Source: a virus
Length of the DNA stretch: 57,014 nucleotides
Virus record (IMG/VR): IMGVR_UViG_3300025430_001249
Span: 1-57,014 of that record
Direction: 5' to 3' (one strand)
Part shown: one piece after another, positions 1 to 57,014 of the stretch
How the letters are laid out: every line of letters begins with the position of its first letter
How positions within the stretch are numbered: the stretch's first letter is position 1
Translations under genes and position numbers: made by a program
Notes under the pieces: generated by a model
Database searches by the model: none
What the model saw: the letters and a program-made list of their open reading frames with translations, nothing else
What the model was told of the DNA's origin: nothing

Positions 1-176
1 ACGATATGCGCAGAACTAGGAGGTTTAATAGCATTAATTATATCATTGAGACCGGATGTCTCATGTTGATAATCTAAAAAATGCCAGTGATATTTTATAC
101 CAATTTTATTTTTCAGATAATTAAATATCTTTGGCGAAGAAAACGCGCCGTGTATGGCATAAATGTCAGTTGTCAT
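1..176 (-). CDS. Partial alpha/beta-hydrolase-like protein (N-terminus only)
   Basis: An open frame starts with ATG at 176 and runs off the left edge, giving 58 residues. It opens with a short hydrophobic strand and then HGAFSSP, which resembles the His-Gly oxyanion-hole motif after strand beta-3 of alpha/beta hydrolases; the catalytic Ser, Asp and His would lie outside the window. It follows the phosphatase gene on the same strand after 7 bases, so the two are probably co-transcribed. The hydrolase assignment rests on one short motif and is tentative; that it is a real coding start is more secure. Confidence 0.5.
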   Translation of the reverse strand, partial: MTTDIYAIHGAFSSPKIFNYLKNKIGIKYHWHFLDYQHETSGLNDIINAIKPPSSAHI

Positions 177-183
177 CTATTAT

Positions 184-669
184 TTAAGCCATTAATTTAA
201 TTATTTTAGCATTGGCCACTTTTTCAGCTTTTTCATGTAGTTCGCCGTTGCATCCAAGTTGCTCATCGGCAAAAAGTGTAATCAATGGATTTGGGCATGC
301 AACTGGTCGGACTTCCAACAAAAGTTGAATGCACTCATCAATTTTATCATTTCCATGATGCTGAACCAACAGTGCCAACGCTGCGGCAGTGCTGCGACTT
401 ACACCAGCTTCACAATGCACCAACACCACTGCGTTATGAGGCAATGATTGCCCCCATTCTAAAATTTTAGCAACATGCGCTCGGGTTGGGCTATTTGCAT
501 CAGTTTCATTGAGATTGTCTTCAAAATGCAGCAGCAGCCAATTCTTTCGATCGGTTTTAGGATGAAGAAATGGCTGCTTGCCAGGGTCCAGCAGGCTGAG
601 AACATGTGTTGCATCAACTTGACTGGTCTTTCGAGATACTGCACTTCGCTGGCATACAAATACTTTCAT
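184..669 (-). CDS. Dual-specificity protein phosphatase-like
   Basis: This 161-residue protein carries the cysteine-phosphatase P-loop HCEAGVSRS (Cys86, Arg92) after a hydrophobic strand, the CX5R signature of protein tyrosine and dual-specificity phosphatases. An acidic stretch around residues 50-58 could supply the general-acid Asp. The size fits a minimal single-domain enzyme with no targeting signal, so it should act in the cytoplasm and remove phosphate from Tyr/Ser/Thr or a small phosphate ester. No strong ribosome binding site is seen. Similar small phosphatases occur in large phages, where the substrate is generally unknown; none can be named here. Confidence 0.75.
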   Translation of the reverse strand: MKVFVCQRSAVSRKTSQVDATHVLSLLDPGKQPFLHPKTDRKNWLLLHFEDNLNETDANSPTRAHVAKILEWGQSLPHNAVVLVHCEAGVSRSTAAALALLVQHHGNDKIDECIQLLLEVRPVACPNPLITLFADEQLGCNGELHEKAEKVANAKIIKLMA

Positions 670-707
670 GCTTAAATATTAGCATATAACGCGGCTATGT
701 CAAGAGA

Positions 708-1010
708 TTACCAGAAACCGCCATTTGTTTCTGTTGAAACTTCTTTCCTGGTAGATTTTCGATCAGCAAAATTATCTAAGGCTGTGATATACAGTTGGCT
801 AGCATCTCTATAAGATAAATCGGTATCTAACTTACGTTGCGCATCGTACATTTCGTCACTGAGAAATGTGGGCACCATTGTTAGACGTTTTTCATTTAAC
901 CGATTCACCAACAGCGCAGTAACTTCGTCTACATTACGACGATTTAAAGCTAGAACAATAGTCTCAATTTCATCTCGTAGAAAATTATGAATCCAGTCGT
1001 TGCACTTCAT
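708..1010 (-). CDS. Small conserved-type phage protein, unknown function
   Basis: This gene encodes 100 residues, mostly helical in appearance, with a charged centre (NRLNEKR) and a Trp at the C-terminus. I recognise no domain. The start is supported by a strong ribosome binding site (AGGAGG, 6 bases before ATG) and by a perfect T4-type late promoter element 34 bases upstream. It is probably expressed late; whether it is a virion or regulatory protein cannot be told. Confidence 0.65.
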   Translation of the reverse strand: MKCNDWIHNFLRDEIETIVLALNRRNVDEVTALLVNRLNEKRLTMVPTFLSDEMYDAQRKLDTDLSYRDASQLYITALDNFADRKSTRKEVSTETNGGFW

Positions 1011-1043
1011 ATCAAACCTCCTAATGCTGGTTTAAAATCAGGT

Positions 1044-1051
1044 TATTTATA
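1044..1051 (-). promoter_or_regulatory. T4-type late promoter element TATAAATA
   Basis: An exact TATAAATA on the minus strand lies 34 bases before the start of the 708-1010 gene and abuts the stop codon of the upstream gene. In T4 this octamer, at -13 to -6, is the whole late promoter recognised by the gp55 sigma with the sliding clamp. The leader would contain the strong AGGAGG site. Confidence 0.6.
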
Positions 1052-1303
1052 TTAGTTGTTTAATTCTATCCATTCATAAATGCCGCGACTGTCCATTTCT
1101 TCTAATTCTTCTACAGAAAACCCGTTAGATACAAACGGTGCTGATTTATCTCCGCGCCATAAGTAGAATGTCATAGGGGGGCTAGCAGCTGGCCTATCAA
1201 TATAATATTGTTTTTCTGGATTTTCATTACAATATTTCATTAGATATCCAAACGCATCGTTAGTACTACAATTTGTAATCCATCTAGAATATCCATTTTT
1301 CAT
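1052..1303 (-). CDS. Small hypothetical protein
   Basis: The product has 83 residues, with aromatic-rich segments (YYIDRP, FYLWRGD) and an acidic C-terminal third; it appears soluble. A GGAGA site lies 7 bases before the ATG. That site touches the U-tract of a rho-independent terminator ending the preceding gene, so translation of this gene may depend on read-through. No family is recognised. Confidence 0.6.
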   Translation of the reverse strand: MKNGYSRWITNCSTNDAFGYLMKYCNENPEKQYYIDRPAASPPMTFYLWRGDKSAPFVSNGFSVEELEEMDSRGIYEWIELNN

Positions 1304-1314
1304 AAAACATCTCC

Positions 1315-1346
1315 AAAAAAATGCCCAAGATAAAAATCTTGGGCAT
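1315..1346 (-). terminator. Rho-independent terminator
   Basis: A perfect 10-bp inverted repeat (arms 1321-1330 and 1337-1346, 6-base loop) is followed on the minus strand by seven T. It ends the 1373-1630 gene and directly abuts the ribosome binding site of the next minus-strand gene. Confidence 0.85.
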
Positions 1347-1372
1347 TTGGCTCGTCTACATATATCTAGATA

Positions 1373-1630
1373 TTATGCGCGAGCGGTTGAACGCACTGCC
1401 TTGCGAACAGTCTTGCGAGGAACCAGCTTATAAACTGCGCGGTCAATGCCATCTCGGCCTGCGCGCATTTCGGTTACAATGTTATAACCGTCCTTGCGTA
1501 AATCAGCAATGCGAGCAGTTGGATTGGCAATCTTAAACCGAGACCGTGCTTGCGCAACCGATAGAGTAGTATCGTTCTTGCTGAGATAAGTAAGCAAACG
1601 AGTCTTTGCGTTAGTAGAAGTCTTTGTCAT
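1373..1630 (-). CDS. Small winged-helix-like DNA-binding protein
   Basis: An 85-residue basic protein. Residues about 8-65 resemble a compact winged helix: a helix (KTRLLTYLSKN), a helix-turn-helix with SVAQARSRFKIANPTARIADLRKDG, and a wing ending in YKLVP; the last 15 residues are Arg/Lys-rich. Similar small wHTH proteins are common in large phages and probably regulate transcription. The start at 1630 is chosen over an upstream in-frame ATG at 1657 because GGAG lies 7 bases before it. It stands alone, with a strong terminator after it. Confidence 0.7.
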   Translation of the reverse strand: MTKTSTNAKTRLLTYLSKNDTTLSVAQARSRFKIANPTARIADLRKDGYNIVTEMRAGRDGIDRAVYKLVPRKTVRKAVRSTARA

Positions 1631-1793
1631 TGTTTTCTCCGTGCTGTTTTGGGACACTATATCCCTTTGTTACATCACCATTGTATGCTCCTTAAATAAA
1701 ACTGTCAATGATGTTAACCAAAAATCTTGGTTTGCAGGTATTAAAAGAACCAATTAAAAATGATATATAGTAGTTGTTAAAGGAGAACTTTTC

Positions 1794-2039
1794 ATGTTCA
1801 AGAAATTTTTAGAATACTTTGGATTTATATCAAAAGCTGTACACACCGTCGAAGAAGACGTGAAAGTTGTGTCTACCTCTGTGCTAACTGACTTAAGCGA
1901 TGTAGTTGCTCCAGTTGAAAAGTCAAGCAAAAAGGTTGCCGACCAAGTGCCCAACAACGTAAACACAGTGCCAGCAGCAACAGAAACTGCGGTTAAAAAA
2001 GTCCGCAAGCCTCGCAAGACAAAAAGGACTGCGGATTAA
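1794..2039 (+). CDS. Small acidic/basic low-complexity protein, histone-tail-like C-terminus
   Basis: This 81-residue protein has an aromatic amphipathic N-terminus, a Val/Ser/Thr-rich acidic middle and a basic tail (KKVRKPRKTKRT) that could bind nucleic acid. An AAAGGAGA site precedes the ATG with good spacing and a terminator follows the stop, so it forms a complete single-gene unit. The ORF on the opposite strand is a shadow. Function is unknown; a DNA-condensing or host-interaction role is only a guess. Confidence 0.65.
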   Translation: MFKKFLEYFGFISKAVHTVEEDVKVVSTSVLTDLSDVVAPVEKSSKKVADQVPNNVNTVPAATETAVKKVRKPRKTKRTAD

Positions 2040-2043
2040 AAAT

Positions 2044-2082
2044 ATGATGAGTTGAACAACCTCAACTCATCATTTTATTTTT
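2044..2082. terminator. Probably bidirectional rho-independent terminator
   Basis: A 12-bp perfect stem (2044-2055 with 2062-2073, 6-base loop) is followed on the plus strand by a T-rich run and preceded by an A-run that gives T on the minus strand. It sits between convergent genes ending at 2039 (+) and 2070 (-) and overlaps the stop codon of the latter. Confidence 0.85.
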
Positions 2083-2216
2083 CCGTATAACGTTGTAAGA
2101 CTCGCACCAAATAATACCAAAATTCCAGACGACCCATATGCACCAATTTCAATTTGCGTAACGAGCATTTGAACCGTATACGCAATCAATATAATCATTA
2201 TGATTTTCAATAACAT
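2070..2216 (-). CDS. Possible small membrane protein
   Basis: From an ATG at 2216 this frame encodes 48 residues with two hydrophobic segments (MLLKIIMIILIAY and SSGILVLFGASL). A GTG start 39 bases upstream is also possible. The ribosome binding site is weak, but the stop codon lies inside a bidirectional terminator stem, as expected for a genuine convergent gene. No family is recognised. Confidence 0.4.
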   Translation of the reverse strand: MLLKIIMIILIAYTVQMLVTQIEIGAYGSSGILVLFGASLTTLYGKIK

Positions 2217-2287
2217 GCAATTTTCATCCCAATAACATATACCTAAATCTAGCACAATTAGAAATGTCTGTCAAGACTGTAAGATTA

Positions 2288-2295
2288 GGTAAATA
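2288..2295 (+). promoter_or_regulatory. Late-promoter-like GGTAAATA, 5 bases before ATG
   Basis: GGTAAATA lies exactly 5 bases before the ATG at 2301. If it works like the T4 late element (-13 to -6), transcription starts on the A of the ATG and the mRNA is leaderless. The same octamer and near-identical spacing recur before 5854 and 34188. Confidence 0.4.
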
Positions 2296-2300
2296 TCTCT

Positions 2301-2678
2301 ATGAAAATGATGGAACTCATTTATGGCGATGATCCTGCTCAAACATTAGTAGACTTCATACGATTTGCATGTATAGAACTAGAATTACCATCAGTTCCTA
2401 AAATCAAACTCACTACTAAACCAATTTCAAATTCGCCTTATAACAGCTTTGCTGCATACCGTCCAGGTGTGGGACAAATAATGTTGTATGCAGGACACCG
2501 GCACATTTTAGATGTTTTACGTAGTTTATGTCACGAAATGGTACACTATCGACAAGATTTAGCAGGCGAGCTTACTGCTAATTCAGGAATTACTGGTAGC
2601 GATCAAGAGAATGAGGCAAATGCTGTTGCCGGACAAATAATGCGTAAATATGGCAAATTGCATCCTGAATTGTTCTAA
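2301..2678 (+). CDS. HExxH zinc-metalloprotease-like protein (SprT-type)
   Basis: A 125-residue protein with HEMVH (His78, Glu79, His82), the zinc-binding and catalytic signature of gluzincin/SprT-like proteins. A third ligand could come from the acidic segment around residues 103-105 (QENEAN). The upstream beta-rich stretch ends in a GHRHI segment typical of small phage metalloprotease-like proteins. There is no signal peptide, so it would act in the cytoplasm or the virion. ATGs at 2307 and 2310 are alternatives. A GGTAAATA element just before the ATG suggests a leaderless late transcript. The substrate is unknown. Confidence 0.7.
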   Translation: MKMMELIYGDDPAQTLVDFIRFACIELELPSVPKIKLTTKPISNSPYNSFAAYRPGVGQIMLYAGHRHILDVLRSLCHEMVHYRQDLAGELTANSGITGSDQENEANAVAGQIMRKYGKLHPELF

Positions 2679-2684
2679 TTTACC

Positions 2685-2692
2685 TATAAATA
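2685..2692 (+). promoter_or_regulatory. T4-type late promoter element TATAAATA
   Basis: An exact TATAAATA 24 bases before the ATG at 2717. The resulting leader would hold the AAGG ribosome binding site of the lytic transglycosylase gene. Confidence 0.65.
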
Positions 2693-2716
2693 TTGCCAAC
2701 AGTTTTAAGGCCTAAA

Positions 2717-3730
2717 ATGAACAACGGCAATTTTAATACAGTAACCGCTAACAACATTAACGCAAATCAGGTCCAAGCAAAAAACTTTGGAGGACCCGGC
2801 GGCAGCGGGGCTATCATTACAGCTAGTAAAATTATATTAGGAGATTGGATTATTGAAGCTGGATCAGATCAAGGTCCCGGGTTGTATGTTACTACGCCAG
2901 ATGGCATCAAAACAAAAATGGAACTTATTGATTATCGACAGGTACCTGTGCCGGCCACAGCAACATTAGCTGTAGAACCAGCTCAAGAATCTGTAGCATC
3001 AATTGCCATAGGCCCAGGAAATCCAGGTGCGATTGCAACTGGTAACTGGGAAGGCGGTGGGACACCTAACACAACAACATCTGCTTCAACACCAATTTCT
3101 CCAGTGGGAGATCAGTCTACAAATAATAGTACTGTGCCAGTAAATGAAGGAGCATTAGGACCAGGTGCAAATCCAGGAGTTGGCACCGGATATTCAGAGT
3201 TATCCGCTGGCGGCATAACAACACTTGCTAATCATGGTATAACAGATCCTGCATTCATAACAGGTTTGAATCGTCTTTGTCAACAAATTAATGTGCCAGC
3301 CGATAACATGGTAATTGTTTTTCAAATTGAAAGTAATTTGAACCCTCATATACAAAACTCTATAGGTGCAACTGGGTTAAATCAAATAATGCCAAAGACA
3401 GCACAAGGCTTGGGATATACTGTAGATCAGATAAAATTAATGTCAGCAACAGAGCAGATAACAGGACCAACGGCAAAATACTTCTTAGAATGTAGGCGAT
3501 ATCTCCCTGCTACGCCAAGCATGGCTGATTTATATTTGGTTAATTTATACCCTCTTGCATGTGGCAAACCAGACGATTGGGTTTTAGGCTCGCCAAAAGC
3601 CGACGGAACTGTGACCAAAGAAGTCGCAGCTACTCAAATAGCTGCGCAAAATAAACCATTTGCTATGGGTAATTCCGTTATAACTATCGGCAGTTTCAAA
3701 CAATGGTTGGCTAACAAATGGAAGATGTGA
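2717..3730 (+). CDS. Virion-associated lytic transglycosylase
   Basis: A 337-residue modular protein. The first ~160 residues are Gly/Asn/Pro/Thr-rich with a beta-structured segment and linkers, as in tail or baseplate proteins. The C-terminal ~170 residues form an SLT (goose-lysozyme-like) domain: catalytic Glu205 in VFQIESNLNP, then GATGLNQIMPKTAQGLG, the classic GxxGLxQxMPxTA pattern. It should cleave the MurNAc-GlcNAc bond of peptidoglycan, probably as a structural lysin that opens the wall during DNA injection, since it has no signal peptide. The ATG at 2717 is preferred to an upstream TTG (2693) because it has AAGG and lies 24 bases after a late promoter. Confidence 0.85.
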   Translation: MNNGNFNTVTANNINANQVQAKNFGGPGGSGAIITASKIILGDWIIEAGSDQGPGLYVTTPDGIKTKMELIDYRQVPVPATATLAVEPAQESVASIAIGPGNPGAIATGNWEGGGTPNTTTSASTPISPVGDQSTNNSTVPVNEGALGPGANPGVGTGYSELSAGGITTLANHGITDPAFITGLNRLCQQINVPADNMVIVFQIESNLNPHIQNSIGATGLNQIMPKTAQGLGYTVDQIKLMSATEQITGPTAKYFLECRRYLPATPSMADLYLVNLYPLACGKPDDWVLGSPKADGTVTKEVAATQIAAQNKPFAMGNSVITIGSFKQWLANKWKM

Positions 3731-3751
3731 TCTAAAAGTAATAAATATACC

Positions 3752-3964
3752 ATGGTCACTGCAATACCAAATACAGGTTCAACAATTCTCATGGGAGCTG
3801 TATATAATGCTTATTATGTTCCCAGTGGCGGTGTGCCTGCTGCTGGTACTAATATAGGTTTAAGAGCTACTCTAGGTAGTAAAATTGGAATAGTATCTGG
3901 TTCAATTACACTTTCGTCAACATTTGGTGGTAGAACTGGTCCTTATAACTATCAAGGTGGCTAA
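3752..3964 (+). CDS. Small Gly/Ser/Thr-rich probable virion protein
   Basis: The product has 70 residues, all beta-like and rich in Gly, Thr, Ser and Ala, ending GPYNYQGG. Composition resembles small fibre- or neck-decorating proteins encoded beside phage structural genes. AATAAATA ends only 4 bases before the ATG and there is no ribosome binding site, consistent with a leaderless late mRNA. It follows the virion lysin gene by 21 bases. No family is recognised. Confidence 0.55.
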   Translation: MVTAIPNTGSTILMGAVYNAYYVPSGGVPAAGTNIGLRATLGSKIGIVSGSITLSSTFGGRTGPYNYQGG

Positions 3965-4018
3965 ATTTGATTTCAAAAAGCTGCTAATTTAATATAATAA
4001 GTAAAGGGATTAGCAACT

Positions 4019-4555
4019 ATGGACATTTCTGCAATCATTAATGAATTAGATAATATACCTGTTGCGCAGAGTCAATACGAATTTGATAATTTTTTCCTAG
4101 AAACGTTTCCTACTAAATCTAGGCAGCTTGTTGCAGTTATGCTGGAAATTGAAAAACTACACGCAACAAAAATAAGTCTTGAATTTGAATTTGCACACCA
4201 TTCAACAAATGCGGCCTCACTGCATCGCGAATTAACAGTAACCACCCAAAAATTAAATCGGTTATGCAATTGGTACGAATCTATTTCTGAAAAAGAACGT
4301 GTTGACATATTAAAGAATTATGAAGCTGAAGAGCCGCACTACTGGGCGCATGTAATAGGAAAAAGAGCTGCATTAGAAGTACTATCGCTCAATCGCACTG
4401 TTACAGACACCATAGCTGAAATGGTTAATTTACCAATTGAAGACTTCGAAGAGGCAGTGCGTATTTGTACAAAATATACTACACTTGTTAACTCAACTAC
4501 ACAATCTGTAGAAAATTCAATGAATAATGATGTAAACGGTATTCATCAAGGTTAA
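4019..4555 (+). CDS. Helical hypothetical protein
   Basis: A 178-residue, largely alpha-helical, acidic protein with a coiled-coil-like middle (residues about 30-95) and no membrane segment. It is preceded by AAGGGA and followed 5 bases later by the glycosyltransferase gene, suggesting co-expression. I do not recognise the family; an assembly-chaperone or internal structural role is possible but unsupported. Confidence 0.55.
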   Translation: MDISAIINELDNIPVAQSQYEFDNFFLETFPTKSRQLVAVMLEIEKLHATKISLEFEFAHHSTNAASLHRELTVTTQKLNRLCNWYESISEKERVDILKNYEAEEPHYWAHVIGKRAALEVLSLNRTVTDTIAEMVNLPIEDFEEAVRICTKYTTLVNSTTQSVENSMNNDVNGIHQG

Positions 4556-4560
4556 TGTAA

Positions 4561-5205
4561 ATGAAAATAACCCAGCCCATTCAAAATACCAAGTTAGCTA
4601 TTTGTATTCCATGTAGAGAACAGTTACATGCTGTTTTTACTTACAATCTTGTCAAATTGGTACAATATTGTAATAAAATAAAGCTTCATATAGAGCTGTT
4701 TATGCAAACTGGCAGTCTTATTTCGCGCCAACGTCAACAGCTTGCATCTACTGCAATTGAGGCGGAGTCTACCCACATATTATGGCTAGACACTGACATG
4801 ACATTTCCACCAACAATTGCCGAAGTTTTATTATCTCATAACGTTGAAGTGGTAGCATGTAACTATTCAACTAGGTCAACTCCTTTAAAAGGAGTTGCCT
4901 ATACTAATATTGGCGATTGGGACAGTTATATCAATCCAACAAACATAGTCCCACGCTTACAAGCCGTTGAAGGTGTAGGTATGGGCTGCATGCTAACCAA
5001 AACTAGTATCTTTTCACATATTGAAAAACCTTGGTTTGAAGTGTCTTGGGTAGACGAATATAATGATTTCATAGGTGAAGATTTTTATTTTTGCTCTCTA
5101 GTGAAAAACGCTGGATTTCCTGTAATGATAGACACTATTATTAGTCAAAAAATTAAACATATTGGCACTTGCGAATTTGGATTAATTGAGACCAGCTATA
5201 ATTGA
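4561..5205 (+). CDS. GT-A fold glycosyltransferase
   Basis: A 214-residue protein starting with a Rossmann-like strand (LAICIPCRE), then SRQRQQLASTAI and LWLDTDM, whose Asp77-Thr-Asp79 is the DxD motif that binds a metal and nucleotide-sugar in GT-A glycosyltransferases. The downstream GVGMGCML and GEDFYFC segments match the acceptor and catalytic-base region of family-2-like phage enzymes. It would transfer a sugar from a nucleotide sugar in the cytoplasm, to phage DNA, a virion protein or a host glycan; the sequence does not say which. Confidence 0.75.
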   Translation: MKITQPIQNTKLAICIPCREQLHAVFTYNLVKLVQYCNKIKLHIELFMQTGSLISRQRQQLASTAIEAESTHILWLDTDMTFPPTIAEVLLSHNVEVVACNYSTRSTPLKGVAYTNIGDWDSYINPTNIVPRLQAVEGVGMGCMLTKTSIFSHIEKPWFEVSWVDEYNDFIGEDFYFCSLVKNAGFPVMIDTIISQKIKHIGTCEFGLIETSYN

Positions 5206-5217
5206 TAAATATCGTGC

Positions 5218-5547
5218 ATGTTAGATGATCCAATATTAGCAGAGCTGTTTCCGGTGGCGACTACCATAAGTTTACTCTATCAAACTCCGGTTGATCAAAC
5301 AGCTACTGGCACTATTTTTTGCATGAATCAGAGTGATAATAGTGATTCAGTAAAAGTTGCACTGGTACCAAACACGCAACCCATATCATCAACTAGTTAT
5401 ATCGCATATAACACCGTAATATACCATGGCCAAAGTCTATATCTACAACAAATATATTTAAATTCTGGCGATTCAATATATGTTGCCAGTCAAAATGGTA
5501 CAAGTAATTTTATTTTTAACGGTACTGTGAATCCTACAACAATTTAA
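5218..5547 (+). CDS. Small beta-rich probable virion protein
   Basis: A 109-residue protein, rich in beta strands, Ser, Thr and Asn, with the look of a small phage fibre or decoration subunit (IYHGQSLYLQQIYLNSGDS). GATAAATA ends 6 bases before the ATG and there is no ribosome binding site, so the mRNA could be leaderless. Its stop overlaps the stop of the convergent gene 5544-5765 by 4 bases. No database family can be named. Confidence 0.55.
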   Translation: MLDDPILAELFPVATTISLLYQTPVDQTATGTIFCMNQSDNSDSVKVALVPNTQPISSTSYIAYNTVIYHGQSLYLQQIYLNSGDSIYVASQNGTSNFIFNGTVNPTTI

Positions 5548-5765
5548 ACAACTGGTTTACCATCACTGATAAATTCGAGCATGCCTGCTTGAAAACGATA
5601 TACACCTCTACGATGCCGTTTCTCAAGTTCCATAATTAACCCTGTAGGTAATTCTACTTTGATGGTTTTTTCGTCTTGTTTTATAATCCAAGCTTTGACA
5701 CGGCGATGTGCATCAGTACATTCGACATACACTCTGTTCTTTTCAACAATACTTGGTCGCCCCAT
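5544..5765 (-). CDS. Small basic hypothetical protein
   Basis: A 73-residue beta-rich basic protein (VYVECTDAHRRVKAWIIKQDE, split by charged turns) that resembles a small SH3-like or OB-like barrel. A GGAGA site lies 7 bases before the ATG. Such short proteins are common in T4-like phages and often unnamed. It may bind nucleic acid or a host protein; this is inference from charge and size only. Confidence 0.6.
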   Translation of the reverse strand: MGRPSIVEKNRVYVECTDAHRRVKAWIIKQDEKTIKVELPTGLIMELEKRHRRGVYRFQAGMLEFISDGKPVV

Positions 5766-5840
5766 GCCAATCTCCTTTAAGTCAGTTTTTCTTATTATGC
5801 GGACACATGGTATAAGTGGTCAAGATTAACATCAAATTAT

Positions 5841-5848
5841 GGTAAATA
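5841..5848 (+). promoter_or_regulatory. Late-promoter-like GGTAAATA, 5 bases before ATG
   Basis: GGTAAATA lies exactly 5 bases before the ATG at 5854, matching the arrangement before 2301. T4-like geometry would place the transcription start on the A of ATG. This also argues for 5854 rather than 5839 as the real start of the superoxide dismutase gene. Confidence 0.45.
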
Positions 5849-5853
5849 ACTGT

Positions 5854-6384
5854 ATGAGATTACATACATTAACCGAAGCTAAAGATAAATTATCACTTGT
5901 AGATTTGCCGTATGCAGTAGACGCCTTAGAACCTGTTATGGAACGCAAAGTCGTTGAGTTTCATTATAAGGTTTTGAGCAAAGGATATGTTGACCGTTAT
6001 AACAGCGGCGAAGGAGACCCAGAATTTAATCGAGCCGGAGCTTTACTGCACAATTTGTGGTGGCCGCAGTTAATGAAGCCAAAAGTTAATAATATACCAA
6101 AAGGTGCATCTAGAGAATTGATTGAGAAAGTACACGGCAGTTGGGACGAATTTAAGGATGCATTTATAGAAACTGCATTAACGTTCCAAGGCAGCGGGTG
6201 GTGTTATATGGCCAAAGATGGCAGCATTAAAACCCTGAAAAATCAAAGCTGGAAATCTGATGTTGTTATGCCAATAGATCTATGGGAACACTCTTATAAT
6301 CCGTTTGAGTTACGTAAAAATTATATGAAAACTATTTGGCGGATCATAGATTGGAATGTGATTAATGATCGTATAGGCGCATAG
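5854..6384 (+). CDS. Fe/Mn superoxide dismutase
   Basis: A 176-residue protein of the Fe/Mn-SOD family (superoxide to H2O2 and O2). The N-terminal helical-hairpin domain has LPYAVDALEPVMERKVVEFH, and the C-terminal domain has GSGW and DLWEHSY. All four metal ligands are present: His37, His66, Asp142 and His146. The gateway pair is altered: the Tyr is kept, but the usual KHHxxY is KVLSKGY, so the second-shell His is lost. The first 12 residues (MRLHTLTEAKDK) extend before the usual family start and resemble T4 capsid-targeting peptides. Start 5854 is preferred over 5839 because of a promoter-like element 5 bases upstream. Likely role: protection against superoxide in the infected cell or particle. 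Confidence 0.85.
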   Translation: MRLHTLTEAKDKLSLVDLPYAVDALEPVMERKVVEFHYKVLSKGYVDRYNSGEGDPEFNRAGALLHNLWWPQLMKPKVNNIPKGASRELIEKVHGSWDEFKDAFIETALTFQGSGWCYMAKDGSIKTLKNQSWKSDVVMPIDLWEHSYNPFELRKNYMKTIWRIIDWNVINDRIGA

Positions 6385-6453
6385 AAGTAAATCGCGATGA
6401 TCTGTGTTAGAGACCGTAAATATTTCAATTAAAAATTGTACTATTGCAATAAA

Positions 6454-6499
6454 TTGCAAGACTAACTTTATAACAAATTCTTTAAAGTTAGTCTTGCAA
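6454..6499 (-). terminator. Strong hairpin after the sigma factor gene
   Basis: A perfect 17-bp inverted repeat (6454-6470 with 6483-6499, 12-base loop) lies just past the stop of the sigma gene. The minus-strand 3' flank is T-rich but interrupted. It separates the convergent SOD and sigma genes. Confidence 0.7.
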
Positions 6500-6513
6500 A
6501 ATAATATTACCAG

Positions 6514-7968
6514 TTAATTTTCTAAAGCGGTTTCTAATTCTTTTAGTTTGTCCGGACGTGTAAGATGAGCAAGTGCTTTAGCTTCGATCTGCCGTACGCG
6601 CTCGCGAGTTACATTAAATCGCTTGCCAATTTCTTCTAGAGTATGCTCGTCCATAGTACCAATGCCAAATCGCATGCGGATAACACGTTCTTCTCGACTG
6701 TTAAGGGTACCTAAGGCATTTGAAATTATACGTGTGATATCTTCATCATTTATCTTTTCAATTGCATCTACAACATTTTCATCTTCAATATACGAACCAA
6801 GGCTATTATCCTCATCATCTCCAACAGGTGTTTGGAGGCTTACTGGATCTCTAGCCACTTGCATCATACGTCTAACCTTTTGAGGATCCATTTCAAGAAT
6901 ATTACCAATTTCTCCCTCTGTTGGTTCATGACCATGAGCAGCAACGTGATCTTTAATTACTTTTGTTATTTTTTTAATTGCATCAAGTACATGGCTTGGC
7001 ACCCGAATAGTCTTGCTGTGTTCAGTTGTTGCTTTGATAATAGCTTGACGAATCCACCAAGTAGCATAGGTACTAAATCGATAACCTAGACGCCATTTGA
7101 ACTTTTCAACTGCTTTAATAAGACCAATGTTACCTTCTTGTACTAGATCTAGCAAAGTAGTTGGATTATTTTGGTTATATCGTTTGGCCACACTAACTAC
7201 TAGACGCAAGTTACTAGTAACCATCTTTTGGATAGATTCTTCTTTTATTTTAGCTTGGGAACGCAGATCCCTAACTGTGTTGCGTAGATCTCGCAAACTC
7301 ATACCAGTTTGTTGACTAATATCGATAATTTTTTGATTGAGTTGTTCTATCTTCGCACCATGTTTTTCTCTAAGATTTAGATAACTTGGTACATCATTAG
7401 TATAAATCCAATCAAGCCCATCTGTAGAAAGATATTTCGCCATCCAATCTTCGCGCTTAATACCGCAACTTTCTGCTAGACGGAGCACTTCACCATCAAT
7501 ACTAACCACTTGCTTGTTAAATGCAATAACCTGTTCCATAAGATGAGACAAGCTTGCTGGATTAAGAGACAGTTCGTTAAATTGCTCAACTAATTGCGCT
7601 CGAACAACCTCATTAGTACGATCTTGTTGATAACTTTCACACAATAATTTGATTTTTGTGAGTTGAGATAAGAATGCAGGGCCTACATCGTCGTTAGAAT
7701 CAAGCTCAATGTCAAATACTTCAACAGCGTCTTGACCATTTATCATAGCAGCGTCAATCCAAGACGTAACTGTTGATATAGTAAGCGGAATTCCCAGCAA
7801 GCGATCAGTAATAGCCTGTTTAGCTGTTTCAATGGTTTGACTGATTTCAATTTCTTGTTTGTGAGTTAGCAATGGAGCTTTACCAACATCTCGCAAATAC
7901 AGCTTTATTGGGTCTTGATAACCTTCATTTTGTTTAGTTGTACGAGATTTAGGTGTAGTTAATGTCAC
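6514..7968 (-). CDS. rpoD: Primary-type sigma70 factor (RpoD-like)
   Basis: A 484-residue sigma factor with all DNA-binding regions of group 1/2 sigma70: region 1.2 (about 18-50, [11 protein letters not shown]), a ~190-residue non-conserved insert, region 2 (247-311, [12 protein letters not shown] and [13 protein letters not shown]: core binding, -10 recognition and melting), region 3 (318-395) and region 4 (415-472, helix-turn-helix [20 protein letters not shown] for -35 recognition). Region 1.1 is missing, so it may bind free promoter DNA more readily than a host RpoD. It starts at GTG 7968, with GGAG 9 bases upstream. T4-like phages normally carry only the small gp55 sigma, so a near-complete RpoD is unusual and may redirect host polymerase to -35/-10 promoters. 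Confidence 0.92.
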
Positions 7969-8054
7969 GTATAAGTCTCCTAATGTTGTAATTGATCAAA
8001 ATAGTGCTGCATGCTAAAATGTCAATAGTTATTTTGACTATATTATATATCAAC

Positions 8055-8573
8055 TTAAAATCTAGACTGCATTTTGGATCTAATGTCTTCAATATGAATA
8101 GGAGTGTATGAGATCTGTTCAACAGACACATTAAAATATCGGTTGTCATCTACTAAATGTTGATGCAAATGCCCGTGTACATTCCATTCTACTCGATATT
8201 CTAGACTATTTGGATGAACAGGTACATGAGTCAGTAACATATTAAATTCTGGAAATACCCGCCAGACTTGTACTTTGCTAAAATGCTGTGCTAGCTTTTG
8301 ATCTTTACCGTTGTCATGGTTGCCTAAAATGAGACGCTTTTGACCTTTTAAGCGATGTAACACTTGATGTCCTAGACCAAAATATACATCACCCAAATGA
8401 TATACTTTATCACCATCTTTAACCGTGCTGTTCCATTGATCGATCATATGCTCATCCATCTCCTCAAGAGATGAAAATTTAGCACCTCGTATGAGATTAC
8501 CATTGGTATCTGTAAATTTTAATATGTTAGAGTGTCCAAAATGCGTATCAGAAATAACCCATATGTCAGACAT
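8055..8573 (-). CDS. Calcineurin-like metallophosphoesterase
   Basis: A 172-residue protein with the complete dimetal phosphoesterase signature in order: DTH (Asp9, His11), GD (Asp62), GNHD (Asn85-Asp87), His116 and HGHLH (His133, His135). Short single-domain members of this family occur in phages and prophages and hydrolyse phosphodiesters or phosphomonoesters with two metal ions; the natural substrate cannot be inferred. AAAGGA precedes the ATG. It is cytoplasmic. A terminator hairpin lies just upstream, so it probably has its own promoter. Confidence 0.85.
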   Translation of the reverse strand: MSDIWVISDTHFGHSNILKFTDTNGNLIRGAKFSSLEEMDEHMIDQWNSTVKDGDKVYHLGDVYFGLGHQVLHRLKGQKRLILGNHDNGKDQKLAQHFSKVQVWRVFPEFNMLLTHVPVHPNSLEYRVEWNVHGHLHQHLVDDNRYFNVSVEQISYTPIHIEDIRSKMQSRF

Positions 8574-8591
8574 AATACTATCCTTTAAGTC

Positions 8592-8636
8592 AATAAAAAA
8601 CCTAGACTGTGTGATTATACAGTCTAGGTGTTTTTT
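8592..8636. terminator. Bidirectional rho-independent terminator
   Basis: A 10-bp stem (8601-8610 with 8619-8628) is flanked by an A-run on one side and a T-run on the other. In the minus direction it ends transcription of the 8658-8840 gene. Confidence 0.85.
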
Positions 8637-8657
8637 GTCAAGCGCAGAATTTACAAA

Positions 8658-8840
8658 TTATGAGCTAGCAGTATTCTTGCTCTCTTGAATTTCGGCACGC
8701 CGAGACTTTGCCAACTTACCAAGTTCTCCAAGTGCTTTACGAGCTCGAGCTGCTGCTGCCTTAACCCCCTTAACTTCAAACTTAGTATTTTCAGCAAGAT
8801 ATGCGTTGAACTGCTCAACAATTTCGTCATGTGTAGCCAT
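8658..8840 (-). CDS. Small histone-H1-like basic protein
   Basis: A 60-residue helical, Ala/Lys/Arg-rich protein (KAAAARARKALGELGKLAKS) of the kind annotated as histone-like in many aquatic phages. The first ~25 residues form an acidic helix (EIVEQFNAYLAENT) and the rest a basic helix that could bind DNA. A perfect AAGGAGG site precedes the ATG, implying high expression, and a strong terminator follows. A nucleoid-associated or DNA-packaging role is inferred from composition. Confidence 0.75.
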   Translation of the reverse strand: MATHDEIVEQFNAYLAENTKFEVKGVKAAAARARKALGELGKLAKSRRAEIQESKNTASS

Positions 8841-8881
8841 GTTAATGTCCTCCTTATAGTGACTCTGTTACTTATTGCATT

Positions 8882-9037
8882 TTACGGTTGGTTTTGTTTT
8901 ATTTTCAACAAAAAACCGTATTTTAAATATCTAAATGCTAGATTAACACCGGCATGATAATACAAATTTCGTAAACTTAGTATCATATCTGCTAAAGCTA
9001 ATACTACGATGACAATTGTATCAAATAGTATAAACAT
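8882..9037 (-). CDS. Possible small membrane peptide
   Basis: From ATG 9037 this frame encodes 51 residues with one clear hydrophobic segment (MFILFDTIVIVVLALADMI) and a basic C-terminus. Its stop lies at the edge of an imperfect hairpin (8884-8919), as in the other small membrane ORF at 2070-2216. No good ribosome binding site is visible, so it may not be translated. It fills the otherwise empty 8841-9085 gap. Confidence 0.3.
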   Translation of the reverse strand: MFILFDTIVIVVLALADMILSLRNLYYHAGVNLAFRYLKYGFLLKIKQNQP

Positions 9038-9048
9038 ATGCTTTAATA

Positions 9049-9056
9049 GATAAATA
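9049..9056 (+). promoter_or_regulatory. Late-promoter-like GATAAATA
   Basis: GATAAATA lies 29 bases before the ATG at 9086. The implied leader includes an AAGGA ribosome binding site. Confidence 0.4.
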
Positions 9057-9085
9057 ACGCATAGCATCAAGGATTTTGAACATAC

Positions 9086-10534
9086 ATGTATATTAATTTT
9101 TTGTTTGATAATTTTACCAACGGGCACCCAAACTACAATATAGTGCCAATTTTTAAGGCTAAAAATTTTGAAAGTGCTCCGGCGGCCAACTATGATTTTT
9201 TTTACAATCCAACTATTGAACGCACTCTTACAGTTAATAATGATATTATATCAGATTATTGTGTTAGATTTGTCAAAACTACTGACCAAAATATTGACAA
9301 CATTCTTACAGAAGATGCAGCAAAGAATATATATTACATTCAAACTAGACCAGATGATTTAGAATCTGCATGGCCAATACTTTACTTAACCAATAAGATA
9401 GTCAGTCTTATAAACAACAACTTGTTAACATTGGTAATTGGCACGCCATTTTCGTATCCAGTAACAACCAATCAATCGGCATTTGAAAAGAATTTAAGGT
9501 ATGCTTGCGCACGAGTTGGCATATTCAACTGGTCAAATATTGTTATAATAATAGATGCTGCAGAAGTTTTAATCAACTCTCACAGAGCGTTACTAAGTAA
9601 CGAATTTCTACCAGGTGCAGAGTACCAACATGCCTACATACCGCCTGAATACACTTGTCAACCAGGTGTTGGAGCACCTAAGATAGTTGGATCAAAAATG
9701 TGGGAAAGATTCATGTTACCGCATCTATATCCAATTAATGGAAATTATTTAGAATCTTACTTGCAAAGTTCTACATTTAGCTTCTATGCAGCCAACGAGA
9801 CCCCGCACCAATTATACAATGAAGATGAGATTAACTCTACACTTTCTAATACACATCAGCATTTTAATAAGCCGTTTAGTTTTTTGTATCTAAATCATAA
9901 TTTAAGATCTCATAGATATTTTACATATAAATGTATAGAAATGCTAGGAATATTAGATTCAGCATTGTATAGCTTTAAAAAGCCAACGTCATGGAATGAA
10001 TATCAATCAGACTCTATAGGTAGACAATTGTTAGCATCTAATTCAGAAGACAACCAGACATTGTTGCAATATATTGTTGCAAATCCAGACATTAATAGCA
10101 AAGATTTGCCTAACGACGATAAATTTGAATCTTTATATAAAGATAATCTTGTAACTGCCGCTGCATTTATAGATTCTAAAAATTTGCGAGACACATATTT
10201 TAGTGTCGTAACAGAAACAGGCGGATTATCCGAGAAAACTTATAAGCTGTTCTTTTATACCCACCCATTCATCATCATTGGTGCCAAAGGTTTACTGAAA
10301 GAACTACACGAATTAGGTTACAAAACTTTTGACATGCTTTTCGACGAAAGTTACGATGATATGAATTTAGGAATTGATAAGATCGTGTTTATATGCAACC
10401 AAATAAAACGATACTGCGGTGACAGCGGCAAAGCAGAATTTATAGCTAAAATGCCACAAATTGTTGAAGTGTTGAAATACAACAGAAAACTTTTTCTTGA
10501 AAAAGATCACAACAAATTTTGGGCATCAATATAA
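9086..10534 (+). CDS. Glycosyltransferase-like phage protein
   Basis: A 482-residue soluble protein. The C-terminal third contains SVVTETGGLSEKTYKLFFY followed by HPFIIIGAKGLLKELHELG and KTFDMLFDESYD, a pattern shared with the nucleotide-sugar-binding half of GT-B/fucosyltransferase-like enzymes (SEK, HPF and DESYD elements). The N-terminal half is unassigned. It probably transfers a sugar to an unknown acceptor and may work with the sugar-modifying genes on the opposite strand. Assignment is by motif recall and moderate. A GATAAATA element and AAGGA precede the start. Confidence 0.6.
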   Translation: MYINFLFDNFTNGHPNYNIVPIFKAKNFESAPAANYDFFYNPTIERTLTVNNDIISDYCVRFVKTTDQNIDNILTEDAAKNIYYIQTRPDDLESAWPILYLTNKIVSLINNNLLTLVIGTPFSYPVTTNQSAFEKNLRYACARVGIFNWSNIVIIIDAAEVLINSHRALLSNEFLPGAEYQHAYIPPEYTCQPGVGAPKIVGSKMWERFMLPHLYPINGNYLESYLQSSTFSFYAANETPHQLYNEDEINSTLSNTHQHFNKPFSFLYLNHNLRSHRYFTYKCIEMLGILDSALYSFKKPTSWNEYQSDSIGRQLLASNSEDNQTLLQYIVANPDINSKDLPNDDKFESLYKDNLVTAAAFIDSKNLRDTYFSVVTETGGLSEKTYKLFFYTHPFIIIGAKGLLKELHELGYKTFDMLFDESYDDMNLGIDKIVFICNQIKRYCGDSGKAEFIAKMPQIVEVLKYNRKLFLEKDHNKFWASI

Positions 10535-10579
10535 AAACTGTACTGTACAGAGTTATTATTTTGATTTAAAATTTTTAAC

Positions 10580-10930
10580 TTAGCCGTATTGTTTCATTTC
10601 CCTAATTGGGTCTTGCATTTTTTCAGCAATTTTGTTTTTAAGAATATAACGTTCGCCGTTGACATTTCTTACAGCTATTGCCCTGCGCCCAACTTCTTCA
10701 AGGCTATACTTGTGTTCAACAGTATACTTCTTGAAATCGTCTTCCATTTCCCATACACGTCGATGTATATCAGTTAATTCAACTAGTTCGTCCTTTATTA
10801 AATCAAAATTAAATTCTTTTAATTGCTCTGTGTAAAAATCCACTTCAGGTTGGTTATTTCCAAGTTTTTCGTACTTTAAGCATGCAATGCAATATCTATC
10901 TATAAGTTCAATAAGAGGGAATTTATACAT
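10580..10930 (-). CDS. Conserved helical protein linked to sugar-biosynthesis genes
   Basis: A 116-residue helical, charged protein (LIELIDRYCIACLKYEKL at the start, EEVGRRAIAVRNVNGER towards the end). Proteins of this look are common beside surface-polysaccharide genes in bacteria and phages, but I cannot name the function. The gene overlaps the 3' end of the C-methyltransferase gene by 8 bases, so the two are translationally linked. It is the last gene of the 25.6-10.6 kb minus-strand run. Confidence 0.6.
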   Translation of the reverse strand: MYKFPLIELIDRYCIACLKYEKLGNNQPEVDFYTEQLKEFNFDLIKDELVELTDIHRRVWEMEDDFKKYTVEHKYSLEEVGRRAIAVRNVNGERYILKNKIAEKMQDPIREMKQYG

Positions 10931-12134
10931 CTATTATCTCCACTGTTGGAAAGTATTTTAAAAAAACATCATGCGGTTGATTTCTAATTTTTTTGATTCG
11001 TGCCGATATCTCATCAAAAAAATTCCAAGCCAATGGCACAAACAATATTTTTGAGTTTATTGTGTAATTATTTAGAAATTCGGGAGGTCGTATAGGTATC
11101 ATTGTACCAGGAGTGTATCGATTGTGTTTAAGCTGATTATCATCTAATATTACATCCATTTTAAGATCGATATAGTTTAAAAGAGTATTACCTTTTGCTG
11201 CTGCACCGTATCCAACAATAGCATACCCTTGATTGTGATAGCTATCAACAGTGTTTTTAAGATTTTGCATATTCGTCTTGACATTCATTTCCCACACTTG
11301 GTAGGTCGCTAGTTGCGTTAGAGGTTTTTCCATTGCAATCTTATTGATAATGTTATACTTTTTCTTAACAGTTTTGCTAAAAACAAATACATAACTATTA
11401 CCATGTATTGGTACTTTTATAGCATCTATGAGATTTAAACCTGCTCTATTTGCTAGGCAATTCATACTATTGATATTGAAATAACTAATATGTTCATGAT
11501 ATATAGTATCAAACTCATTGTTAAGCACCATATCAGCTTGACTGGTTTGAATGAATAAAAATGTTTTATCATCCATTAATTGTTTACACGTTTCAAGGAA
11601 AGCAAGTGGATTATAATTGTGTCCAAGTACGTTTTGTCCACAAATAGCATCAAATCCTACATTCAATTTGTTAAGACTGCTACTTCCAAAAAAATCACAC
11701 ACAATTGAGTGATTTTTTGAACTTAGCGGATATATATTCTCCGCAGGATCGACCCCCCAGGTATCGTATCCAAAATCTTTAAAAGAATCAAGTTGAGAAC
11801 CATCATTGCATCCAATATCTAATATTCTGTTGTGTTTTTTAGATATTGTTTCGTCTACATATGCTGCAAACCAATCACTATAGGCTTTAAGCGTTGTACT
11901 AGTACCGCTCACATAGATATAATCCTTAAAAAGGATAGACGGATTCACTGTGTGTGTCAATTGTAAGTGGTAACAGTTATTACACAAGTTTACAGCAAGT
12001 GGATATCTATTTTCTTGCTGTGTTGGTGTGTATGGATAACTGTTGGCTAGTGGTTGTTCGCCTAAGTCTAACGCGCTGAGAAGATTATCGCTGCCGCAGG
12101 CTAAACAAACCATATTTTGTATAATATCACACAT
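10923..12134 (-). CDS. Sugar C-methyltransferase (NDP-hexose, three-domain type)
   Basis: A 403-residue SAM-dependent methyltransferase with the three-part layout of TylC3/NovU-type sugar C-methyltransferases. An N-terminal zinc-binding domain has CLACGSDN and CNNCYHLQL (four Cys). The Rossmann domain has motif I ILDIGCNDGSQLDSF at about residues 105-120 and the catalytic-region YHEHISYF. The C-terminal domain has VGYGAAAKGNTLLNY. The expected reaction is C-methylation of a keto-sugar nucleotide, giving a branched-chain sugar. It overlaps by 8 bases both the epimerase gene upstream and the small gene downstream, so the three form a translational unit for an unusual sugar on host or phage surface glycans. 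Confidence 0.87.
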   Translation of the reverse strand: MCDIIQNMVCLACGSDNLLSALDLGEQPLANSYPYTPTQQENRYPLAVNLCNNCYHLQLTHTVNPSILFKDYIYVSGTSTTLKAYSDWFAAYVDETISKKHNRILDIGCNDGSQLDSFKDFGYDTWGVDPAENIYPLSSKNHSIVCDFFGSSSLNKLNVGFDAICGQNVLGHNYNPLAFLETCKQLMDDKTFLFIQTSQADMVLNNEFDTIYHEHISYFNINSMNCLANRAGLNLIDAIKVPIHGNSYVFVFSKTVKKKYNIINKIAMEKPLTQLATYQVWEMNVKTNMQNLKNTVDSYHNQGYAIVGYGAAAKGNTLLNYIDLKMDVILDDNQLKHNRYTPGTMIPIRPPEFLNNYTINSKILFVPLAWNFFDEISARIKKIRNQPHDVFLKYFPTVEIIDV

Positions 12135-13035
12135 AGTTGATAAATTGATTCCTATTTGAAAATCTAGTCATTTTAGAATTATCTATTAACTCTAGTACAA
12201 TAGATTCTAATGTTTCTTTAAACTCAAATTTATATATTTTTTGAAATTTAGTAGTATCCATCTCAAAATTATAAGTGCCGCTGGTATCTGGTAACAAATG
12301 TATTGTAGATGATAATATATTAGCAACACTATTGCCAATATGTTCAACTGTATTACAAAAACTAGCTAAATTGTAAATTCCTGGTTTTGGATCTTTAATA
12401 ACAGCATCAACTGCTCTAATAATGTCATAGATTCCAAGTATTGGCCGCATTATTGTTAGATTATTCAAATTTATATTACCGCTATCGATAGATCGTTTGA
12501 CCATAGAATTGATCATTAGATCATCTCTAATATGAGGGCTCCATCCGTTAACAGTGCCAAATCTAAATCCAATAATCTTCTTTCCAGCGTGTATGAAATT
12601 CTGTGCATTAATATCGAGGACATATTTTGTTAAATCATAATTATTAGCAGGATTAAGTCTAAGTGTAGATTCTTCATTGTTTAATTTACTTAACGAGTTA
12701 TATACGCTACCTGTACTGGCATATATCAGTACTTGATCATTGGTCAGTTTGCCAATTAAATCAATAAAATTATTAACATTATTTTGCCAACTTGCTGATA
12801 ATTCTCCATTGCACATGTTTACAGAACTATGTCCTGCTAGCAATATTACAAATTCAAATTTTGATAACCATGTACTTGTTAGGTCTCGATAATCTATTGA
12901 AATATTAGACTCTAAACCATACCACCCTATATCAATAGATGTGATATCATATTCTGCAGACAACTCATACATAAGTCGTGATCCTATGTATCCATTGCCT
13001 CCTATTATTAATACAGATTTGCTGTCCATGTTCAT
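12127..13035 (-). CDS. NAD-dependent epimerase/dehydratase (extended SDR)
   Basis: A 302-residue extended short-chain dehydrogenase: GGNGYIGSRL near the N-terminus is the Rossmann dinucleotide-binding loop, YASTGSVYN is the substrate-Ser strand, and YDLTKY gives the catalytic YxxxK. It probably epimerises, reduces or dehydrates a nucleotide-activated sugar in the cytoplasm. Sequence beyond the Rossmann core is divergent, so the exact reaction is open. Overlap with the C-methyltransferase gene implies the same pathway. It is distinct from the GalE-like gene at 53.4 kb. Confidence 0.82.
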   Translation of the reverse strand: MNMDSKSVLIIGGNGYIGSRLMYELSAEYDITSIDIGWYGLESNISIDYRDLTSTWLSKFEFVILLAGHSSVNMCNGELSASWQNNVNNFIDLIGKLTNDQVLIYASTGSVYNSLSKLNNEESTLRLNPANNYDLTKYVLDINAQNFIHAGKKIIGFRFGTVNGWSPHIRDDLMINSMVKRSIDSGNINLNNLTIMRPILGIYDIIRAVDAVIKDPKPGIYNLASFCNTVEHIGNSVANILSSTIHLLPDTSGTYNFEMDTTKFQKIYKFEFKETLESIVLELIDNSKMTRFSNRNQFINYV

Positions 13036-13124
13036 TATTATTATTTCAACTTGTCATACAATGCAATTTTGCAATAAACAGCAATAATTAAAAATTTAAA
13101 TGATCGCTTAGATGTTTTGATTTA

Positions 13125-14471
13125 TCAAATACAACTATTAGTAGTTGTCGTCCATCGATTCAAATAATCTGTACCACGTAAGACAATATCTTCAACATTA
13201 GTAGCCATCGATAAAAAATCCTCGTGTTTATTGCGAACGTAATCTAAATCGTAATTGCGAATTGTAAAGTCGGTAGAAAAAATATTACTGTAATATAGAA
13301 AAGTTTTACCGACCGCACGATCAAGTAAGGATTGCGCGCTAACTGCGCTAAAAAGATTTATCTGTAAAAATTTTGCGTTACTTACACGAAATCTATTCCA
13401 TAATTGTTTAAAATTGTCTTCTGAACCAAAATCATCAAACATCATAGAAAGATTTTCTTCTAAAGAATTATTTATATATTTGAACATAGGTGCAAATTCA
13501 GATTTGCGAGCCATGTAATCAATAAGATTATTGCCATCCCATTCTTTCTTCATAGTTTCGATCCATTCTAACGACTTTGGATGGAAATCGTAAAACACAA
13601 AATCAACATTTGGCGATTCGTTTAATATTGCTAGATATTTAAATCCACTAGCTGGTCCCATATATGTGTCAATATTACACACAGGGATATCAAATTGATA
13701 TCGTTCGCTATTAAAAATCCAAATATCAGGTTTAAATGTTTTCTTTTTAAGCCATCTCACTTGGTTAGGATTGAGCGTAGGATCTATTGTATTATTAGTT
13801 ATACAATCATAGAAGTCCTCACTACGTGACTCTGGGTAGAGATATAATCTACAATCGCGCATAGCCTGTGAGAAGTTATCAATTTTTATTTCATTCAACA
13901 ATGCAGTTTTTATAATATTCCACCCTTGTTTTGTACGCTGCATTTCACTCAAACCAGTCTCACCTTTTATCCAATAAGGGGTATAATGATCATGGAAATT
14001 TTCTATTGATCTGCTGTAATTTGGCAACAACTCGGTTTTAGTTTCCCAATTGCCATAAATTGGGCTGCCAATATCCGCCCAAACGTTACGATTAATCAAT
14101 ATCATTTGATGGTGTAATTCTAACCAATCAGTCCCTTGCCAGTCAAGTGTAAATCCAACTAAGAAAAAATCTGGGTGCGCTGTTATATATTGATCCAGTA
14201 ATCCAAGTATATCATTGTCGTGGATATGATTACCAACAGATTGTATCAGCACTAGATCATACCCTTCCGACCCAGATAATGCTAAATCAATATTATCAAA
14301 AAATTTCACATCAGCATGTATAGTGTCAGCTAATCTATGAGTATAAAACCAAGTTATGCCAAACATGCGTTGAAATAATTCAGCATGACGCGATTTAACT
14401 TTAGCTTGGTCGACGACTGCAAATAATACTGTGCTACCTTGTAATGGAGTATCAGTGTATACTTTATTCAT
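13125..14471 (-). CDS. Large unknown protein of the radical-SAM/oxygenase island
   Basis: A 448-residue soluble protein. The N-terminal half has alternating hydrophobic strands and helices (TVLFAVVDQA, DLVLIQSVGN, FFLVGFTLDW) like a Rossmann-type domain. The second half contains IDTYMGPASGFKYLAIL and FVFYDFHPKSLEWI, reminiscent of a second nucleotide- or SAM-binding fold, but with no decisive motif. It is separated by 3 bases from the oxygenase gene upstream, so it is part of the same operon. I do not recognise the family; a transferase acting with the radical SAM enzymes is a guess. Confidence 0.55.
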   Translation of the reverse strand: MNKVYTDTPLQGSTVLFAVVDQAKVKSRHAELFQRMFGITWFYTHRLADTIHADVKFFDNIDLALSGSEGYDLVLIQSVGNHIHDNDILGLLDQYITAHPDFFLVGFTLDWQGTDWLELHHQMILINRNVWADIGSPIYGNWETKTELLPNYSRSIENFHDHYTPYWIKGETGLSEMQRTKQGWNIIKTALLNEIKIDNFSQAMRDCRLYLYPESRSEDFYDCITNNTIDPTLNPNQVRWLKKKTFKPDIWIFNSERYQFDIPVCNIDTYMGPASGFKYLAILNESPNVDFVFYDFHPKSLEWIETMKKEWDGNNLIDYMARKSEFAPMFKYINNSLEENLSMMFDDFGSEDNFKQLWNRFRVSNAKFLQINLFSAVSAQSLLDRAVGKTFLYYSNIFSTDFTIRNYDLDYVRNKHEDFLSMATNVEDIVLRGTDYLNRWTTTTNSCI

Positions 14472-14474
14472 CTT

Positions 14475-15137
14475 TTACAACCTATTAAAATTATTAGATG
14501 TGTGTCCATGTACTATGACATGATATCTATATTCATCACTGTTGTTTATTACCATATGCCGGCGGCCAACATCTAATACCATACCAACACCTGCGCGAAA
14601 CGGCACTATCCCCTTATTTTCAAAAACAAAATCGCAACCAGTTGGATTATTAATTGCAAAATTTAATGGACCAAACATACGACTTGCACCATCTGTATGC
14701 GGCATAATATAACCTTGAGGCGCTAATTTCATTATCCGAACTCGATCAAACATATCGTATGGTAACGATTTGAGAAAGTTTGACAAGATTGGTACTTGTT
14801 CACATATTTCAGTCCAATGATAATTAGCTTCTTCTAAAGTTGTAAAACCATATCTAGTGTAATGTTCAGTTTTATTAGGTGCTAGACCATGTAGAGTTAT
14901 ACTCTGCCATCCTTTATGACTATAACCGCCAATTACATCAACTGGCCTATGATTTACAAATAAATGATCAATCTGCTGACACTCGACCAGCATAGCAGCA
15001 GTGTCAACTTGAAAATCAATTTCATAATGACTACATTCACTGTCTTTCCAGCATTCGTATAAAGGCCTGGTAGCGGTATATGAATGCACAGAATGCAATT
15101 TATAAAAGTTTAAGAGATCTTCTGGGTATTTTTCCAT
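14475..15137 (-). CDS. 2-oxoglutarate/Fe(II) oxygenase, aspartyl/asparaginyl hydroxylase-like
   Basis: A 220-residue protein with the jelly-roll facial triad: His147-x-Asp149 in MPHTDGAS and distal His194 in GRRHMVINNS, followed by Arg204 (YRYHV) to bind the 2-oxoglutarate carboxylate. The spacing and the phrase HTDGASRMFGPLNFAIN fit the aspartyl/asparaginyl beta-hydroxylase branch. It should hydroxylate a peptide or small molecule using O2 and 2-oxoglutarate. An in-frame GTG at 15191 would add 18 residues; the ATG at 15137 is preferred because the domain starts there. It overlaps the radical SAM gene by 28 bases, suggesting sequential action on one substrate. Confidence 0.8.
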   Translation of the reverse strand: MEKYPEDLLNFYKLHSVHSYTATRPLYECWKDSECSHYEIDFQVDTAAMLVECQQIDHLFVNHRPVDVIGGYSHKGWQSITLHGLAPNKTEHYTRYGFTTLEEANYHWTEICEQVPILSNFLKSLPYDMFDRVRIMKLAPQGYIMPHTDGASRMFGPLNFAINNPTGCDFVFENKGIVPFRAGVGMVLDVGRRHMVINNSDEYRYHVIVHGHTSNNFNRL

Positions 15138-16102
15138 TTTGTCAACTTTATATCTGTAAAACAATGGCATTGATCTAATCCACATAACCATGGTTGATCA
15201 GGCCACTCTATTGTATCGTGTTTACTTATTTGACCCATTAGCGGGCCTTCTGTACAGTTTCCGCGTTTTATTACTCCGTGCTCATTTATAAACAAGCTTT
15301 CTAAACCCATGTTACACAACCAACCATTAAATTTGTTTTGTTTGTTTAGCACTAACGGGGCAATATGCGGTAAATCTTCTTCAGTGTCATCTTCAAGTAT
15401 AATAGTATTGTGTTGATTATATGGTCTAGCAGTAACTTTATTAGGTCTATGCTGCGTTGTAACTAGAGTGTCTAGCGATGATAATATTTGTTCTTGCTCA
15501 GGCGTGTAATCCATATCATATTTGACAGAATCCATTCCGTCGAAATAATTCAACAATCTAACCGGTTCAATAAAAACTGATCGAGAATTTTTCTTTTTAA
15601 AACTATCGTATAAATCTAAACAATGGTCCCAATGTTTTGGATCCATCATTATTCGAACAGCAACATGTGTTCTATTGTTTAGCCATTCTACCTTTTCAAA
15701 CCATTCCTGTCTTTCTTGAGGATCTACTACTACGCTAGGATGATAGCTAGCAGCAATATATGCCAATTTATCTACCACACGGTCCCACCAATCAGTTGTA
15801 CGCATGATATTAGAATTAACACCAATACTAACACGTCTATCTTCGCTGTATACTTTATCAACCATTTTGATAAAATATGGCCATACTGTTGGTTCGCCGC
15901 CGGATAGACTGATATGTGCATATGGATATTTGGCAAACACAGTATCTAAGAATTTATCACAATCTTCCCAGTCGTATGCACGGTTAACACCGCGATGCAC
16001 CGAATCTGGGCAATACCAACAATGAAAAGGACAAGATTGATTTACTATCCACGTTATTTCCATTGGACCAATATTTTTAATAGCTTTAAAAGGTTTGATC
16101 AT
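15110..16102 (-). CDS. Radical SAM enzyme
   Basis: A 330-residue radical SAM protein. The CX3CX2C motif that holds the 4Fe-4S cluster is at Cys24, Cys28 and Cys31 (SCPFHCWYC), followed by SLSGGEPTVWP, the SAM-binding GGE motif. The C-terminal ~80 residues carry further Cys (WLCNMG, RGNCTEG, WLCGLDQCHC) that could bind an auxiliary cluster. Such enzymes generate the 5'-deoxyadenosyl radical to modify peptides, sugars or lipids. The gene overlaps its upstream neighbour by ATGA and the oxygenase downstream by 28 bases, so all three should be made together. Confidence 0.88.
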   Translation of the reverse strand: MIKPFKAIKNIGPMEITWIVNQSCPFHCWYCPDSVHRGVNRAYDWEDCDKFLDTVFAKYPYAHISLSGGEPTVWPYFIKMVDKVYSEDRRVSIGVNSNIMRTTDWWDRVVDKLAYIAASYHPSVVVDPQERQEWFEKVEWLNNRTHVAVRIMMDPKHWDHCLDLYDSFKKKNSRSVFIEPVRLLNYFDGMDSVKYDMDYTPEQEQILSSLDTLVTTQHRPNKVTARPYNQHNTIILEDDTEEDLPHIAPLVLNKQNKFNGWLCNMGLESLFINEHGVIKRGNCTEGPLMGQISKHDTIEWPDQPWLCGLDQCHCFTDIKLTKWKNTQKIS

Positions 16103-17160
16103 TTATCTAATATCTTCACATCTATTACGGTATCATACTTACTCCAAACATTTTTATTCCAATTTTGCTGGTAATTATTATCAATTTCTCGAATATCAAT
16201 TTGTTGCAAGGTATCAGTTTCACAACCAACAATTATTGCTAGAGGAATAAATCCAAATGCCATCTGATCCGATCGTGTTATATCATACTTCTTATGAAGC
16301 CCGTGTGCTTTAAACCATTTATAAAATTTGATTTGATCTAAACCCATGATATTATCAACACGAAAATGCATATAAAATTCAGCTGCAAATCTTTTTTGGG
16401 GTCTAACAGCATTTCTATTTGCAACTTCTATATCATTGTCTACCCATGTACTCATCCAATGTTTACCAAGCGTATTATAGCCTAGATAAATGTATCCCCA
16501 TTTTAATTCAGATGTGAACAAAAAATAATCTTCGTGTTCAAGATTTTCGTGTAATCCAGTAGGTATGTAATCTACTAAACAACTACAAAGAACACTATCT
16601 AAATTGTCCCATCTCTTAAGTATAATTTCAAAATTATGTATCTGTTCGTTTAATCTCAGCATACGATTGTGTACGTCCATATTCTGAACTTCTCCAGGCC
16701 AACTATCAGGATTAGCTATAGTATGCGATAAAGTAGCTGTTGGATTATTTTTTCTATTCCACTCTGATCGAATAACAGCATTATGAAAATAGCCAAGTAA
16801 TAAAAGTTCTTCTAAACGATCGCCATATATTTCATATTCTTCGTGCAGATCATTTAACACTGTTGGATTTTCTCTAAGCCATTCAATATCGCGCAATTCA
16901 GTTAAAACTCTGTCATACTGCGAATTTATTCTCTCGATATTTTCTTTGAATTCGTTAAACTCATTTAAAATTTCCTGATTAGATGGTATCTTTCGATAAT
17001 TTTGAGTGATACTTAAATTATTTGAATAACTTTTAACAACTAACTCTAACCATCTATCAGCAACATCATGATTAAGGGGTCTAAAAAACATTCTACCTAT
17101 TTCGTTAGTTTGACTATTTTTGCAAGTTACTTGTATTAGCTTGTTATAATTTATAACCAT
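16099..17160 (-). CDS. Unknown partner of the radical SAM enzyme
   Basis: A 353-residue soluble, Asn- and Trp-rich protein with a helical, coiled-coil-like segment at about residues 60-200 and a mixed C-terminal part (LKWGYIYLGYNTLGKHW). No catalytic motif is recognised. Its stop codon overlaps the start of the radical SAM gene (ATGA), which usually marks partners in a complex or pathway. It may be the substrate-presenting or structural component; this is inference from coupling only. Confidence 0.55.
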   Translation of the reverse strand: MVINYNKLIQVTCKNSQTNEIGRMFFRPLNHDVADRWLELVVKSYSNNLSITQNYRKIPSNQEILNEFNEFKENIERINSQYDRVLTELRDIEWLRENPTVLNDLHEEYEIYGDRLEELLLLGYFHNAVIRSEWNRKNNPTATLSHTIANPDSWPGEVQNMDVHNRMLRLNEQIHNFEIILKRWDNLDSVLCSCLVDYIPTGLHENLEHEDYFLFTSELKWGYIYLGYNTLGKHWMSTWVDNDIEVANRNAVRPQKRFAAEFYMHFRVDNIMGLDQIKFYKWFKAHGLHKKYDITRSDQMAFGFIPLAIIVGCETDTLQQIDIREIDNNYQQNWNKNVWSKYDTVIDVKILDK

Positions 17161-17246
17161 TATTTTATCTCACATTAATTTTTAAAAAGTCTGTATCAGT
17201 TTGTACTTAATTACATTATGTTTTTCATATTAAATATACAATAAGA

Positions 17247-18479
17247 TTATTGCATCAATTTACTAGAATATTTTATCCCTCGCATAGTTTCTATTTTTTG
17301 CGTTACTTCAAATGTTTGAGGTAATAAATGAGACCAATCTTCGGCATTCATAAAATCTATAAGATTTCTAAATTTCTGTATAGCAATATTATCAGCATGG
17401 GTGTCTGCATATGCAAGTAACTTTTCTGTAATCCTATCCTTGTCAGATTTTGATAGTACCTTGGTACAATAATATTGGGGCCAATGTAAAATACCAGGAT
17501 GGAACACACCACTATGATGCTTATGACTTATCTTTTTATAGTTCTGTGATATTAGCCAATCAGCAAACTCTGGCAACCACTCAATGTTTAATGCCTGTAC
17601 AGTGCAAAGTATTTTTGGATCAATATTGCTAGGCGTATTGTCGTACCGTTGTAGATTTTTTTCTATAGTTTTCCAGTCAGCTGGATGTCGTATGAATGAG
17701 TTTATATCGTTGTATCCGTCTATACTGATCATAATTTCCACAAGTTTAAAATGAGACCATAATTCAATCATTTCTTCAGATAAAATTGTACCATTTGTGT
17801 GGTAACGTATTTCAATGTTTTTACTGTAACCGCGTGCAACCAATTGTTGTATTAAGGTCATATGTTCTTTAATTAACAGCGGCTCACCGCCGCCAAATAT
17901 TATATGACGTATATTACCACATGATTCGTAAAAACTTTCCCAAAATTCAGTATTTTTATACCAATCAAAGTCATCTATTGCAATATCAGCTTTAACTTTC
18001 CAATCATACTTAGCATCAGTTGTTAATTCGTTTGCCATAACCTTAGCATGATTAAGCCACTTGCTGCTATCTTGAGGTCGGCACATGATACATTGCAAAT
18101 TACAAGTATTTCCTAATCTAAAATCAACTGTTATAATATCAGTGTCAATGCTACCATCTGATTTTGTATTAGAAACAAGTTGATCTAGATATTCTTCTCC
18201 TAGTTTACGCTTCCAAAGATTGTTTTCATTTTCTCTGTGACTGCGTATACCAGCATCTTCTTCCTTATAACAATTTGTACAAGCTCGAAATTTTTTACCG
18301 TCAATCATAGATAGTCTAGCATTGCGAAAATGCTCACTATTCCATATCTCATCCCAACTCATCCTGTTTAAATTCAACTGTCTGCTATTATGAGCAACAC
18401 AGCATAGCAATGCTGAACCATCAGTGTAAGTAGCAGCATGTATCCACGGGAGAATACAAAAAGGAGAGTCAGACTTCAT
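17247..18479 (-). CDS. Twitch/SPASM-type radical SAM enzyme, copy 1
   Basis: A 410-residue radical SAM protein with an unusual N-terminal Cys-rich auxiliary domain (SDSPFCILPW, CC at 26-27, ACTNCY at 67-70) before the core. The core motif is NTCNLQCIMC (Cys126, Cys130, Cys133), followed by IIFGGGEPLL. Proteins of this layout are called twitch-domain radical SAM proteins and occur in phage and bacterial surface-modification loci; products are not established. The start at 18479 is preferred over longer in-frame starts because of GGAG 9 bases upstream and alignment with its paralogue. It overlaps the next paralogue by 11 bases. Confidence 0.85.
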   Translation of the reverse strand: MKSDSPFCILPWIHAATYTDGSALLCCVAHNSRQLNLNRMSWDEIWNSEHFRNARLSMIDGKKFRACTNCYKEEDAGIRSHRENENNLWKRKLGEEYLDQLVSNTKSDGSIDTDIITVDFRLGNTCNLQCIMCRPQDSSKWLNHAKVMANELTTDAKYDWKVKADIAIDDFDWYKNTEFWESFYESCGNIRHIIFGGGEPLLIKEHMTLIQQLVARGYSKNIEIRYHTNGTILSEEMIELWSHFKLVEIMISIDGYNDINSFIRHPADWKTIEKNLQRYDNTPSNIDPKILCTVQALNIEWLPEFADWLISQNYKKISHKHHSGVFHPGILHWPQYYCTKVLSKSDKDRITEKLLAYADTHADNIAIQKFRNLIDFMNAEDWSHLLPQTFEVTQKIETMRGIKYSSKLMQ

Positions 18480-19800
18480 CTTTAATTGCTCCATATATTG
18501 CTGGACATACATCTTTAAATGATTGCGATCGTTTTTCATCTTGAGTAATAGTCATGGTATAAAACACTTTTAGTAGTCTATCGTAATCATTATGCCTAGG
18601 AGATTCCATTAAGTTAATTATGCTATCAACACTGTTTTTTATCAACCAATTTTCATTGTATCTATTACTGCTAGCCTTGTATTGGCGCAGCAATTGTGCA
18701 GATTCAACTCTCAACGAATTTGGTAATATAGTTACGTCTAAATGATGCGGGTGTCGATTTATTAAAAAATCAAGTCCAACATCTCGATTATATTTTTGCG
18801 AAACCATATCAACATAATAAAGCATATTAACGCAATCCAATGCATTATAAACTTGTACAACTGGTGTAACATTTGCTATCACGTGTGGTAATTCTACTAA
18901 TCTTTCAAAATTTTTGCTAACTCTGTCCCACTTACTTGGAAATCGTATATAGTCATTCATAGGACCAAAACCATCTAAGCTAGCATTTATCTTAACTGTT
19001 TTGAATTGTGATATAAGATTGATAAATTTATCTGTAACATTGGTACAATTGATATTGAAAAATAATTCAATAGTATCTTGCATATTAGCTGCTATACATT
19101 CCTGCATAAATCGATAGTTGTTTTCGATTAAAGTTGGTTCACCACCGGTCATATAAACTTTTTTTAGCGACGGTATTAATCCTATTAGTTCATCCCACAG
19201 GAAATTACTTTCAAACCAAGTTTGATCTTTTCGAAGATGTTCTGGACTTTTGCCATACATCCCTGTCCATATATCTTTGTAAGATTGATTACCTTCATCC
19301 CAAAGATCAAAATGTTCTTTAGCTATTTGACTGCTATTAAACGGACTGCACATACGGCATTTGAGATTACAAAGATTGCCTAAACGTAAGTCTAAATAAA
19401 TTATATCTAACTTACTATTATAGTCGCTATGTATCAAGTTTGAAACAATATTAGTAAATTCTTCTTTTCCAACACGCTGTATCCATTCGTTGGTCATCAT
19501 TTTACGATTGCTAGACTTACCTATACTTTCTTGATGATAACAATTCTTACATGCTGATATTGTATCGCCATTTACCATAGCTTTACGAACTTGCTTGAGG
19601 TTTTCGCTGGTCCATGCTTCTGATATTGAATTCTTGCCAGCTAGATAACGCTTTTTGTCAGAATCAACTAAAGCAGCATCTGATCCACTAGCAATACAAC
19701 AAAATCTAATTGTACTGCTGGTATCTACCATCATGCTAACAAATGGTACTGCACAAAATGATCGGTTGTTAATTATATTGTCTAGGTCAACCTCATCCAT
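18469..19800 (-). CDS. Twitch/SPASM-type radical SAM enzyme, copy 2
   Basis: A 443-residue paralogue of the neighbouring gene with the same order: N-terminal Cys domain (SFCAVPF, FCC at 33-35, ACKNCY at 83-88), core cluster motif NLCNLKCRMC (Cys144, Cys148, Cys151) and VYMTGGEPTL. The two proteins share the pattern FCxxPxx...CC...CxxCY...W, so they arose by duplication and may modify related positions of one substrate. A third, broken copy of the N-terminal part lies at 20687-20803. Start ATG is clear; the ribosome binding site is weak. Confidence 0.86.
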   Translation of the reverse strand: MDEVDLDNIINNRSFCAVPFVSMMVDTSSTIRFCCIASGSDAALVDSDKKRYLAGKNSISEAWTSENLKQVRKAMVNGDTISACKNCYHQESIGKSSNRKMMTNEWIQRVGKEEFTNIVSNLIHSDYNSKLDIIYLDLRLGNLCNLKCRMCSPFNSSQIAKEHFDLWDEGNQSYKDIWTGMYGKSPEHLRKDQTWFESNFLWDELIGLIPSLKKVYMTGGEPTLIENNYRFMQECIAANMQDTIELFFNINCTNVTDKFINLISQFKTVKINASLDGFGPMNDYIRFPSKWDRVSKNFERLVELPHVIANVTPVVQVYNALDCVNMLYYVDMVSQKYNRDVGLDFLINRHPHHLDVTILPNSLRVESAQLLRQYKASSNRYNENWLIKNSVDSIINLMESPRHNDYDRLLKVFYTMTITQDEKRSQSFKDVCPAIYGAIKDEV

Positions 19801-19867
19801 AATAACTGCCTTATCTAAAAATTCTAGTTAAGTATAGTTTCTATGGACGTAAATTCATATAAAATAG

Positions 19868-20683
19868 CTAATAATATAACATAGGCTGTTCAATATAATC
19901 ATTATAATTGATATTATATTTAGTTGACAAATGTAATCGTTCATCTAGAGATAATGATAACCAGGGACTCCGTGGTGTTTTACAATTATCAGGTGGTTTA
20001 GGCCACATTAACCCAGGACGGTCTGCGCTAAGTATTTCTCCTATATTTAAATTCAAATCCATTGTATACGGTGTACAAATAAACTGATTTATTACAGAGT
20101 CTCCTGAAACATTTAAATTATGTAATTTAGCGTATGTTACCAATATTTCGCTTGTCCAAGTATTTGACGATTTTCGCAAAGTGTCTGGTGGATACAAACA
20201 TCTACGACATATGATATCAAACGTTGTGGAATCTGCCATACAAGATAGGTCGCAAAGATGGTACTCTTCGTCATTATATAAATCGTACCATGAGGCATAA
20301 TGTGTCGCCGGCGATAATGTAAAAACATCTCTAGTTTGAAAAGGAATAGTATCTGTTCGTTGATCAAAAACGGCATCATATGTTACAAACCGTTCTCTGA
20401 TGTTTTTTGCAGGCAAGAGAGAATAACTTAGATAATTGGCTCCTACACCAGTATTATAAAATCTAACATTTTTTGGATTACTAACAAATGCTACCAATTG
20501 TTTACCATAAAAATCGTTTTTTATGGTATTTTCTTCAATACTTGGCGGGTCCCAAGTTGCGAAATACCAATCTATCTCATCGGCTAGTTGCTCATAAACT
20601 TTAAAAATAAACTGTTTTGTATAATTCCACGTACTAACATGCCCTTTTATAAAAACAGCAATGTGATTATATTTTTTTGTCAT
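19868..20683 (-). CDS. Unknown protein, possibly glycosyltransferase-like
   Basis: A 271-residue soluble protein. It starts with a strand (HIAVFIKGHVSTW), contains DWYFATWDPP and YDAVFDQRTDT, a layout that recalls glycan-modifying GT-A-like proteins in which an RxD replaces DxD, but the similarity is weak. Several His/Cys in the centre (YHLCDLSCM, CRRCLYPP) could bind metal. It lies within the minus-strand island between radical SAM and acetyltransferase genes. Family not recognised with certainty. Confidence 0.5.
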   Translation of the reverse strand: MTKKYNHIAVFIKGHVSTWNYTKQFIFKVYEQLADEIDWYFATWDPPSIEENTIKNDFYGKQLVAFVSNPKNVRFYNTGVGANYLSYSLLPAKNIRERFVTYDAVFDQRTDTIPFQTRDVFTLSPATHYASWYDLYNDEEYHLCDLSCMADSTTFDIICRRCLYPPDTLRKSSNTWTSEILVTYAKLHNLNVSGDSVINQFICTPYTMDLNLNIGEILSADRPGLMWPKPPDNCKTPRSPWLSLSLDERLHLSTKYNINYNDYIEQPMLYY

Positions 20684-20686
20684 AAT

Positions 20687-20803
20687 TTACCAACTACTAC
20701 CGTAGTTACTATAGAATTTTGCCGCCTGCATATAACGTTTTTTGTTAGAATCAAATAACACAATATCTAGATCATTAGCAATGCAACAATATCTACAAAT
20801 CAT
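20687..20803 (-). pseudogene. Remnant of a third twitch radical SAM gene
   Basis: A 38-codon frame starts with ATGA coupling to the acetyltransferase gene and ends 3 bases before the next ATG. Its residues CRYCCIAN and FDSNKKRYMQAAKF align with FCCIAS and VDSDKKRYLAGK of the 443-residue radical SAM protein (residues about 33-57), and the DNA is also alike across the DSNKKRY codons. Everything else, including the cluster-binding core, is missing. It looks like what is left after deletion of a duplicated gene; translation of the stub is possible but probably without function. Confidence 0.6.
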
Positions 20804-21408
20804 GTATCTGGCCACATTATTTTATAATCTAGGTCAAGTTGTTGATATATTACCCATTGTGGTACATTTTTTATCAAAATTTTATTTGGCAACATTGTAA
20901 AATTCTTATAAAAATCTGGGCGAGAATGTCCAACGCCTTTTTCTGCTTTTGAGTTGTACTTACCGGATCTAGTTATAATTTGCATCAATTTAAAATTATA
21001 ATCATTAAATGTTAATGCAAATACTTTTGCATTGTGTTCAATTGCCCATTGTTGTTGGGTCTTTAACAAATAGTTAGCCTGAAGATATTTTGCTCTATAC
21101 GTTGGAAGAACCCAAGCTCGAACACCGCCAATAACTATATCTCTATTAACTTCAAATTTGTAACAACCACTTACAGCAACCAATTTATTATCATCATATA
21201 AACATGAAAACATGCCATTTGTTGAAACGAATCTATCCGTGCGTAATAATATGTACATTAAAGATGCTGTATTATTTTCCCAATTTGAGACGGCCATATT
21301 TTCAGCAGCATTTTTAATGCTCTCAACTTCTGCTAATTTACAAAATTCAAAAATATCACATAGAATTGAAGATTCTATGTGATCAGAACTAAAACAAACT
21401 ACCTCCAT
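20800..21408 (-). CDS. GNAT-like acetyltransferase
   Basis: A 202-residue protein with the GNAT pattern in its second half: a strand LVAVSGCYKF, then VRAWVLPTYRAKYL (pyrophosphate-binding turn region) followed by a helix LLKTQQQWAIEHN, a strand AKVFALTFN and a helix. The classical Q/RxxGxG/A loop is degenerate (YRAKYL), so acetyl-CoA binding is probable but not certain. It overlaps the upstream oxygenase gene by 10 bases. An N-acyl transfer to an amino sugar or lysine would fit the island. Confidence 0.6.
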   Translation of the reverse strand: MEVVCFSSDHIESSILCDIFEFCKLAEVESIKNAAENMAVSNWENNTASLMYILLRTDRFVSTNGMFSCLYDDNKLVAVSGCYKFEVNRDIVIGGVRAWVLPTYRAKYLQANYLLKTQQQWAIEHNAKVFALTFNDYNFKLMQIITRSGKYNSKAEKGVGHSRPDFYKNFTMLPNKILIKNVPQWVIYQQLDLDYKIMWPDT

Positions 21409-22040
21409 TTGCTACTAAAATCGTCTTTATATAGCGCAAATTCTGAATATTTTTTCATTGAATTACTAATTAGGTCCGTCAGTTGATTATAATTTGGAAT
21501 ACCGTATATACCTAATATAATCTTTTCTGTCGTTGTTGGCATATTTGATCCATGCTTTATCGCCGTTGAATTCATAATCCACCAGTTACTGGTGGTAGGA
21601 TAAATTGGAAATATTTTAATATTGTCATTTTGAAAATAAAATGTAGTATCAAGGTCTTCATTAACAACCCAATATCGCATGGCAGATGGGTAAGATGTGT
21701 ATAGTCCAGTCACAAAATCTATATGAGGATCTACAGTTTTAATTTGTTTGAAAAAATAAATACGTATCAACTTTTCGTAAGGAAGTTCTCTAAACAATGA
21801 TACAGAGGTTGGGTATAATTCTTTAAACACTTCATCCCATTTTCCGTTGCTGAAAGCAAGCCATTGATCCCAATAGTTTATATTAGATGTTATTTTTCCT
21901 TGAATTCCGTTTGAATAATTGTTTTTTGTAACCTCTGGTAAAGTCGTTGCGTATGTTGTAAAGTTGTTTGTAAAGTTTAGAAGTTCTAAATTTGGTATAT
22001 CAAGCGGGAGATAATAAATGTTGTCTATATCATATTGCAT
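21399..22040 (-). CDS. 2OG-Fe(II) oxygenase-like protein
   Basis: A 213-residue protein with an HxD pair in VDPHIDFVTG and a distal His in STAIKHGSNMP, followed by a hydrophobic strand (KIILGIYGIP), matching the jelly-roll 2OG oxygenase layout. The Arg/Lys that grips 2-oxoglutarate is less clear than in the neighbours (TTTEK). Start 22040 (ATG) is preferred to TTG 22052. It overlaps the oxygenase gene upstream by 16 bases. Three such genes in a row (21.4-23.0 kb) suggest iterative hydroxylation. Confidence 0.65.
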   Translation of the reverse strand: MQYDIDNIYYLPLDIPNLELLNFTNNFTTYATTLPEVTKNNYSNGIQGKITSNINYWDQWLAFSNGKWDEVFKELYPTSVSLFRELPYEKLIRIYFFKQIKTVDPHIDFVTGLYTSYPSAMRYWVVNEDLDTTFYFQNDNIKIFPIYPTTSNWWIMNSTAIKHGSNMPTTTEKIILGIYGIPNYNQLTDLISNSMKKYSEFALYKDDFSSKWR

Positions 22041-22531
22041 GTTTTGAACCAATTGTATAAAAAATTATAATCATATTTTTTTATAAAAAATCCTATACTC
22101 AAAATATATCTAGTATTTGAAGATGACTTATTTTGAACACCATGTTTTTGTTCAACATTAATTAAAAACGGTACTAAATGATTTCCGTTATAATTAGGTT
22201 GAACAATGTTACCATCAACATCTATCATTTCAAAGATATGGTCGTCATCTGGTAAACTAATTAATGTGTTGATAGCGCAAAATCTAATAGCATCAATGTG
22301 CGTTTTATAAACTGTGTTTGGGGAGTTTTTTAGAATTTGAAATATAATTTCTTTTGGCTCGCTTTCAGGCAGCGGAATAATACTTTTTACGTAATCTTTT
22401 AATTCATTAGTTGGAAGTATATATCTAGCATCGTATGGAGATGTTTTAAATTCAGTGCTATCAAGATTTTGGATCTCAGCAAATTGATACAAATCTAATT
22501 TAGTTTTCATTTTTTTGAATAAATTATCCAT
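22025..22531 (-). CDS. 2OG-Fe(II) oxygenase-like protein
   Basis: A 168-residue minimal jelly-roll protein: YKTHIDAIRFCAIN gives the HxD motif, NVEQKHGVQN the distal His, and TRYILSIGF the Arg expected to bind 2-oxoglutarate. The spacing fits phage 2OG-Fe(II) oxygenases that hydroxylate proteins or nucleobases. No signal peptide. It overlaps the upstream oxygenase gene by 8 bases. Which substrate each of the tandem enzymes uses cannot be seen. Confidence 0.72.
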   Translation of the reverse strand: MDNLFKKMKTKLDLYQFAEIQNLDSTEFKTSPYDARYILPTNELKDYVKSIIPLPESEPKEIIFQILKNSPNTVYKTHIDAIRFCAINTLISLPDDDHIFEMIDVDGNIVQPNYNGNHLVPFLINVEQKHGVQNKSSSNTRYILSIGFFIKKYDYNFLYNWFKTCNMI

Positions 22532-23033
22532 AGATAAATTCTCCTATCTCAAATAGGCTTACTAATCTATCATACGAATGATATTGCATGTCATCATGCC
22601 TCTTATGCCATCCCATAGTAACAATATAACGATTTTTAGTTGTCTCTAAATTTACAACTCTATGCAACACTTGACCATTAAGAATAATTGCTTTACCTCG
22701 ACTATAATCAAACCTTTTAATACCAGATTCATCAGAAATTTCTAAGTAAATGTTAGTATTATCTGGAGATATTTGGCAGATCACAACCGTTTGTCGGTCT
22801 ACATCTTTATGCCACATATAATCTTCTAATGGATAATGTTTATGAAATGTAGCTATATCAAACGGAATCTTAAATTGTGCTAATAAATCATCTCGTAGTT
22901 CTGTAGGAACATAACGGCTGTGAAAATACCGTGTTCTTTCATTTTTTGGCCATTTGTCATCAGAAAGTGATTCTGCAAAATGATACCATTTTTCTGCGTC
23001 AATTTTGAGAGGTATATCTGTTACATATGTCAA
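22524..23033 (-). CDS. 2OG-Fe(II) oxygenase-like protein
   Basis: A 169-residue protein with DYMWHKDVDRQTVVICQI (HxD), NGQVLHRVVN (distal His) and KNRYIVTMGW (Arg), the full 2OG-Fe(II) facial triad and co-substrate residue. It begins 2 bases after the stop of the desaturase gene, indicating one operon with lipid-modifying enzymes. Hydroxylation of a peptide, sugar or fatty-acyl substrate is possible; the family alone does not decide. Confidence 0.75.
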   Translation of the reverse strand: MTYVTDIPLKIDAEKWYHFAESLSDDKWPKNERTRYFHSRYVPTELRDDLLAQFKIPFDIATFHKHYPLEDYMWHKDVDRQTVVICQISPDNTNIYLEISDESGIKRFDYSRGKAIILNGQVLHRVVNLETTKNRYIVTMGWHKRHDDMQYHSYDRLVSLFEIGEFIYG

Positions 23034-23035
23034 TT

Positions 23036-23776
23036 CTACACCTTTATCATCCGTATTATTTGGGCACTAATATCTAATTCCCACCATTTATTGCGTAAAT
23101 TCCACAGGTTTGGTTTTGCATGGTGGTTATTATGCCACCCTTCTCCCCACAATATCAAACTTATAAACCAGTTATTTGTAGATTTATCGTTTGTCTCAAA
23201 TGTTCTATATCCATACATATGCGTAAAAAATGTAAATAAATTTAATACCCACCCTGTTAATGCAACGGGTATTATCCATAAGAACATTAATGTTCTCATA
23301 TCTATTGCACCGATTATAACTACAAACAAAAACAATATAAGATTATAATAATCATCAATGTACCTGTGATACCTATTAGTTAACAATTCTTTGATAGAAA
23401 ATAAATTGATGTTTGTATAATTCAACAGGTGCGGTGCAAATATTCTAATACTGGGGGCATGCGGATCGTTTATACTATCTGCGTTCTTATGATGCTGTCT
23501 ATGCACTGCAACCCAACCAATAGGACTTCCCCTACCAGCTAATACACCTAAAATAGTACCAACCCAACGAATGATAAAATTTGTTTTGAAACTTCTGTGA
23601 CTATAATATCGATGATAAAAAATTGAAATACCAACACAACTCAAGAGGAAATATCCAACTGCTATTTCAAGTATAGCCTGCATATCAAGTTTAAAAACAA
23701 TTAAACCTGCTATAGCAGCCAATGTAGTAGAAACCTGCACAATCGACAGTGATATAGGAGAACTATTAAGTATCAT
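23036..23776 (-). CDS. Fatty acid (acyl-CoA delta-9 type) desaturase, copy 1
   Basis: A 246-residue integral membrane diiron enzyme with the three His boxes of the acyl-CoA/acyl-lipid desaturase family: HRYYSH (55-60), HRQHH (92-96) and HNNHH near residue 217. Four hydrophobic spans surround them. It should introduce a cis double bond into a fatty acyl chain in the host inner membrane, using O2 and host electron carriers. Length is short compared with bacterial DesA-type enzymes (~300-400). AGGA precedes the ATG and TATAAATA lies 66 bases upstream. Confidence 0.88.
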   Translation of the reverse strand: MILNSSPISLSIVQVSTTLAAIAGLIVFKLDMQAILEIAVGYFLLSCVGISIFYHRYYSHRSFKTNFIIRWVGTILGVLAGRGSPIGWVAVHRQHHKNADSINDPHAPSIRIFAPHLLNYTNINLFSIKELLTNRYHRYIDDYYNLILFLFVVIIGAIDMRTLMFLWIIPVALTGWVLNLFTFFTHMYGYRTFETNDKSTNNWFISLILWGEGWHNNHHAKPNLWNLRNKWWELDISAQIIRMIKV

Positions 23777-23841
23777 ACATTTTTCCTAATACGGTTAAAT
23801 CAAATTTATAATTTATACTAACGATAAACTGTTGTTTTGTC

Positions 23842-23849
23842 TATTTATA
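23842..23849 (-). promoter_or_regulatory. T4-type late promoter element TATAAATA
   Basis: An exact TATAAATA on the minus strand, 66 bases before the first desaturase gene, in the otherwise empty 23777-24021 gap. It could drive the rest of the minus-strand island. Confidence 0.45.
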
Positions 23850-24021
23850 TGCTTGCACTGCATCTATTACCGTATATTACACCATTGAATAACCATTACT
23901 ACCACTTAGTTAGATTAATTGATCTCATACAATATGAATTATTGTACAAATATTATCAGATAATCAAATATAAAATAAATTTTTGATGCAATATATAATA
24001 TTTTAATAATTAATAAGAAAG

Positions 24022-24774
24022 TTATCTATTCATTAATATATTTCTAATAATAAATGCTCCCCAATCAAATTCCCACCATTTTTTACCAAATTGGTAATCT
24101 GTTGGATTAGCATGATGGTTATTATGCCACCCTTCACCAAAGGTAAGATATGCTGTAACCCAAAGATTTCTACTGTGATCTGTAGTAATATTAGATACAT
24201 AACCAAATTTATGGTTGAGATAGTTAGAAATAGTGCTGGCCCAAATAGCTAAAGTCATAGGAACTATGACACAATAAGCTCCTATATTAACATCAATAAG
24301 TAGTGCAATACTAAACCAAATTAGTAATAATAAGAAATAATAATTATGCAAAAACAAATGCATTTTATCAGATAATATATCTCGAACACGCCTAGGATTG
24401 ATCTTATACTCATAATTAGCTACCAGTATCTTTAGTCCAGATAAGTGAGGTGTATGAGGATCACCAACCTTGTCGCTAAATCTATGATGGCTTCTATGTA
24501 CAGCAGCCCACCCTAATGGACTTCCAGTTCCAGCTAAACATCCAACCCAAAATAACGGAAACTTTAACCAAGTCCGCTTTAATTTAAATGATCTGTGTGT
24601 TAAATATCTATGATACCCAATGCTAATGCCAAAACAAGCTATTAGCATATAAACAAAAAGACTTAACATAGCTAGGTTAAAAGAAAAATCAAATAGTAAT
24701 ATTAAAATTGTTGCACAAGACATAACCAATTGAATGTAAGGCAAATACGCAGTGTTTGATCTAAAAATATTCAT
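24022..24774 (-). CDS. Fatty acid desaturase, copy 2
   Basis: A 250-residue paralogue of the 23.0-kb desaturase, with HRYLTH (55-60), HRSHH (93-97) and HNNHH near the C-terminus and the shared phrases GxGSPxGWxAVHR and GEGWHNNHHA. The two proteins align end to end but differ in the central loop, so they may act at different positions or on different lipids. It has its own late promoter (TATAAATA) and an AGGG site, separate from copy 1. Confidence 0.88.
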   Translation of the reverse strand: MNIFRSNTAYLPYIQLVMSCATILILLFDFSFNLAMLSLFVYMLIACFGISIGYHRYLTHRSFKLKRTWLKFPLFWVGCLAGTGSPLGWAAVHRSHHRFSDKVGDPHTPHLSGLKILVANYEYKINPRRVRDILSDKMHLFLHNYYFLLLLIWFSIALLIDVNIGAYCVIVPMTLAIWASTISNYLNHKFGYVSNITTDHSRNLWVTAYLTFGEGWHNNHHANPTDYQFGKKWWEFDWGAFIIRNILMNR

Positions 24775-24790
24775 AAATAATCCCTTATGA

Positions 24791-24798
24791 TATTTATA
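24791..24798 (-). promoter_or_regulatory. T4-type late promoter element TATAAATA
   Basis: An exact TATAAATA on the minus strand, 16 bases before the second desaturase gene, leaving a short leader that contains AGGG. Confidence 0.6.
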
Positions 24799-24909
24799 AT
24801 AGATACAAGTATATCTACAGAATATATTATTTGAGAAAGTAATTGCATAAAATATCTAGAATGGTAGAATACCTCGTTTTATGCATATATAGCGAAACAC
24901 CGTAGTCTA

Positions 24910-25629
24910 TTAACCGTGATAATACCAACGGTTAGTAGACATGAGATAATTTATCCTCGCTAACACCTCGTCTAAATTTAAAAAATATTTGTATAGATCA
25001 GTGTGTTGATCTGAGGATGTTACTGTATAATCAAACCCAAGATCTTCTTGGCCTGCTATTAATTTATCAAAATCAATATATCGGCCGCGGTTGTTTGCAA
25101 CAAGGTCTCTTTGAATTTTGTCAGTCATATTAAGATGATTAAAATAATAATCAATGTCGTGCATTTTAGCATGTATTGGATTAGATTCATGCTCCCCGTT
25201 AAAATTTAAGTTATAGTTAGTTAATAAACCACTTAATAGTTGTTCTGTTTGATTTTTACGAATTGTACAGAGATAATATCTATCATCTATACATGACCAA
25301 ATATTTTTGTTAATAACCATATCACCATACCATACAGTAACAATACTCGGAGTTATATCTTTATATTGGTTGAAAACAGTCTGTCTTTCCAATGATTCTA
25401 TGCTTTTTACTGAATGTAACTCATTTTTATTGCGAGTTTTCCAGTATGTACGGTTTTTATATTGTGTTTCAACCAATAATCGATTAGAATATGGGATTGT
25501 ATCATAAATTATTTCACAGGAAAAACAGTTGAAGAATTCTCCAAAGTTAAAATATCCAGCTGCTGAATGTAAATCAGCAAGCAATTTAGTTCCAGATCTA
25601 TCCCAACCAAAAATAACTCGATTTTCCAT
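24910..25629 (-). CDS. Sulfotransferase-like P-loop protein
   Basis: A 239-residue protein opening with VIFGWDRSGTKLLADLH, which resembles the RSGT phosphosulfate-binding loop of PAPS-dependent sulfotransferases, followed by FGEFFN as in bacterial members. A TIRKNQTEQLLSG segment could supply the Arg/Ser of the 3'-phosphate site. The rest is divergent. Predicted reaction: sulfate transfer from PAPS to a sugar or lipid hydroxyl. AGGAG precedes the ATG and overlaps the start codon of the divergent ATP-grasp gene, so expression of the two may interfere. Confidence 0.6.
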   Translation of the reverse strand: MENRVIFGWDRSGTKLLADLHSAAGYFNFGEFFNCFSCEIIYDTIPYSNRLLVETQYKNRTYWKTRNKNELHSVKSIESLERQTVFNQYKDITPSIVTVWYGDMVINKNIWSCIDDRYYLCTIRKNQTEQLLSGLLTNYNLNFNGEHESNPIHAKMHDIDYYFNHLNMTDKIQRDLVANNRGRYIDFDKLIAGQEDLGFDYTVTSSDQHTDLYKYFLNLDEVLARINYLMSTNRWYYHG

Positions 25630-25644
25630 ATAGCAGAATCTCCT

Positions 25645-26907
25645 ATGAAAGTTTTGTGTCTTTTTAATAATTTCACTTTAACGCATCTAATAGATCATTT
25701 AGCAGTATCAAATGATGCATTATTTGATATTACAGTAGCTCCAAAAAAATATCAACCAATAAAAAATAACATTAACTGTATTCCAATGAATCTGATTTAT
25801 CAAAATGGGCATGCTTTACCGCCTATGCATATTGTAGCTAAATATGCCTTAGACAACTGTGATCAGTATGATTTAATAATAGCGGTTAGTCCATATTTAC
25901 AGAACCATATACCGTTGTTGTCCTTAAAATCCGTTCCTATCTTGTGTCCAAATAATGTATGTTCAAAATTAGAAAGTGACAAGATATTTACAAAATCTTT
26001 ATTGCAATTAATTGATATTCCTACACCAAATTACAAAATATTGCAAAGCGATCAAATTTTAGAAGTTTTTGATAAAACTCCACTACCTATTGTTTTTAAA
26101 TTGAGCAAAGCTGATTATAGAATAACATCATTTGGTACACAAGTATTCACTGATCGAGAATACTCAGAAACTATCAATATTTTGATAAGCATGTCTAACG
26201 ATGAGCAGGTCTTCTATATGGAAGATTTTGTAGCTGGGAAAGAAGTATCAGTGCATTTTCTTTGTAACGGTACAGATTGGTGTTATCTTGGTGTAGCACG
26301 TGATTATAAAAAAAAGCAAGATAGCGACATTGGTATAAACACAGGTAGTACAGGATGTTATACTCATGTCAACTACTTTACTAACGATATAAGAGATACT
26401 GTATTTACATACATGAATAAAATTCTAAAGAAGTTGAATTCGATGGGAATATTTTATAAAGGAATTATGTATTTAGGTATAATTATTGGACACAATTTGG
26501 TTCCGCAAATCTTAGAGATAAACACAAGACCTGGATATCCAGAATTTGCTGCTATTATTAATCATTTGGATAGCAAATTATTGTTAGAAAATTTTATTCA
26601 TGCTGCGAAAGGTGAGGAAATGATTCCAATGACGCAAAATGATAAGGTTTCTGTTGTAGTAACAATTTATCATAAAAACTACAATTTGAAAAATTCAATT
26701 AATTCTCCAATATATCCTACTCTATCAACCGTTCCGTCAAATATCAAAATCATATATTCTGAACTAGAACTTTATAATAATGTATATGCAATAATTATAG
26801 CAGAAGCCAGTACGAGGTGCGACGCAGCTGATCGTATATATAGTTGGCTTGATACACAGAATCTTGGAGATTATGTAGTAAGACACGACATAGGTTATTT
26901 GGAATAA
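25645..26907 (+). CDS. PurD-like ATP-grasp ligase (divergent)
   Basis: A 420-residue protein whose residues about 110-420 follow phosphoribosylamine-glycine ligase (PurD): PIVFKLSKAD, then EDFVAGKEVSVHFL, ARDYKKKQDSDIGINTGSTG (PurD has DHKR-DxGxNTGGMG), GIMYLGIII, ILEINTRPGYPE and a C-terminal domain ending RHDIGYLE. The N-terminal ~100 residues that normally bind the phosphoribosylamine are atypical. It should form an amide using ATP through an acyl-phosphate. Its setting beside a sulfotransferase and radical SAM genes, away from other purine genes, suggests a different amine/acid pair. It has no ribosome binding site on this strand. Confidence 0.7.
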   Translation: MKVLCLFNNFTLTHLIDHLAVSNDALFDITVAPKKYQPIKNNINCIPMNLIYQNGHALPPMHIVAKYALDNCDQYDLIIAVSPYLQNHIPLLSLKSVPILCPNNVCSKLESDKIFTKSLLQLIDIPTPNYKILQSDQILEVFDKTPLPIVFKLSKADYRITSFGTQVFTDREYSETINILISMSNDEQVFYMEDFVAGKEVSVHFLCNGTDWCYLGVARDYKKKQDSDIGINTGSTGCYTHVNYFTNDIRDTVFTYMNKILKKLNSMGIFYKGIMYLGIIIGHNLVPQILEINTRPGYPEFAAIINHLDSKLLLENFIHAAKGEEMIPMTQNDKVSVVVTIYHKNYNLKNSINSPIYPTLSTVPSNIKIIYSELELYNNVYAIIIAEASTRCDAADRIYSWLDTQNLGDYVVRHDIGYLE

Positions 26908-27215
26908 AATTAATTAATAGGCGTTATTTTTTATAAGTGCTGTGTATATTTAGATAAATCAAATAATTTAAACCTAACCCTTATTGTCAGTCTAAGTTTT
27001 AGACTTATTTAAACAGATGCTTAAATTCTTAGTTGACGAAAATAAGACCTCTTATTGAAAAATTTATCCTTTAGATTCTAAATTGTTGATACATGCAAGT
27101 TAATAATTAGGTTTATTCAAAAATGTTAGTTTTCTTTTAGATTAGTATTCTCAATAATTTACTGATATATTTTAAGAAGCGTTAAACGCAATGTATTTTT
27201 GTTTTGTAATAACAT
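26908..27215. other. AT-rich intergenic gap, no gene seen
   Basis: A 308-base gap between the 3' end of the ATP-grasp gene and the 3' end of the convergent oxygenase gene. It holds a 7-bp hairpin with a 3-base loop near 26990-27007 that may be a weak terminator and a GCGTT/AACGC inverted repeat near 27180. No ORF, tRNA or promoter element is convincing. Confidence 0.5.
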
Positions 27216-27773
27216 TTATTCAATTAAAATATTCTCAAAATCTATACCTGTATCTAGAATCCATCTAACAGCCAGACATAAACGCGGAATAGTGTTTGGG
27301 TTTTCAACGCTATGAATTATATCAGATCTAATCAAAGTTGGGCAGTTAACTTCAATTTTATCTAAACATTTTAATTCTGTTGGATTTAATATTTTGGTTG
27401 CGCCAAAACCTTCATTAGTGACCCAGTGCTGCATAACCGCATTTGTTTCATCCCACCAATAAGTAATCGAGTTGCGGCAGCCACTTATTGGAATATTAAG
27501 TGTTGCTAGACAACGCTTAATAGCTCCCCCGTCTATGTGCATATTAAATTTTCCGTTCGGAGGTGTGTTATACACGCGATAAAACATTATAGGAAATTTA
27601 CTGTGATTTATTAACCAGTTATGTAACTCAGGGCAGAATCTCTCAATTTCTAAAAATGACATATCATAATAACACCACACTGATTGGTCGACAAACTTAT
27701 CCTCTAAAAATGTAAAAAGATCTTTTTGAATTTTTTCAAAATTAGGTATTGATACTGGTTTATAATATTGCAT
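27216..27773 (-). CDS. 2OG-Fe(II) oxygenase-like protein
   Basis: A 185-residue protein with NMHIDGGAIKRC (HxD), IRSDIIHSVEN (distal His) and RLCLAVRW (Arg), the facial triad and 2-oxoglutarate-binding residue of a jelly-roll oxygenase. A Trp/Tyr-rich strand (SITYWWDETN) fits the substrate face. It stands apart from the three tandem oxygenase genes. GATAAATA ends 7 bases before the ATG and there is no ribosome binding site, suggesting a near-leaderless late mRNA. Confidence 0.72.
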   Translation of the reverse strand: MQYYKPVSIPNFEKIQKDLFTFLEDKFVDQSVWCYYDMSFLEIERFCPELHNWLINHSKFPIMFYRVYNTPPNGKFNMHIDGGAIKRCLATLNIPISGCRNSITYWWDETNAVMQHWVTNEGFGATKILNPTELKCLDKIEVNCPTLIRSDIIHSVENPNTIPRLCLAVRWILDTGIDFENILIE

Positions 27774-27780
27774 TTCTATA

Positions 27781-27788
27781 TATTTATC
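27781..27788 (-). promoter_or_regulatory. Late-promoter-like GATAAATA, 7 bases before ATG
   Basis: GATAAATA on the minus strand precedes the ATG at 27773 by 7 bases; T4 geometry gives a 2-base leader. Confidence 0.4.
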
Positions 27789-27795
27789 ACCTATT

Positions 27796-28692
27796 TTATC
27801 TCATAGCTGCTAATTTCTCTTGACCTCTTGAGAAAGCTGCGATACCAAGAATTGCACCAAATGCAAGATGTATTAATCCACCGTTGGATAGTGTTAGACT
27901 TTGCCATGGTACATAATTGGCTATGATCCCGTCTTTTTTAAAGACCAACGGTAAGAACATGCTTATCAAAGGAAAACCAATAAAGTCCATAAAACAAATA
28001 AGCATATATAGCCAGCCTGCTGCAGGTCTCCAATATGATTTTACCCAGTGTTCGTCTTCTTTTTTGAGTTGGTCATCCAACAGTTCTTTATCTAAGCTTG
28101 TTTGCGCTACACCAACACTTGCTTGAGCTTGCGCAGTTGCAGCCATTCCATTCATCTGCATAGTTTGCTGATTCATCATAGCAGCTCCAACATTCCCGTT
28201 GCCGCTATTATCAATAACAGTTGTATTCATTATAGGTGGAGGCATTCCGCCGCCTGTCATTGGTGCTGGCATTCCGCCCATTGGAGTGGGTATTCCCATC
28301 CCGCTTGGCATAGATGCTGGCATTCCGCCCATTGGAGTGGGTATTCCCATCCCGCTTGGCATAGATGCTGGCATTCCGCCGCCTGTCATTGGTGCTGGCA
28401 TTCCGCCGCCTGTCATTGGTGCTGGCATTCCGCCGCCTGTCATTGGTGCTAGCATTCCGCCCATTGGCGTGGGTGTTCCCATCCCGCTTGGCATAGATGC
28501 TGGCATTCCACTCATTGGTGGGGGCGGAAGTCCTGAGTTACTCCCAAAAGATGCTGTTGATGTTGTACGCGGTCCCAGCGGCGCGAGATATTCTCCGGCG
28601 GCGGCATGTACAGCATTAACTTCATCAATTGCCGGACGATGACGTGGTAACGGTTCGTCATCATCAGGAAGCATGCTAACAGTTTGAGACAT
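27796..28692 (-). CDS. Holin-like membrane protein with Gly/Met/Pro repeat domain
   Basis: A 298-residue protein in three parts: a short N-terminus; a low-complexity region (about 50-150) built of APMTGGGMP and [17 protein letters not shown] repeats; and a C-terminal membrane domain with [19 protein letters not shown], a middle hydrophobic span and [18 protein letters not shown], as in the three-TM (GTA-type) holin family. Next to spanin-like genes, it should form the inner-membrane lesion that times lysis. The repeat arm is not normal for this family. The start at 28692 (GGAG 10 bases upstream) is chosen over TTG 28716. Confidence 0.75.
28241..28501. repeat. Two interleaved in-frame tandem repeats in the holin gene
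   Basis: A 27-bp unit (A) and a 51-bp unit (B) alternate as A-B-B-A-A-A-B': A at 28241-28267, 28370-28396, 28397-28423 and 28424-28450; B at 28268-28318 and 28319-28369, with a variant at 28451-28501. Both are multiples of 3, so copy-number change keeps the frame. Copies are nearly identical, indicating recent expansion. Confidence 0.9.
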
Positions 28693-28776
28693 AAAAAGTT
28701 CTCCAGTGAACAACAATGTACATAATTATGTACACATTTATTTACTGGTCATCGTTTGCAGAATTAAATGGTATGT

Positions 28777-29154
28777 TTAATTTGACAGGGTTGAGGTCGA
28801 AGGGGTATGCGTTGTAAGATTTCTATAATATACTATTACAGCCTGTTGCTGTTCAATATATCTATGTAAATCTGCCAGGCTAAGACTGAGATTTTCATAA
28901 TCTTTAGTGGTTATTGCTATAAAGACTGGGTTAGACGTACCTTGTGCTTTACTTATATTAGCAATAAATGCATCTAAGTTAGATTTATTAACAACTTTAA
29001 ATTGTATTGGATACAACTTGACAGCGGCAGGGTCAGCTGTTTTAGAAATATCAATCTCTATAGGTTTAGCAGATACACTGAGTTGCTGAACACTAGATCC
29101 ACATGCAGACAGCGTTATTGCTATAATAGTCAATAAACATAATCGATGTATCAT
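28777..29154 (-). CDS. Outer-membrane lipoprotein, probable o-spanin-like
   Basis: A 125-residue lipoprotein precursor: a basic start, a hydrophobic core and lipobox LSAC with the lipidated Cys at 18. The mature part is beta/alpha-mixed (IEIDISKTAD, VFIAITTKDYENLS) and ends in a Thr/Ser tail. Its ATG overlaps the stop of the Rz-like gene (ATGA), the usual arrangement of i-spanin and o-spanin. It is larger and less Pro-rich than typical Rz1, so an o-spanin role is inferred from location; it could also be a superinfection or periplasmic factor. Confidence 0.68.
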   Translation of the reverse strand: MIHRLCLLTIIAITLSACGSSVQQLSVSAKPIEIDISKTADPAAVKLYPIQFKVVNKSNLDAFIANISKAQGTSNPVFIAITTKDYENLSLSLADLHRYIEQQQAVIVYYRNLTTHTPSTSTLSN

Positions 29155-29681
29155 GGAGTATTACCTGTATTATTGTAGATTTTTGGAGGTTTTGGTAGCG
29201 GCTGTTGATTAGAATTATTAGGGTTGATTGGTTTAATTTTTGCTGTTGAATCAGTAGTTGATCGGGGCAAAGGCGTTTCTAGTTGAATTGGAGTAACTGC
29301 TCGATCTTTTGGTGTTGTTAAATTGATCATATCTTGCAATGCTTTGATTGTAGCACGATTCATACGCATTTCAAGATCAGCAGCATTAGCACGAGCCATA
29401 GCTGCTAGATCTTTTTGTCTAAGCTTGTCTTCTATATCTCTACGATGAGATTCAGCATCAGCAGTACTTTGTTGTAGAGCAATCATTTGCTCACTTTGTT
29501 CTTGAGCTGCTTTTTTTTGAGCATCTATAGTAGCTTGTTGCGTATTAACAGCAGTTTCTAATTTAGCATTATTCTCGTGCAAAATGGCTATTTGTTTCTC
29601 ACTATAGCGAAAATATGATACCCCAGCAACTATCATGGATAGTATTAGTATAAACTGTATTACTGCAATCTTGCCGAACAT
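29151..29681 (-). CDS. Rz-like i-spanin
   Basis: A 176-residue protein with one N-terminal transmembrane segment (residues 5-22), a long coiled coil (about 30-118, rich in Gln, Ala and Glu) and a Pro/Asn-rich C-terminal tail (PLPKPPKIYNN). This is the layout of inner-membrane spanins, which bridge to an outer-membrane lipoprotein and fuse the membranes at lysis. The lipoprotein gene overlaps its stop and the holin gene follows. TATAAATA ends 5 bases before the ATG, and no ribosome binding site is visible. Confidence 0.75.
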   Translation of the reverse strand: MFGKIAVIQFILILSMIVAGVSYFRYSEKQIAILHENNAKLETAVNTQQATIDAQKKAAQEQSEQMIALQQSTADAESHRRDIEDKLRQKDLAAMARANAADLEMRMNRATIKALQDMINLTTPKDRAVTPIQLETPLPRSTTDSTAKIKPINPNNSNQQPLPKPPKIYNNTGNTP

Positions 29682-29686
29682 ACACT

Positions 29687-29694
29687 TATTTATA
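29687..29694 (-). promoter_or_regulatory. T4-type late promoter TATAAATA, 5 bases before ATG
   Basis: An exact octamer on the minus strand with exactly 5 bases to the ATG at 29681. With the T4 geometry (-13 to -6) transcription starts on the A of ATG. It would drive the lysis cassette. Confidence 0.6.
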
Positions 29695-29779
29695 AGAACC
29701 TGTTTTATTTAAAAAGCATTTATAACAAATTTACTATGTAATAAGACATATTTAAAAATAAGAAAAATCACAGATATAA

Positions 29780-29815
29780 TGCTTTGCTTAGATAGGCGAA
29801 GTTCTAAGCAAAGCA
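29780..29815. terminator. Hairpin between the nuclease and lysis genes
   Basis: A 13-bp perfect stem (29780-29792 with 29803-29815) with a 10-base loop. Its T-tract is poor on both strands, so it may be a weak terminator or an RNA-stabilising structure at the 3' end of the nuclease transcript. Confidence 0.5.
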
Positions 29816-29849
29816 CCGTATTAGTAATTTAGTAATATGTGAATTTAAT

Positions 29850-30668
29850 TTAATCTGTTGATGTATTTGGTCCACATTTCGCCCGTTTCATACTGGTTAA
29901 CATACCAAAATCAATCTTCCATTCTTGGCCAGCAGTAAGTTCTTTAGCATTTGGTGGGAAACCAAATTTAATACCAGTTAACGTTTGAATTTGCGCAACA
30001 GCCGTGCGGAACTTTGTCAAATCATTGCCAAGACCGCCAGCTTGTGGGAATACCCAACCAGCTACTTCACCGGTTGTATCATTGATTACAATTTTAAACA
30101 ATGCATGCGGAACCACAACACCGTTGCCTATGGTTTTGTCGCCTGGCCCATAAATGTCACCTACGTATATAGTATACGGTTGACGTAATTCAGCTGCCCA
30201 TCCTCGCACCGATGTCTCTAATAATTTCCAGGCTCCGCGGTTCAGCCCGGGCAACTGCGGTGACATATTGGTCATAAAAAAGCTTTCATTTTCAGCTTGA
30301 TCATCAAATGACATGTCTCCATCAGGTCCCAGGTGACCTTTGTCGTAACCACTTGCATTATAATCTGCCGGCGTTGCACTGCCAGGTAAGCTTTGATCAG
30401 CAGCAAACGCATTAGTTCGAGGTAAGCATCCTAGCGCATGATCTGGTGTTAGTGTATAAACGACCCACTCAGGTATTTTAGCTACAGGATCAACAAAGGT
30501 TATGTAGGCATGGTGACACAATGGAACTCCTTGACGATTGCTCTGCGGAAACCCATATGGTGCTTGAATTTGGCAAGCTGCTACCGGTTGTGCAGGCGCC
30601 TGCGGCGCAGCTATTGCTGGTGCCGCTATGATTGCTGCTAGCAATCCTGCAACTATATATTTTTTCAT
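29850..30668 (-). CDS. Secreted DNA/RNA non-specific endonuclease (NUC family)
   Basis: A 272-residue precursor with a clear signal peptide ([20 protein letters not shown], cleavage near residue 20). The mature domain has the beta-beta-alpha-metal motif of Serratia nuclease/Endo[13 protein letters not shown] with catalytic His112 (usually DRGH; here DKGH) and [14 protein letters not shown] with the metal-binding Asn. It cleaves DNA and RNA in the periplasm or outside. The start at 30668 is chosen for its AAGGAGG site. Lying next to the lysis genes, it may degrade DNA released at lysis or block competing phage DNA on entry. Confidence 0.85.
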
Positions 30669-30729
30669 TTTTTCCTCCTTGGGAATTATACAAGTATTTA
30701 TTGCGTCGCTAAAACAAGCGAGGGATAAC

Positions 30730-30737
30730 CATAAATA
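30730..30737 (+). promoter_or_regulatory. Late-promoter-like CATAAATA, 7 bases before ATG
   Basis: CATAAATA precedes the ATG at 30745 by 7 bases, with no ribosome binding site between them. T4-like geometry gives a 2-base leader. Confidence 0.45.
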
Positions 30738-30744
30738 CACCATC

Positions 30745-31761
30745 ATGTCAGCATTCCCTCCAAGTCCGTATGACGGAGAAATTTATAATTTAGGTCCAAG
30801 ATCATGGACTTGGTCAGAATCTCAGCAGGGATGGTTACTTAATTATACAGGACCTACTGGACCGTTGGGTCCTACTGGTCCTCAAGGTGTACCTGGCGTT
30901 CTTCTTACATCTCTTACTGTAGATACATTCATCGGTAATAATATAACAGACACATTTACACTAAGTCTTACACCTCAAAGTGTGTATAACACCATAGTTA
31001 ACGTAGATGGACTTATTCAAACTCCTAATATTAACTATACAATAGTAGGCAATCAGCTTTCATTTGTGGTGCCACCTATTATAAATGCTACAATTGATGT
31101 AATTATTTTCTTAACTGGTTCTCCAGTTACCGGCCCAACAGGTTTGATCGGATTAACAGGTCCAACTGGTCCTTTTGGAGGTCCAACCGGACCTCAAGGT
31201 CCTACTGGTCCGCTTGGAGCACCAACTGGTCCTACAGGTGCAACCGGCAACAACGGTGCTACTGGTCCTACTGGACCTATATTTAATACGTCTTTTTGGG
31301 TAAATGCAGGTTCTAATATCATCAACGGGACTATAAGCGATCCCACTAAAGGTACTGTAACAACTGACAATATCAGTTATCGTCAAATTGGTATAAACCA
31401 ATGGGAAATATCGCTAACATATATACAAACAGCAAATGATGGCGCGGCTGGTGCTGGTGATTATTTAATAACTCTTCCTAACAATTTACAATTTGACACC
31501 ACATTACCTACGCAACAGCAATATACAGATAATACCGATACTAATACTTGGACGCTTGCAACGTATGTAATACCAACAGCAAGCGGCATATTAAGCAATA
31601 ATAGTCAAGGTGGACCAGTTTATCCAATAGTATGGAATGCAACACAGTTCCGTATATTCACTATCTATGGTAGCAATGCTCAATGCTGGGGTAGTAGTTA
31701 CTACAGTATAGGTGGTGATATGCCTAAGGTAAAAATGGTTTTTACCTTCACGTCATTATGA
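30745..31761 (+). CDS. Collagen-like fibre protein 1
   Basis: A 338-residue protein. An N-terminal motif ([16 protein letters not shown]) is typical of phage fibre attachment ends. A first Gly-X-Y run ([14 protein letters not shown]) precedes a beta domain (about 50-130), then a second, longer Gly-Pro-Thr-rich collagen-like run, and the C-terminal ~160 residues form a beta-sandwich-like head ([23 protein letters not shown]). The collagen-like parts should trimerise as a triple helix, giving a flexible tail or head fibre. The start at 30745 fits the promoter; the frame is open to 30628 but overlaps the nuclease gene. Confidence 0.85.
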
Positions 31762-31778
31762 CATAAGGAGAAGTTTAA

Positions 31779-32489
31779 ATGAGCGGTAGTATTACAGGTC
31801 CTACAGGCCCGCAAGGACAGCAAGGTAATATTGGTGCTACAGGCACTACTGGTCGCACTGGACCCACCGGACCATCTGGCCACATTGGACCAACAGGACC
31901 GCAAGGTCAGATAGGCAACATAGGTCCAACAGGTAGAACAGGTGTTGCAGGACCAACTGGGTATACTGGGTATACAGGTCCTGCAGGCGTTGCATCATCT
32001 ACTGGGGCTACAGGACCTGTGGGTCCAATAGGAACCCCCGGTCCTACAGGTCCAGCCGGAGCAGCCTCAAATATAGCAGGTCCTACAGGACCTGCAGGGG
32101 CAGGCAGTCTAGCTACTAGATCTACTATATCTATAACTACACCAACATTAGCTGCAGGAGCAAGTTCGATTATATCTAGTACCGCATATCGTAGTTATGC
32201 TCTATACAAAATACAAACATCTGCGCCAGCATGGGTAGTTTTGTACAATAGCACAGCCGCTGCATCAGCTGATGCTAGTAGACCAATTTCAATTGATCCA
32301 ACCCCTGGTAATGGAATTATAGCAGAAGTGATAACAACAAACGCTAATATTGCAACATTTTCTCCTTGGGTAGGAGGATTTAACAACGAGTTGCCACCTA
32401 ATACTACACTCACAATGAAAGTTTACAACAATGGGTCTTCTAGCACAGCTATCACAATAACATTAACATTGTTAGAGATGGAGATATGA
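31779..32489 (+). CDS. Collagen-like fibre protein 2
   Basis: A 236-residue protein: residues about 5-105 are an almost unbroken Gly-X-Y collagen-like stretch (GPTGPQG, GNIGATG, GPAG units) and the last ~125 are a beta-rich, Ser/Thr/Ala-rich head ([16 protein letters not shown]) common in small phage fibre proteins. A strong AAGGAG site precedes the ATG, unlike fibre 1. It begins 17 bases after fibre 1 and ends 1 base before the S53 protease, so the three are co-expressed. Confidence 0.85.
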
Positions 32490-32490
32490 T

Positions 32491-34161
32491 ATGAATTTAC
32501 AACACACAGTTGAGTTGCCAAACAGCTTGGTAACTCTACCATTAGATGCAGTATCAATAGTGCCAATGGATCCCAATATACAAATTAATGTTACTATTAT
32601 GATACGTCGTCCATTATGGAATGGCATATCAATGATAGATTACGCAGATAAAATTGCTAACGGTCTAATAAAAAACATCTTGTCATATGAAGAGTTTGCG
32701 CAAAATTTTAGCGCTTGTATAGAAGACGTTAACCATGTAATTAAATTCGCACAACAATCAGGATTATCAGTTGTAGAATCTCTGCCTGCATCTGCAACAG
32801 TTAAGGTTACAGGTACGGTTTCAAACTTCAACACGGCATTTGGAATTTCGTTGGTTATTGTAACGATGTCCAATTATAGATATATAACCTACGACGGAAT
32901 AATTACAATACCTGTAGAATTAGACGGGGTAATTGAATACATATTAGGATTACACAATCCAATATTACTCAAACATCTTGCTATACCAACTGCTGGTATT
33001 CCTGCAGGAGATACTGCATTAACACCAGTTCAGGTATCAACTGCATATAATTTCCCTACATGCGATGGGTATGGGCAATGTATAGGTATAATAGAATACG
33101 GAGGAGGTTATACTACGCAGAACTTATCTTCAACATTTTCACAGCTTGGTTATTCAAACCCAACAACAATTGATATATTAGTCGACGGCGGTACTAACAA
33201 CCCTAATGATATAAACGGCGCACCGGAAGTCATGCTAGATATATATTGTTGCGGCGGTGTTGTACCTAAGGCCAAGCTGGCAATATACTTTGGATATGGC
33301 GGTGGCGATAGCAGCCCCGTTCCGGGGCCCAATTGGTATGATCCTATAAATGCAGCTATACACGATGTGGTTAACGCCCCAAGTGTATTATCAATAAGTT
33401 GGGGTGCCGGCGAACTTTCTTATTGGACCCCAACTACAATTTTAGCTACTGATGCTATTCTAGCACAAGCAGTTACAATGGGAATTACAATTTGTGTATC
33501 GTCTGGTGATTCTGGATCCACATGGGGAGGAATACAAGAAGAAGTATTATATCCTGCATCAAGTAGGTACGTATTAGCCGTAGGTGGTACTACATTACAG
33601 TTAAGCGGTAATGTTAGGTCAAATGAGGTAGCATGGAATCCTTCGGGTGGCGGTATTAGCGCATACGAAACAATACAATCCTGGCAAATAGGTCTCACAG
33701 CTAGATCGTACCCATCAGGGACCATATCTTCGTTAACTGTTAGAGGAGTTCCAGATATTGCTGCAAATTCAGACCCAAATACAGGTTATCGATTCTATTG
33801 GGGGACAACTAATACTCTTAGTCAATATGGTGGTACTAGTGCTGCTGCACCATTAATTGCGGGAATGATTGCTCGTATAAATCAATTAACTGGCAAAAGA
33901 ATTGGATTTGCCAACACCCTATTCTATGCCCACCCAACTGCATTTTATGATATTACATCAGGTGAAAATGCAGTTTCATTGTCGACCGGTTATAGTGCTA
34001 CCGCTGGGTGGGATGCAATTACAGGATTAGGAGTACCAGATGGCTCAAACATCTTTAGATTAGTAAATGTAGGTACGACATTTCCTCAAAATAACTTTGG
34101 ATTTAGGCCAACATCTGGTATTGTTTACCCTCGTATAACTCTAGGTGTAAGACTTGATTAA
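32491..34161 (+). CDS. S53 family serine-carboxyl protease (sedolisin/kumamolisin-like)
   Basis: A 556-residue pro-enzyme. Residues about 20-155 match the Pro-kumamolisin activation domain; the catalytic domain follows, with the Ser-Glu-Asp triad in context: Glu246 and Asp250 (APEVMLDIYCC), oxyanion Asp340 (SSGDSGS) and Ser450 (GGTSAAAP). The Ca-binding end (GWDAITGLGVPDGS) is present, so it looks active. No signal peptide is seen, which suggests virion incorporation rather than export. S53 enzymes usually work at acid pH and some kumamolisins digest collagen; here the gene lies one base after two collagen-like fibre genes. A processing or host-envelope role is inferred. Confidence 0.9.
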   Translation: MNLQHTVELPNSLVTLPLDAVSIVPMDPNIQINVTIMIRRPLWNGISMIDYADKIANGLIKNILSYEEFAQNFSACIEDVNHVIKFAQQSGLSVVESLPASATVKVTGTVSNFNTAFGISLVIVTMSNYRYITYDGIITIPVELDGVIEYILGLHNPILLKHLAIPTAGIPAGDTALTPVQVSTAYNFPTCDGYGQCIGIIEYGGGYTTQNLSSTFSQLGYSNPTTIDILVDGGTNNPNDINGAPEVMLDIYCCGGVVPKAKLAIYFGYGGGDSSPVPGPNWYDPINAAIHDVVNAPSVLSISWGAGELSYWTPTTILATDAILAQAVTMGITICVSSGDSGSTWGGIQEEVLYPASSRYVLAVGGTTLQLSGNVRSNEVAWNPSGGGISAYETIQSWQIGLTARSYPSGTISSLTVRGVPDIAANSDPNTGYRFYWGTTNTLSQYGGTSAAAPLIAGMIARINQLTGKRIGFANTLFYAHPTAFYDITSGENAVSLSTGYSATAGWDAITGLGVPDGSNIFRLVNVGTTFPQNNFGFRPTSGIVYPRITLGVRLD

Positions 34162-34175
34162 TTTAACAAACTTTC

Positions 34176-34183
34176 GGTAAATA
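34176..34183 (+). promoter_or_regulatory. Late-promoter-like GGTAAATA, 4 bases before ATG
   Basis: The third GGTAAATA placed directly before a start codon (34188), again without a ribosome binding site. Confidence 0.4.
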
Positions 34184-34187
34184 ATAC

Positions 34188-34757
34188 ATGTTTAATCATC
34201 CGTTTATTTGTCTCAGTACAAAAGATGATTTAGGAGATCAAGATCTCCTAAATTGGTTTAAATCTGTAACAGAATTGGGTCCACCCGGTATATTAGGCGA
34301 AGTACAGTTACGACCTGAAGATAAACCTCAAAGGTTTTATCATAGAAAACTTAACGGTATGAATCGATATTGTGCAGCTTTATGTAGAGATTTAGAATCA
34401 GATGAAGCCAATAAAATTGCGCAAGGTGCGAATTCTGCCATACCAACTGGTGACTTTGAAATATCTTGGAGTCAAAATCCACAGAATCAAAATCAATACG
34501 AATCTGTTTCTAAAGATTTAATAAAAGCCATAGCACTTGAAGCTGCAAAACGTAATCATACAACATGGTTAAATCAAAAAATTAATGAAGGTTGGAGATT
34601 TGGTCAAAATTTCCATTCTCGTAATAAAGTTAGTCCAATGTGTAGAGAGTGGGATTCGCTTAGTGAGCGATATAAACGTGCAGAATATCATAGGATGATA
34701 TCATTGTTAGAAGTTTTAGACGAAATGAAATTGAGTCTAGCAGCCAAAAGACCTTAA
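34188..34757 (+). CDS. RyR-domain protein
   Basis: A 189-residue soluble protein. The C-terminal ~80 residues match a RyR domain (first seen in ryanodine receptors, also in bacteria and phages): NEGWRFGQNFHSRNKVSP, then CREWDSLSERYK and a closing helix. The N-terminal ~100 residues are unassigned (GPPGILGEVQLRPEDKPQRF). Phage RyR proteins have no settled function; ligand binding such as to nucleotides has been proposed. It sits between virion-type genes, is probably expressed late, and has a promoter-like GGTAAATA just before its ATG. Confidence 0.7.
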   Translation: MFNHPFICLSTKDDLGDQDLLNWFKSVTELGPPGILGEVQLRPEDKPQRFYHRKLNGMNRYCAALCRDLESDEANKIAQGANSAIPTGDFEISWSQNPQNQNQYESVSKDLIKAIALEAAKRNHTTWLNQKINEGWRFGQNFHSRNKVSPMCREWDSLSERYKRAEYHRMISLLEVLDEMKLSLAAKRP

Positions 34758-34771
34758 ACTTGTAATCATGC

Positions 34772-35611
34772 TTATTTTTTAGGCATTAGCCCTATTGTTA
34801 AACCTGGCGGTGGGTCACCTAGAATAAGATAATTTTTAATACCGTCATTATACCATTTTTTCCCATACGCATGATTATTTGGGCCGGAATTAGACGTTGA
34901 ATTTTTTAATCTGTGTTCAATAGATTGTGTCTTACCTTTTCGTATAACCGATTGTTTAGCTCTAGTTTCAGCTGACACAATTTTACCTTTGTTTGATGCA
35001 GAATTTTTAGCTCTAGATTCAGCTGAAACAATTTTACCTTTGTTTGATGCAGAATTTTTAGCTCGGCTTTCTGCAGTAGGAGGCTGTCTGTTTTTAGCAA
35101 TTTCTGACATTTTTTGACAAAACTCAACACTGCGTTTTCTACCTAATGCCGCAATTGATTGTTTAGCTCTAGTTTCAGCTGACATTATTTTACCTTTGTT
35201 TGATGCAGAAATTTTAGCTCGGCTTTCTGCAGTAGGAGGCATCCGGCCAGGTTTAAAATCTACCGGACACGAACTTGCTCTAATTGATATAACATCGTTG
35301 GTATACCAATTTCCTATACCATCGCCGCCGTCTGTTCTATTATGTAATATACCAGTACCAATATCTTGGCGGCCATACCATTTTATCAATCTACGTTCAA
35401 TAGCACACGCACCCAAATCTGTTAAATTAAATGCTACAATAACAATTAGATTTTGATTTTTAGGTATAGGTACAGTATGTTTAGCCCATGCTCTACGATT
35501 ACTCCCTTTACCTATATAATAAGGAGATCCTATCTCACCATTTTTTGAAGTTTTATTTCTTAAATAAGCATAAACATAATGCCCAACTGGCATTTTATTT
35601 GTAAATAGCAT
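34772..35611 (-). CDS. GIY-YIG homing endonuclease with NUMOD3 repeats
   Basis: A 279-residue Seg-like free-standing endonuclease. The N-terminal ~95 residues hold the nuclease domain (YVYAYLR, then GSPYYIGKGSNRRAW: the YxY...YIGKG pattern with its Arg). After a linker come several NUMOD3 DNA-binding repeats of the form TAESRAK-SASNKGK, near-identical to each other at DNA level (about 34920-35225). It cuts phage DNA lacking the element and promotes its own spread. It lies opposite to its neighbours between the RyR and heme oxygenase genes, consistent with insertion. AAGGAG precedes the start. Confidence 0.85.
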   Translation of the reverse strand: MLFTNKMPVGHYVYAYLRNKTSKNGEIGSPYYIGKGSNRRAWAKHTVPIPKNQNLIVIVAFNLTDLGACAIERRLIKWYGRQDIGTGILHNRTDGGDGIGNWYTNDVISIRASSCPVDFKPGRMPPTAESRAKISASNKGKIMSAETRAKQSIAALGRKRSVEFCQKMSEIAKNRQPPTAESRAKNSASNKGKIVSAESRAKNSASNKGKIVSAETRAKQSVIRKGKTQSIEHRLKNSTSNSGPNNHAYGKKWYNDGIKNYLILGDPPPGLTIGLMPKK

Positions 35612-35637
35612 AGCTGTTGCTCCTTATAAGCGATAGA

Positions 35638-35667
35638 GCGGTTTGGGATTGGCGTCCCGTGGACCGC
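35638..35667. other. Nested hairpin at the edge of the homing endonuclease gene
   Basis: GCGGT (35638-35642) pairs with ACCGC (35663-35667) around an inner GGGA/TCCC pair. It lies between the divergent endonuclease and heme oxygenase genes and could be a regulatory structure or mark the element boundary. Confidence 0.4.
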
Positions 35668-35695
35668 GATATATATTTATCGGAGATTTGTCAAA

Positions 35696-36241
35696 ATGGG
35701 TGATATAACACAACAAGATCTTAAGTTAGCTATACAAGATTTGCATAAATCTGCAGAAACAACACAACTAGCACAAGATTTGATATCCGGTAATATAGAT
35801 CCTCATATCTATAGAAACCTTTGCTATCAAATGTGGTTGATTACAGATGCTATAGAATCGCAACTTAAACTAAATCTAGATATTTGTCGACGACATCAAT
35901 TTGTACAAGATATCGCAGAATGTCCTGCCGGACCAGTGGCGGCGTGTCCGTCTACCATAAAATATGTAGACTATATCAAAGATATGTATTTTACACACGG
36001 AAGTGGTCAATTAAAAGGAGCAATTTATTGTTTTTATCTCGGCTGGTTATATGGCGGGCAGATGATTGCAAAAAAGCTCAATTTGCCAAAGCATCATTTA
36101 AAATTTGATAATGTAAAAGATTCTATAGAATATGTAAGAAATACAATTTTAGTGCATCTAATTGATCGAGATATTAATGAAGCACGTAAAGCATTCAAAT
36201 ATACCATTAAAATATATCAGGAACTTTATGAACTGCATTGA
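35696..36241 (+). CDS. ho1: Heme oxygenase
   Basis: A 181-residue HO-1-like enzyme that opens heme to biliverdin IX-alpha, Fe2+ and CO. The proximal heme ligand is His17 in LHKSAETTQLAQDL, and the distal-helix signature is YLGWLYGGQMIAKKL (canonical ...LGxxxGGQ...). The size is at the short end for the family. A GGAGA site precedes the ATG. The bilin reductase gene overlaps its 3' end by 14 bases, the same two-gene layout found for phage ho1-pebS/pcyX pairs, so biliverdin is probably passed straight to the reductase. It relies on host heme and reduced ferredoxin. Confidence 0.88.
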   Translation: MGDITQQDLKLAIQDLHKSAETTQLAQDLISGNIDPHIYRNLCYQMWLITDAIESQLKLNLDICRRHQFVQDIAECPAGPVAACPSTIKYVDYIKDMYFTHGSGQLKGAIYCFYLGWLYGGQMIAKKLNLPKHHLKFDNVKDSIEYVRNTILVHLIDRDINEARKAFKYTIKIYQELYELH

Positions 36242-36842
36242 TAAAGTTGATTCAATTGCTAGGCGGTTAAACTTTATTTTACAGCAGCAACACGGTGCAT
36301 ACCTATTACCAACACACGAATATGGTTGGGAAAATTTTCAATATCGTAGTCCTAAATTTAGGCTAGGTCATGTGCAGATTTTCAAACAAGAAAAATTTGC
36401 TGCTATTCATTGTTGCGTTTTTCCGCACGGTGTAGATCCTGCACCAATATATGGATTTGATGTAGTAGCTGGTGAGAACAAAGTTACTGGTGTTTTCATG
36501 GATTTAAGTCCAACTGTAAAAGAAACCAATCCATTTACCAACATAAATGTAGGTAGAATTAGAGATCGACCAGAATGGGGAGATATATTTTCACCTCATT
36601 GGCTAGCATGCCGGCCATCTCCAGAGGAACTAGATATCGTAGGTATCGAAGCTGTAAAAGTTTTGATACAATATCTTCCAACATTAGGCGATTTTGGAGA
36701 TCAATCTGCTATAATTGCAGGTCAAAATCGCTATTGCTTAAAGCAACGACAGAACCAGCACACCCGTAAAGCACTTACTAATATACTGGGTGCAAATGGC
36801 GCAGAAGAATACATGTCTACAGTGTTGTTCCCTACAATTTGA
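36228..36842 (+). CDS. Ferredoxin-dependent bilin reductase (PebS/PcyX/PcyA family)
   Basis: A 204-residue FDBR. The signature block runs from residue 58: AAIHCCVFPHGVD, PIYGFDVVAGENKVTGVF and MDLSPT, with the catalytic Asp78 (GFDVV) and His67 near the bilin D ring. Arg/Gln-rich C-terminal residues (KQRQNQHTRKAL) match the propionate-binding end. It reduces biliverdin to a phycobilin with electrons from ferredoxin. The product (phycoerythrobilin versus phycocyanobilin) cannot be read from motifs; the short length and non-cyanobacterial context fit PcyX-like phage enzymes better than cyanophage PebS. The start at 36228 follows AGGA; overlap with ho1 indicates coupling. Confidence 0.85.
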   Translation: MNCIDKVDSIARRLNFILQQQHGAYLLPTHEYGWENFQYRSPKFRLGHVQIFKQEKFAAIHCCVFPHGVDPAPIYGFDVVAGENKVTGVFMDLSPTVKETNPFTNINVGRIRDRPEWGDIFSPHWLACRPSPEELDIVGIEAVKVLIQYLPTLGDFGDQSAIIAGQNRYCLKQRQNQHTRKALTNILGANGAEEYMSTVLFPTI

Positions 36843-36861
36843 CTTTTACAAAATCACATCG

Positions 36862-36869
36862 TATAAATA
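36862..36869 (+). promoter_or_regulatory. T4-type late promoter element TATAAATA
   Basis: An exact TATAAATA 87 bases before the VWA gene. The leader would contain a small hairpin (36911-36916 with 36923-36928) and the strong AAAGGAGG site. Confidence 0.6.
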
Positions 36870-36956
36870 ATTTGTAATCAAAAAGAGTTTGATTACACTG
36901 GTAGTTAAGACCTAGAGGTGATTCTAGGCATGTTAAAGAAACCAAAGGAGGACAAC

Positions 36957-37718
36957 ATGAATCTACCCAATCCATTCCCCGGCATCGCTGTAAACGTAGC
37001 AGCCGCAGTTCAAATATCGACACCAATAGCCAAAGAATACAAATTTAAGAAAGCTGGTAAAAATGGTACACTAATCGCCATTGTACTAGATGAAAGTGGC
37101 AGCATGCGTAGCTGTTGGGATACAACCATTGCAGGATTTAATGAGTTTGTGCAAGGTCAGCGCAGTGCAGAATCTAGTGCAGGCACAGGTTATCTAACCC
37201 TTATTAAATTTGACAGTCCCCAAATCAAAACAGTTTTCAATAATCGTCCACTAAATGAAGTACCTCTTCTAGATAAGAATAATTATACCCCTAATGGTGG
37301 AACTAACTTGCTTGATGCTATTGGCAATGCTATCGAATCTGTTAATGCTGTATTAAAAGCCAACAAAAAGAACGATCGGCCAGGAGTAATTATTACAATT
37401 ATGACAGATGGTGCTGAAAATGCATCAACACGTTATACCAGTGCAGATATCAAGTCTATGGTTGCAGCAGCAGAAAAAGCCGACTGGACATTTACTTTCC
37501 TTGGCGCAAACATTGATGCGTTTGCAGTTGGCAGTACATTTGGTATGAATATATCAAATAGTGTGAATTACAGCACAGCTAATATGGCCGAAACTATGAC
37601 TAGTGTAAGTGCAAGCACAACACGCATGCGTTTTGCAAAAACAGCAGGTGTTAGCACAGCAGATCTGTATGCACAAGGGTTATATACAGATGCCGAGCTA
37701 AAAAGCATGAAGGAGTAA
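36957..37718 (+). CDS. VWA-domain protein
   Basis: A 253-residue protein whose residues about 38-225 form a von Willebrand A domain with an intact metal-dependent adhesion site: DESGS at Asp45, a Thr in NGGTNLLDAI and TDGAEN. Intracellular VWA proteins mediate Mg-dependent protein contacts, often with an ATPase or a co-encoded partner. The following gene, 5 bases away, is the likely partner. The start is set by AAAGGAGG 6 bases upstream rather than the in-frame ATG at 36930. No signal peptide or TM segment. Confidence 0.82.
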   Translation: MNLPNPFPGIAVNVAAAVQISTPIAKEYKFKKAGKNGTLIAIVLDESGSMRSCWDTTIAGFNEFVQGQRSAESSAGTGYLTLIKFDSPQIKTVFNNRPLNEVPLLDKNNYTPNGGTNLLDAIGNAIESVNAVLKANKKNDRPGVIITIMTDGAENASTRYTSADIKSMVAAAEKADWTFTFLGANIDAFAVGSTFGMNISNSVNYSTANMAETMTSVSASTTRMRFAKTAGVSTADLYAQGLYTDAELKSMKE

Positions 37719-37723
37719 TACCT

Positions 37724-38623
37724 ATGTTTGATGCAACACGTCAATACGAACTTACTATCCGTCCTTTAGGTCGTAATACAGCAGATGAGTATTATCACAA
37801 CGGATCAATTTGGATAGAAGGTCGTGAAGGTAATAATTACACAATTGATTTAACCAATAGATCTCATCAACGTGCGTTGTTTATTCTTAGTGTTGATGGT
37901 TTAGATGTACTAGAAGGCAAACCAGCAGGGTTGAACAGCCAAGGCTATATTATCCCTGCAGGTCAAACTATCTCTGTGCCTGGTTGGAAAGTAAATGATC
38001 AGCAAGCAGCTGAATTTTATTTCAGCCGTAGCAGAGAAAGCTATGTTAATAGTATTGGTGGAACCACTACCAATACTGGCGTAATTGGGGTTATGATATT
38101 TTCTGAATACAAACAATATTACGAAGTATACGATATGTCTACCCCAGGGACCCGAGGCATTTCTACCAACCAAATACCAACTTCTAATATACAGAACATT
38201 GGTGATCTCAATGTTTCTGAAAGTTCAGTTGATAATTCATGGATAGCTAATGGTATTTCTAAGAATCAGACATTAAATGCTGCAATAGTGCAAGCTGCTG
38301 CCGCCAACATTCCTATGAATTCTGCATCTGCTGAAGTAAACACCAGTGGAAGTATCATAAGCCAAAATTATCTTAGCCAAGAAGTTGGCACTGGTTTTGG
38401 TAAAGCTACAGATTGGCAAACTGTATCTACTCAATTTAGGCGCAATAATCCAACTCAACCAGACACAATTATGGCCATTTACTACAATACCGCAAGGAAT
38501 TTGGAAAAAATGGGCATTAGGCTCCGTAGAAAACGCGATGTTCAGTATAAGGCTGATCCTTTTCCCGCATATTCATCAACAACAACCGTAGGGTGTCCAA
38601 CACCTTACAATTGGAAGCCCTAA
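37724..38623 (+). CDS. Beta-rich conserved protein paired with the VWA gene
   Basis: A 299-residue protein. Residues about 25-130 (IWIEGREGNNYTIDLTNRS, VDGLDVLEGKPAG, GYIIPAGQTISVPGW) match a beta-sandwich seen in uncharacterised bacterial and phage proteins; the rest is Ser/Asn-rich and ends in a basic segment (RLRRKRDVQYK). It is probably a structural or adhesion-type protein that binds the VWA product. AAGGAG precedes the ATG, and a strong terminator follows, closing the two-gene unit. Confidence 0.62.
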   Translation: MFDATRQYELTIRPLGRNTADEYYHNGSIWIEGREGNNYTIDLTNRSHQRALFILSVDGLDVLEGKPAGLNSQGYIIPAGQTISVPGWKVNDQQAAEFYFSRSRESYVNSIGGTTTNTGVIGVMIFSEYKQYYEVYDMSTPGTRGISTNQIPTSNIQNIGDLNVSESSVDNSWIANGISKNQTLNAAIVQAAAANIPMNSASAEVNTSGSIISQNYLSQEVGTGFGKATDWQTVSTQFRRNNPTQPDTIMAIYYNTARNLEKMGIRLRRKRDVQYKADPFPAYSSTTTVGCPTPYNWKP

Positions 38624-38632
38624 TATAAAACA

Positions 38633-38662
38633 GGCAGCGGGATAAACCCGCTGCCATTTCCT
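38633..38662 (+). terminator. Rho-independent terminator
   Basis: A 9-bp GC-rich perfect stem (38633-38641 with 38647-38655, 5-base loop) followed by a T-rich tract. It ends the VWA pair and isolates the structured region downstream. Confidence 0.88.
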
Positions 38663-38685
38663 TTATTGCTATCCCCATAACAAGC

Positions 38686-39180
38686 ACTGCATCATTGGCT
38701 CTACATACAAGATGATATAACATCGCAGTAAATGGTATCTGCGTAGGGAAGGGGTGGTATTCCACCAGGAACCTGCTAAAATGAGTGTTTCATCCACTCG
38801 ACCGAGAAGCATCGTCTGTGACCGTGTGGTATAAAATCTCCAGACCGAGCTCGGAATAATATAACCAAGTGCGGCAATAGGTTATTTAAATTATCGCCTT
38901 AGGTGAGGCCTAAGACTACAAATGGATCGCTCTATCTACCATTGATAACGATCAAGAATATACAGGGTTAATCAGTCCTCCCAGTATATTTCCTCCGCTG
39001 CTGAACAACGTTCAAGATGTACATGTAATGCTGGTACCGGGCAACCGCCGGCGACTGTAAAAGGTCAAGCATGAAAACTGGTCTATGAAAACTGCCTATA
39101 TGCAAAAATTTCATGAGAAACATCCTTCCTCGTATAGCGGGGGAGATATGGTCTATTCCCCCAACCAACTGCATATATAG
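38686..39180 (+). ncRNA. Large structured noncoding RNA candidate (about 500 nt)
   Basis: This stretch has no credible ORF and many inverted repeats read by eye: ACTGC/GCAGT (38686/38725), GGTGG/CCACC (38753/38762), GAGTG/CACTC (38783/38795), CTTAGG/CCTAAG (38898/38909), GATCG/CGATC (38925/38949), a 7-bp AATATAC helix (38957/38984), TGAAC/GTTCA (39002/39010), a CGG-GCAA-CCG GNRA hairpin (39038-39047), GGGGGA/TCCCCC (39139/39157) and a 7-bp ATATGCA helix (39098/39170). It is more GC-rich than its surroundings and follows a terminator. Size and setting resemble the large ornate phage RNAs GOLLD and ROOL, but no consensus was checked. Strand is inferred from the flanking genes; a long regulatory leader for the next gene is the alternative. 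Confidence 0.65.
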
Positions 39181-39243
39181 AAGACAAAATATCCTTTAGT
39201 TACTATAATTAATCCATAACCACTTAGTTAAAAAGGAAATTAA

Positions 39244-40458
39244 ATGCCCCTCACAAAAAATATTGCTGTAATAGGAGCAGGTATTGCAGGTGTAACCATA
39301 GCGTATCAATTGGCACGCTTAGGGTATAACGTAACTGTTTTTGACAAAGAGCGATACCCCGCAATGAAAACCAGTTATGCAAATGGGTCACAGTTGTCTG
39401 TCTGTAATAGCCAAACCTGGAACACATGGAGTACCATAAGCAAGGGCTTAACTTGGCTCTTCAAACAAGATGCCCCTTTATACATAAGCCCCAAAATTGA
39501 TTTAGAAAAAATCAAATGGCTCTCTAAATTTATATGTACAACAGCATATAACCGTCATGTGCAAAATACCACTGCTACGATCAAGCTTGCTTTAGAAAGT
39601 CGCAAAGAAACACTAGACATTGCATTTAAAGAAGATATAAAATTTGATCATGTAAACAAAGGTATACTTCATATCTACACAGATAGAAAAAGTTTTAACG
39701 ATGCATTTAAAGCAGAATCACTGATGACCAGCAACGGTTGTGAATGGGATATATTAGATCCTCAAGCATGCATTATGAAAGAACCTGCATTATCTTCCAA
39801 TCCTAATCTTATAGGTGGCGTGCTTACCTCTAGTGATAGTACTGGTGATATGAATATGTTTATTAATGGATTGGTAAACGTATGCATAGCAAAATACAAC
39901 GTGGCCTTTCGTTTTGAACAAAACATAACAGATATAAATGTAAGCAACCACGGAGTTGTTATAAACGACAGCAGTTTTGACCATGTGGTAATAGCAGCAG
40001 GTGTTGACAGTAATAGATGGGGATGTAAATTTGGCGATAATCTTGGGATTTATCCTGTAAAAGGATATAGTATAACAGTTGATCTACTTGATACTCGTAG
40101 TCAGTCAACTGCTCCGTGGACTAGTTTACTTGATGAGGGTACAAAAATTGTATGTTCGAGATTAGGAGCAACTAGATTGCGTGTAGCTGGTACTGCAGAG
40201 TTATCAGGCTATAATCTAGACATAAAACAAAATCGAATAAAACCTCTCCTTGATTGGACACAGCATTGGTTTCCCAATGTTGATACTAGATCTTACCGTC
40301 CTTGGACAGGCTTACGTCCTATGACTCCCAATATGATGCCAATTGTTGGACGAGGTAAGCATCGGCGTGTGTGGTATCATACAGGTCACGGTCATTTAGG
40401 CTGGACGTTGTCCGCTGCTACAGCTAAAAACCTAGCTCTACAAATATATCTAACGTGA
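39244..40458 (+). CDS. FAD-dependent oxidoreductase, D-amino-acid dehydrogenase (DadA)-like
   Basis: A 404-residue protein with an N-terminal FAD-binding Rossmann fold (AVIGAGIAGVTIAYQLARLG, then the Asp of VFDKE), a DAO-type substrate domain and the C-terminal GLRPMTPNMMPIVG and YHTGHGHLGWTLSAATA blocks typical of DadA. It should oxidise a D-amino acid or related amine to the imino acid, passing electrons to a membrane quinone. AAGGAA precedes the ATG. The upstream 500-nt structured RNA region may be its leader. A role in using D-amino acids released from peptidoglycan is plausible but not shown. Confidence 0.82.
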   Translation: MPLTKNIAVIGAGIAGVTIAYQLARLGYNVTVFDKERYPAMKTSYANGSQLSVCNSQTWNTWSTISKGLTWLFKQDAPLYISPKIDLEKIKWLSKFICTTAYNRHVQNTTATIKLALESRKETLDIAFKEDIKFDHVNKGILHIYTDRKSFNDAFKAESLMTSNGCEWDILDPQACIMKEPALSSNPNLIGGVLTSSDSTGDMNMFINGLVNVCIAKYNVAFRFEQNITDINVSNHGVVINDSSFDHVVIAAGVDSNRWGCKFGDNLGIYPVKGYSITVDLLDTRSQSTAPWTSLLDEGTKIVCSRLGATRLRVAGTAELSGYNLDIKQNRIKPLLDWTQHWFPNVDTRSYRPWTGLRPMTPNMMPIVGRGKHRRVWYHTGHGHLGWTLSAATAKNLALQIYLT

Positions 40459-40514
40459 TTTGATTGACAGCAATTATTTTAATGCTATTATGCTGCTAAG
40501 AATGGAGCAAAATT

Positions 40515-41354
40515 ATGAAATCTGCTGCTGATGTTGTTTTGGCGTTGGAAGTTACTAGTGGTCGTTTGGATAAAGAACGGATTGTGCAAGATGCATGGGA
40601 CCTAAAAATCACAGAATTCTTCGAAGGGGCTCTGATGGCATATGATGCATTGCGCACATATGGCGTTAAAAAAGTACCTCTTATTGAAGGTGACGATTAT
40701 TCAAATTTTGTTTCAACATTTGACTGGGATAGATTCAAAGCTATTGCGCACAAACTTGAAAAACGCGAATTGACGGGTAATCAAGCACGAGACGTTCTTA
40801 GAGCCGCCGCCGATGCTGCCGCAGTTAAAGATTGGAACTGGTTTTATCGCAGGGTACTGCTTAAGGATCTTAAATGTGGTATCACAGAAACCACAATTAA
40901 TAAAATTTTGGAAAAGAACGGTGATAGTGCTAAAAAATACATTATTCCTGTTTTTTCATGTCAACTTGCTAAGAATGGTGATGATCATCCTAAAAAAATG
41001 ACCGGAGCAAAACTACTTGATATGAAACTAGACGGATGTTTGTCGGCACAATGGGAAATTGAATTTGATGATGGGCAAAAAGTATCCATCGCTGAAGTTG
41101 TTGATAATAAAATATCTGGTAAAATTAAATCCTTTAATACCTTAACTGGTAAAATTGAGTTTAATACTATAACAAACTGGGCCAAAAATGCCAAGGATAT
41201 TAATGATGACACAATTAAATGGTATCGCATTACATTAGAAAATGGTAAACTGTTGCCGCCATTAACTGGTAATCATTTGGTATGGTTACCAAATATTAAA
41301 TGTTGGCGAAGGGTTGATTTACTAAAAGTTGGTGATAAATTGCTGGAAAAATAA
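40515..41354 (+). CDS. ATP-dependent DNA ligase, N-terminal part fused to split intein N-half
   Basis: Residues 1-174 are the N-terminal part of an ATP-dependent DNA ligase ending at the nucleotidylation motif I: KLDG with the catalytic Lys. Directly after it, Cys175 opens a 105-residue intein N-half with block A (CLSAQWEIEFDDGQ) and block B (TGNH, giving TxxH), then a stop. No endonuclease or intein C-half is in this frame. The ligase C-half, preceded by an intein C-half, is a separate gene at 42315. Trans-splicing would rebuild motif I as KLDG-CR and give a 448-residue ligase. Neither half can be active alone. AATGGAGC precedes the ATG. Confidence 0.9.
   Translation: MKSAADVVLALEVTSGRLDKERIVQDAWDLKITEFFEGALMAYDALRTYGVKKVPLIEGDDYSNFVSTFDWDRFKAIAHKLEKRELTGNQARDVLRAAADAAAVKDWNWFYRRVLLKDLKCGITETTINKILEKNGDSAKKYIIPVFSCQLAKNGDDHPKKMTGAKLLDMKLDGCLSAQWEIEFDDGQKVSIAEVVDNKISGKIKSFNTLTGKIEFNTITNWAKNAKDINDDTIKWYRITLENGKLLPPLTGNHLVWLPNIKCWRRVDLLKVGDKLLEK
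41037..41351 (+). other. Split intein N-half (IntN) of the ligase
   Basis: 105 residues from Cys (nucleophile 1) to the stop. Block A begins at the Cys; block B is GNHLVWLP with TxxH. It is inserted between the Gly of KxDG and the following Cys-Arg of ligase motif I. Confidence 0.85.
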
Positions 41355-41383
41355 AGTAATACACCATCAAGTTTATAGTCTGT

Positions 41384-41391
41384 GATAAATA
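41384..41391 (+). promoter_or_regulatory. Late-promoter-like GATAAATA
   Basis: GATAAATA 28 bases before the homing endonuclease ATG at 41420, so the inserted gene could be transcribed on its own. Confidence 0.4.
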
Positions 41392-41419
41392 CGGTACAAT
41401 AAACTTGGCAGGTATTTCT

Positions 41420-42304
41420 ATGTCGTATTGTAAATTTTGTAAAAAAACAAATATTAGTCCTAGTCATTATTGTAGGACTATGAAAAGTCAGGCACGATTA
41501 GAGCCTTTTGACAGCCTGTTAAGACAAATGTTGATAGTTGAAAAAATGCCAATCTATAGAATGGAACAAACAAGCGAAGAATGGGCTGGAATTAAAATTA
41601 GTGGAGCACATTTACGAGATTGGTGCAGAATAAATGGAATTACCACTATGAGTATTAAAGAATCTGCAAACTTATTATCAACACGAGAACAATATAAATC
41701 AACTGTAGAACAAAGATACGGAGTTGATAATGTTTCTAAATCAACGTCAATAAAAGAAAAAAAGGTATCAACCAATCAAGATAGGCATGGGGTTGACAAT
41801 CCTTTTCAAAGGGCAGAAATAAAAGACAAAATAACTACAACTCTTTTGGAAAAATATGGTGTTTCTAACGCTCGGTACCTACCTCGTTCTACAGACAAGC
41901 ATATGTTAACAAAACCGCATCAAAAGTTGTCAAACTGGTTACTTGATCAAGGTTTTGTACACGAAAACGAAATTCCCAATTTATTTCCTAAAAAGCGTAG
42001 TAAAAATAACAGAATATATTCCCCGATAGTTGATATATGGATGCAACAATATAGAATTGTGATAGAAATATTTGGTACCTATTGGCATGCTGACCCGAGA
42101 GTATATTATCCAAGTGATATCATTCAATTACATATTGGTCCTACTACTGCCCAAGAAATTTGGGAAAATGATAAGTTGCGACAGGAGCATATAGAATCCT
42201 TTAATGTGACAGTTATCACGATATGGGAAATTGACATTAAAAAAAGCTTTGACAAAGTTAAAGAATTAATACACAATACCGTCAACCTAACCAACTCGTA
42301 TTGA
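41420..42304 (+). CDS. Vsr-like homing endonuclease inside the fractured ligase locus
   Basis: A 294-residue protein. The N-terminus has a zinc-finger-like CKFC...HYC. The middle has three short repeats of the form YGV(D/S)N (RYGVDN, RHGVDN, KYGVSN) that look DNA-binding. The C-terminal ~110 residues have a Vsr/PD-(D/E)xK nuclease pattern: IYSPIVDIWMQQYRIVIEI, FGTYWHADPR and TVITIWEIDI. It lies between the intein halves with its own start (ATG 41420, AGG upstream; TTG 41405 is an alternative). Known fractured phage genes with split inteins carry endonucleases of this type at the break, presumably spreading the whole cassette by homing. Confidence 0.82.
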   Translation: MSYCKFCKKTNISPSHYCRTMKSQARLEPFDSLLRQMLIVEKMPIYRMEQTSEEWAGIKISGAHLRDWCRINGITTMSIKESANLLSTREQYKSTVEQRYGVDNVSKSTSIKEKKVSTNQDRHGVDNPFQRAEIKDKITTTLLEKYGVSNARYLPRSTDKHMLTKPHQKLSNWLLDQGFVHENEIPNLFPKKRSKNNRIYSPIVDIWMQQYRIVIEIFGTYWHADPRVYYPSDIIQLHIGPTTAQEIWENDKLRQEHIESFNVTVITIWEIDIKKSFDKVKELIHNTVNLTNSY

Positions 42305-42314
42305 GGAAAATATT

Positions 42315-42428
42315 ATGACGTTTGTTACAATTAAGGCGATCGAAGAAATTACTGAGCAGTTTGATCGTTATGATTTAGAAGTTGAAAATGTTAGTAATTT
42401 TTTTGCTAATAATGTTCTAGTTCATAAT
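42315..42428 (+). other. Split intein C-half (IntC) of the ligase
   Basis: 38 residues ending His-Asn, with +1 Cys in the C-extein. The length is typical of natural split-intein C-halves. Confidence 0.85.
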
Positions 42429-43253
42429 TGTCGAATTATAAGTATTCTTGATAAAACAAAGAATACAGTTACTCAATATAGCCGAGACGGCCGCCTTAAT
42501 GAAAATTTTCCGCAAATTGCTGCCAATCTTGCTAAACTATTACCAATAATTAAAACCAGTATGGTGTTTGACGGGGAAATGGTAAGCCGTAACTTCCAAG
42601 CATTGATGAAACAGCTTAATCGCAAGGATGACGTTGATACAACTGATGCGAAACTAGCACTGTTTGATTGTTTGCCATTGGAAGATTTTCTGCAAGGCGA
42701 ATGTACGCTTACTCAAACACAACGACACAGTGCTTTGGTTGAATTTCAGCCATTGCTTAGTCAAATATCTAACGGAACTGTTTATGTTGTACCTAAACTA
42801 TGGGTCAACTTAGACACGACCGAGGGACAAAAAACATTTGGAGAATTTAATCGAGATACTGTGGCTGCTGGCTATGAAGGTATTATGATTAAGGATCCAG
42901 AGTCAACTTATAAAACAAAACGCACAGATGCTTGGCTTAAGATTAAACCTTTTATCACTGTAGATCTAGAAGTCATAGCGTTTGAACCTGGTAAAACTGA
43001 AAGTCGATTTGCAAATACACTTGGCGGATTGGTTTGTCAGGGTACAGACCAAGGCAAGTTAATTCAGGTAACGGTTGGCAGTGGTTTTAGTGAAGAATTG
43101 CGTGATCAAATTTGGACCAATAGAGATACGGTAAAAGGTAGAATTGTTGAGATCAAAAGTGATGGTGTAACGCAAAATCAAGATAGTACATACAGCTTGC
43201 GGTTTCCAGTATTTATGCAGTTTCGAGGTTGGGAGCCAGGTGAGAAGATTTAA
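42315..43253 (+). CDS. Split intein C-half fused to DNA ligase C-terminal part
   Basis: Residues 1-38 are an intein C-half: block F YDLEVENVSNFFANN and block G VLVHN with the terminal Asn. Cys39 is the +1 nucleophile, followed by RIISILD, so the junction restores ligase motif I (KLDG-CR). The remaining ~270 residues hold motif III (FDGEMVSR), motif IV (YEGIMIKDP), motif V (AWLKIKPF) and the OB-fold domain (VEIKSDG, FPVFMQFRGW). GAGGAA precedes the ATG. It seals nicks in phage DNA after splicing with the product of 40515-41354. Its stop overlaps the next start (TAATG). Confidence 0.9.
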   Translation: MTFVTIKAIEEITEQFDRYDLEVENVSNFFANNVLVHNCRIISILDKTKNTVTQYSRDGRLNENFPQIAANLAKLLPIIKTSMVFDGEMVSRNFQALMKQLNRKDDVDTTDAKLALFDCLPLEDFLQGECTLTQTQRHSALVEFQPLLSQISNGTVYVVPKLWVNLDTTEGQKTFGEFNRDTVAAGYEGIMIKDPESTYKTKRTDAWLKIKPFITVDLEVIAFEPGKTESRFANTLGGLVCQGTDQGKLIQVTVGSGFSEELRDQIWTNRDTVKGRIVEIKSDGVTQNQDSTYSLRFPVFMQFRGWEPGEKI

Positions 43254-43516
43254 TGACAACGGATACATTGCAGGACCTAATAAGTGCTAATTTTTGGGGC
43301 CCAAAACGTATTTCGTCTATTGATACACTGAGTAACCAAGAAATTTGGAATGCGGTGATGGCTAGAAAAAATAGACCTATTCGCCGAAAATTACAAAAGA
43401 CAAATATTAATCTATGTTTTCTCACAGATTTGGCTTATAAAAAAGCTGAACACGTTGTAACATGTAATTTTGATAGGACCTGGGCAACGTTATCCTGGGA
43501 ATACGATGATGTCTAA
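43253..43516 (+). CDS. Small hypothetical protein
   Basis: An 87-residue soluble protein, with a basic middle (ARKNRPIRRKLQKTN) and two Trp near the end. Its ATG overlaps the ligase stop by one base (TAATG), so it is translated with the ligase C-half. No family is recognised. Confidence 0.6.
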   Translation: MTTDTLQDLISANFWGPKRISSIDTLSNQEIWNAVMARKNRPIRRKLQKTNINLCFLTDLAYKKAEHVVTCNFDRTWATLSWEYDDV

Positions 43517-43694
43517 TATGACAGATTATTTTTTTATTGGTTTGATTTTAATGTTACCTGTTGCTGGCATATTGTTTGGTGTAGTTTGGAATCTATTCAA
43601 ATTTTTAGTTCGTGTTTTCCGAAATTGCTGCTATTGGTGGCATTATCGACGATACCGCATTAACAAACGTCAAAAGATTGAACCACTATTATGA
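43506..43694 (+). CDS. Small single-span membrane protein
   Basis: From ATG 43506 this gives 62 residues: a hydrophobic span (YFFIGLILMLPVAGILFGVV) followed by a basic, aromatic tail (CCYWWHYRRYRINKRQK), predicted N-out/C-in in the inner membrane by the positive-inside rule. ATG 43509 or 43518 are alternatives. It overlaps both neighbours. Unknown function; superinfection exclusion or lysis timing are common roles for such proteins but are not shown. Confidence 0.55.
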   Translation: MMSNMTDYFFIGLILMLPVAGILFGVVWNLFKFLVRVFRNCCYWWHYRRYRINKRQKIEPLL

Positions 43695-43993
43695 TTTGTA
43701 ATGTTGAAAAACTGAACAATTACCAGCGGCCTGATATAATTCAATATGTGTATGATCACTGCGTAGCTATACAACCTGAACAACGGGTTGATCTCTATCG
43801 TATGACACAATGGTGCATTAATAATATAAGCGAAAGACGTGACGGTGATATCTTATTCGAAGCAATGGATGGACAATTGGACTATTTTGACGGAGATTGG
43901 CAGGATTTTGTCAATCATCTAGACTTGTCACAATATCTATTTTGGTTTTATAAAAAACAAGACAGAACATTGTTTACCTTGACATGGTTATAA
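43691..43993 (+). CDS. Small hypothetical protein
   Basis: A 100-residue acidic protein with many aromatic residues (DYFDGDWQDF, YLFWFYKKQD). It overlaps the preceding gene by 4 bases (ATGA-type coupling). No recognised domain. Confidence 0.6.
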   Translation: MICNVEKLNNYQRPDIIQYVYDHCVAIQPEQRVDLYRMTQWCINNISERRDGDILFEAMDGQLDYFDGDWQDFVNHLDLSQYLFWFYKKQDRTLFTLTWL

Positions 43994-44012
43994 AAGCATG
44001 CTAGTATAGTTC

Positions 44013-44342
44013 GTGGGAAGATTTATTTTATTAGATGAAATGCTTGACAATGATCACTGGTTAATTCCCGTAGATCTTGTTAGATATGACCGTCGCTACT
44101 CTCCGTGGCCTAATGAATTATTTCCGTATAATCTTACTGTTAGCGGTTATGCCATACAAAATGGTTATAATAGCATAAAAATGCGACGGTTTTGTGAACA
44201 ACAGTGTCGAGGTGACATTGCTGTTGACAAAGTATATACTAATAGCGGCTATCGATTGGTGTGGCAATTTTGGTTTGAGCTTGAATATGACTATACATTG
44301 TTTGATAACGCATGGAAACCGTACATAATGGAAGCAACATAA
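44013..44342 (+). CDS. Small hypothetical protein
   Basis: A 109-residue soluble protein, aromatic-rich (WQFWFELEYDYTLF). The frame opens with GTG 44013; an ATG at 44040 is possible. Its stop overlaps the uvdE start (TAATG), so the two are coupled. No family is recognised. Confidence 0.5.
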   Translation: MGRFILLDEMLDNDHWLIPVDLVRYDRRYSPWPNELFPYNLTVSGYAIQNGYNSIKMRRFCEQQCRGDIAVDKVYTNSGYRLVWQFWFELEYDYTLFDNAWKPYIMEAT

Positions 44343-45358
44343 TGACACAGCGTATTGGATTTGCTTGCAAATATATGCTTGATGCTGATGTTAAGAAATC
44401 TAAAGCAATTTTAGAAGCCGAGCGTACGCTTAACACCGGTAGTACTACGGTTGCTTGGCTGAATCGTCAAACTAGAACTGTAGCAGAAGACAAACTATGG
44501 CAGGTGGTGCAACATAATCTCACCAGCGTACGCAATGTATTAGCAATAGTTGCAAAAATGGATCCAAGGCTGCGCATGATGCGGTTGTCTAGCGATTTGC
44601 TGCCAATGTATACTGAAAAAACTTGGGGATATTTTTGGCAACAACCGGATGTAAAAGCGTATTGCCAAAAAGAATTTGCTGTAATTGGCGATTTTGCACG
44701 CACACATGACATCCGTTTGAGCTTCCACCCGGGCCAATTTTGTTGTATAGTTTCTGATAAATCAGATGTAGTCATCAGAAGTATAGAAGAGCTTGAATAT
44801 CATGCAACAATGGCATCTTGGATGGGGTTTTGTAAATCAAAATTAGATTTTAAAATTAATGTCCATCTAAGCGGTAAACTTGGTGTTGATGGATTTAACG
44901 CGGCATGGAACAAGATGAGCACAGAACTTCGATATACATTAACAATTGAAAATGATGAATACCAAGCAGGTTTAGACGATATTCTACTTGTTGGCGATAA
45001 AGCTGGGTTGGTTATTGATTTGCATCATAATTGGATTAAAACTGGAAAATATTTGTCTCCATTAGACGATAGAATACATACAGTAATAGATAGTTGGTGC
45101 GGACAACGGCCAGCATTTCATTATAGTCAATCAAAAATAGAAATCTTACAGCATTACATGACGTCAATACCTGATATAGAGATGCTATTGAAAAAATATT
45201 CAAAAACGGATTTGAGGGCACATAGTAATATGTATAATCATCAAATTATAAACACATGGGCCCTTAGTCATTTAGAATGGGGCGATATGATGGCAGAAAG
45301 TAAATCAAAAAATTTGGCAAGTCAACAACTCTTCAATCAGCTTGAGGTACCCACTTAA
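44342..45358 (+). CDS. uvdE: UV-damage endonuclease (UvdE family)
   Basis: A 338-residue TIM-barrel DNA repair enzyme. It begins with RIGFACKYM, followed by MRLSSDLLPMY, RLSFHPGQF (metal-binding His), NVHLSGK, LTIENDE (metal-binding Glu) and LVIDLHHNW, the ordered metal-ligand blocks of UvdE/UVDE. It nicks DNA on the 5' side of pyrimidine dimers and other lesions, starting repair without light. Length is normal. ATG 44342 is chosen over 44312 because it overlaps the upstream stop and is preceded by GGA. UV repair fits a phage exposed to sunlight in surface water. Confidence 0.88.
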   Translation: MTQRIGFACKYMLDADVKKSKAILEAERTLNTGSTTVAWLNRQTRTVAEDKLWQVVQHNLTSVRNVLAIVAKMDPRLRMMRLSSDLLPMYTEKTWGYFWQQPDVKAYCQKEFAVIGDFARTHDIRLSFHPGQFCCIVSDKSDVVIRSIEELEYHATMASWMGFCKSKLDFKINVHLSGKLGVDGFNAAWNKMSTELRYTLTIENDEYQAGLDDILLVGDKAGLVIDLHHNWIKTGKYLSPLDDRIHTVIDSWCGQRPAFHYSQSKIEILQHYMTSIPDIEMLLKKYSKTDLRAHSNMYNHQIINTWALSHLEWGDMMAESKSKNLASQQLFNQLEVPT

Positions 45359-45580
45359 ATCGCCTTTTACCGTCGTCGTCTATATACATCTCACGACGTA
45401 ATCCAGCATATTTGATTTTTTTGTAGCAACTCCATTCATAGTTCTTTTTAATCTTGACTCTGCTGTCATGTTTAAATTTCTTTTGATTGCAATAGCAGAA
45501 AGTTCTTCTTTGCTGGGTTTTCTACGTGTTTTGGGTAAATACCAAGGTACATATTGGAGACTAGCATGAACCTTGGCCAA
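45333..45580 (-). pseudogene. Frameshifted small phage gene squeezed between two plus-strand genes
   Basis: On the minus strand, a frame from TTG 45580 reads HASLQYVPWYLPKTRRKPS and SAIAIKRNLNMTAESRLK, which looks like real phage coding sequence, then loses sense. Shifting back one base at a five-A run (45445-45449) continues as KNYEWSCYKKIKYAGLRREM and YIDDDGKRRFKW to a stop at 45333. So the intact product needs a -1 shift, or the gene is broken, or the A-run is misassembled. Both ends overlap plus-strand genes (uvdE and 45566), and no start signal is visible. Function unknown. Confidence 0.45.
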
Positions 45581-46708
45581 CTTACAAATCCACTAATAAC
45601 TATAATTGCACAGCGACCTGGGGTTGATATGGATGCTGTTACGCATGTTGGACCTGAGATTTCTCAACATCTCAACGCAATAATTAATCTTTGCGATCGT
45701 ATACCAAACAGTCAAAATCTCAAAGATAAAATAGATGATTTACGATCACTTTTTAGCACATATGTCCCAATGCAAGACAACATGCTTGAAAAAGATAATG
45801 TTGCTGAAAGCGTGGTGCATCATTTAAATCAACAAGATCCAATGAATAAAAGTGAGATCAAAATACTAGGTGGCGCTGGTAGGTATACAATGTCAGGGTT
45901 ACGTCGTAAAGCAGCTAGAGAGTCCGCCCAATTGGCTGACGACCTAACAAGTACACATGTTAATTATAAAGCAGCGTCGTATCATGTTAAACAAGTTGCT
46001 AATACAGTCAATACTATAGTTGCAGCACTTAGTGAATTTGAAAAAATAGGCATATCTGAAAATGACAGTGCCCAACAGAGCATTAAAAAATTAGAACATC
46101 AGTTAATTAGTGCAGTTAAACACGATAGATCAGTAGACTATGATGCTATAGATTCTATTATGAAACAAATTTGTGCAGATGATCATATTTCTCCAAAAAT
46201 GTTGCATGACACATTTATGTCTGCCCACGGTACTACACCAGATAATTGGATCAAAAAACAATCAATTGTTGAGCAGCAGGTTAAACATGATGCATTAAAA
46301 GCAGTAGGTGTATTGCGCAACGAACTTGTAAAATATGGTCGAACTGGTAAGCCTATTACAGATGCTGTTGTAGAAAAAATTATGCATGAGGTATTGGCTA
46401 AAACGGGCCGTACAGATATGAATAGCTTGTTGCAAACGTGGAAAAGCAGTAAAGCAGGCCTAACTCCGTTACAATGGGCCAAACAAGCACCAGATATACA
46501 TGACAGAAATATTCATAATACTGATATTAATGCACCTATAGACGAATCAATTAAAGATTTATGTATTATAGAAATGTATGAAACAATGAAAATTGGTCTT
46601 GGTGACAAAGCTTGGGTAGCAATTTCAAAACGATTAAAAGCAGAAGGTTACAATGCGCAACTTGTAGAAGATATTATTGATCGTGCTATAGTCCTTATAA
46701 ATCAATAA
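45566..46708 (+). CDS. Large helical protein, possible virion or assembly protein
   Basis: A 380-residue all-helical, Gln/Asp/Lys-rich protein without membrane segments or known motifs; several long amphipathic helices (AARESAQLADDLTSTHVNYK, AALSEFEKIGISE) suggest a coiled-coil scaffold or internal head protein. GGAG lies 7 bases before ATG 45566, which is preferred to TTG 45554. It is followed by two genes with capsid-targeting-like N-termini. A structural role is inference from context. Confidence 0.6.
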   Translation: MNLGQLTNPLITIIAQRPGVDMDAVTHVGPEISQHLNAIINLCDRIPNSQNLKDKIDDLRSLFSTYVPMQDNMLEKDNVAESVVHHLNQQDPMNKSEIKILGGAGRYTMSGLRRKAARESAQLADDLTSTHVNYKAASYHVKQVANTVNTIVAALSEFEKIGISENDSAQQSIKKLEHQLISAVKHDRSVDYDAIDSIMKQICADDHISPKMLHDTFMSAHGTTPDNWIKKQSIVEQQVKHDALKAVGVLRNELVKYGRTGKPITDAVVEKIMHEVLAKTGRTDMNSLLQTWKSSKAGLTPLQWAKQAPDIHDRNIHNTDINAPIDESIKDLCIIEMYETMKIGLGDKAWVAISKRLKAEGYNAQLVEDIIDRAIVLINQ

Positions 46709-46734
46709 TACATACATTCTATACTTTAGGTCTG

Positions 46735-46742
46735 CATAAATA
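46735..46742 (+). promoter_or_regulatory. Late-promoter-like CATAAATA
   Basis: CATAAATA 28 bases before the ATG at 46771; the leader contains AAGGG. Confidence 0.45.
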
Positions 46743-46770
46743 TTACATTAGGATAATTAAGGGTGATATT

Positions 46771-47121
46771 ATGAGAGCTCGAGAACTGTTTGAAACAAAA
46801 CAAAAAGGTGCAGAATTACCAGATAGTTCTAGAGAAGCATTACCAAATGGTAGCTTAACACCCGATATACCATCTGATTATGAGTTTTATCGATTGTTAA
46901 CAGCTCTAGCGGGCGTACCAGATAGCCCAGATATTCCCCTCAATAGTGTTTTACAAGATAAACCAATTGTTGTTCCGTATACACAATTAGAACACGATCA
47001 AGTGGTTAAAATGTTGAAAAAAATGAAACGAAGTCATGAGCATCTTACGGTTGCACCTAGTGGAGAGATGGAATCAGTTCACAAAATAAGTCCAGTTAGA
47101 GCGTTTAAGGATTATGAATAA
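46771..47121 (+). CDS. Small virion-candidate protein with MRxxELFE N-terminus, copy 1
   Basis: A 116-residue protein. The N-terminus MRARELFETKQKG resembles T4 capsid-targeting peptides (MKTYQEF-type), which direct internal proteins into the prohead. The body (YEFYRLLTALAG, PIVVPYTQ, SPVRAFKDYE) aligns with the next gene, so they are paralogues. A family of such proteins is common in large aquatic phages. A late promoter and AAGGG precede it. Internal-head-protein role is inferred. Confidence 0.62.
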   Translation: MRARELFETKQKGAELPDSSREALPNGSLTPDIPSDYEFYRLLTALAGVPDSPDIPLNSVLQDKPIVVPYTQLEHDQVVKMLKKMKRSHEHLTVAPSGEMESVHKISPVRAFKDYE

Positions 47122-47487
47122 ATGCGCCTCATAGATCTATTTGAAGAATACACAACACCAGCATTGCGTCCAAATATTAGGGATACACTCTCCCCTACAG
47201 TTACTATACCTAGCTTACCTAACAGCAATGGTTACGATCAATATAGATATCTTTTGAATATAGCAGCAGCAGAAGCAGTATCAAAAGGTGAGGTTGTTAT
47301 CGACCAAGAAAGCGCATTAAACCAGTCTATTACCATAGTTTGTTATGCTCCAGAAGAAATGAAAATTGTTGATGAAACTGATAAAATCATGGGTGTTAAA
47401 CATAAGGTGATGGTAGCTACAAAAAGCAAGGAACCAGACTGGGTTAACGCAACCAGCACAGTACGAAAATTTATTGACTACAAATAA
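47122..47487 (+). CDS. Small virion-candidate protein with MRxxDLFE N-terminus, copy 2
   Basis: A 121-residue paralogue of the preceding gene starting directly after its stop. Shared features: MRLIDLFEEY N-terminus, YDQYRYLLNIAAAEA, an I-V-x-Y strand (SITIVCYAPEE) and the end TSTVRKFIDYK. Tandem duplication with large divergence. Same inferred role in the head. Confidence 0.62.
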   Translation: MRLIDLFEEYTTPALRPNIRDTLSPTVTIPSLPNSNGYDQYRYLLNIAAAEAVSKGEVVIDQESALNQSITIVCYAPEEMKIVDETDKIMGVKHKVMVATKSKEPDWVNATSTVRKFIDYK

Positions 47488-47555
47488 ATTTACTTGACCC
47501 AACGTGTTGTGTATGCTATATGTTGTACAGCATAGGCATAAAGGATGCTGTTATT

Positions 47556-48497
47556 ATGGGCGGTAACGTATTTGAGGGTAAAACTTCTAATATTAAATTA
47601 GAATACATTGACACTACACTGGCTGCGTATTTTGATGAACTAAAAGTAATTTTTCCAAAAAAATCTTCTATTTTTAACGAAGCACATTTTGTACCAGTCG
47701 GATCTGTTCGTAAAAAACTATATTCTGGTGACATTGATCTAGCAGTCTCAATAACAGATCTGTTAGATGATTCTAGCAGTGCTGATTCGATTAGTAACTG
47801 GGGGCTTGATATAGTCGAAGTTGAAAAAGAATTTTCAACTTTGGCAAAGCGTGCAAGAACCGCCACAGCACATCAGCTCCGTATAAAAGCATTCTTGAAA
47901 ATATTAGCAGTCTACATTAACACACATGGTAGTAATCTCCATTGTGATGAAAAGAAGGTAACAGACGGGAATTTATTTGGGTTATATCCTCAGATCGATA
48001 CAAATTGGCAGCAGTTAGACATTGGTGTACAAATTGACTGGATGGTGGGTGATATCAAATGGTTGAAATTTTCTTATTATTCTGCAGCATTACCAGTGGG
48101 ATCTAACGTAAAAGGATTACACCGTACACAGTTAATGCTTGCAGCATTTCAAGTGGCAAATTTATCATTTAATCATATTAACGGGGTTAAAGATAAAGAC
48201 ACTGGACTTGTTGTATCTACTGATCCTGATGATGCACTTGCGCTCCTTGGTAATCGATTGGGGCTAAAAGTTATGCAACAGGATGCTGAAAACTATTATA
48301 AACTGCATGCGGTCCTAAAAGAAGGAATGAAGTTTGATGACTACAACCTATTGCTTGATGTTTATTTTAAAATATTAGATTCTACTCGTGCAGACATCCC
48401 TGATGATTTGCAAAATTTGTGGATAGCTCGTCAACACACACTTGGTCTTACAGGTAAGTTTCTACCTGATACGTCAAAATTAAGGGAATTTGTATAA
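47556..48497 (+). CDS. Polymerase-beta-fold nucleotidyltransferase 1
   Basis: A 313-residue protein with the minimal nucleotidyltransferase signature FVPVGSVRKKLYSGDIDLAV: the GS helix and DxD (Asp-Ile-Asp) metal site. A third carboxylate may be in IQIDWMVG. Such enzymes add a nucleotide to a protein, RNA or antibiotic; some act as toxins, with no antitoxin-like partner seen here. ATG 47556 is chosen since AAGG lies upstream and the conserved part begins MGGNVFEGK; ATG 47520 is also open. It overlaps a second nucleotidyltransferase gene by one base. Confidence 0.75.
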   Translation: MGGNVFEGKTSNIKLEYIDTTLAAYFDELKVIFPKKSSIFNEAHFVPVGSVRKKLYSGDIDLAVSITDLLDDSSSADSISNWGLDIVEVEKEFSTLAKRARTATAHQLRIKAFLKILAVYINTHGSNLHCDEKKVTDGNLFGLYPQIDTNWQQLDIGVQIDWMVGDIKWLKFSYYSAALPVGSNVKGLHRTQLMLAAFQVANLSFNHINGVKDKDTGLVVSTDPDDALALLGNRLGLKVMQQDAENYYKLHAVLKEGMKFDDYNLLLDVYFKILDSTRADIPDDLQNLWIARQHTLGLTGKFLPDTSKLREFV

Positions 48498-49384
48498 TGT
48501 CTGGGGTTACAGGTGCAGAACGAGTTAGGTCGAGAAATGACTTTCAACATTTTGTTAACAGTTATAAAGCACTGATAGGACAGTATCCCGGATTTTGCAG
48601 TATAGCAATATCTGGCAGCTACAATTCGAACATAAACAAGCAAGATTTTGGTGATATAGATCTTGTAACACATATCAATACAACCAAGTTAAAATCAAAG
48701 TTGAAGAAAGACTTACAGCAATTCTTTCTGCAACAACCTGAATCAATTATTGTACCGTTTAGCTCTGTAAAATATGCAGGCAGGCGCAGTTATAATTCAG
48801 GCGAAATTGTAACAGTACGATATTTTGACACTGATCTTGGATACAGTGTGCAGATTGACAACATCATTGCACTGGATACAACTGAAGCTGATTTTAAAAG
48901 AAAGTTTCTAGATTTTCCAGCAACTAAACAAGGTCTAATTCTAGGATTAGTAAAAATTGCCGCAGTTGAAACTGAACCTAACCTACTATTTGACAAGTTA
49001 GGAATTGATATCGATGCATTAGATCCAGAAGGAAATAAGTTCTATCAAGAATATGAGTTCAATCTCAGCAGTAGCGAACTACAACTACGAAAGGTAACCT
49101 ATATTGCAGGTACATTTCAACAGGATAGCAGAAGTATCCTGTGGACATCGCGCAACATGCAACATTTAGAACAGCTTCTATATCAGTATGATCTCACGCA
49201 AAACTTTGATAATCTGCTAGAAAATACCAAAATAATGTTGCATAATCCTCGTAGCTATAAACGAATTACCGGAGTGTTTACAAGCATGGTAAGTGTGAAG
49301 TCGGGAGAAGTTGGCACAAAAAAAGGCGAAGAAAAGACCCTAGCGATTGGCAAGATTTATACTGCATTTGAGGAGCATTGGTAA
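48497..49384 (+). CDS. Polymerase-beta-fold nucleotidyltransferase 2
   Basis: A 295-residue protein with IAISGSYNS and DFGDIDLVTH, the GS...DxD core of the same fold as its neighbour but otherwise different, and IQIDNIIAL as the possible third acidic strand. The tandem pair, coupled by TAATG, suggests the two act on related targets or as a heterodimer. Target unknown. The following gene also starts by TAATG. Confidence 0.75.
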   Translation: MSGVTGAERVRSRNDFQHFVNSYKALIGQYPGFCSIAISGSYNSNINKQDFGDIDLVTHINTTKLKSKLKKDLQQFFLQQPESIIVPFSSVKYAGRRSYNSGEIVTVRYFDTDLGYSVQIDNIIALDTTEADFKRKFLDFPATKQGLILGLVKIAAVETEPNLLFDKLGIDIDALDPEGNKFYQEYEFNLSSSELQLRKVTYIAGTFQQDSRSILWTSRNMQHLEQLLYQYDLTQNFDNLLENTKIMLHNPRSYKRITGVFTSMVSVKSGEVGTKKGEEKTLAIGKIYTAFEEHW

Positions 49385-49992
49385 TGTCGAACAATGGTAA
49401 AATGGTTGTTATTTTTAGCGGAAGATTTCAACCATTCCATCGAGGGCATGCAGCTATGTATGCAGCATTGCAAGAACAGTTTTCTGATGCAGATGTTTGG
49501 ATAGCAACTACTGGTAAAGTAGCTACTGATAGCCCTTTTAATTTTGCCGAACGTAAGTATCTTGCAGAATTAATGGGTATACCAGGAAATAGAATTATGG
49601 AAGTGAAAAATCCATATATTGCTAGTGAAATACTTGCTAATTACAATAGCCAAACGGATACAGTTATTTTTGCTGTAAGTGAAAAAGATGCTGATAGACT
49701 TAAATTTGGATTGAAAAAAGACGGCTCGCCTACATATCTACAACGATATGAAACCAATCTACCAATGAAAACATTTGATACAAATACTGGACATGCATAT
49801 GTAGCAATAATGCCGGTTGTACCTTTTAAAATTGCAGGTAGTTTGATTACAAGTGCTACTGATATTCGAGCTATGTTAGTTGATGATAAATTAAAGCAAG
49901 CAGTTTTAGAAGATTTGTATGGCAATAATGCTCAGCAAGCTGCTAGCATTATTGCCACGTATTTTGAAGTTTATGCCTGCCGCACAAAATAA
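49384..49992 (+). CDS. Cytidylyltransferase-like adenylyltransferase (NadM-like)
   Basis: A 202-residue protein of the HxGH nucleotidyltransferase superfamily: VIFSGRFQPFHRGH holds the HxGH ATP-binding motif and LITSATDIRAML corresponds to the ISSTxIR motif. This pattern is closest to NMN adenylyltransferases (NMN + ATP to NAD+), an NAD-salvage step seen in several large phages, though a pantetheine-phosphate or other substrate is possible. ATG 49384 overlaps the upstream stop. The last 22 bases overlap the convergent SpeD-like gene. Confidence 0.75.
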   Translation: MSNNGKMVVIFSGRFQPFHRGHAAMYAALQEQFSDADVWIATTGKVATDSPFNFAERKYLAELMGIPGNRIMEVKNPYIASEILANYNSQTDTVIFAVSEKDADRLKFGLKKDGSPTYLQRYETNLPMKTFDTNTGHAYVAIMPVVPFKIAGSLITSATDIRAMLVDDKLKQAVLEDLYGNNAQQAASIIATYFEVYACRTK

Positions 49993-50339
49993 TGAATTCG
50001 GTTCTTGGTGCTTCCAAAGTAGTCGGCACAACACTGAATTACGTCATCATTATTAAATTCCCGACAAGAAAAAACATCCAGATAGAAGCTGGTGTTGCCG
50101 TTGCCATCGTCTTCAACAAAATGACAACAAATATTTGAAGTTTCGATGAGCTGTACCAACGTGTAACCAGCCTTGTTACCTGTACCAAATCTAACTACTT
50201 GTGGTTCTCCAAATGCAACCATATCGATGCGTTTAACTAGATTTTTAGCAAATTCTGTAATATTTTCTCCGCTGCTTATGGCCTTCAAATCAGCTCCGGC
50301 AGCATCCAATGCTAAATGGTATCCCCAATAGTTGCTCAT
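49971..50339 (-). CDS. S-adenosylmethionine decarboxylase (SpeD)-like protein
   Basis: A 122-residue protein with the SpeD alpha/beta sandwich pattern: WGYHLALDAAGAD, then QLIETSNICCHF where SpeD has the self-cleaving ESHISIHT, and YLDVFSCREF in place of the DVFTC strand. The Ser and following His are kept but the Glu before it is Thr and the first His is Asn. In SpeD, cleavage before this Ser makes the pyruvoyl cofactor, so activity may be altered; phage homologues of this type are common. AdoMet decarboxylation for polyamines is the best guess. AGGAGA precedes the start. Confidence 0.75.
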   Translation of the reverse strand: MSNYWGYHLALDAAGADLKAISSGENITEFAKNLVKRIDMVAFGEPQVVRFGTGNKAGYTLVQLIETSNICCHFVEDDGNGNTSFYLDVFSCREFNNDDVIQCCADYFGSTKNRIHYFVRQA

Positions 50340-50411
50340 CTCATGTAGTCTCCTTTAAAAATAAGGGTTAGATGGTATTTATAATATAGCATTACAAAAG
50401 ATGCAATGCTA

Positions 50412-50419
50412 CATAAATA
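50412..50419 (+). promoter_or_regulatory. Late-promoter-like CATAAATA
   Basis: CATAAATA 27 bases before the ATG at 50447; AAAAAAGG lies in the leader. Confidence 0.45.
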
Positions 50420-50446
50420 TCATACACCAAAAAAGGTTAAAATGCT

Positions 50447-51472
50447 ATGAAATTATTTGATTTTTTAGATCAACATCCTCTTGATAAACCTACATCAACT
50501 CCGCAGGCTCTAGCCAACAAGTACAATGTAGACGTTGACGAAGTTATACGTCAATTAGATCGAGGTGTATCGGTAGAAATGGAACATACTAGTGATCCAA
50601 AAGTTGCTAGAGAAATAGCATTAGATCATTTAGGTGAACGTTTAGATTATTATGAACAGCTGGCAAAAGTCGACGAAGAGAAGGACGACCAACCGTCACA
50701 TGCTCCATACCCGGGTCAAAGTTCCGGTAGACTGAAAAATTATATTAAACGCAAATATGGCGGTGATATATCGTGCAGAAAAGCAGGGAGTGTATTACGT
50801 GATCCAGATGCTGGCAATTTTTACAAAAAACGTGCCAAATGGTATCAAAGTCTACACTGTAGTGGTCGCCGCCAAGTAAGAGAAGAAGACGACGACGGTG
50901 CTGCGCTAACATGTTTTGATATAGACGATACATTGATGCGCACTTCTGCTACAGTTCATGTTAAAAAACCCAATGGGACATCAACAGAACTATCAGCGTC
51001 AGAGTTTAATGAATATAAGTTAAAACCTGGTGAAGAATTTGATTTTGGTCAATTCAACGACGCTAAGTTATTCCGTGCCACTAGTCAACCAATTGAAAAT
51101 TTATGGAGAACTGCACAATCTACACTCAGCAATTTAGGTAAACGTCCTGGCTCTCGTGTGGTAATTGTTACTGCGCGCAGTGATATGGATGATAAGGACG
51201 AATTTCTACAAACATTTCAAGATCATGGTCTAGATATGAGCAAAGTGCATGTATTTAGAGCAGGAAATTTAGATAAAGGCACCGGACCAGAAAAGAAAAA
51301 AACCATAATACGTAAACTTTTAAACAATGGTGAGTTTACGGAAACTCGATTATTTGATGACCACATAGAAAATCTCAAAGCTTTTCTGTCACTTAAAGAA
51401 GAATTTCCAAATATTGTATTCAAAGCATATCCCGTAGCATCAGGAAAAATTGGTCAGCCAATTATTGTGTAA
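50447..51472 (+). CDS. Multidomain phage protein with HAD-type phosphatase domain
   Basis: A 341-residue protein: a capsid-targeting-like N-terminus (MKLFDFLDQHP); a helical DUF5661-type domain (VEMEHTSDPKVAREIALDHL) at about 45-75; a basic Cys-containing linker domain (GRLKNYIKRKYGGDISC, then LHCSGRRQ); and a C-terminal HAD domain from residue ~160 with CFDIDDTLM (nucleophile DxD), VIVTARSD (motif II Thr) and RLFDDHIENL (motif IV DD). The last would hydrolyse a phosphate ester. The modular make-up and N-terminus suggest packaging into the head and enzymatic action on entry; both are inferences. Confidence 0.75.
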   Translation: MKLFDFLDQHPLDKPTSTPQALANKYNVDVDEVIRQLDRGVSVEMEHTSDPKVAREIALDHLGERLDYYEQLAKVDEEKDDQPSHAPYPGQSSGRLKNYIKRKYGGDISCRKAGSVLRDPDAGNFYKKRAKWYQSLHCSGRRQVREEDDDGAALTCFDIDDTLMRTSATVHVKKPNGTSTELSASEFNEYKLKPGEEFDFGQFNDAKLFRATSQPIENLWRTAQSTLSNLGKRPGSRVVIVTARSDMDDKDEFLQTFQDHGLDMSKVHVFRAGNLDKGTGPEKKKTIIRKLLNNGEFTETRLFDDHIENLKAFLSLKEEFPNIVFKAYPVASGKIGQPIIV

Positions 51473-51516
51473 TTACAACATAATCCGTTATGTTTAATCA
51501 TAATCTGAGGAATTCC

Positions 51517-52011
51517 ATGCCATTATTGATTGCACATAGAGGACTATTAAATGGTCCAAATAAAGATAAAGAAAACACGCTGTCAGCGGTTCTATCAGCT
51601 AGGCAGCTAGGGTATGATGTTGAAATTGATTTATGGTTCCAAGATGGTTATTGGTGGTTGGGACACGATAAACCTCAATACAAAATAGATTTTGATTGGC
51701 TGCGAATGATAGATAGACGAGATTATCTTGATACCCATCATTTGTGGATACATGCAAAAACCATTCAAACTTTGTATCAATTACAAAAACAGCGGTGGCA
51801 GAGTCACATATTTTTTCATGAAAACGATCCGGTCGTATTAACCAATACAGGATACCTATGGACTTATCCTGGTCAAGAATTAACACAGTTGAGTGTTTGC
51901 GTGATGCCTGAATGGACAGATGCTATATTACGTTGTAAGCAATTGAATATATATGCATTTTGTAGCGATTTCATATATGACATACAAACGTCTTTATTAG
52001 AATCTAATTAG
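51517..52011 (+). CDS. Glycerophosphodiester phosphodiesterase-like, short form
   Basis: A 164-residue protein with the GDPD N-terminal blocks: LLIAHRG (His, Arg), ENTLSAV (Glu), YDVEIDLW (Glu, Asp) and WLGHD (His), i.e. the catalytic and metal residues. The barrel is shorter than usual (~240 residues), with DLHIHAK-like HLWIHAKT present and the last strands reduced. It could hydrolyse glycerophosphodiesters from phospholipid turnover. ATG 51517 with GAGGA upstream is chosen over 51490. Confidence 0.72.
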   Translation: MPLLIAHRGLLNGPNKDKENTLSAVLSARQLGYDVEIDLWFQDGYWWLGHDKPQYKIDFDWLRMIDRRDYLDTHHLWIHAKTIQTLYQLQKQRWQSHIFFHENDPVVLTNTGYLWTYPGQELTQLSVCVMPEWTDAILRCKQLNIYAFCSDFIYDIQTSLLESN

Positions 52012-52058
52012 GCAATCTCCGTTCTGGTAAATACTGCTGTATTGATTTAGGATGAAAA

Positions 52059-53069
52059 ATGCAAACCACCATTCTTGTAGCTGGAGTTCTTAACCAACCA
52101 TTTGGCAGCTGGCCAGCAGCTAGTACAAGCAATGACGGTGGGATTACCTGGACGTCAATTACTTCACCTTTTGCCAAAAATGACTTTTGTACAAGTTTGG
52201 CCACCGACGGTGTTACCACAGCTATAGCTAATGAACGCGGATATCTAGCCGTAACTTCAAATATGGCCAATTTTGTGCAAGTTGTTATCAACGATGGATT
52301 TGGTACAACTAATTTAGCACAAGCAAAAGACGCAACAGGTGCTGATAGGTGGCTAGCTGTTGGCAGTTACAATTATATTAATGGTTACGGTCCTTATCCA
52401 CCATTTTCTGAAGTAGCACAGATATATCTATCTACGTCAGCATCCTCTGGGTGGCAATTAGCGTGGACACATCCCAATTCAAATACAATATTCTATCAAA
52501 TAGCGTATTTTAAAAATGCACCAATTGCAGGAGTTACTCGTGCAAATGTTTGGGTTGCAGTTGGTAATAACGGTACAAATGGCGGCGATATTTGGTATAG
52601 CCTTGACTACGGATATTCTTGGGTAAATGCTGTCATTCCGACCGGAGTTGGTATAATCTATAGTGTTAACCTCTATCAATCTAATGGAATATACAATTGG
52701 TATTGGGGATGTAACGGGACTGTTTTCATTTCATCAACACTTAGATCGTCAGAATGGGCCGAGATAGGTGGTGTTAATTTTGGAGATAAAATTACAAGTA
52801 TAGTAAAAAACGATGTTGGAGAAATGATACTAAACGGTGTAAACAATTTATATATTTCCACCAACGGTCTTAATTTTACAAAATTTAACCAACCAGGATA
52901 TGTGTTTAATAATATATTGGTAGTTGCTTATAACTCTGGATATAGATGGATAGCGTTTGCTCGTAGCACTCTTACACAGTATACCATGTGGTATACTGAT
53001 AATCTCACATTGTGGATTCCGTGGAATAATGGTATAGAAGTGCAAGGTTCTGCGGCTGTTGTTAGTTAA
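52059..53069 (+). CDS. Beta-propeller (BNR-like) probable adhesin
   Basis: A 336-residue all-beta protein with four or more repeats carrying an S-x-D-x-G-x-x-W-like turn: STSNDGGITWTSI, WYSLDYGYSWVNA, ISTNGLNFTKF and WYTDNLTLWIPW, as in sialidase/BNR and exo-propeller proteins of phage tails. No catalytic Arg cluster is evident, so it is more likely a binding protein on the fibre or baseplate. AGG lies upstream of ATG 52059. No signal peptide. Confidence 0.68.
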   Translation: MQTTILVAGVLNQPFGSWPAASTSNDGGITWTSITSPFAKNDFCTSLATDGVTTAIANERGYLAVTSNMANFVQVVINDGFGTTNLAQAKDATGADRWLAVGSYNYINGYGPYPPFSEVAQIYLSTSASSGWQLAWTHPNSNTIFYQIAYFKNAPIAGVTRANVWVAVGNNGTNGGDIWYSLDYGYSWVNAVIPTGVGIIYSVNLYQSNGIYNWYWGCNGTVFISSTLRSSEWAEIGGVNFGDKITSIVKNDVGEMILNGVNNLYISTNGLNFTKFNQPGYVFNNILVVAYNSGYRWIAFARSTLTQYTMWYTDNLTLWIPWNNGIEVQGSAAVVS

Positions 53070-53125
53070 TTGACATCATGTCTGCAAGCTAGCATGCTAG
53101 TGTTACTTTACAAAAGGAGTATATC

Positions 53126-53398
53126 ATGTCAATAGGTTCACTATCTTCTGGAGATAAGGCACGCTTACAGAGTCTTATCAACGAGGGTGTTCAAGCAATG
53201 GTTGATATTGCAGCTATGAAAGACGGTCTTAAGGAAACAATTGAAAATATTGCCGAAGAGCTAGATATCAAAAAGACAGTGCTAAACAAAGCCATTACTA
53301 TAGCATTTAAGAATAGTCAAAATAAAGACAAGTTAACTGAAAGCCGTGAAGAACTTGACGAAGTTGAACAGGTATTGATGGCTGCTGGTCGCGCATAA
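53126..53398 (+). CDS. dsbA: T4 DsbA-like double-stranded-DNA-binding protein
   Basis: A 90-residue helical protein resembling T4 DsbA in size and in the central pattern: a long helix with MKDGLKETIENIAEELDIKK then a second helix (VLNKAITIAFKNS) and an acidic end (REELDEVEQVL). T4 DsbA binds DNA near late promoters and helps late transcription. A strong AAAAGGAG precedes the ATG, suggesting abundance. It fits well with the many TATAAATA elements in this window. Similarity is by recall, so moderate. Confidence 0.65.
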   Translation: MSIGSLSSGDKARLQSLINEGVQAMVDIAAMKDGLKETIENIAEELDIKKTVLNKAITIAFKNSQNKDKLTESREELDEVEQVLMAAGRA

Positions 53399-53404
53399 TT
53401 AAAT

Positions 53405-54406
53405 ATGACAAAATGGATATTCATAACTGGGGGCAACGGCTATATAGGTAGTCATGTTGCTGCTCAGATTAAAGATACAACTGATTATTCAGTTATGTTG
53501 ATTGACAAACGAGCTAAACAGTTACCTCATACCCAACGGTATTGCGACGTACTTATTGATGAAGATTTTGCCAGTCAAACTGTACAAGACGCTATTCAAC
53601 AATATCGTCCAGAAGTGATAGTACATCTAGCAGCTGATAGTACAGTTGGGCCGAGTATGTTGAACCCTTATGCAACATGGCAAAATAATGTGGTTAAAAC
53701 ATCTGAACTATTAGAATGTTGTGCTAAAAATTCTATCAAGAATATAATTTTTGCTAGCTCAAGTTCTGTTTATGCTGATCAAAATGTAGCTGTAGACGAA
53801 TCAAGCCCGCTTTCACCTTACAGCCCTTATGCATCTACTAAGATGGTAGGTGAAATGATGTTGAAGGATTGGTTTGGCGCGTACGGTATACGCAGTGTAA
53901 GTTTTCGATTTTTTAACGTAGCAGGTGCTCATAACAAATATGATTTGGGCGAATTAAATGGTAGCTCACATCTTTTAGCTAAAATTATGGAATCAGCAGT
54001 TCACAGCAATGATTTTACTGTGTATGGCAGAGACTGGCCAACGTTCGATAAGACTGCTATACGGGATTATACACATGTACTAGACATAGCTGATGCTATT
54101 ATTAAAGCAATAAATTGGTTACCAAATAATCCGGGGTCTCATATAATGAATCTTGGCGGCGGACAAGGATATAGTGTACAAACGGTTATTGATACTACTG
54201 AAATGTTACTTGGAAAAGAATTGCCATATCGCTATGGGCCTAGAAGAGATGGTGATTCGGCTATGCGATTCTCTAACAATGACAAAGCTTTGAAATTACT
54301 AGGATGGCACCCTTTGAGATCTATTAATGATATTATACTTGATGGATTTAAATGGTATAACAGTGCTATGTATACAGCATTGACCAGAGCTAACATAGTT
54401 TATTAA
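53405..54406 (+). CDS. galE: UDP-glucose 4-epimerase-like (GalE family)
   Basis: A 333-residue extended SDR: GGNGYIGSHVA (NAD loop), HLAADSTVGPSMLNP (GalE has HxAxxxxVxxSxxxP), ASSSSVY and SPYASTK (YxxxK), then FRFFNVAGA and the C-terminal RDYTHVLDIADA, all diagnostic of UDP-hexose 4-epimerases. It should interconvert UDP-Glc/UDP-Gal or their N-acetyl forms, feeding sugar donors to the glycosyltransferases of this genome. It starts 6 bases after the DsbA-like gene. Confidence 0.87.
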   Translation: MTKWIFITGGNGYIGSHVAAQIKDTTDYSVMLIDKRAKQLPHTQRYCDVLIDEDFASQTVQDAIQQYRPEVIVHLAADSTVGPSMLNPYATWQNNVVKTSELLECCAKNSIKNIIFASSSSVYADQNVAVDESSPLSPYSPYASTKMVGEMMLKDWFGAYGIRSVSFRFFNVAGAHNKYDLGELNGSSHLLAKIMESAVHSNDFTVYGRDWPTFDKTAIRDYTHVLDIADAIIKAINWLPNNPGSHIMNLGGGQGYSVQTVIDTTEMLLGKELPYRYGPRRDGDSAMRFSNNDKALKLLGWHPLRSINDIILDGFKWYNSAMYTALTRANIVY

Positions 54407-54471
54407 AATATCATCATTTTAGACATAGTTTTGCACAACTGCTGCGGTGTAATCTTTTGAGTATTGATTTT

Positions 54472-54497
54472 CTTTTAACACTATTCCCTGTTAAAAG
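54472..54497. terminator. Hairpin upstream of the polymerase gene
   Basis: A 9-bp stem (54472-54480 with 54489-54497) within the 221-base gap between the epimerase and polymerase genes. Its own arms are T/A-rich, so it may terminate weakly. Nothing else is seen in this gap. Confidence 0.45.
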
Positions 54498-54627
54498 TAA
54501 CATAACAACTATGATTGTATGATATTATAAACTTTTAATGCATCAATATCAGTAAGTTGGTGTTGAATAGGAAATAGAATTTCAATAAAATTGTCGTATA
54601 ATATTAGATGACGGAGAAAAGTAACTG

Positions 54628-56859
54628 ATGTATATAGATGCATTTTTAGAACGCGAAAAAAATCAAATACTTGTTGTTGAACGTAATAAAGTTGGTAAAA
54701 GAATTTATAATCAACATACAACAAAATATTCAGTATATTGGCCTGGTGCTAGAGGTAAGGTACCAAATATATATGGTCAATTGTGTGAAAAGTTTCATTC
54801 AACTAAGCTAAAAGAATTCACTAGAGAAATCAGCATGCTGCCAAAAACCAGCTTGCACGAAAGTGATATAAATCCAATATTTCGATGTTTGTACGACAAT
54901 TATAAAAATGTTCCAAATCCTGAATTACATGTAGCATTTTTTGATATTGAAGTGGATTTTGATCCACTTCGAGGTTTTTCTAGCCCGGACGACGCATTTT
55001 CGCAGATAACAGCTATCTCAGTATATCTCAATTGGTTAGATAGAAATTTTACTATGGTAATTAAACCAAAAGCTATGTCTAAAGATGTAGCTGAGGATAT
55101 TGTGAGCAAGTTTGAAGATACTATTTTATGTGACAGTGAAAAAGAGCTGTTAGAACTTTTTCTCGGTCTTATAGACGACGTTGACATTCTAAGTGGCTGG
55201 AATAGCGAAGGGTTTGATATACCTTATATTCACAATAGAATTGTACAGATTTTGGGTAAAGAAGAAACACGTAAACTTTGTCTTTGGGGTAAATTTCCAA
55301 AAAAGAGAGAATATGAAGCATATGGTCGACTAACCACTACGTATGATCTTGTTGGGCGCGTTCATATGGATTATCTTCAATTATATCGTAAAAATACCTA
55401 TCACGAAATGCATAGTTATCGTTTAGACTTTGTGGGCGAATATGAAGTAGGTGATAAAAAAACTCACTATGAAGGCAGTTTAGATAGTCTATACAATAAT
55501 GATTTTGAAAGATTCATTGAATACAATCGCCAAGACGTAATGCTGCTGGTTAAAATTGATGCAAAGAATAAATTTATCGAACTTAGTAATAATCTTGCAC
55601 ATGAAAATTGCGTATTGTTAGCAACTACAATGGGTGCCGTTGGACTAATTGACCAAGCTATTGTTAACGAGTCTTGGGATTTAGGATTCGTTGTTCCAAA
55701 TCGCAAACACGACAATCGCAGAAGTGAGGCATCTGATGATGATGAAGATGATGTTAATATATCAGGTGTGGTAGGTGCGTATGTTGCAGATCCAAAAGAA
55801 GGAATGCATGATTGGATCGGTGGTGTTGACATCAACAGTCTATATCCTTCTGCTATTAGAGCATTGAATATGAGTCCAGAAACTGTAATAGGTCATATTA
55901 TTAGACCAGAAGCTACTGACAAATTGATATACAAGCGGATGAAAGATGAAAAGAAAAGCTTTGCAGATGCTTGGAACGGGATGTTTGGTACACTTGAATA
56001 TAATTGGGTAATAAATCAAGATCTAACACCGGTCACAGTAGATTTTGAAGATGGGTCAACATCAACGGTATCTGCTAGCGAATTGTATGATCTTGTGTTT
56101 AACAGTGGCAAAAAGTTAATGATATCAGCTAATGGTACAATTTTCAGCTGGGAAAAATCAGGCATTATTCCCGGATTGTTGGCTCGATGGTATGCTGAAC
56201 GTAAAGAACTACAAGCATTGATGCGCGAGCATGCTAAAAAAGCAGACGAAGAAACTGATCCAGATAAAAAGAAAGAATTAAAAAAGCTGGCAGACTTTTA
56301 TGACCAGCGTCAATTGATCAAGAAAATTTTGCTCAACAGTTTATATGGAGCTATTGGAAATCCAGGAAGTCGATTTTATGATCCTCGTGTAGCACAAAGC
56401 ACAACCTTAAGTGGTCGTTGTATTGTGAAGCACATGCAGAGTAAAATTAATGAAATAATTGCTGGCGATTATAATCATCTTGGTATTAGCTGCATTTACG
56501 GCGACACCGATTCTGTTGATTCTTCATCAATTATCAACACTTCAGTTGGCAAAAAAACAATAGAAGATCTATTCTTAAATGGTAATTTATTCTGGAGCGA
56601 GAGAGACAAGGAATATTCTGTTAATGATCAAATCAAATTAATTGGATATGATCATTCTTTGAAAACAGCTGATTGGAAAAATTATAATTACGTTTATCGA
56701 CATAAGGTATCCAAAAAGAAATACCAAGTTAGTACAACAGATGGCAAAAGCGTGATTGTTACTGCCGATCATTCGATCATGATACTTACCAAAGATGGAC
56801 AGCTTGTAAGCAAGAAACCTACCGAACTTTCTATCGGTGATAAGGTTATTTCGTTGTGA
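54628..56859 (+). CDS. Family B DNA polymerase, N-terminal part fused to split intein N-half
   Basis: A 743-residue protein. Exonuclease motifs: Exo I FFDIEVDF (Asp106, Glu108), Exo II SGWNSEGFDIPYI and Exo III YNRQDV. Polymerase motifs A (GVDINSLYPS) and B (KKILLNSLYGAIGN) follow, then motif C is cut at YGDTD. Ser629 begins a 115-residue intein N-half (SVDSSSIINT; block B TADHSIM) that ends IGDKVISL and stops. The polymerase thumb and intein C-half are absent and must be encoded beyond 57014. So the replicative polymerase should need trans-splicing to complete its catalytic Asp-Thr-Asp-Ser. Overall similarity is to T4 gp43-type enzymes. ACGGAG precedes the ATG. Confidence 0.92.
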   Translation: MYIDAFLEREKNQILVVERNKVGKRIYNQHTTKYSVYWPGARGKVPNIYGQLCEKFHSTKLKEFTREISMLPKTSLHESDINPIFRCLYDNYKNVPNPELHVAFFDIEVDFDPLRGFSSPDDAFSQITAISVYLNWLDRNFTMVIKPKAMSKDVAEDIVSKFEDTILCDSEKELLELFLGLIDDVDILSGWNSEGFDIPYIHNRIVQILGKEETRKLCLWGKFPKKREYEAYGRLTTTYDLVGRVHMDYLQLYRKNTYHEMHSYRLDFVGEYEVGDKKTHYEGSLDSLYNNDFERFIEYNRQDVMLLVKIDAKNKFIELSNNLAHENCVLLATTMGAVGLIDQAIVNESWDLGFVVPNRKHDNRRSEASDDDEDDVNISGVVGAYVADPKEGMHDWIGGVDINSLYPSAIRALNMSPETVIGHIIRPEATDKLIYKRMKDEKKSFADAWNGMFGTLEYNWVINQDLTPVTVDFEDGSTSTVSASELYDLVFNSGKKLMISANGTIFSWEKSGIIPGLLARWYAERKELQALMREHAKKADEETDPDKKKELKKLADFYDQRQLIKKILLNSLYGAIGNPGSRFYDPRVAQSTTLSGRCIVKHMQSKINEIIAGDYNHLGISCIYGDTDSVDSSSIINTSVGKKTIEDLFLNGNLFWSERDKEYSVNDQIKLIGYDHSLKTADWKNYNYVYRHKVSKKKYQVSTTDGKSVIVTADHSIMILTKDGQLVSKKPTELSIGDKVISL
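56512..56856 (+). other. Split intein N-half (IntN) of DNA polymerase
   Basis: 115 residues from Ser (nucleophile 1) to the stop, inserted after YGDTD of motif C, a known intein site in archaeal and viral family B polymerases. Block B TADH is intact. Confidence 0.8.
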
Positions 56860-56882
56860 ATCATAACACGGCTTCTATTGTG

Positions 56883-56890
56883 AATAAATA
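56883..56890 (+). promoter_or_regulatory. Late-promoter-like AATAAATA
   Basis: AATAAATA 22 bases before the ATG at 56913; AGGAG lies in the leader. As in the ligase locus, the gene after the intein N-half seems to have its own promoter. Confidence 0.4.
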
Positions 56891-56912
56891 ACTCATAATA
56901 GGAGCGCATAAT

Positions 56913-57014
56913 ATGCCAAAGAAAATTGATAATATCACCGATGTAATAAACTCAGCTAGGTTTAGAGCGGCTACAAATCAACGATCATATTCTCAATCTG
57001 AGATAGAAAAAATA
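56913..57014 (+). CDS. Partial gene after the polymerase intein half
   Basis: The first 34 codons of a gene that runs off the right edge, starting MPKKIDNITDVIN and continuing RFRAATNQRSYSQSEIEKI. AGGAG is placed 8 bases before the ATG. By analogy with the ligase locus this position could hold a homing endonuclease, and the helical basic start is compatible, but nothing diagnostic is visible. Confidence 0.5.
   Translation, partial: MPKKIDNITDVINSARFRAATNQRSYSQSEIEKI

Follow-up and report, generated by a model that had tools for sequence, protein, structure and literature searches.

Radical-SAM genes are abundant in aquatic T4-like phages, with 12 in one published genome (PMC5332604); the literature that we searched gives no specific function for them, and we found no report that treats desaturases and radical SAM enzymes together. 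Clusters of jumbo cyanophages (P-SSM2, S-SSM6a) are devoted to sugar and amino-acid modification, include several 2OG enzymes, and have been read as serving surface decoration or as producing a secondary metabolite (PMC7824862). In pelagimyophages, an Asp/Asn beta-hydroxylase is a core protein, their host recognition cluster is flanked by VrlC and gp14, and fonsimyophages encode a desaturase together with a 2OG protein (PMC7029224).

The window analysed here (57,014 nucleotides, IMG/VR record IMGVR_UViG_3300025430_001249) is a partial sequence from a large environmental phage, in which about twenty enzyme genes, in big and densely packed ORFs, extend over 17 kb. This island is made up of three phage cassettes, one sugar-modifying, one combining radical SAM enzymes with a hydroxylase and one combining fatty-acid desaturases with oxygenases, each of which is also found in other environmental phages. 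In agreement with the original prediction, nearly the whole run is on one strand: the minus strand, with a single ORF (25645-26907) on the opposite strand. Labelling the genes A to T, we find overlaps of 8 bp for B/C and C/D, 82 bp for F/G, 4 bp for G/H, 71 bp for I/J and 10, 28 and 8 bp for L/M, M/N and N/O, and gaps of 89, 3 and 86 bp for D/E, E/F and H/I. Most overlapping pairs thus fall within the 4-28 bases originally described, except for the two larger overlaps of 82 and 71 bp, which may reflect the choice of start codons. Collagen-like repeat proteins are encoded at 30628-32489, 3 kb from the island.

The genes exist and largely match their first description, with intact catalytic motifs. 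Profile searches confirmed the C-methyltransferase, the epimerase, the three radical SAM proteins and the two FA_desaturases. Among the five proposed 2OG oxygenases, F belongs to PF05118; the four others fall below the Pfam cut-off yet retain the HxD...H motif, which is conserved among 13-40 relatives each; N, O and T also retain the distal Arg. The 'GNAT' (L) and 'sulfotransferase-like' (R) proteins matched no Pfam family, and the ATP-grasp protein (S) is PurD-like, but with 130 bits against a cut-off of 288 and on the opposite strand.

Cassette 1 (10580-13035, minus strand, plus the convergent gene A starting at 9086) associates an epimerase, a sugar C-methyltransferase and a DUF6165 protein. 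Gene B (10580..10930) is DUF6165-like by a weak match (16.2 bits, cut-off 27), and its relatives, 65-66% identical, adjoin the C-methyltransferase in two other phage contigs, L287 and L208. The C-methyltransferase C (10923..12134; Methyltransf_13/23/14, CxxC motifs present) shares at most 62-63% identity with proteins of other phage contigs, and the NAD-dependent epimerase/dehydratase D (12127..13035), with its YxxxK motif, is 54-56% identical to its counterparts in L287 and L208. In both contigs this trio (54-66% identity) adjoins clusters of N-twitch radical SAM genes. Gene A (9086..10534, plus strand) resembles a glycosyltransferase by eye and has no Pfam or PHROG match; its relatives recur next to cassettes 1 and 2 in other loci.

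Cassette 2 (13125-19800, minus strand) encodes the N-twitch radical SAM proteins J (18469..19800) and I (17247..18539), the core protein H (16099..17160), the radical SAM protein G (15110..16102), the hydroxylase F (14475..15191) and the 448-aa core protein E (13125..14471). Both I and J carry the CxxxCxxC motif and belong to the N_Twi_rSAM family (NF033640; 367.6 and 328.5 bits, cut-off 170); for the SPASM/twitch family PF13186 (cut-off 21.5), I scores above at 34.0 and J just below at 20.3. G has CxxxCxxC and invariant C-terminal cysteines. F is an Asp/Asn beta-hydroxylase-like 2OG oxygenase (PF05118; 35.4, cut-off 22.6), whose iron ligands H165/D167/H212 and 2OG-binding Arg R222 are invariant in 27 sequences. 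A single-sequence search of IMG/VR with J gave no match, and among isolate phages weak relatives of J were detected in three Vibrio jumbo phages only. None of the short ORFs in the gaps of the island stands out as a convincing RiPP precursor, the presence of which had been suggested as a check, although the substrate could be encoded farther away or be a larger protein.

The AlphaFold model of H (pLDDT 92.6) suggests a cyclophilin-like barrel with a helical insert (residues 58-189) bearing the invariant H106 and H175. Of the best 16 VIA-align matches of this model (Z 8.0-9.9, alignments of 126-148 residues), most are named cyclophilins and the rest are chains from mitoribosome or PSI-NDH entries; Foldseek found no significant match to the H model in the PDB, and the matches in BFVD are uncharacterised phage proteins only. 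H may thus have a cyclophilin-like fold, a likeness that comes from VIA-align alone, and we considered H106, E110, H175 and E178 of the insert as a candidate metal site. The C-terminal part of E resembles SAM methyltransferase folds (Z 7-8, in a low-confidence model with a mean pLDDT of 54) and is perhaps methyltransferase-like; its N-terminal domain has no assignment. When 28 members of the E family and 42 of the H family were scanned against Pfam, only scattered chance matches resulted, sequence searches of solved structures with E and H gave nothing convincing, and neither E, H nor F had a match among 50,697 phage records. In cellular genomes, relatives of E are limited to four Bdellovibrionota MAGs. 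A pattern scan of prokaryotic genomes with H detected no relative, but must have missed real members, since H adjoins E in two Bdellovibrionota MAGs.

The gene order J-I-H-(G)-F-E recurs in diverged contigs, which places it beyond chance. H, F and E occur together in 37 of 46 dereplicated loci and F is adjacent or fused to E in 36 of the 46. The E and F family models were built with length limits, because F+E fusions otherwise cross-label E as F. Natural fusions include F+E, H+F, H+G, E+G and E+G+G, together with E+H in a Bdellovibrionota MAG. The distances of H, F and E co-vary (r=0.87-0.92, 0/2000 permutations). Those of the radical SAM proteins track them loosely (r 0.43-0.47), indicating that the radical SAM partners have been swapped. 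In relatives, the radical-SAM, H-F-E and GT8-like genes are frequently located downstream of fibre-like genes. With its fusions, its invariant positions and the high-confidence H model, the association of H-F-E with N-twitch radical SAM proteins is a concrete unit; the role of phage radical SAM enzymes therefore becomes testable.

Cassette 3 (20800-24774, minus strand) contains two desaturases, three 2OG oxygenases and a 'GNAT-like' family. The desaturases P (23036..23776) and Q (24022..24774) match PF00487 with 66.9 and 60 bits (cut-off 29.7), with conserved and intact His boxes. The 2OG-oxygenase-like proteins retain H110/D112/H167 in M (21399..22052), H78/D80/H130/R141 in N (22025..22531) and H75/D77/H124/R135 in O (22524..23033); the latter has a weak match to HalD, below cut-off, yet retains the hydroxylase Asp. 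No Pfam acetyltransferase match was obtained for L (20800..21408) or three of its relatives, a search that could miss a remote homologue. The families accompanying desaturases in dereplicated loci are the GNAT-like family (31/51), Tox (31/51) and the PP-loop family PP74 (23/51), versus 0/47 control loci. Many phage desaturases hence belong to a recurrent oxygenase/ATPase cassette and are not lone lipid genes.

Four genes lie outside the cassettes. K (19868..20683, minus strand, 271 aa) has relatives near cassette 2 in two other loci (L005 and L066), R (24910..25629, minus strand) had none among the loci searched, and S (25645..26907, plus strand) has a single one, inside a desaturase locus (L133). 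The 2OG-oxygenase-like protein T (27216..27773, minus strand; H79/D81/H154/R164 conserved) belongs to a family present in 31 of 51 desaturase loci.

We tentatively propose, with a probability of roughly 40%, that the three cassettes have piled up and that their combined output serves to decorate the infected cell on its surface (LPS, lipid or surface protein), thereby altering receptor identity. We favour surface tailoring, the reading also given to published phage islands of a similar sort (PMC7824862; PMC7029224), and phages probably mix and match such cassettes so that, in the course of infection, a glycan, protein or lipid at the surface is decorated. The chemistry, substrates, target and benefit that we infer would be as follows. 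Cassette 1 would make and transfer a nucleotide sugar that has been epimerised and C-methylated. Cassette 2 would act as one unit, in which the cyclophilin-like H would bind a substrate (peptide, protein or amino acid) that undergoes radical modification, hydroxylation and perhaps methylation. Cassette 3 would introduce double bonds and hydroxyl groups into acyl chains or into an acylated product. The altered receptor identity of the decorated cell could then act against rival phages.

A possible but somewhat unlikely alternative is that cassette 2 serves to modify proteins of the phage itself, for instance the repeat-bearing glycosyltransferase-like protein u1 or fibres encoded next to it; the radical-SAM, Asp-hydroxylase and cyclophilin-like activities would then target W/Y/D/P-rich repeats. 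The family of F includes protein-Asp hydroxylases, u1 often directly precedes the radical SAM gene J beside fibre-like genes, and its repeat-bearing form occurs in 30 H/E loci but is absent from all the desaturase and C-methyltransferase loci. However, u1 is absent from the window, lies within 10 kb in only 20 of 46 H/E loci and sometimes has no repeats. A more specific version, which we regard as doubtful, would make cassette 2 a new phage post-translational modification system, in which H would present Pro-/Asp-rich repeats of a phage protein to the paired N-twitch radical SAM proteins and the Asp hydroxylase, yielding a cross-linked, hydroxylated phage protein.

The original prediction of one linear 19-gene pathway leading to a single glycolipid or peptide would fit the tight spacing, the common strand and the intact catalytic residues, and the 335-kb phage of L287/L288 likewise combines radical-SAM genes with cassettes 1 and 3. 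In that phage, however, about 245 kb separate the desaturase cassette from cassette 1, and H was not found. Within 10 kb of H/E loci, the C-methyltransferase is present in 1/46 and a desaturase in 3/46, and none of 51 desaturase loci has H or E; over whole contigs, a desaturase is present on 10 of 22 H-module contigs. Independent movement of the genes, which the original prediction had named as refuting it, is thus observed, in the form of three blocks that mostly travel apart; this makes a single complete pathway quite unlikely. A secreted or intracellular small molecule of nucleoside, amino-acid or lipopeptide type, acting on rival phages or competing bacteria, is improbable too: PP-loop ATPases, carbamoyltransferase, radical SAM and 2OG enzymes recur in related loci, and a jumbo cyanophage cluster has been interpreted as a secondary-metabolite system (PMC7824862), but the island contains no visible NRPS/PKS genes or RiPP precursor and many relatives are located beside fibres.

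We consider it very unlikely that the island is simply a hot spot where unrelated auxiliary genes, devoid of common function, have gathered. The scarcity of relatives of R and S in the searched loci and the weak assignments of S and the 'GNAT' would agree with such a hot spot, but conserved order, fusions and co-divergence, and the strong enrichment of desaturase partners, largely refute it for cassettes 1-3, leaving K, R and S as candidates. Functional organisation instead of scattered cargo, the other half of the original prediction, is supported, and the catalytic residues hold. DNA hypermodification is extremely improbable: phage 2OG and radical-SAM enzymes can modify DNA bases, but F belongs to PF05118 and is not of the TET/JBP type, the desaturases are membrane-type and the minus-strand island yields no match to nucleotide-directed enzymes.

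Among known systems, the modification of ornithine lipids by OlsB/OlsC combines an acyltransferase with a PF05118-type hydroxylase; in contrast, the GNAT-like L is not backed by Pfam, and the partners that accompany F are H and E, not desaturases. We know of no substrate for the N_Twi_rSAM subfamily, of which I and J are members and which here shares a phage operon with H, F and E. The claim that no such phage pathway was known holds only in part, since comparable islands have been published (PMC7824862; PMC7029224). The jumbo cyanophage account includes neither radical SAM, desaturase nor cyclophilin; the LPS-type clusters that it describes resemble the island in their epimerases, glycosyltransferases, several 2OG enzymes, carbamoyltransferases and methyltransferases (PMC7824862). 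The available part of the pelagimyophage account does not describe the H-F-E unit, its fusions or the desaturase/2OG/GNAT-like cassette; the host recognition cluster that it presents is a variable island in which tail fibres accompany GT8-type glycosyltransferases and radical-SAM cassettes (PMC7029224). It recalls the fibre-like, GT8-like and radical-SAM genes of relatives of our island, and the pelagimyophage hydroxylase and the fonsimyophage desaturase and 2OG protein are further points of similarity. The novel part of the island is cassette 2.

The island (10580-27773) comprises nineteen large ORFs (B to T), of which 18 lie on the minus strand, as the original prediction had it ("nearly all on one strand"), the exception being the ATP-grasp gene; ORF A, at 9086, is the convergent neighbour of this run. 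The DNA polymerase of the window is closest, among the matches listed, to those of jumbo phages (42-52% identity; PA5oct relatives, Sinorhizobium phage Phosso), so the window, a virus record of 57,014 bases, is probably a piece of a large genome. In the polymerase ORF (54628-56859), a GDTDS motif is followed by an apparent intein ahead of the ORF end, and what appears to be an intein-like insertion interrupts an ATP-dependent DNA ligase (40515-43253), whose two halves flank an endonuclease-like ORF (41405-42304). Outside the island, the window also encodes an apparent primary-type (RpoD-like) sigma factor (6514-7968), a protein resembling Fe/Mn superoxide dismutases (5839-6384), whose relatives (family u40) recur in loci of the second cassette, and, at 30628-34161, two collagen-like GPTGPTG repeat proteins, candidate fibre proteins near the island, followed by what looks by eye like an S53/sedolisin-like peptidase.

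Pfam and NCBIfam support the annotation of the C-methyltransferase, the epimerase, the PF05118 hydroxylase F, the radical SAM proteins G, I and J (the latter two of the N-twitch type), the two desaturases and the PurD-like ATP-grasp protein, whereas the predicted GNAT and sulfotransferase found no match in Pfam. The expected catalytic residues are retained. G, I and J keep CxxxCxxC, and each of the five 2OG proteins keeps HxD...H, four of them (F, N, O and T) together with the distal Arg; the two desaturases share their histidine boxes with their relatives, and the epimerase has YxxxK. The nearest solved relatives of F are beta-hydroxylases and a proline cis-4-hydroxylase.

Searching with the core protein E of the second cassette (E to J) retrieved three near-identical contigs and a diverged one with the order H-G-F-E; in the diverged contig, J and I lie immediately upstream. 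Alignment-based scans yielded 48 loci via E and 78 via H. Once the family models had been rebuilt with limits on length, J-I-H-(G)-F-E proved a widespread order among the fetched loci, and natural fusions (F+E, H+F, H+G, E+G+G) were detected. Among 46 dereplicated loci, fetched through E or H and required to contain H without selection for F, H, F and E occur together in 37, F is fused to or directly precedes E in 36, and an N-twitch radical SAM is present as well in 29. The correlation of pairwise distances among H, F and E is 0.87-0.92 (none of 2000 permutations as high), that of the nearest radical SAM with H, F and E only 0.43-0.47, so the radical SAM partners are swapped more freely. A row of radical SAM genes with unannotated neighbours is present in Vibrio phage K566 (14962-19364 of the fetched locus), compared with H, F and E by family labels only. 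Repeat-bearing u1 proteins, with long W/Y/D/P-rich repeats and then a glycosyltransferase-like end domain, are encoded at 14298-18443 of locus L119 and 7003-8628 of L053.

The confidently predicted model of H (pLDDT 92.6) gave, in VIA-align, 16 leading rows that are mostly cyclophilins (Z 8.0-9.9 over 126-148 residues; next row 6.5) and include four mitoribosome chains and one PSI-NDH chain, not identified further. Foldseek with this model did not recover cyclophilins, perhaps because a helical insert (residues 58-189), which contains invariant residues including H106 and H175, splits the barrel. We read H as cyclophilin-like in predicted fold; isomerase activity is no part of this reading. 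The C-terminal half of E resembles SAM methyltransferases (Z 7-8, weak model).

Scanning 84,980 prokaryotic genomes with E gave four loci, all in Bdellovibrionota MAGs, which hold F, fused E+H, F-E-H, or F+E plus N-twitch radical SAMs. Relatives of F, E and H, some of them fused, lie on contigs L125 (8297-11447), L126 (3246-12267) and L128 (6266-12909). These predatory-bacterium lineages carry a phage-like tailoring unit flanked by ordinary bacterial genes. The H pattern scan of prokaryotic genomes found no match, although H is present in two of these four MAGs; such scans therefore under-count relatives.

In the first cassette (B to D), the C-methyltransferase scan produced 80 loci, 47 after dereplication, with the epimerase nearby in 41 and DUF6165 in five. 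The desaturases of the third cassette (L to Q) led to 51 dereplicated loci, where the GNAT-like family (31/51), Tox (31/51), the PP-loop family PP74 (23/51) and Mox (22/51) recur; all four are absent from the 47 C-methyltransferase loci, controls comparable in length (lowest Fisher p 2.5e-12), an imperfect control in that both sets of contigs share environments. In absolute terms these counts are approximate, the models having been trained on the pool counted, and since diverged 2OG families overlap, the sum of Mox, Nox, Oox and Tox is surer than each label's count.

The cassettes themselves are mostly found apart. Within 10 kb, a desaturase accompanies H in 3 of 46 loci and H a desaturase in none of 51; on whole contigs, 10 of 22 carrying the H module also encode a desaturase, and two a C-methyltransferase relative (27-30% identity). 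The trio of the first cassette (54-66% identity) adjoins N-twitch radical SAM clusters in loci L287 and L208; in the former, from a 335-kb phage, it lies beside five N-twitch radical SAM genes, with fibre-like and GT8-like genes upstream and a desaturase cassette about 245 kb away. We conclude that the cassettes are modular parts assembled in large aquatic phages, and not a fixed pathway such as the one originally proposed.

Published phage islands of a similar kind are interpreted as altering the surface of the host against rival phages or as producing a secondary metabolite (PMC7824862; PMC7029224). The reading adopted here is that surface tailoring would be the most likely role, at a probability of roughly 0.4. 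As a specific alternative, the island could modify the phage's own proteins: repeat-bearing u1 proteins are present in 30 H/E loci and absent from all desaturase and C-methyltransferase loci, but none is encoded in the window.

What the first reader, a model, noticed from the sequence alone, without database searches (positions are those of the whole stretch)
54628..57014. Replicative family B polymerase broken at motif C by a second split intein
The polymerase reads through Exo I-III and motifs A and B, stops being polymerase after YGDTD, continues as an intein N-half with TADH, and then terminates. A separate gene with its own ribosome binding site and promoter-like element follows, as in the ligase locus. 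Two core replication enzymes in one phage would then both depend on protein trans-splicing at catalytic residues, suggesting either repeated invasion by the same kind of cassette or a shared control point.
Basis: partly seen in the sequence, partly recalled or inferred. Interest (0 to 1): 0.88.

Follow-up and report, generated by a model that had tools for sequence, protein, structure and literature searches.

The report
Phage DNA polymerase split by intein
In this large virus of bacteria the DNA-copying enzyme is encoded in two pieces, cut inside its active site, that most likely glue themselves together as proteins; the cut was made by a mobile gene cassette of a known kind, whose relatives show it spreading between viruses, losing its DNA-cutting gene and sometimes healing.

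Summary
Window 54628-56859 encodes a T4-like family B polymerase up to YGDTD of motif C, then a 115-aa intein N-half (Ser1, TADH) and a stop. The gene that follows (56914) is not the polymerase C-half but the start of a free-standing Vsr-fold homing endonuclease (HE); the contig ends 101 nt into it. Close relatives complete the locus as PolN-IntN / HE / IntC-PolC, with IntC ending HN|S. Junction registers agree in 54 of 54 non-redundant relatives. The kind is known: 'fractured genes', Aes508/Aes123 phage polymerases (trans-splicing of the Aes123 intein measured), jumbo phage MIJ3. The ligase locus (40515-43253) is a second such cassette, only distantly related and independent: repeated invasion stands, 'shared control point' does not. 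New here: the IntN-HE-IntC unit has homed recently (1 mismatch in 1392 nt inside the ligase cassette, about 70-80% identity outside); the HE has its own late-promoter-like element and a hairpin hiding its ribosome site; HE loss is frequent, and one split intein has re-fused into a contiguous mini-intein by a single deletion, with two more probable.

The parts
54628..56511 (+). Polymerase N-extein: T4-like family B DNA polymerase, exonuclease domain and motifs A and B, up to YGDTD of motif C
   Evidence: Pfam PF03104 and PF00136; phrog_262 E 2.7e-145; relatives 45-84% identical
56497..56511 (+). Motif C YGDTD, last five residues before the splice junction (site A, DTD|S)
   Evidence: sequence; intact relatives read YGDTDSGYFS
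56512..56859 (+). Intein N-half (115 aa, Ser1) with its stop codon
   Evidence: TIGR01445 above cut-off; PF14890; joined IntN+IntC matches Aes123 PolB1 intein 9hth, E 2.4e-20
56761..56772 (+). Intein block B TADH
   Evidence: sequence; TxxH in every half-intein compared
56871..56905 (+). 13-bp hairpin whose loop holds the late-promoter-like TAAATA and whose 3' arm holds the endonuclease's ribosome-binding site
   Evidence: fold z -5.23, 0 of 200 shuffles as good; same hairpin in L002, L011, L030
56885..56890 (+). TAAATA late-promoter-like element of the endonuclease gene
   Evidence: within 60 nt of the HE start in 42 of 53 relatives, background 3.6%
56914..57014 (+). Start of the free-standing Vsr-fold homing endonuclease (33 codons, cut off by the contig end)
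   Evidence: 95-97% DNA identity to L002/L011/L030 HE; full-length fold from relatives
40515..41036 (+). DNA ligase N-extein, up to KLDG of the catalytic lysine motif
   Evidence: phrog_114; sequence
41037..41354 (+). Ligase intein N-half (Cys1, TGNH) with stop
   Evidence: joined halves match NrdJ-1 intein 8ubs, E 4.2e-5; 100% identical to L037
41367..41408 (+). Hairpin with TAAATA inside, upstream of the ligase endonuclease
   Evidence: fold z -2.38, 3 of 200 shuffles as good
41405..42304 (+). Ligase-locus homing endonuclease (Vsr-like core; start codon uncertain, ATG at 41420 possible)
   Evidence: weak Vsr matches; hhalign 97% to pol-locus HE over 69 aa
42315..42428 (+). Ligase intein C-half ending HN
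   Evidence: PF14890
42429..43253 (+). DNA ligase C-extein (starts CR, nucleotidyltransferase and OB domains)
   Evidence: PF01068, PF14743

Best explanation
The polymerase gene was invaded at motif C (between YGDTD and the next Ser) by a mobile 'fractured' cassette: intein N-half, free-standing Vsr-fold homing endonuclease, intein C-half. Two proteins are made, PolN-IntN and IntC-PolC. The intein halves associate and splice in trans (Ser1, block B His, terminal Asn, Ser+1), restoring an unbroken YGDTDS active site. The endonuclease is a separate gene, probably expressed late from its own promoter, with its ribosome site hidden on mRNA that reads through from the polymerase. It presumably cuts intein-free polymerase genes of co-infecting phages so that the whole unit is copied in. 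Shown here: the anatomy, complementary junctions in relatives, purifying selection, transfer of the cassette as one DNA unit, and the predicted leader hairpin. Inferred: splicing in this phage, endonuclease activity and target, and late expression. The ligase gene carries a second, distantly related cassette that behaves independently.
For: Complete loci in relatives: L002, L011, L030, L119 and dozens more. N and C junction registers agree in 54 of 54 non-redundant loci. All compared polymerase IntN start with Ser and carry TxxH; all IntC in that set end HN. Closest solved structure is the Aes123 PolB1 split intein 9hth; it sits at the same site, DTD|S, with a VSR endonuclease between, and its trans-splicing has been measured (PMC11923092). 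dN/dS: IntN 0.07-0.11, IntC 0.06, HE 0.14-0.20. HE model pLDDT 91, residues 220-347 match Vsr 1cw0 Z 11.7 and I-Bth0305I 3r3p Z 10.8. Cassette DNA 98.7-99.4% identical between L002 and L030 (spacer 96.2%) against 74-85% in exteins; window against L011 92-97% against 76-80%. HE leader: TAAATA in 42 of 53 loci; hairpin z mean -1.80 against -0.06 and +0.18 for PolN and IntC starts.
Against: The window's own C-half lies beyond the contig end and no overlapping contig was found. No splicing or cutting was observed. Split polymerases may work without splicing in some T4-like phages (gp43A/gp43B; PMC2988022), so the intein could in principle be dispensable. Covariation support for the leader hairpin in the other clade (site B) is only suggestive.
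Confidence: 0.92

Rival explanations
1. Genes in pieces: the two polymerase halves work as non-covalently joined subunits and the intein halves are decaying remnants.
For: Split gene 43 (43A/43B) and other genes-in-pieces exist in T4-like phages (PMC2988022). Atu_ph07 has its polymerase in two adjacent ORFs at another position (L028).
Against: The break falls inside motif C. Every catalytic splicing residue is kept in the sets compared, dN/dS of both halves is 0.06-0.11, and the registers agree in 54 of 54 loci. Remnants would have drifted.
Confidence: 0.05
2. Sequencing or assembly artefact: an intact polymerase or contiguous intein broken by errors or a chimeric join.
For: Metagenomic contig that ends in the locus; the near-identical ligase cassette could act as an assembly repeat.
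Against: Same arrangement in many contigs from different metagenomes, some in duplicate (L002/L021, L035/L036, L037/L038), and in cultured phages MIJ3, Aes508, Aes123.
Confidence: 0.02
3. Shared control point: both replication enzymes were split so that trans-splicing can switch replication on together.
For: Both splits lie at catalytic residues and both HEs have a TAAATA-plus-hairpin leader.
Against: The cassettes occur independently across genomes, the inteins are of remote lineages, many relatives lack one or both, and the leader controls the endonuclease start.
Confidence: 0.02

Closest known systems
Aeromonas phages Aes508/Aes123 split DNA polymerase (gp43B-1 / VSR endonuclease / gp43B-2; Aes123 PolB1 split intein)
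   Same: Same gene, same insertion site (DTD|S), same order IntN, Vsr-type endonuclease, IntC; Aes508 also has a group I intron in the polymerase, as several of our relatives do.
   Different: Intein about 36% identical to that of L011, the window's nearest relative; host phage is a 160-kb T4-like phage; polymerase further split into 43A/43B.
Pseudomonas jumbo phage MIJ3 and PA5oct-like phages, split PolB with putative split intein (PMC6892783)
   Same: Same gene and site, SVDGS... start and ILVHN|S end, endonuclease between the halves.
   Different: The endonuclease is a 560-aa DUF723 protein annotated as HNH, not the Vsr-fold one; IntN 40% identical.
'Fractured genes' of Dassa et al. 2009 (doi 10.1093/nar/gkp095; not held, known to me from memory and citations)
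   Same: Split intein in a conserved phage enzyme with a free-standing Vsr-like endonuclease between the halves.
   Different: Polymerase and ligase hosts here; I could not check the paper's own list of host genes.
Salicola phage SCTP-2 PolB mini-intein
   Same: Related intein in the same motif.
   Different: Contiguous, two residues upstream (YGD|TDS), ends KN.

Membership tests
Fractured gene with split intein | Host enzyme interrupted by intein halves encoded in two genes | tested here: met
   IntN with stop in the window; IntC-PolC as a separate gene in L002, L011, L022, L030; for the ligase both halves are in the window. The window's own PolC gene is not visible.
Fractured gene with split intein | Free-standing endonuclease gene between the halves | tested here: met
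   HE start at 56914 in the window and full HE in relatives; ligase HE 41405-42304 complete
Fractured gene with split intein | Splicing residues conserved (residue 1, block B His, terminal Asn, +1 nucleophile) | tested here: met
   window N-half directly, C-half by relatives
Fractured gene with split intein | Trans-splicing activity | not testable with these tools
   shown by others for the homologous Aes123 PolB1 intein (PMC11923092)
Vsr-like (EDxHD) homing endonucleases, type I-Bth0305I | Vsr fold of the catalytic domain | tested here: met
   model residues 220-347: 1cw0 Z 11.7 rmsd 2.8 over 113; 3r3p Z 10.8 rmsd 3.3 over 95, on the L002 relative
Vsr-like (EDxHD) homing endonucleases, type I-Bth0305I | Conserved catalytic residues | tested here: met
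   E225, D263, EFNGDYWH 274-281 invariant in 38 sequences; assignment to the EDxHD positions is from memory
Vsr-like (EDxHD) homing endonucleases, type I-Bth0305I | Cleaves the intein-free allele | not testable with these tools
   indirect: cassette identity far above extein identity
T4-like family B DNA polymerase | Exo and polymerase motifs up to motif C | tested here: met
I-TevI-like late control of the endonuclease | Late-type promoter plus structure hiding the ribosome site on read-through mRNA only | tested here: inconclusive
   element and hairpin found; predicted ribosome-site accessibility 0.00 read-through against 0.98 late start; transcript starts not measured

The most novel reading that the evidence does not exclude
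Gene fracture is a reversible phase of the homing cycle that pays because it frees the endonuclease from its host gene. As its own gene it can have a late promoter and a hairpin that silences it on polymerase mRNA. When the endonuclease is lost the split intein lingers and can re-fuse. L203 is an L163-like locus minus 952 nt, and it still carries endonuclease tail bases and the IntC start Met inside a now contiguous mini-intein. L018 and L202 look like two more independent cases.
Probability: 0.5. Interest if true: 0.65.

Novelty: new member of a known kind. Interest (0 to 1): 0.5.

Why it matters
Inteins are usually thought to go one way, from contiguous to split. These phages show spread as a unit, endonuclease loss, and a return to a contiguous intein, all at one catalytic motif. 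That makes it testable whether splitting is a dead end and what it gains. The polymerase and ligase pairs are also new natural split inteins, from remote lineages and so likely orthogonal, for protein ligation. Two to three neighbouring insertion registers within one motif offer a system for studying competition between elements.

Tried and rejected
No contig continuing the window: exact scan of its last bases in viral contigs found none. No near DNA match in phage records. Reading the downstream gene as the polymerase C-half: rejected, it is the HE. RNA intron in the window: none in Rfam, though seven relatives have a group I intron at motif B. HE by sequence against PDB: nothing significant; fold comparison was needed. 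Foldseek alone gave weak E-values (0.18-0.29) for Vsr and 3r3p; the second aligner's Z above 10 carries the claim. RNAalifold found no consensus for the site-B leaders, and pair counts gave modest support (79.6% paired, 10 double-changed cells against 5.8 shuffled, 10 of 500). So the family-wide hairpin rests on fold z-scores and the window's own clade. Paper search for a split ligase intein: no hit, which is not proof of absence. Dassa 2009 is not held. An attempt at the L002/L030 right-hand junction profile failed in the script; the region averages are used instead. A third register rests on one locus (L154) seen from the C side only.

Full report
What was checked. The window is a 57,014-base virus record. 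The 743-aa ORF 54628-56859 carries the PolB exonuclease and polymerase domains and then an intein N-terminal region. Motif C ends at 56511, the intein N-half starts at 56512 with Ser, TADH is at 56761-56772 and the frame stops at 56857-56859. The gene that starts at 56914 is the beginning of a homing endonuclease: the same 347-aa protein lies complete in L002, L011 and L030, and the 101 visible bases are 95-97% identical to them.

The missing half. Twenty-nine viral loci encode relatives of the polymerase. L003-L008, L014-L017, L024 and L025 read straight through motif C as YGDTDSG (L016 stops just after it at its contig end). L002 (a 452,799-base contig), L011, L030 and others have PolN-IntN, the endonuclease, then a gene that starts with IntC, ends ...LLVHN and continues SGYFSAYP into the polymerase C-terminus. 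A search with the endonuclease gave 80 loci. Those sampled sit almost without exception between the two polymerase halves. There are two main registers: YGDTD|S...HN|S (site A, the window) and YGD|S...HN|TDS (site B, two residues upstream). One locus, L154, suggests a third. In 54 of 54 non-redundant loci with both halves the registers agree, so splicing would restore the motif. Site A endonucleases form one clade (85/88), so the change of register tracks the endonuclease lineage.

How it most likely works. The joined halves (window IntN, L011 IntC) match the solved Aes123 PolB1 intein (9hth, E 2.4e-20). GenBank records of Aes123 and Aes508 show the same site and order with a VSR endonuclease, and trans-splicing of that intein has been measured (PMC11923092). 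A model of the contiguous relative L203 is moderate (pLDDT 79, poor end) and matches inteins first (5bkh Z 11.5), though with high rmsd. Selection is purifying on both halves and on the endonuclease. The endonuclease model is good (pLDDT 91.4); its last 128 residues match Vsr (1cw0, Z 11.7) and the homing endonuclease I-Bth0305I (3r3p, Z 10.8).

Evidence of homing. Between the window and L037 the ligase cassette differs at 1 of 1392 bases, while ligase exteins are 69-80% identical. Identity jumps at the first intein codon on the left; on the right it runs on about 60 bases into the extein, as expected of co-conversion. Between L002 and L030 the polymerase cassette is 98.7-99.4% identical (spacer 96.2%) with exteins at 74-85%; window against L011 gives 92-97% against 76-80%. 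The intergenic spacer moves too, so the unit of transfer is the whole IntN-endonuclease-IntC DNA.

The ligase is split at KLDG|C...HN|CR. Its intein's best solved relative is NrdJ-1, it resembles the polymerase inteins only weakly, and its endonuclease shares a 69-aa core with the other. Across genomes the two cassettes are independent: both in the window and in contig 3300000553_003188; ligase plus site B in 3300032675_000077; polymerase only in the 452,799-base L002 genome (intact ligase), in L021/L043 and in L022/L041; neither intein in L009/L039. So invasion was repeated by related but distinct elements, and coordinated control is not supported.

Control of the endonuclease. A TAAATA element like the T4 late promoter lies within 60 nt of the endonuclease start in 42 of 53 loci, against a 3.6% background, 9 of 51 polymerase starts and 0 of 54 IntC starts. 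In the window as a whole it precedes 17 of 64 genes against about 2.8% of random 60-mers. In the window the element sits in the loop of a 13-bp hairpin whose 3' arm contains the ribosome site (z -5.23). Predicted accessibility of that site is 0.00 on read-through mRNA and 0.98 on mRNA starting at the element. Hairpin z-scores average -1.80 at endonuclease starts, -0.06 at polymerase and +0.18 at IntC starts. This resembles I-TevI of T4, where a late promoter frees a hidden ribosome site (PMC2988022). Relatedness inflates these counts, and the covariation test on site B was only suggestive.

Decay and healing. Twelve site B rows have both halves but no endonuclease, and L212 has a remnant; L022 is such a case at site A. 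Three intein genes are contiguous: L018, L202 and L203, each among split relatives; the tree needs three changes. L203 and its sister L163 are 98.2% identical apart from one 952-base deletion. L203 keeps the bases of the endonuclease's last codons and the IntC start ATG inside the linker, so the direction split to contiguous is shown for this pair, barring mis-assembly. L018 keeps a Met at the same place; L202 has Ile there, which is weaker. I found no report of natural re-fusion in the papers searched; that search was narrow.

Verdict. A real, functional-looking split-intein polymerase, a new member of the fractured-gene kind already known from Aes508/Aes123 and MIJ3. The surprise lies in what its relatives reveal about the element's life cycle rather than in the split itself.

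Noticed in passing
L136:3783-5516: An IS605/TnpB ORF lies between PolN-IntN and a truncated Vsr-type endonuclease (178 aa, lacks about the first 175 residues), inside the fractured polymerase.
   Followed up: partly
L009, L011, L012, L013, L018, L022, L026 (polymerase motif B): Group I introns interrupt the same polymerase gene at motif B (RF00028, 83-104 bits), in several cases together with a motif C intein.
   Followed up: partly
L018:10164-10169 and L033 (SCTP-2): Two contiguous inteins end Lys-Asn instead of His-Asn, while L202 and L203 keep His-Asn; unusual penultimate residue.
   Followed up: partly
L154:3052-3975: Possible third register within motif C: IntC ends HN and continues CDTDSVY; the N side is not in the locus.
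   Followed up: no
window 6514-7968 (-): Phage-encoded sigma factor (phrog_351, E 1.9e-86).
   Followed up: no
L130:5871-6491 and L133:5771-6694: Extra ORFs sit between the endonuclease and the IntC-PolC gene (gaps of 601 and 890 nt).
   Followed up: no
L031:3771-5453 (MIJ3): Same split intein site as the window but a DUF723-type endonuclease: endonuclease exchange at one intein site.
   Followed up: partly
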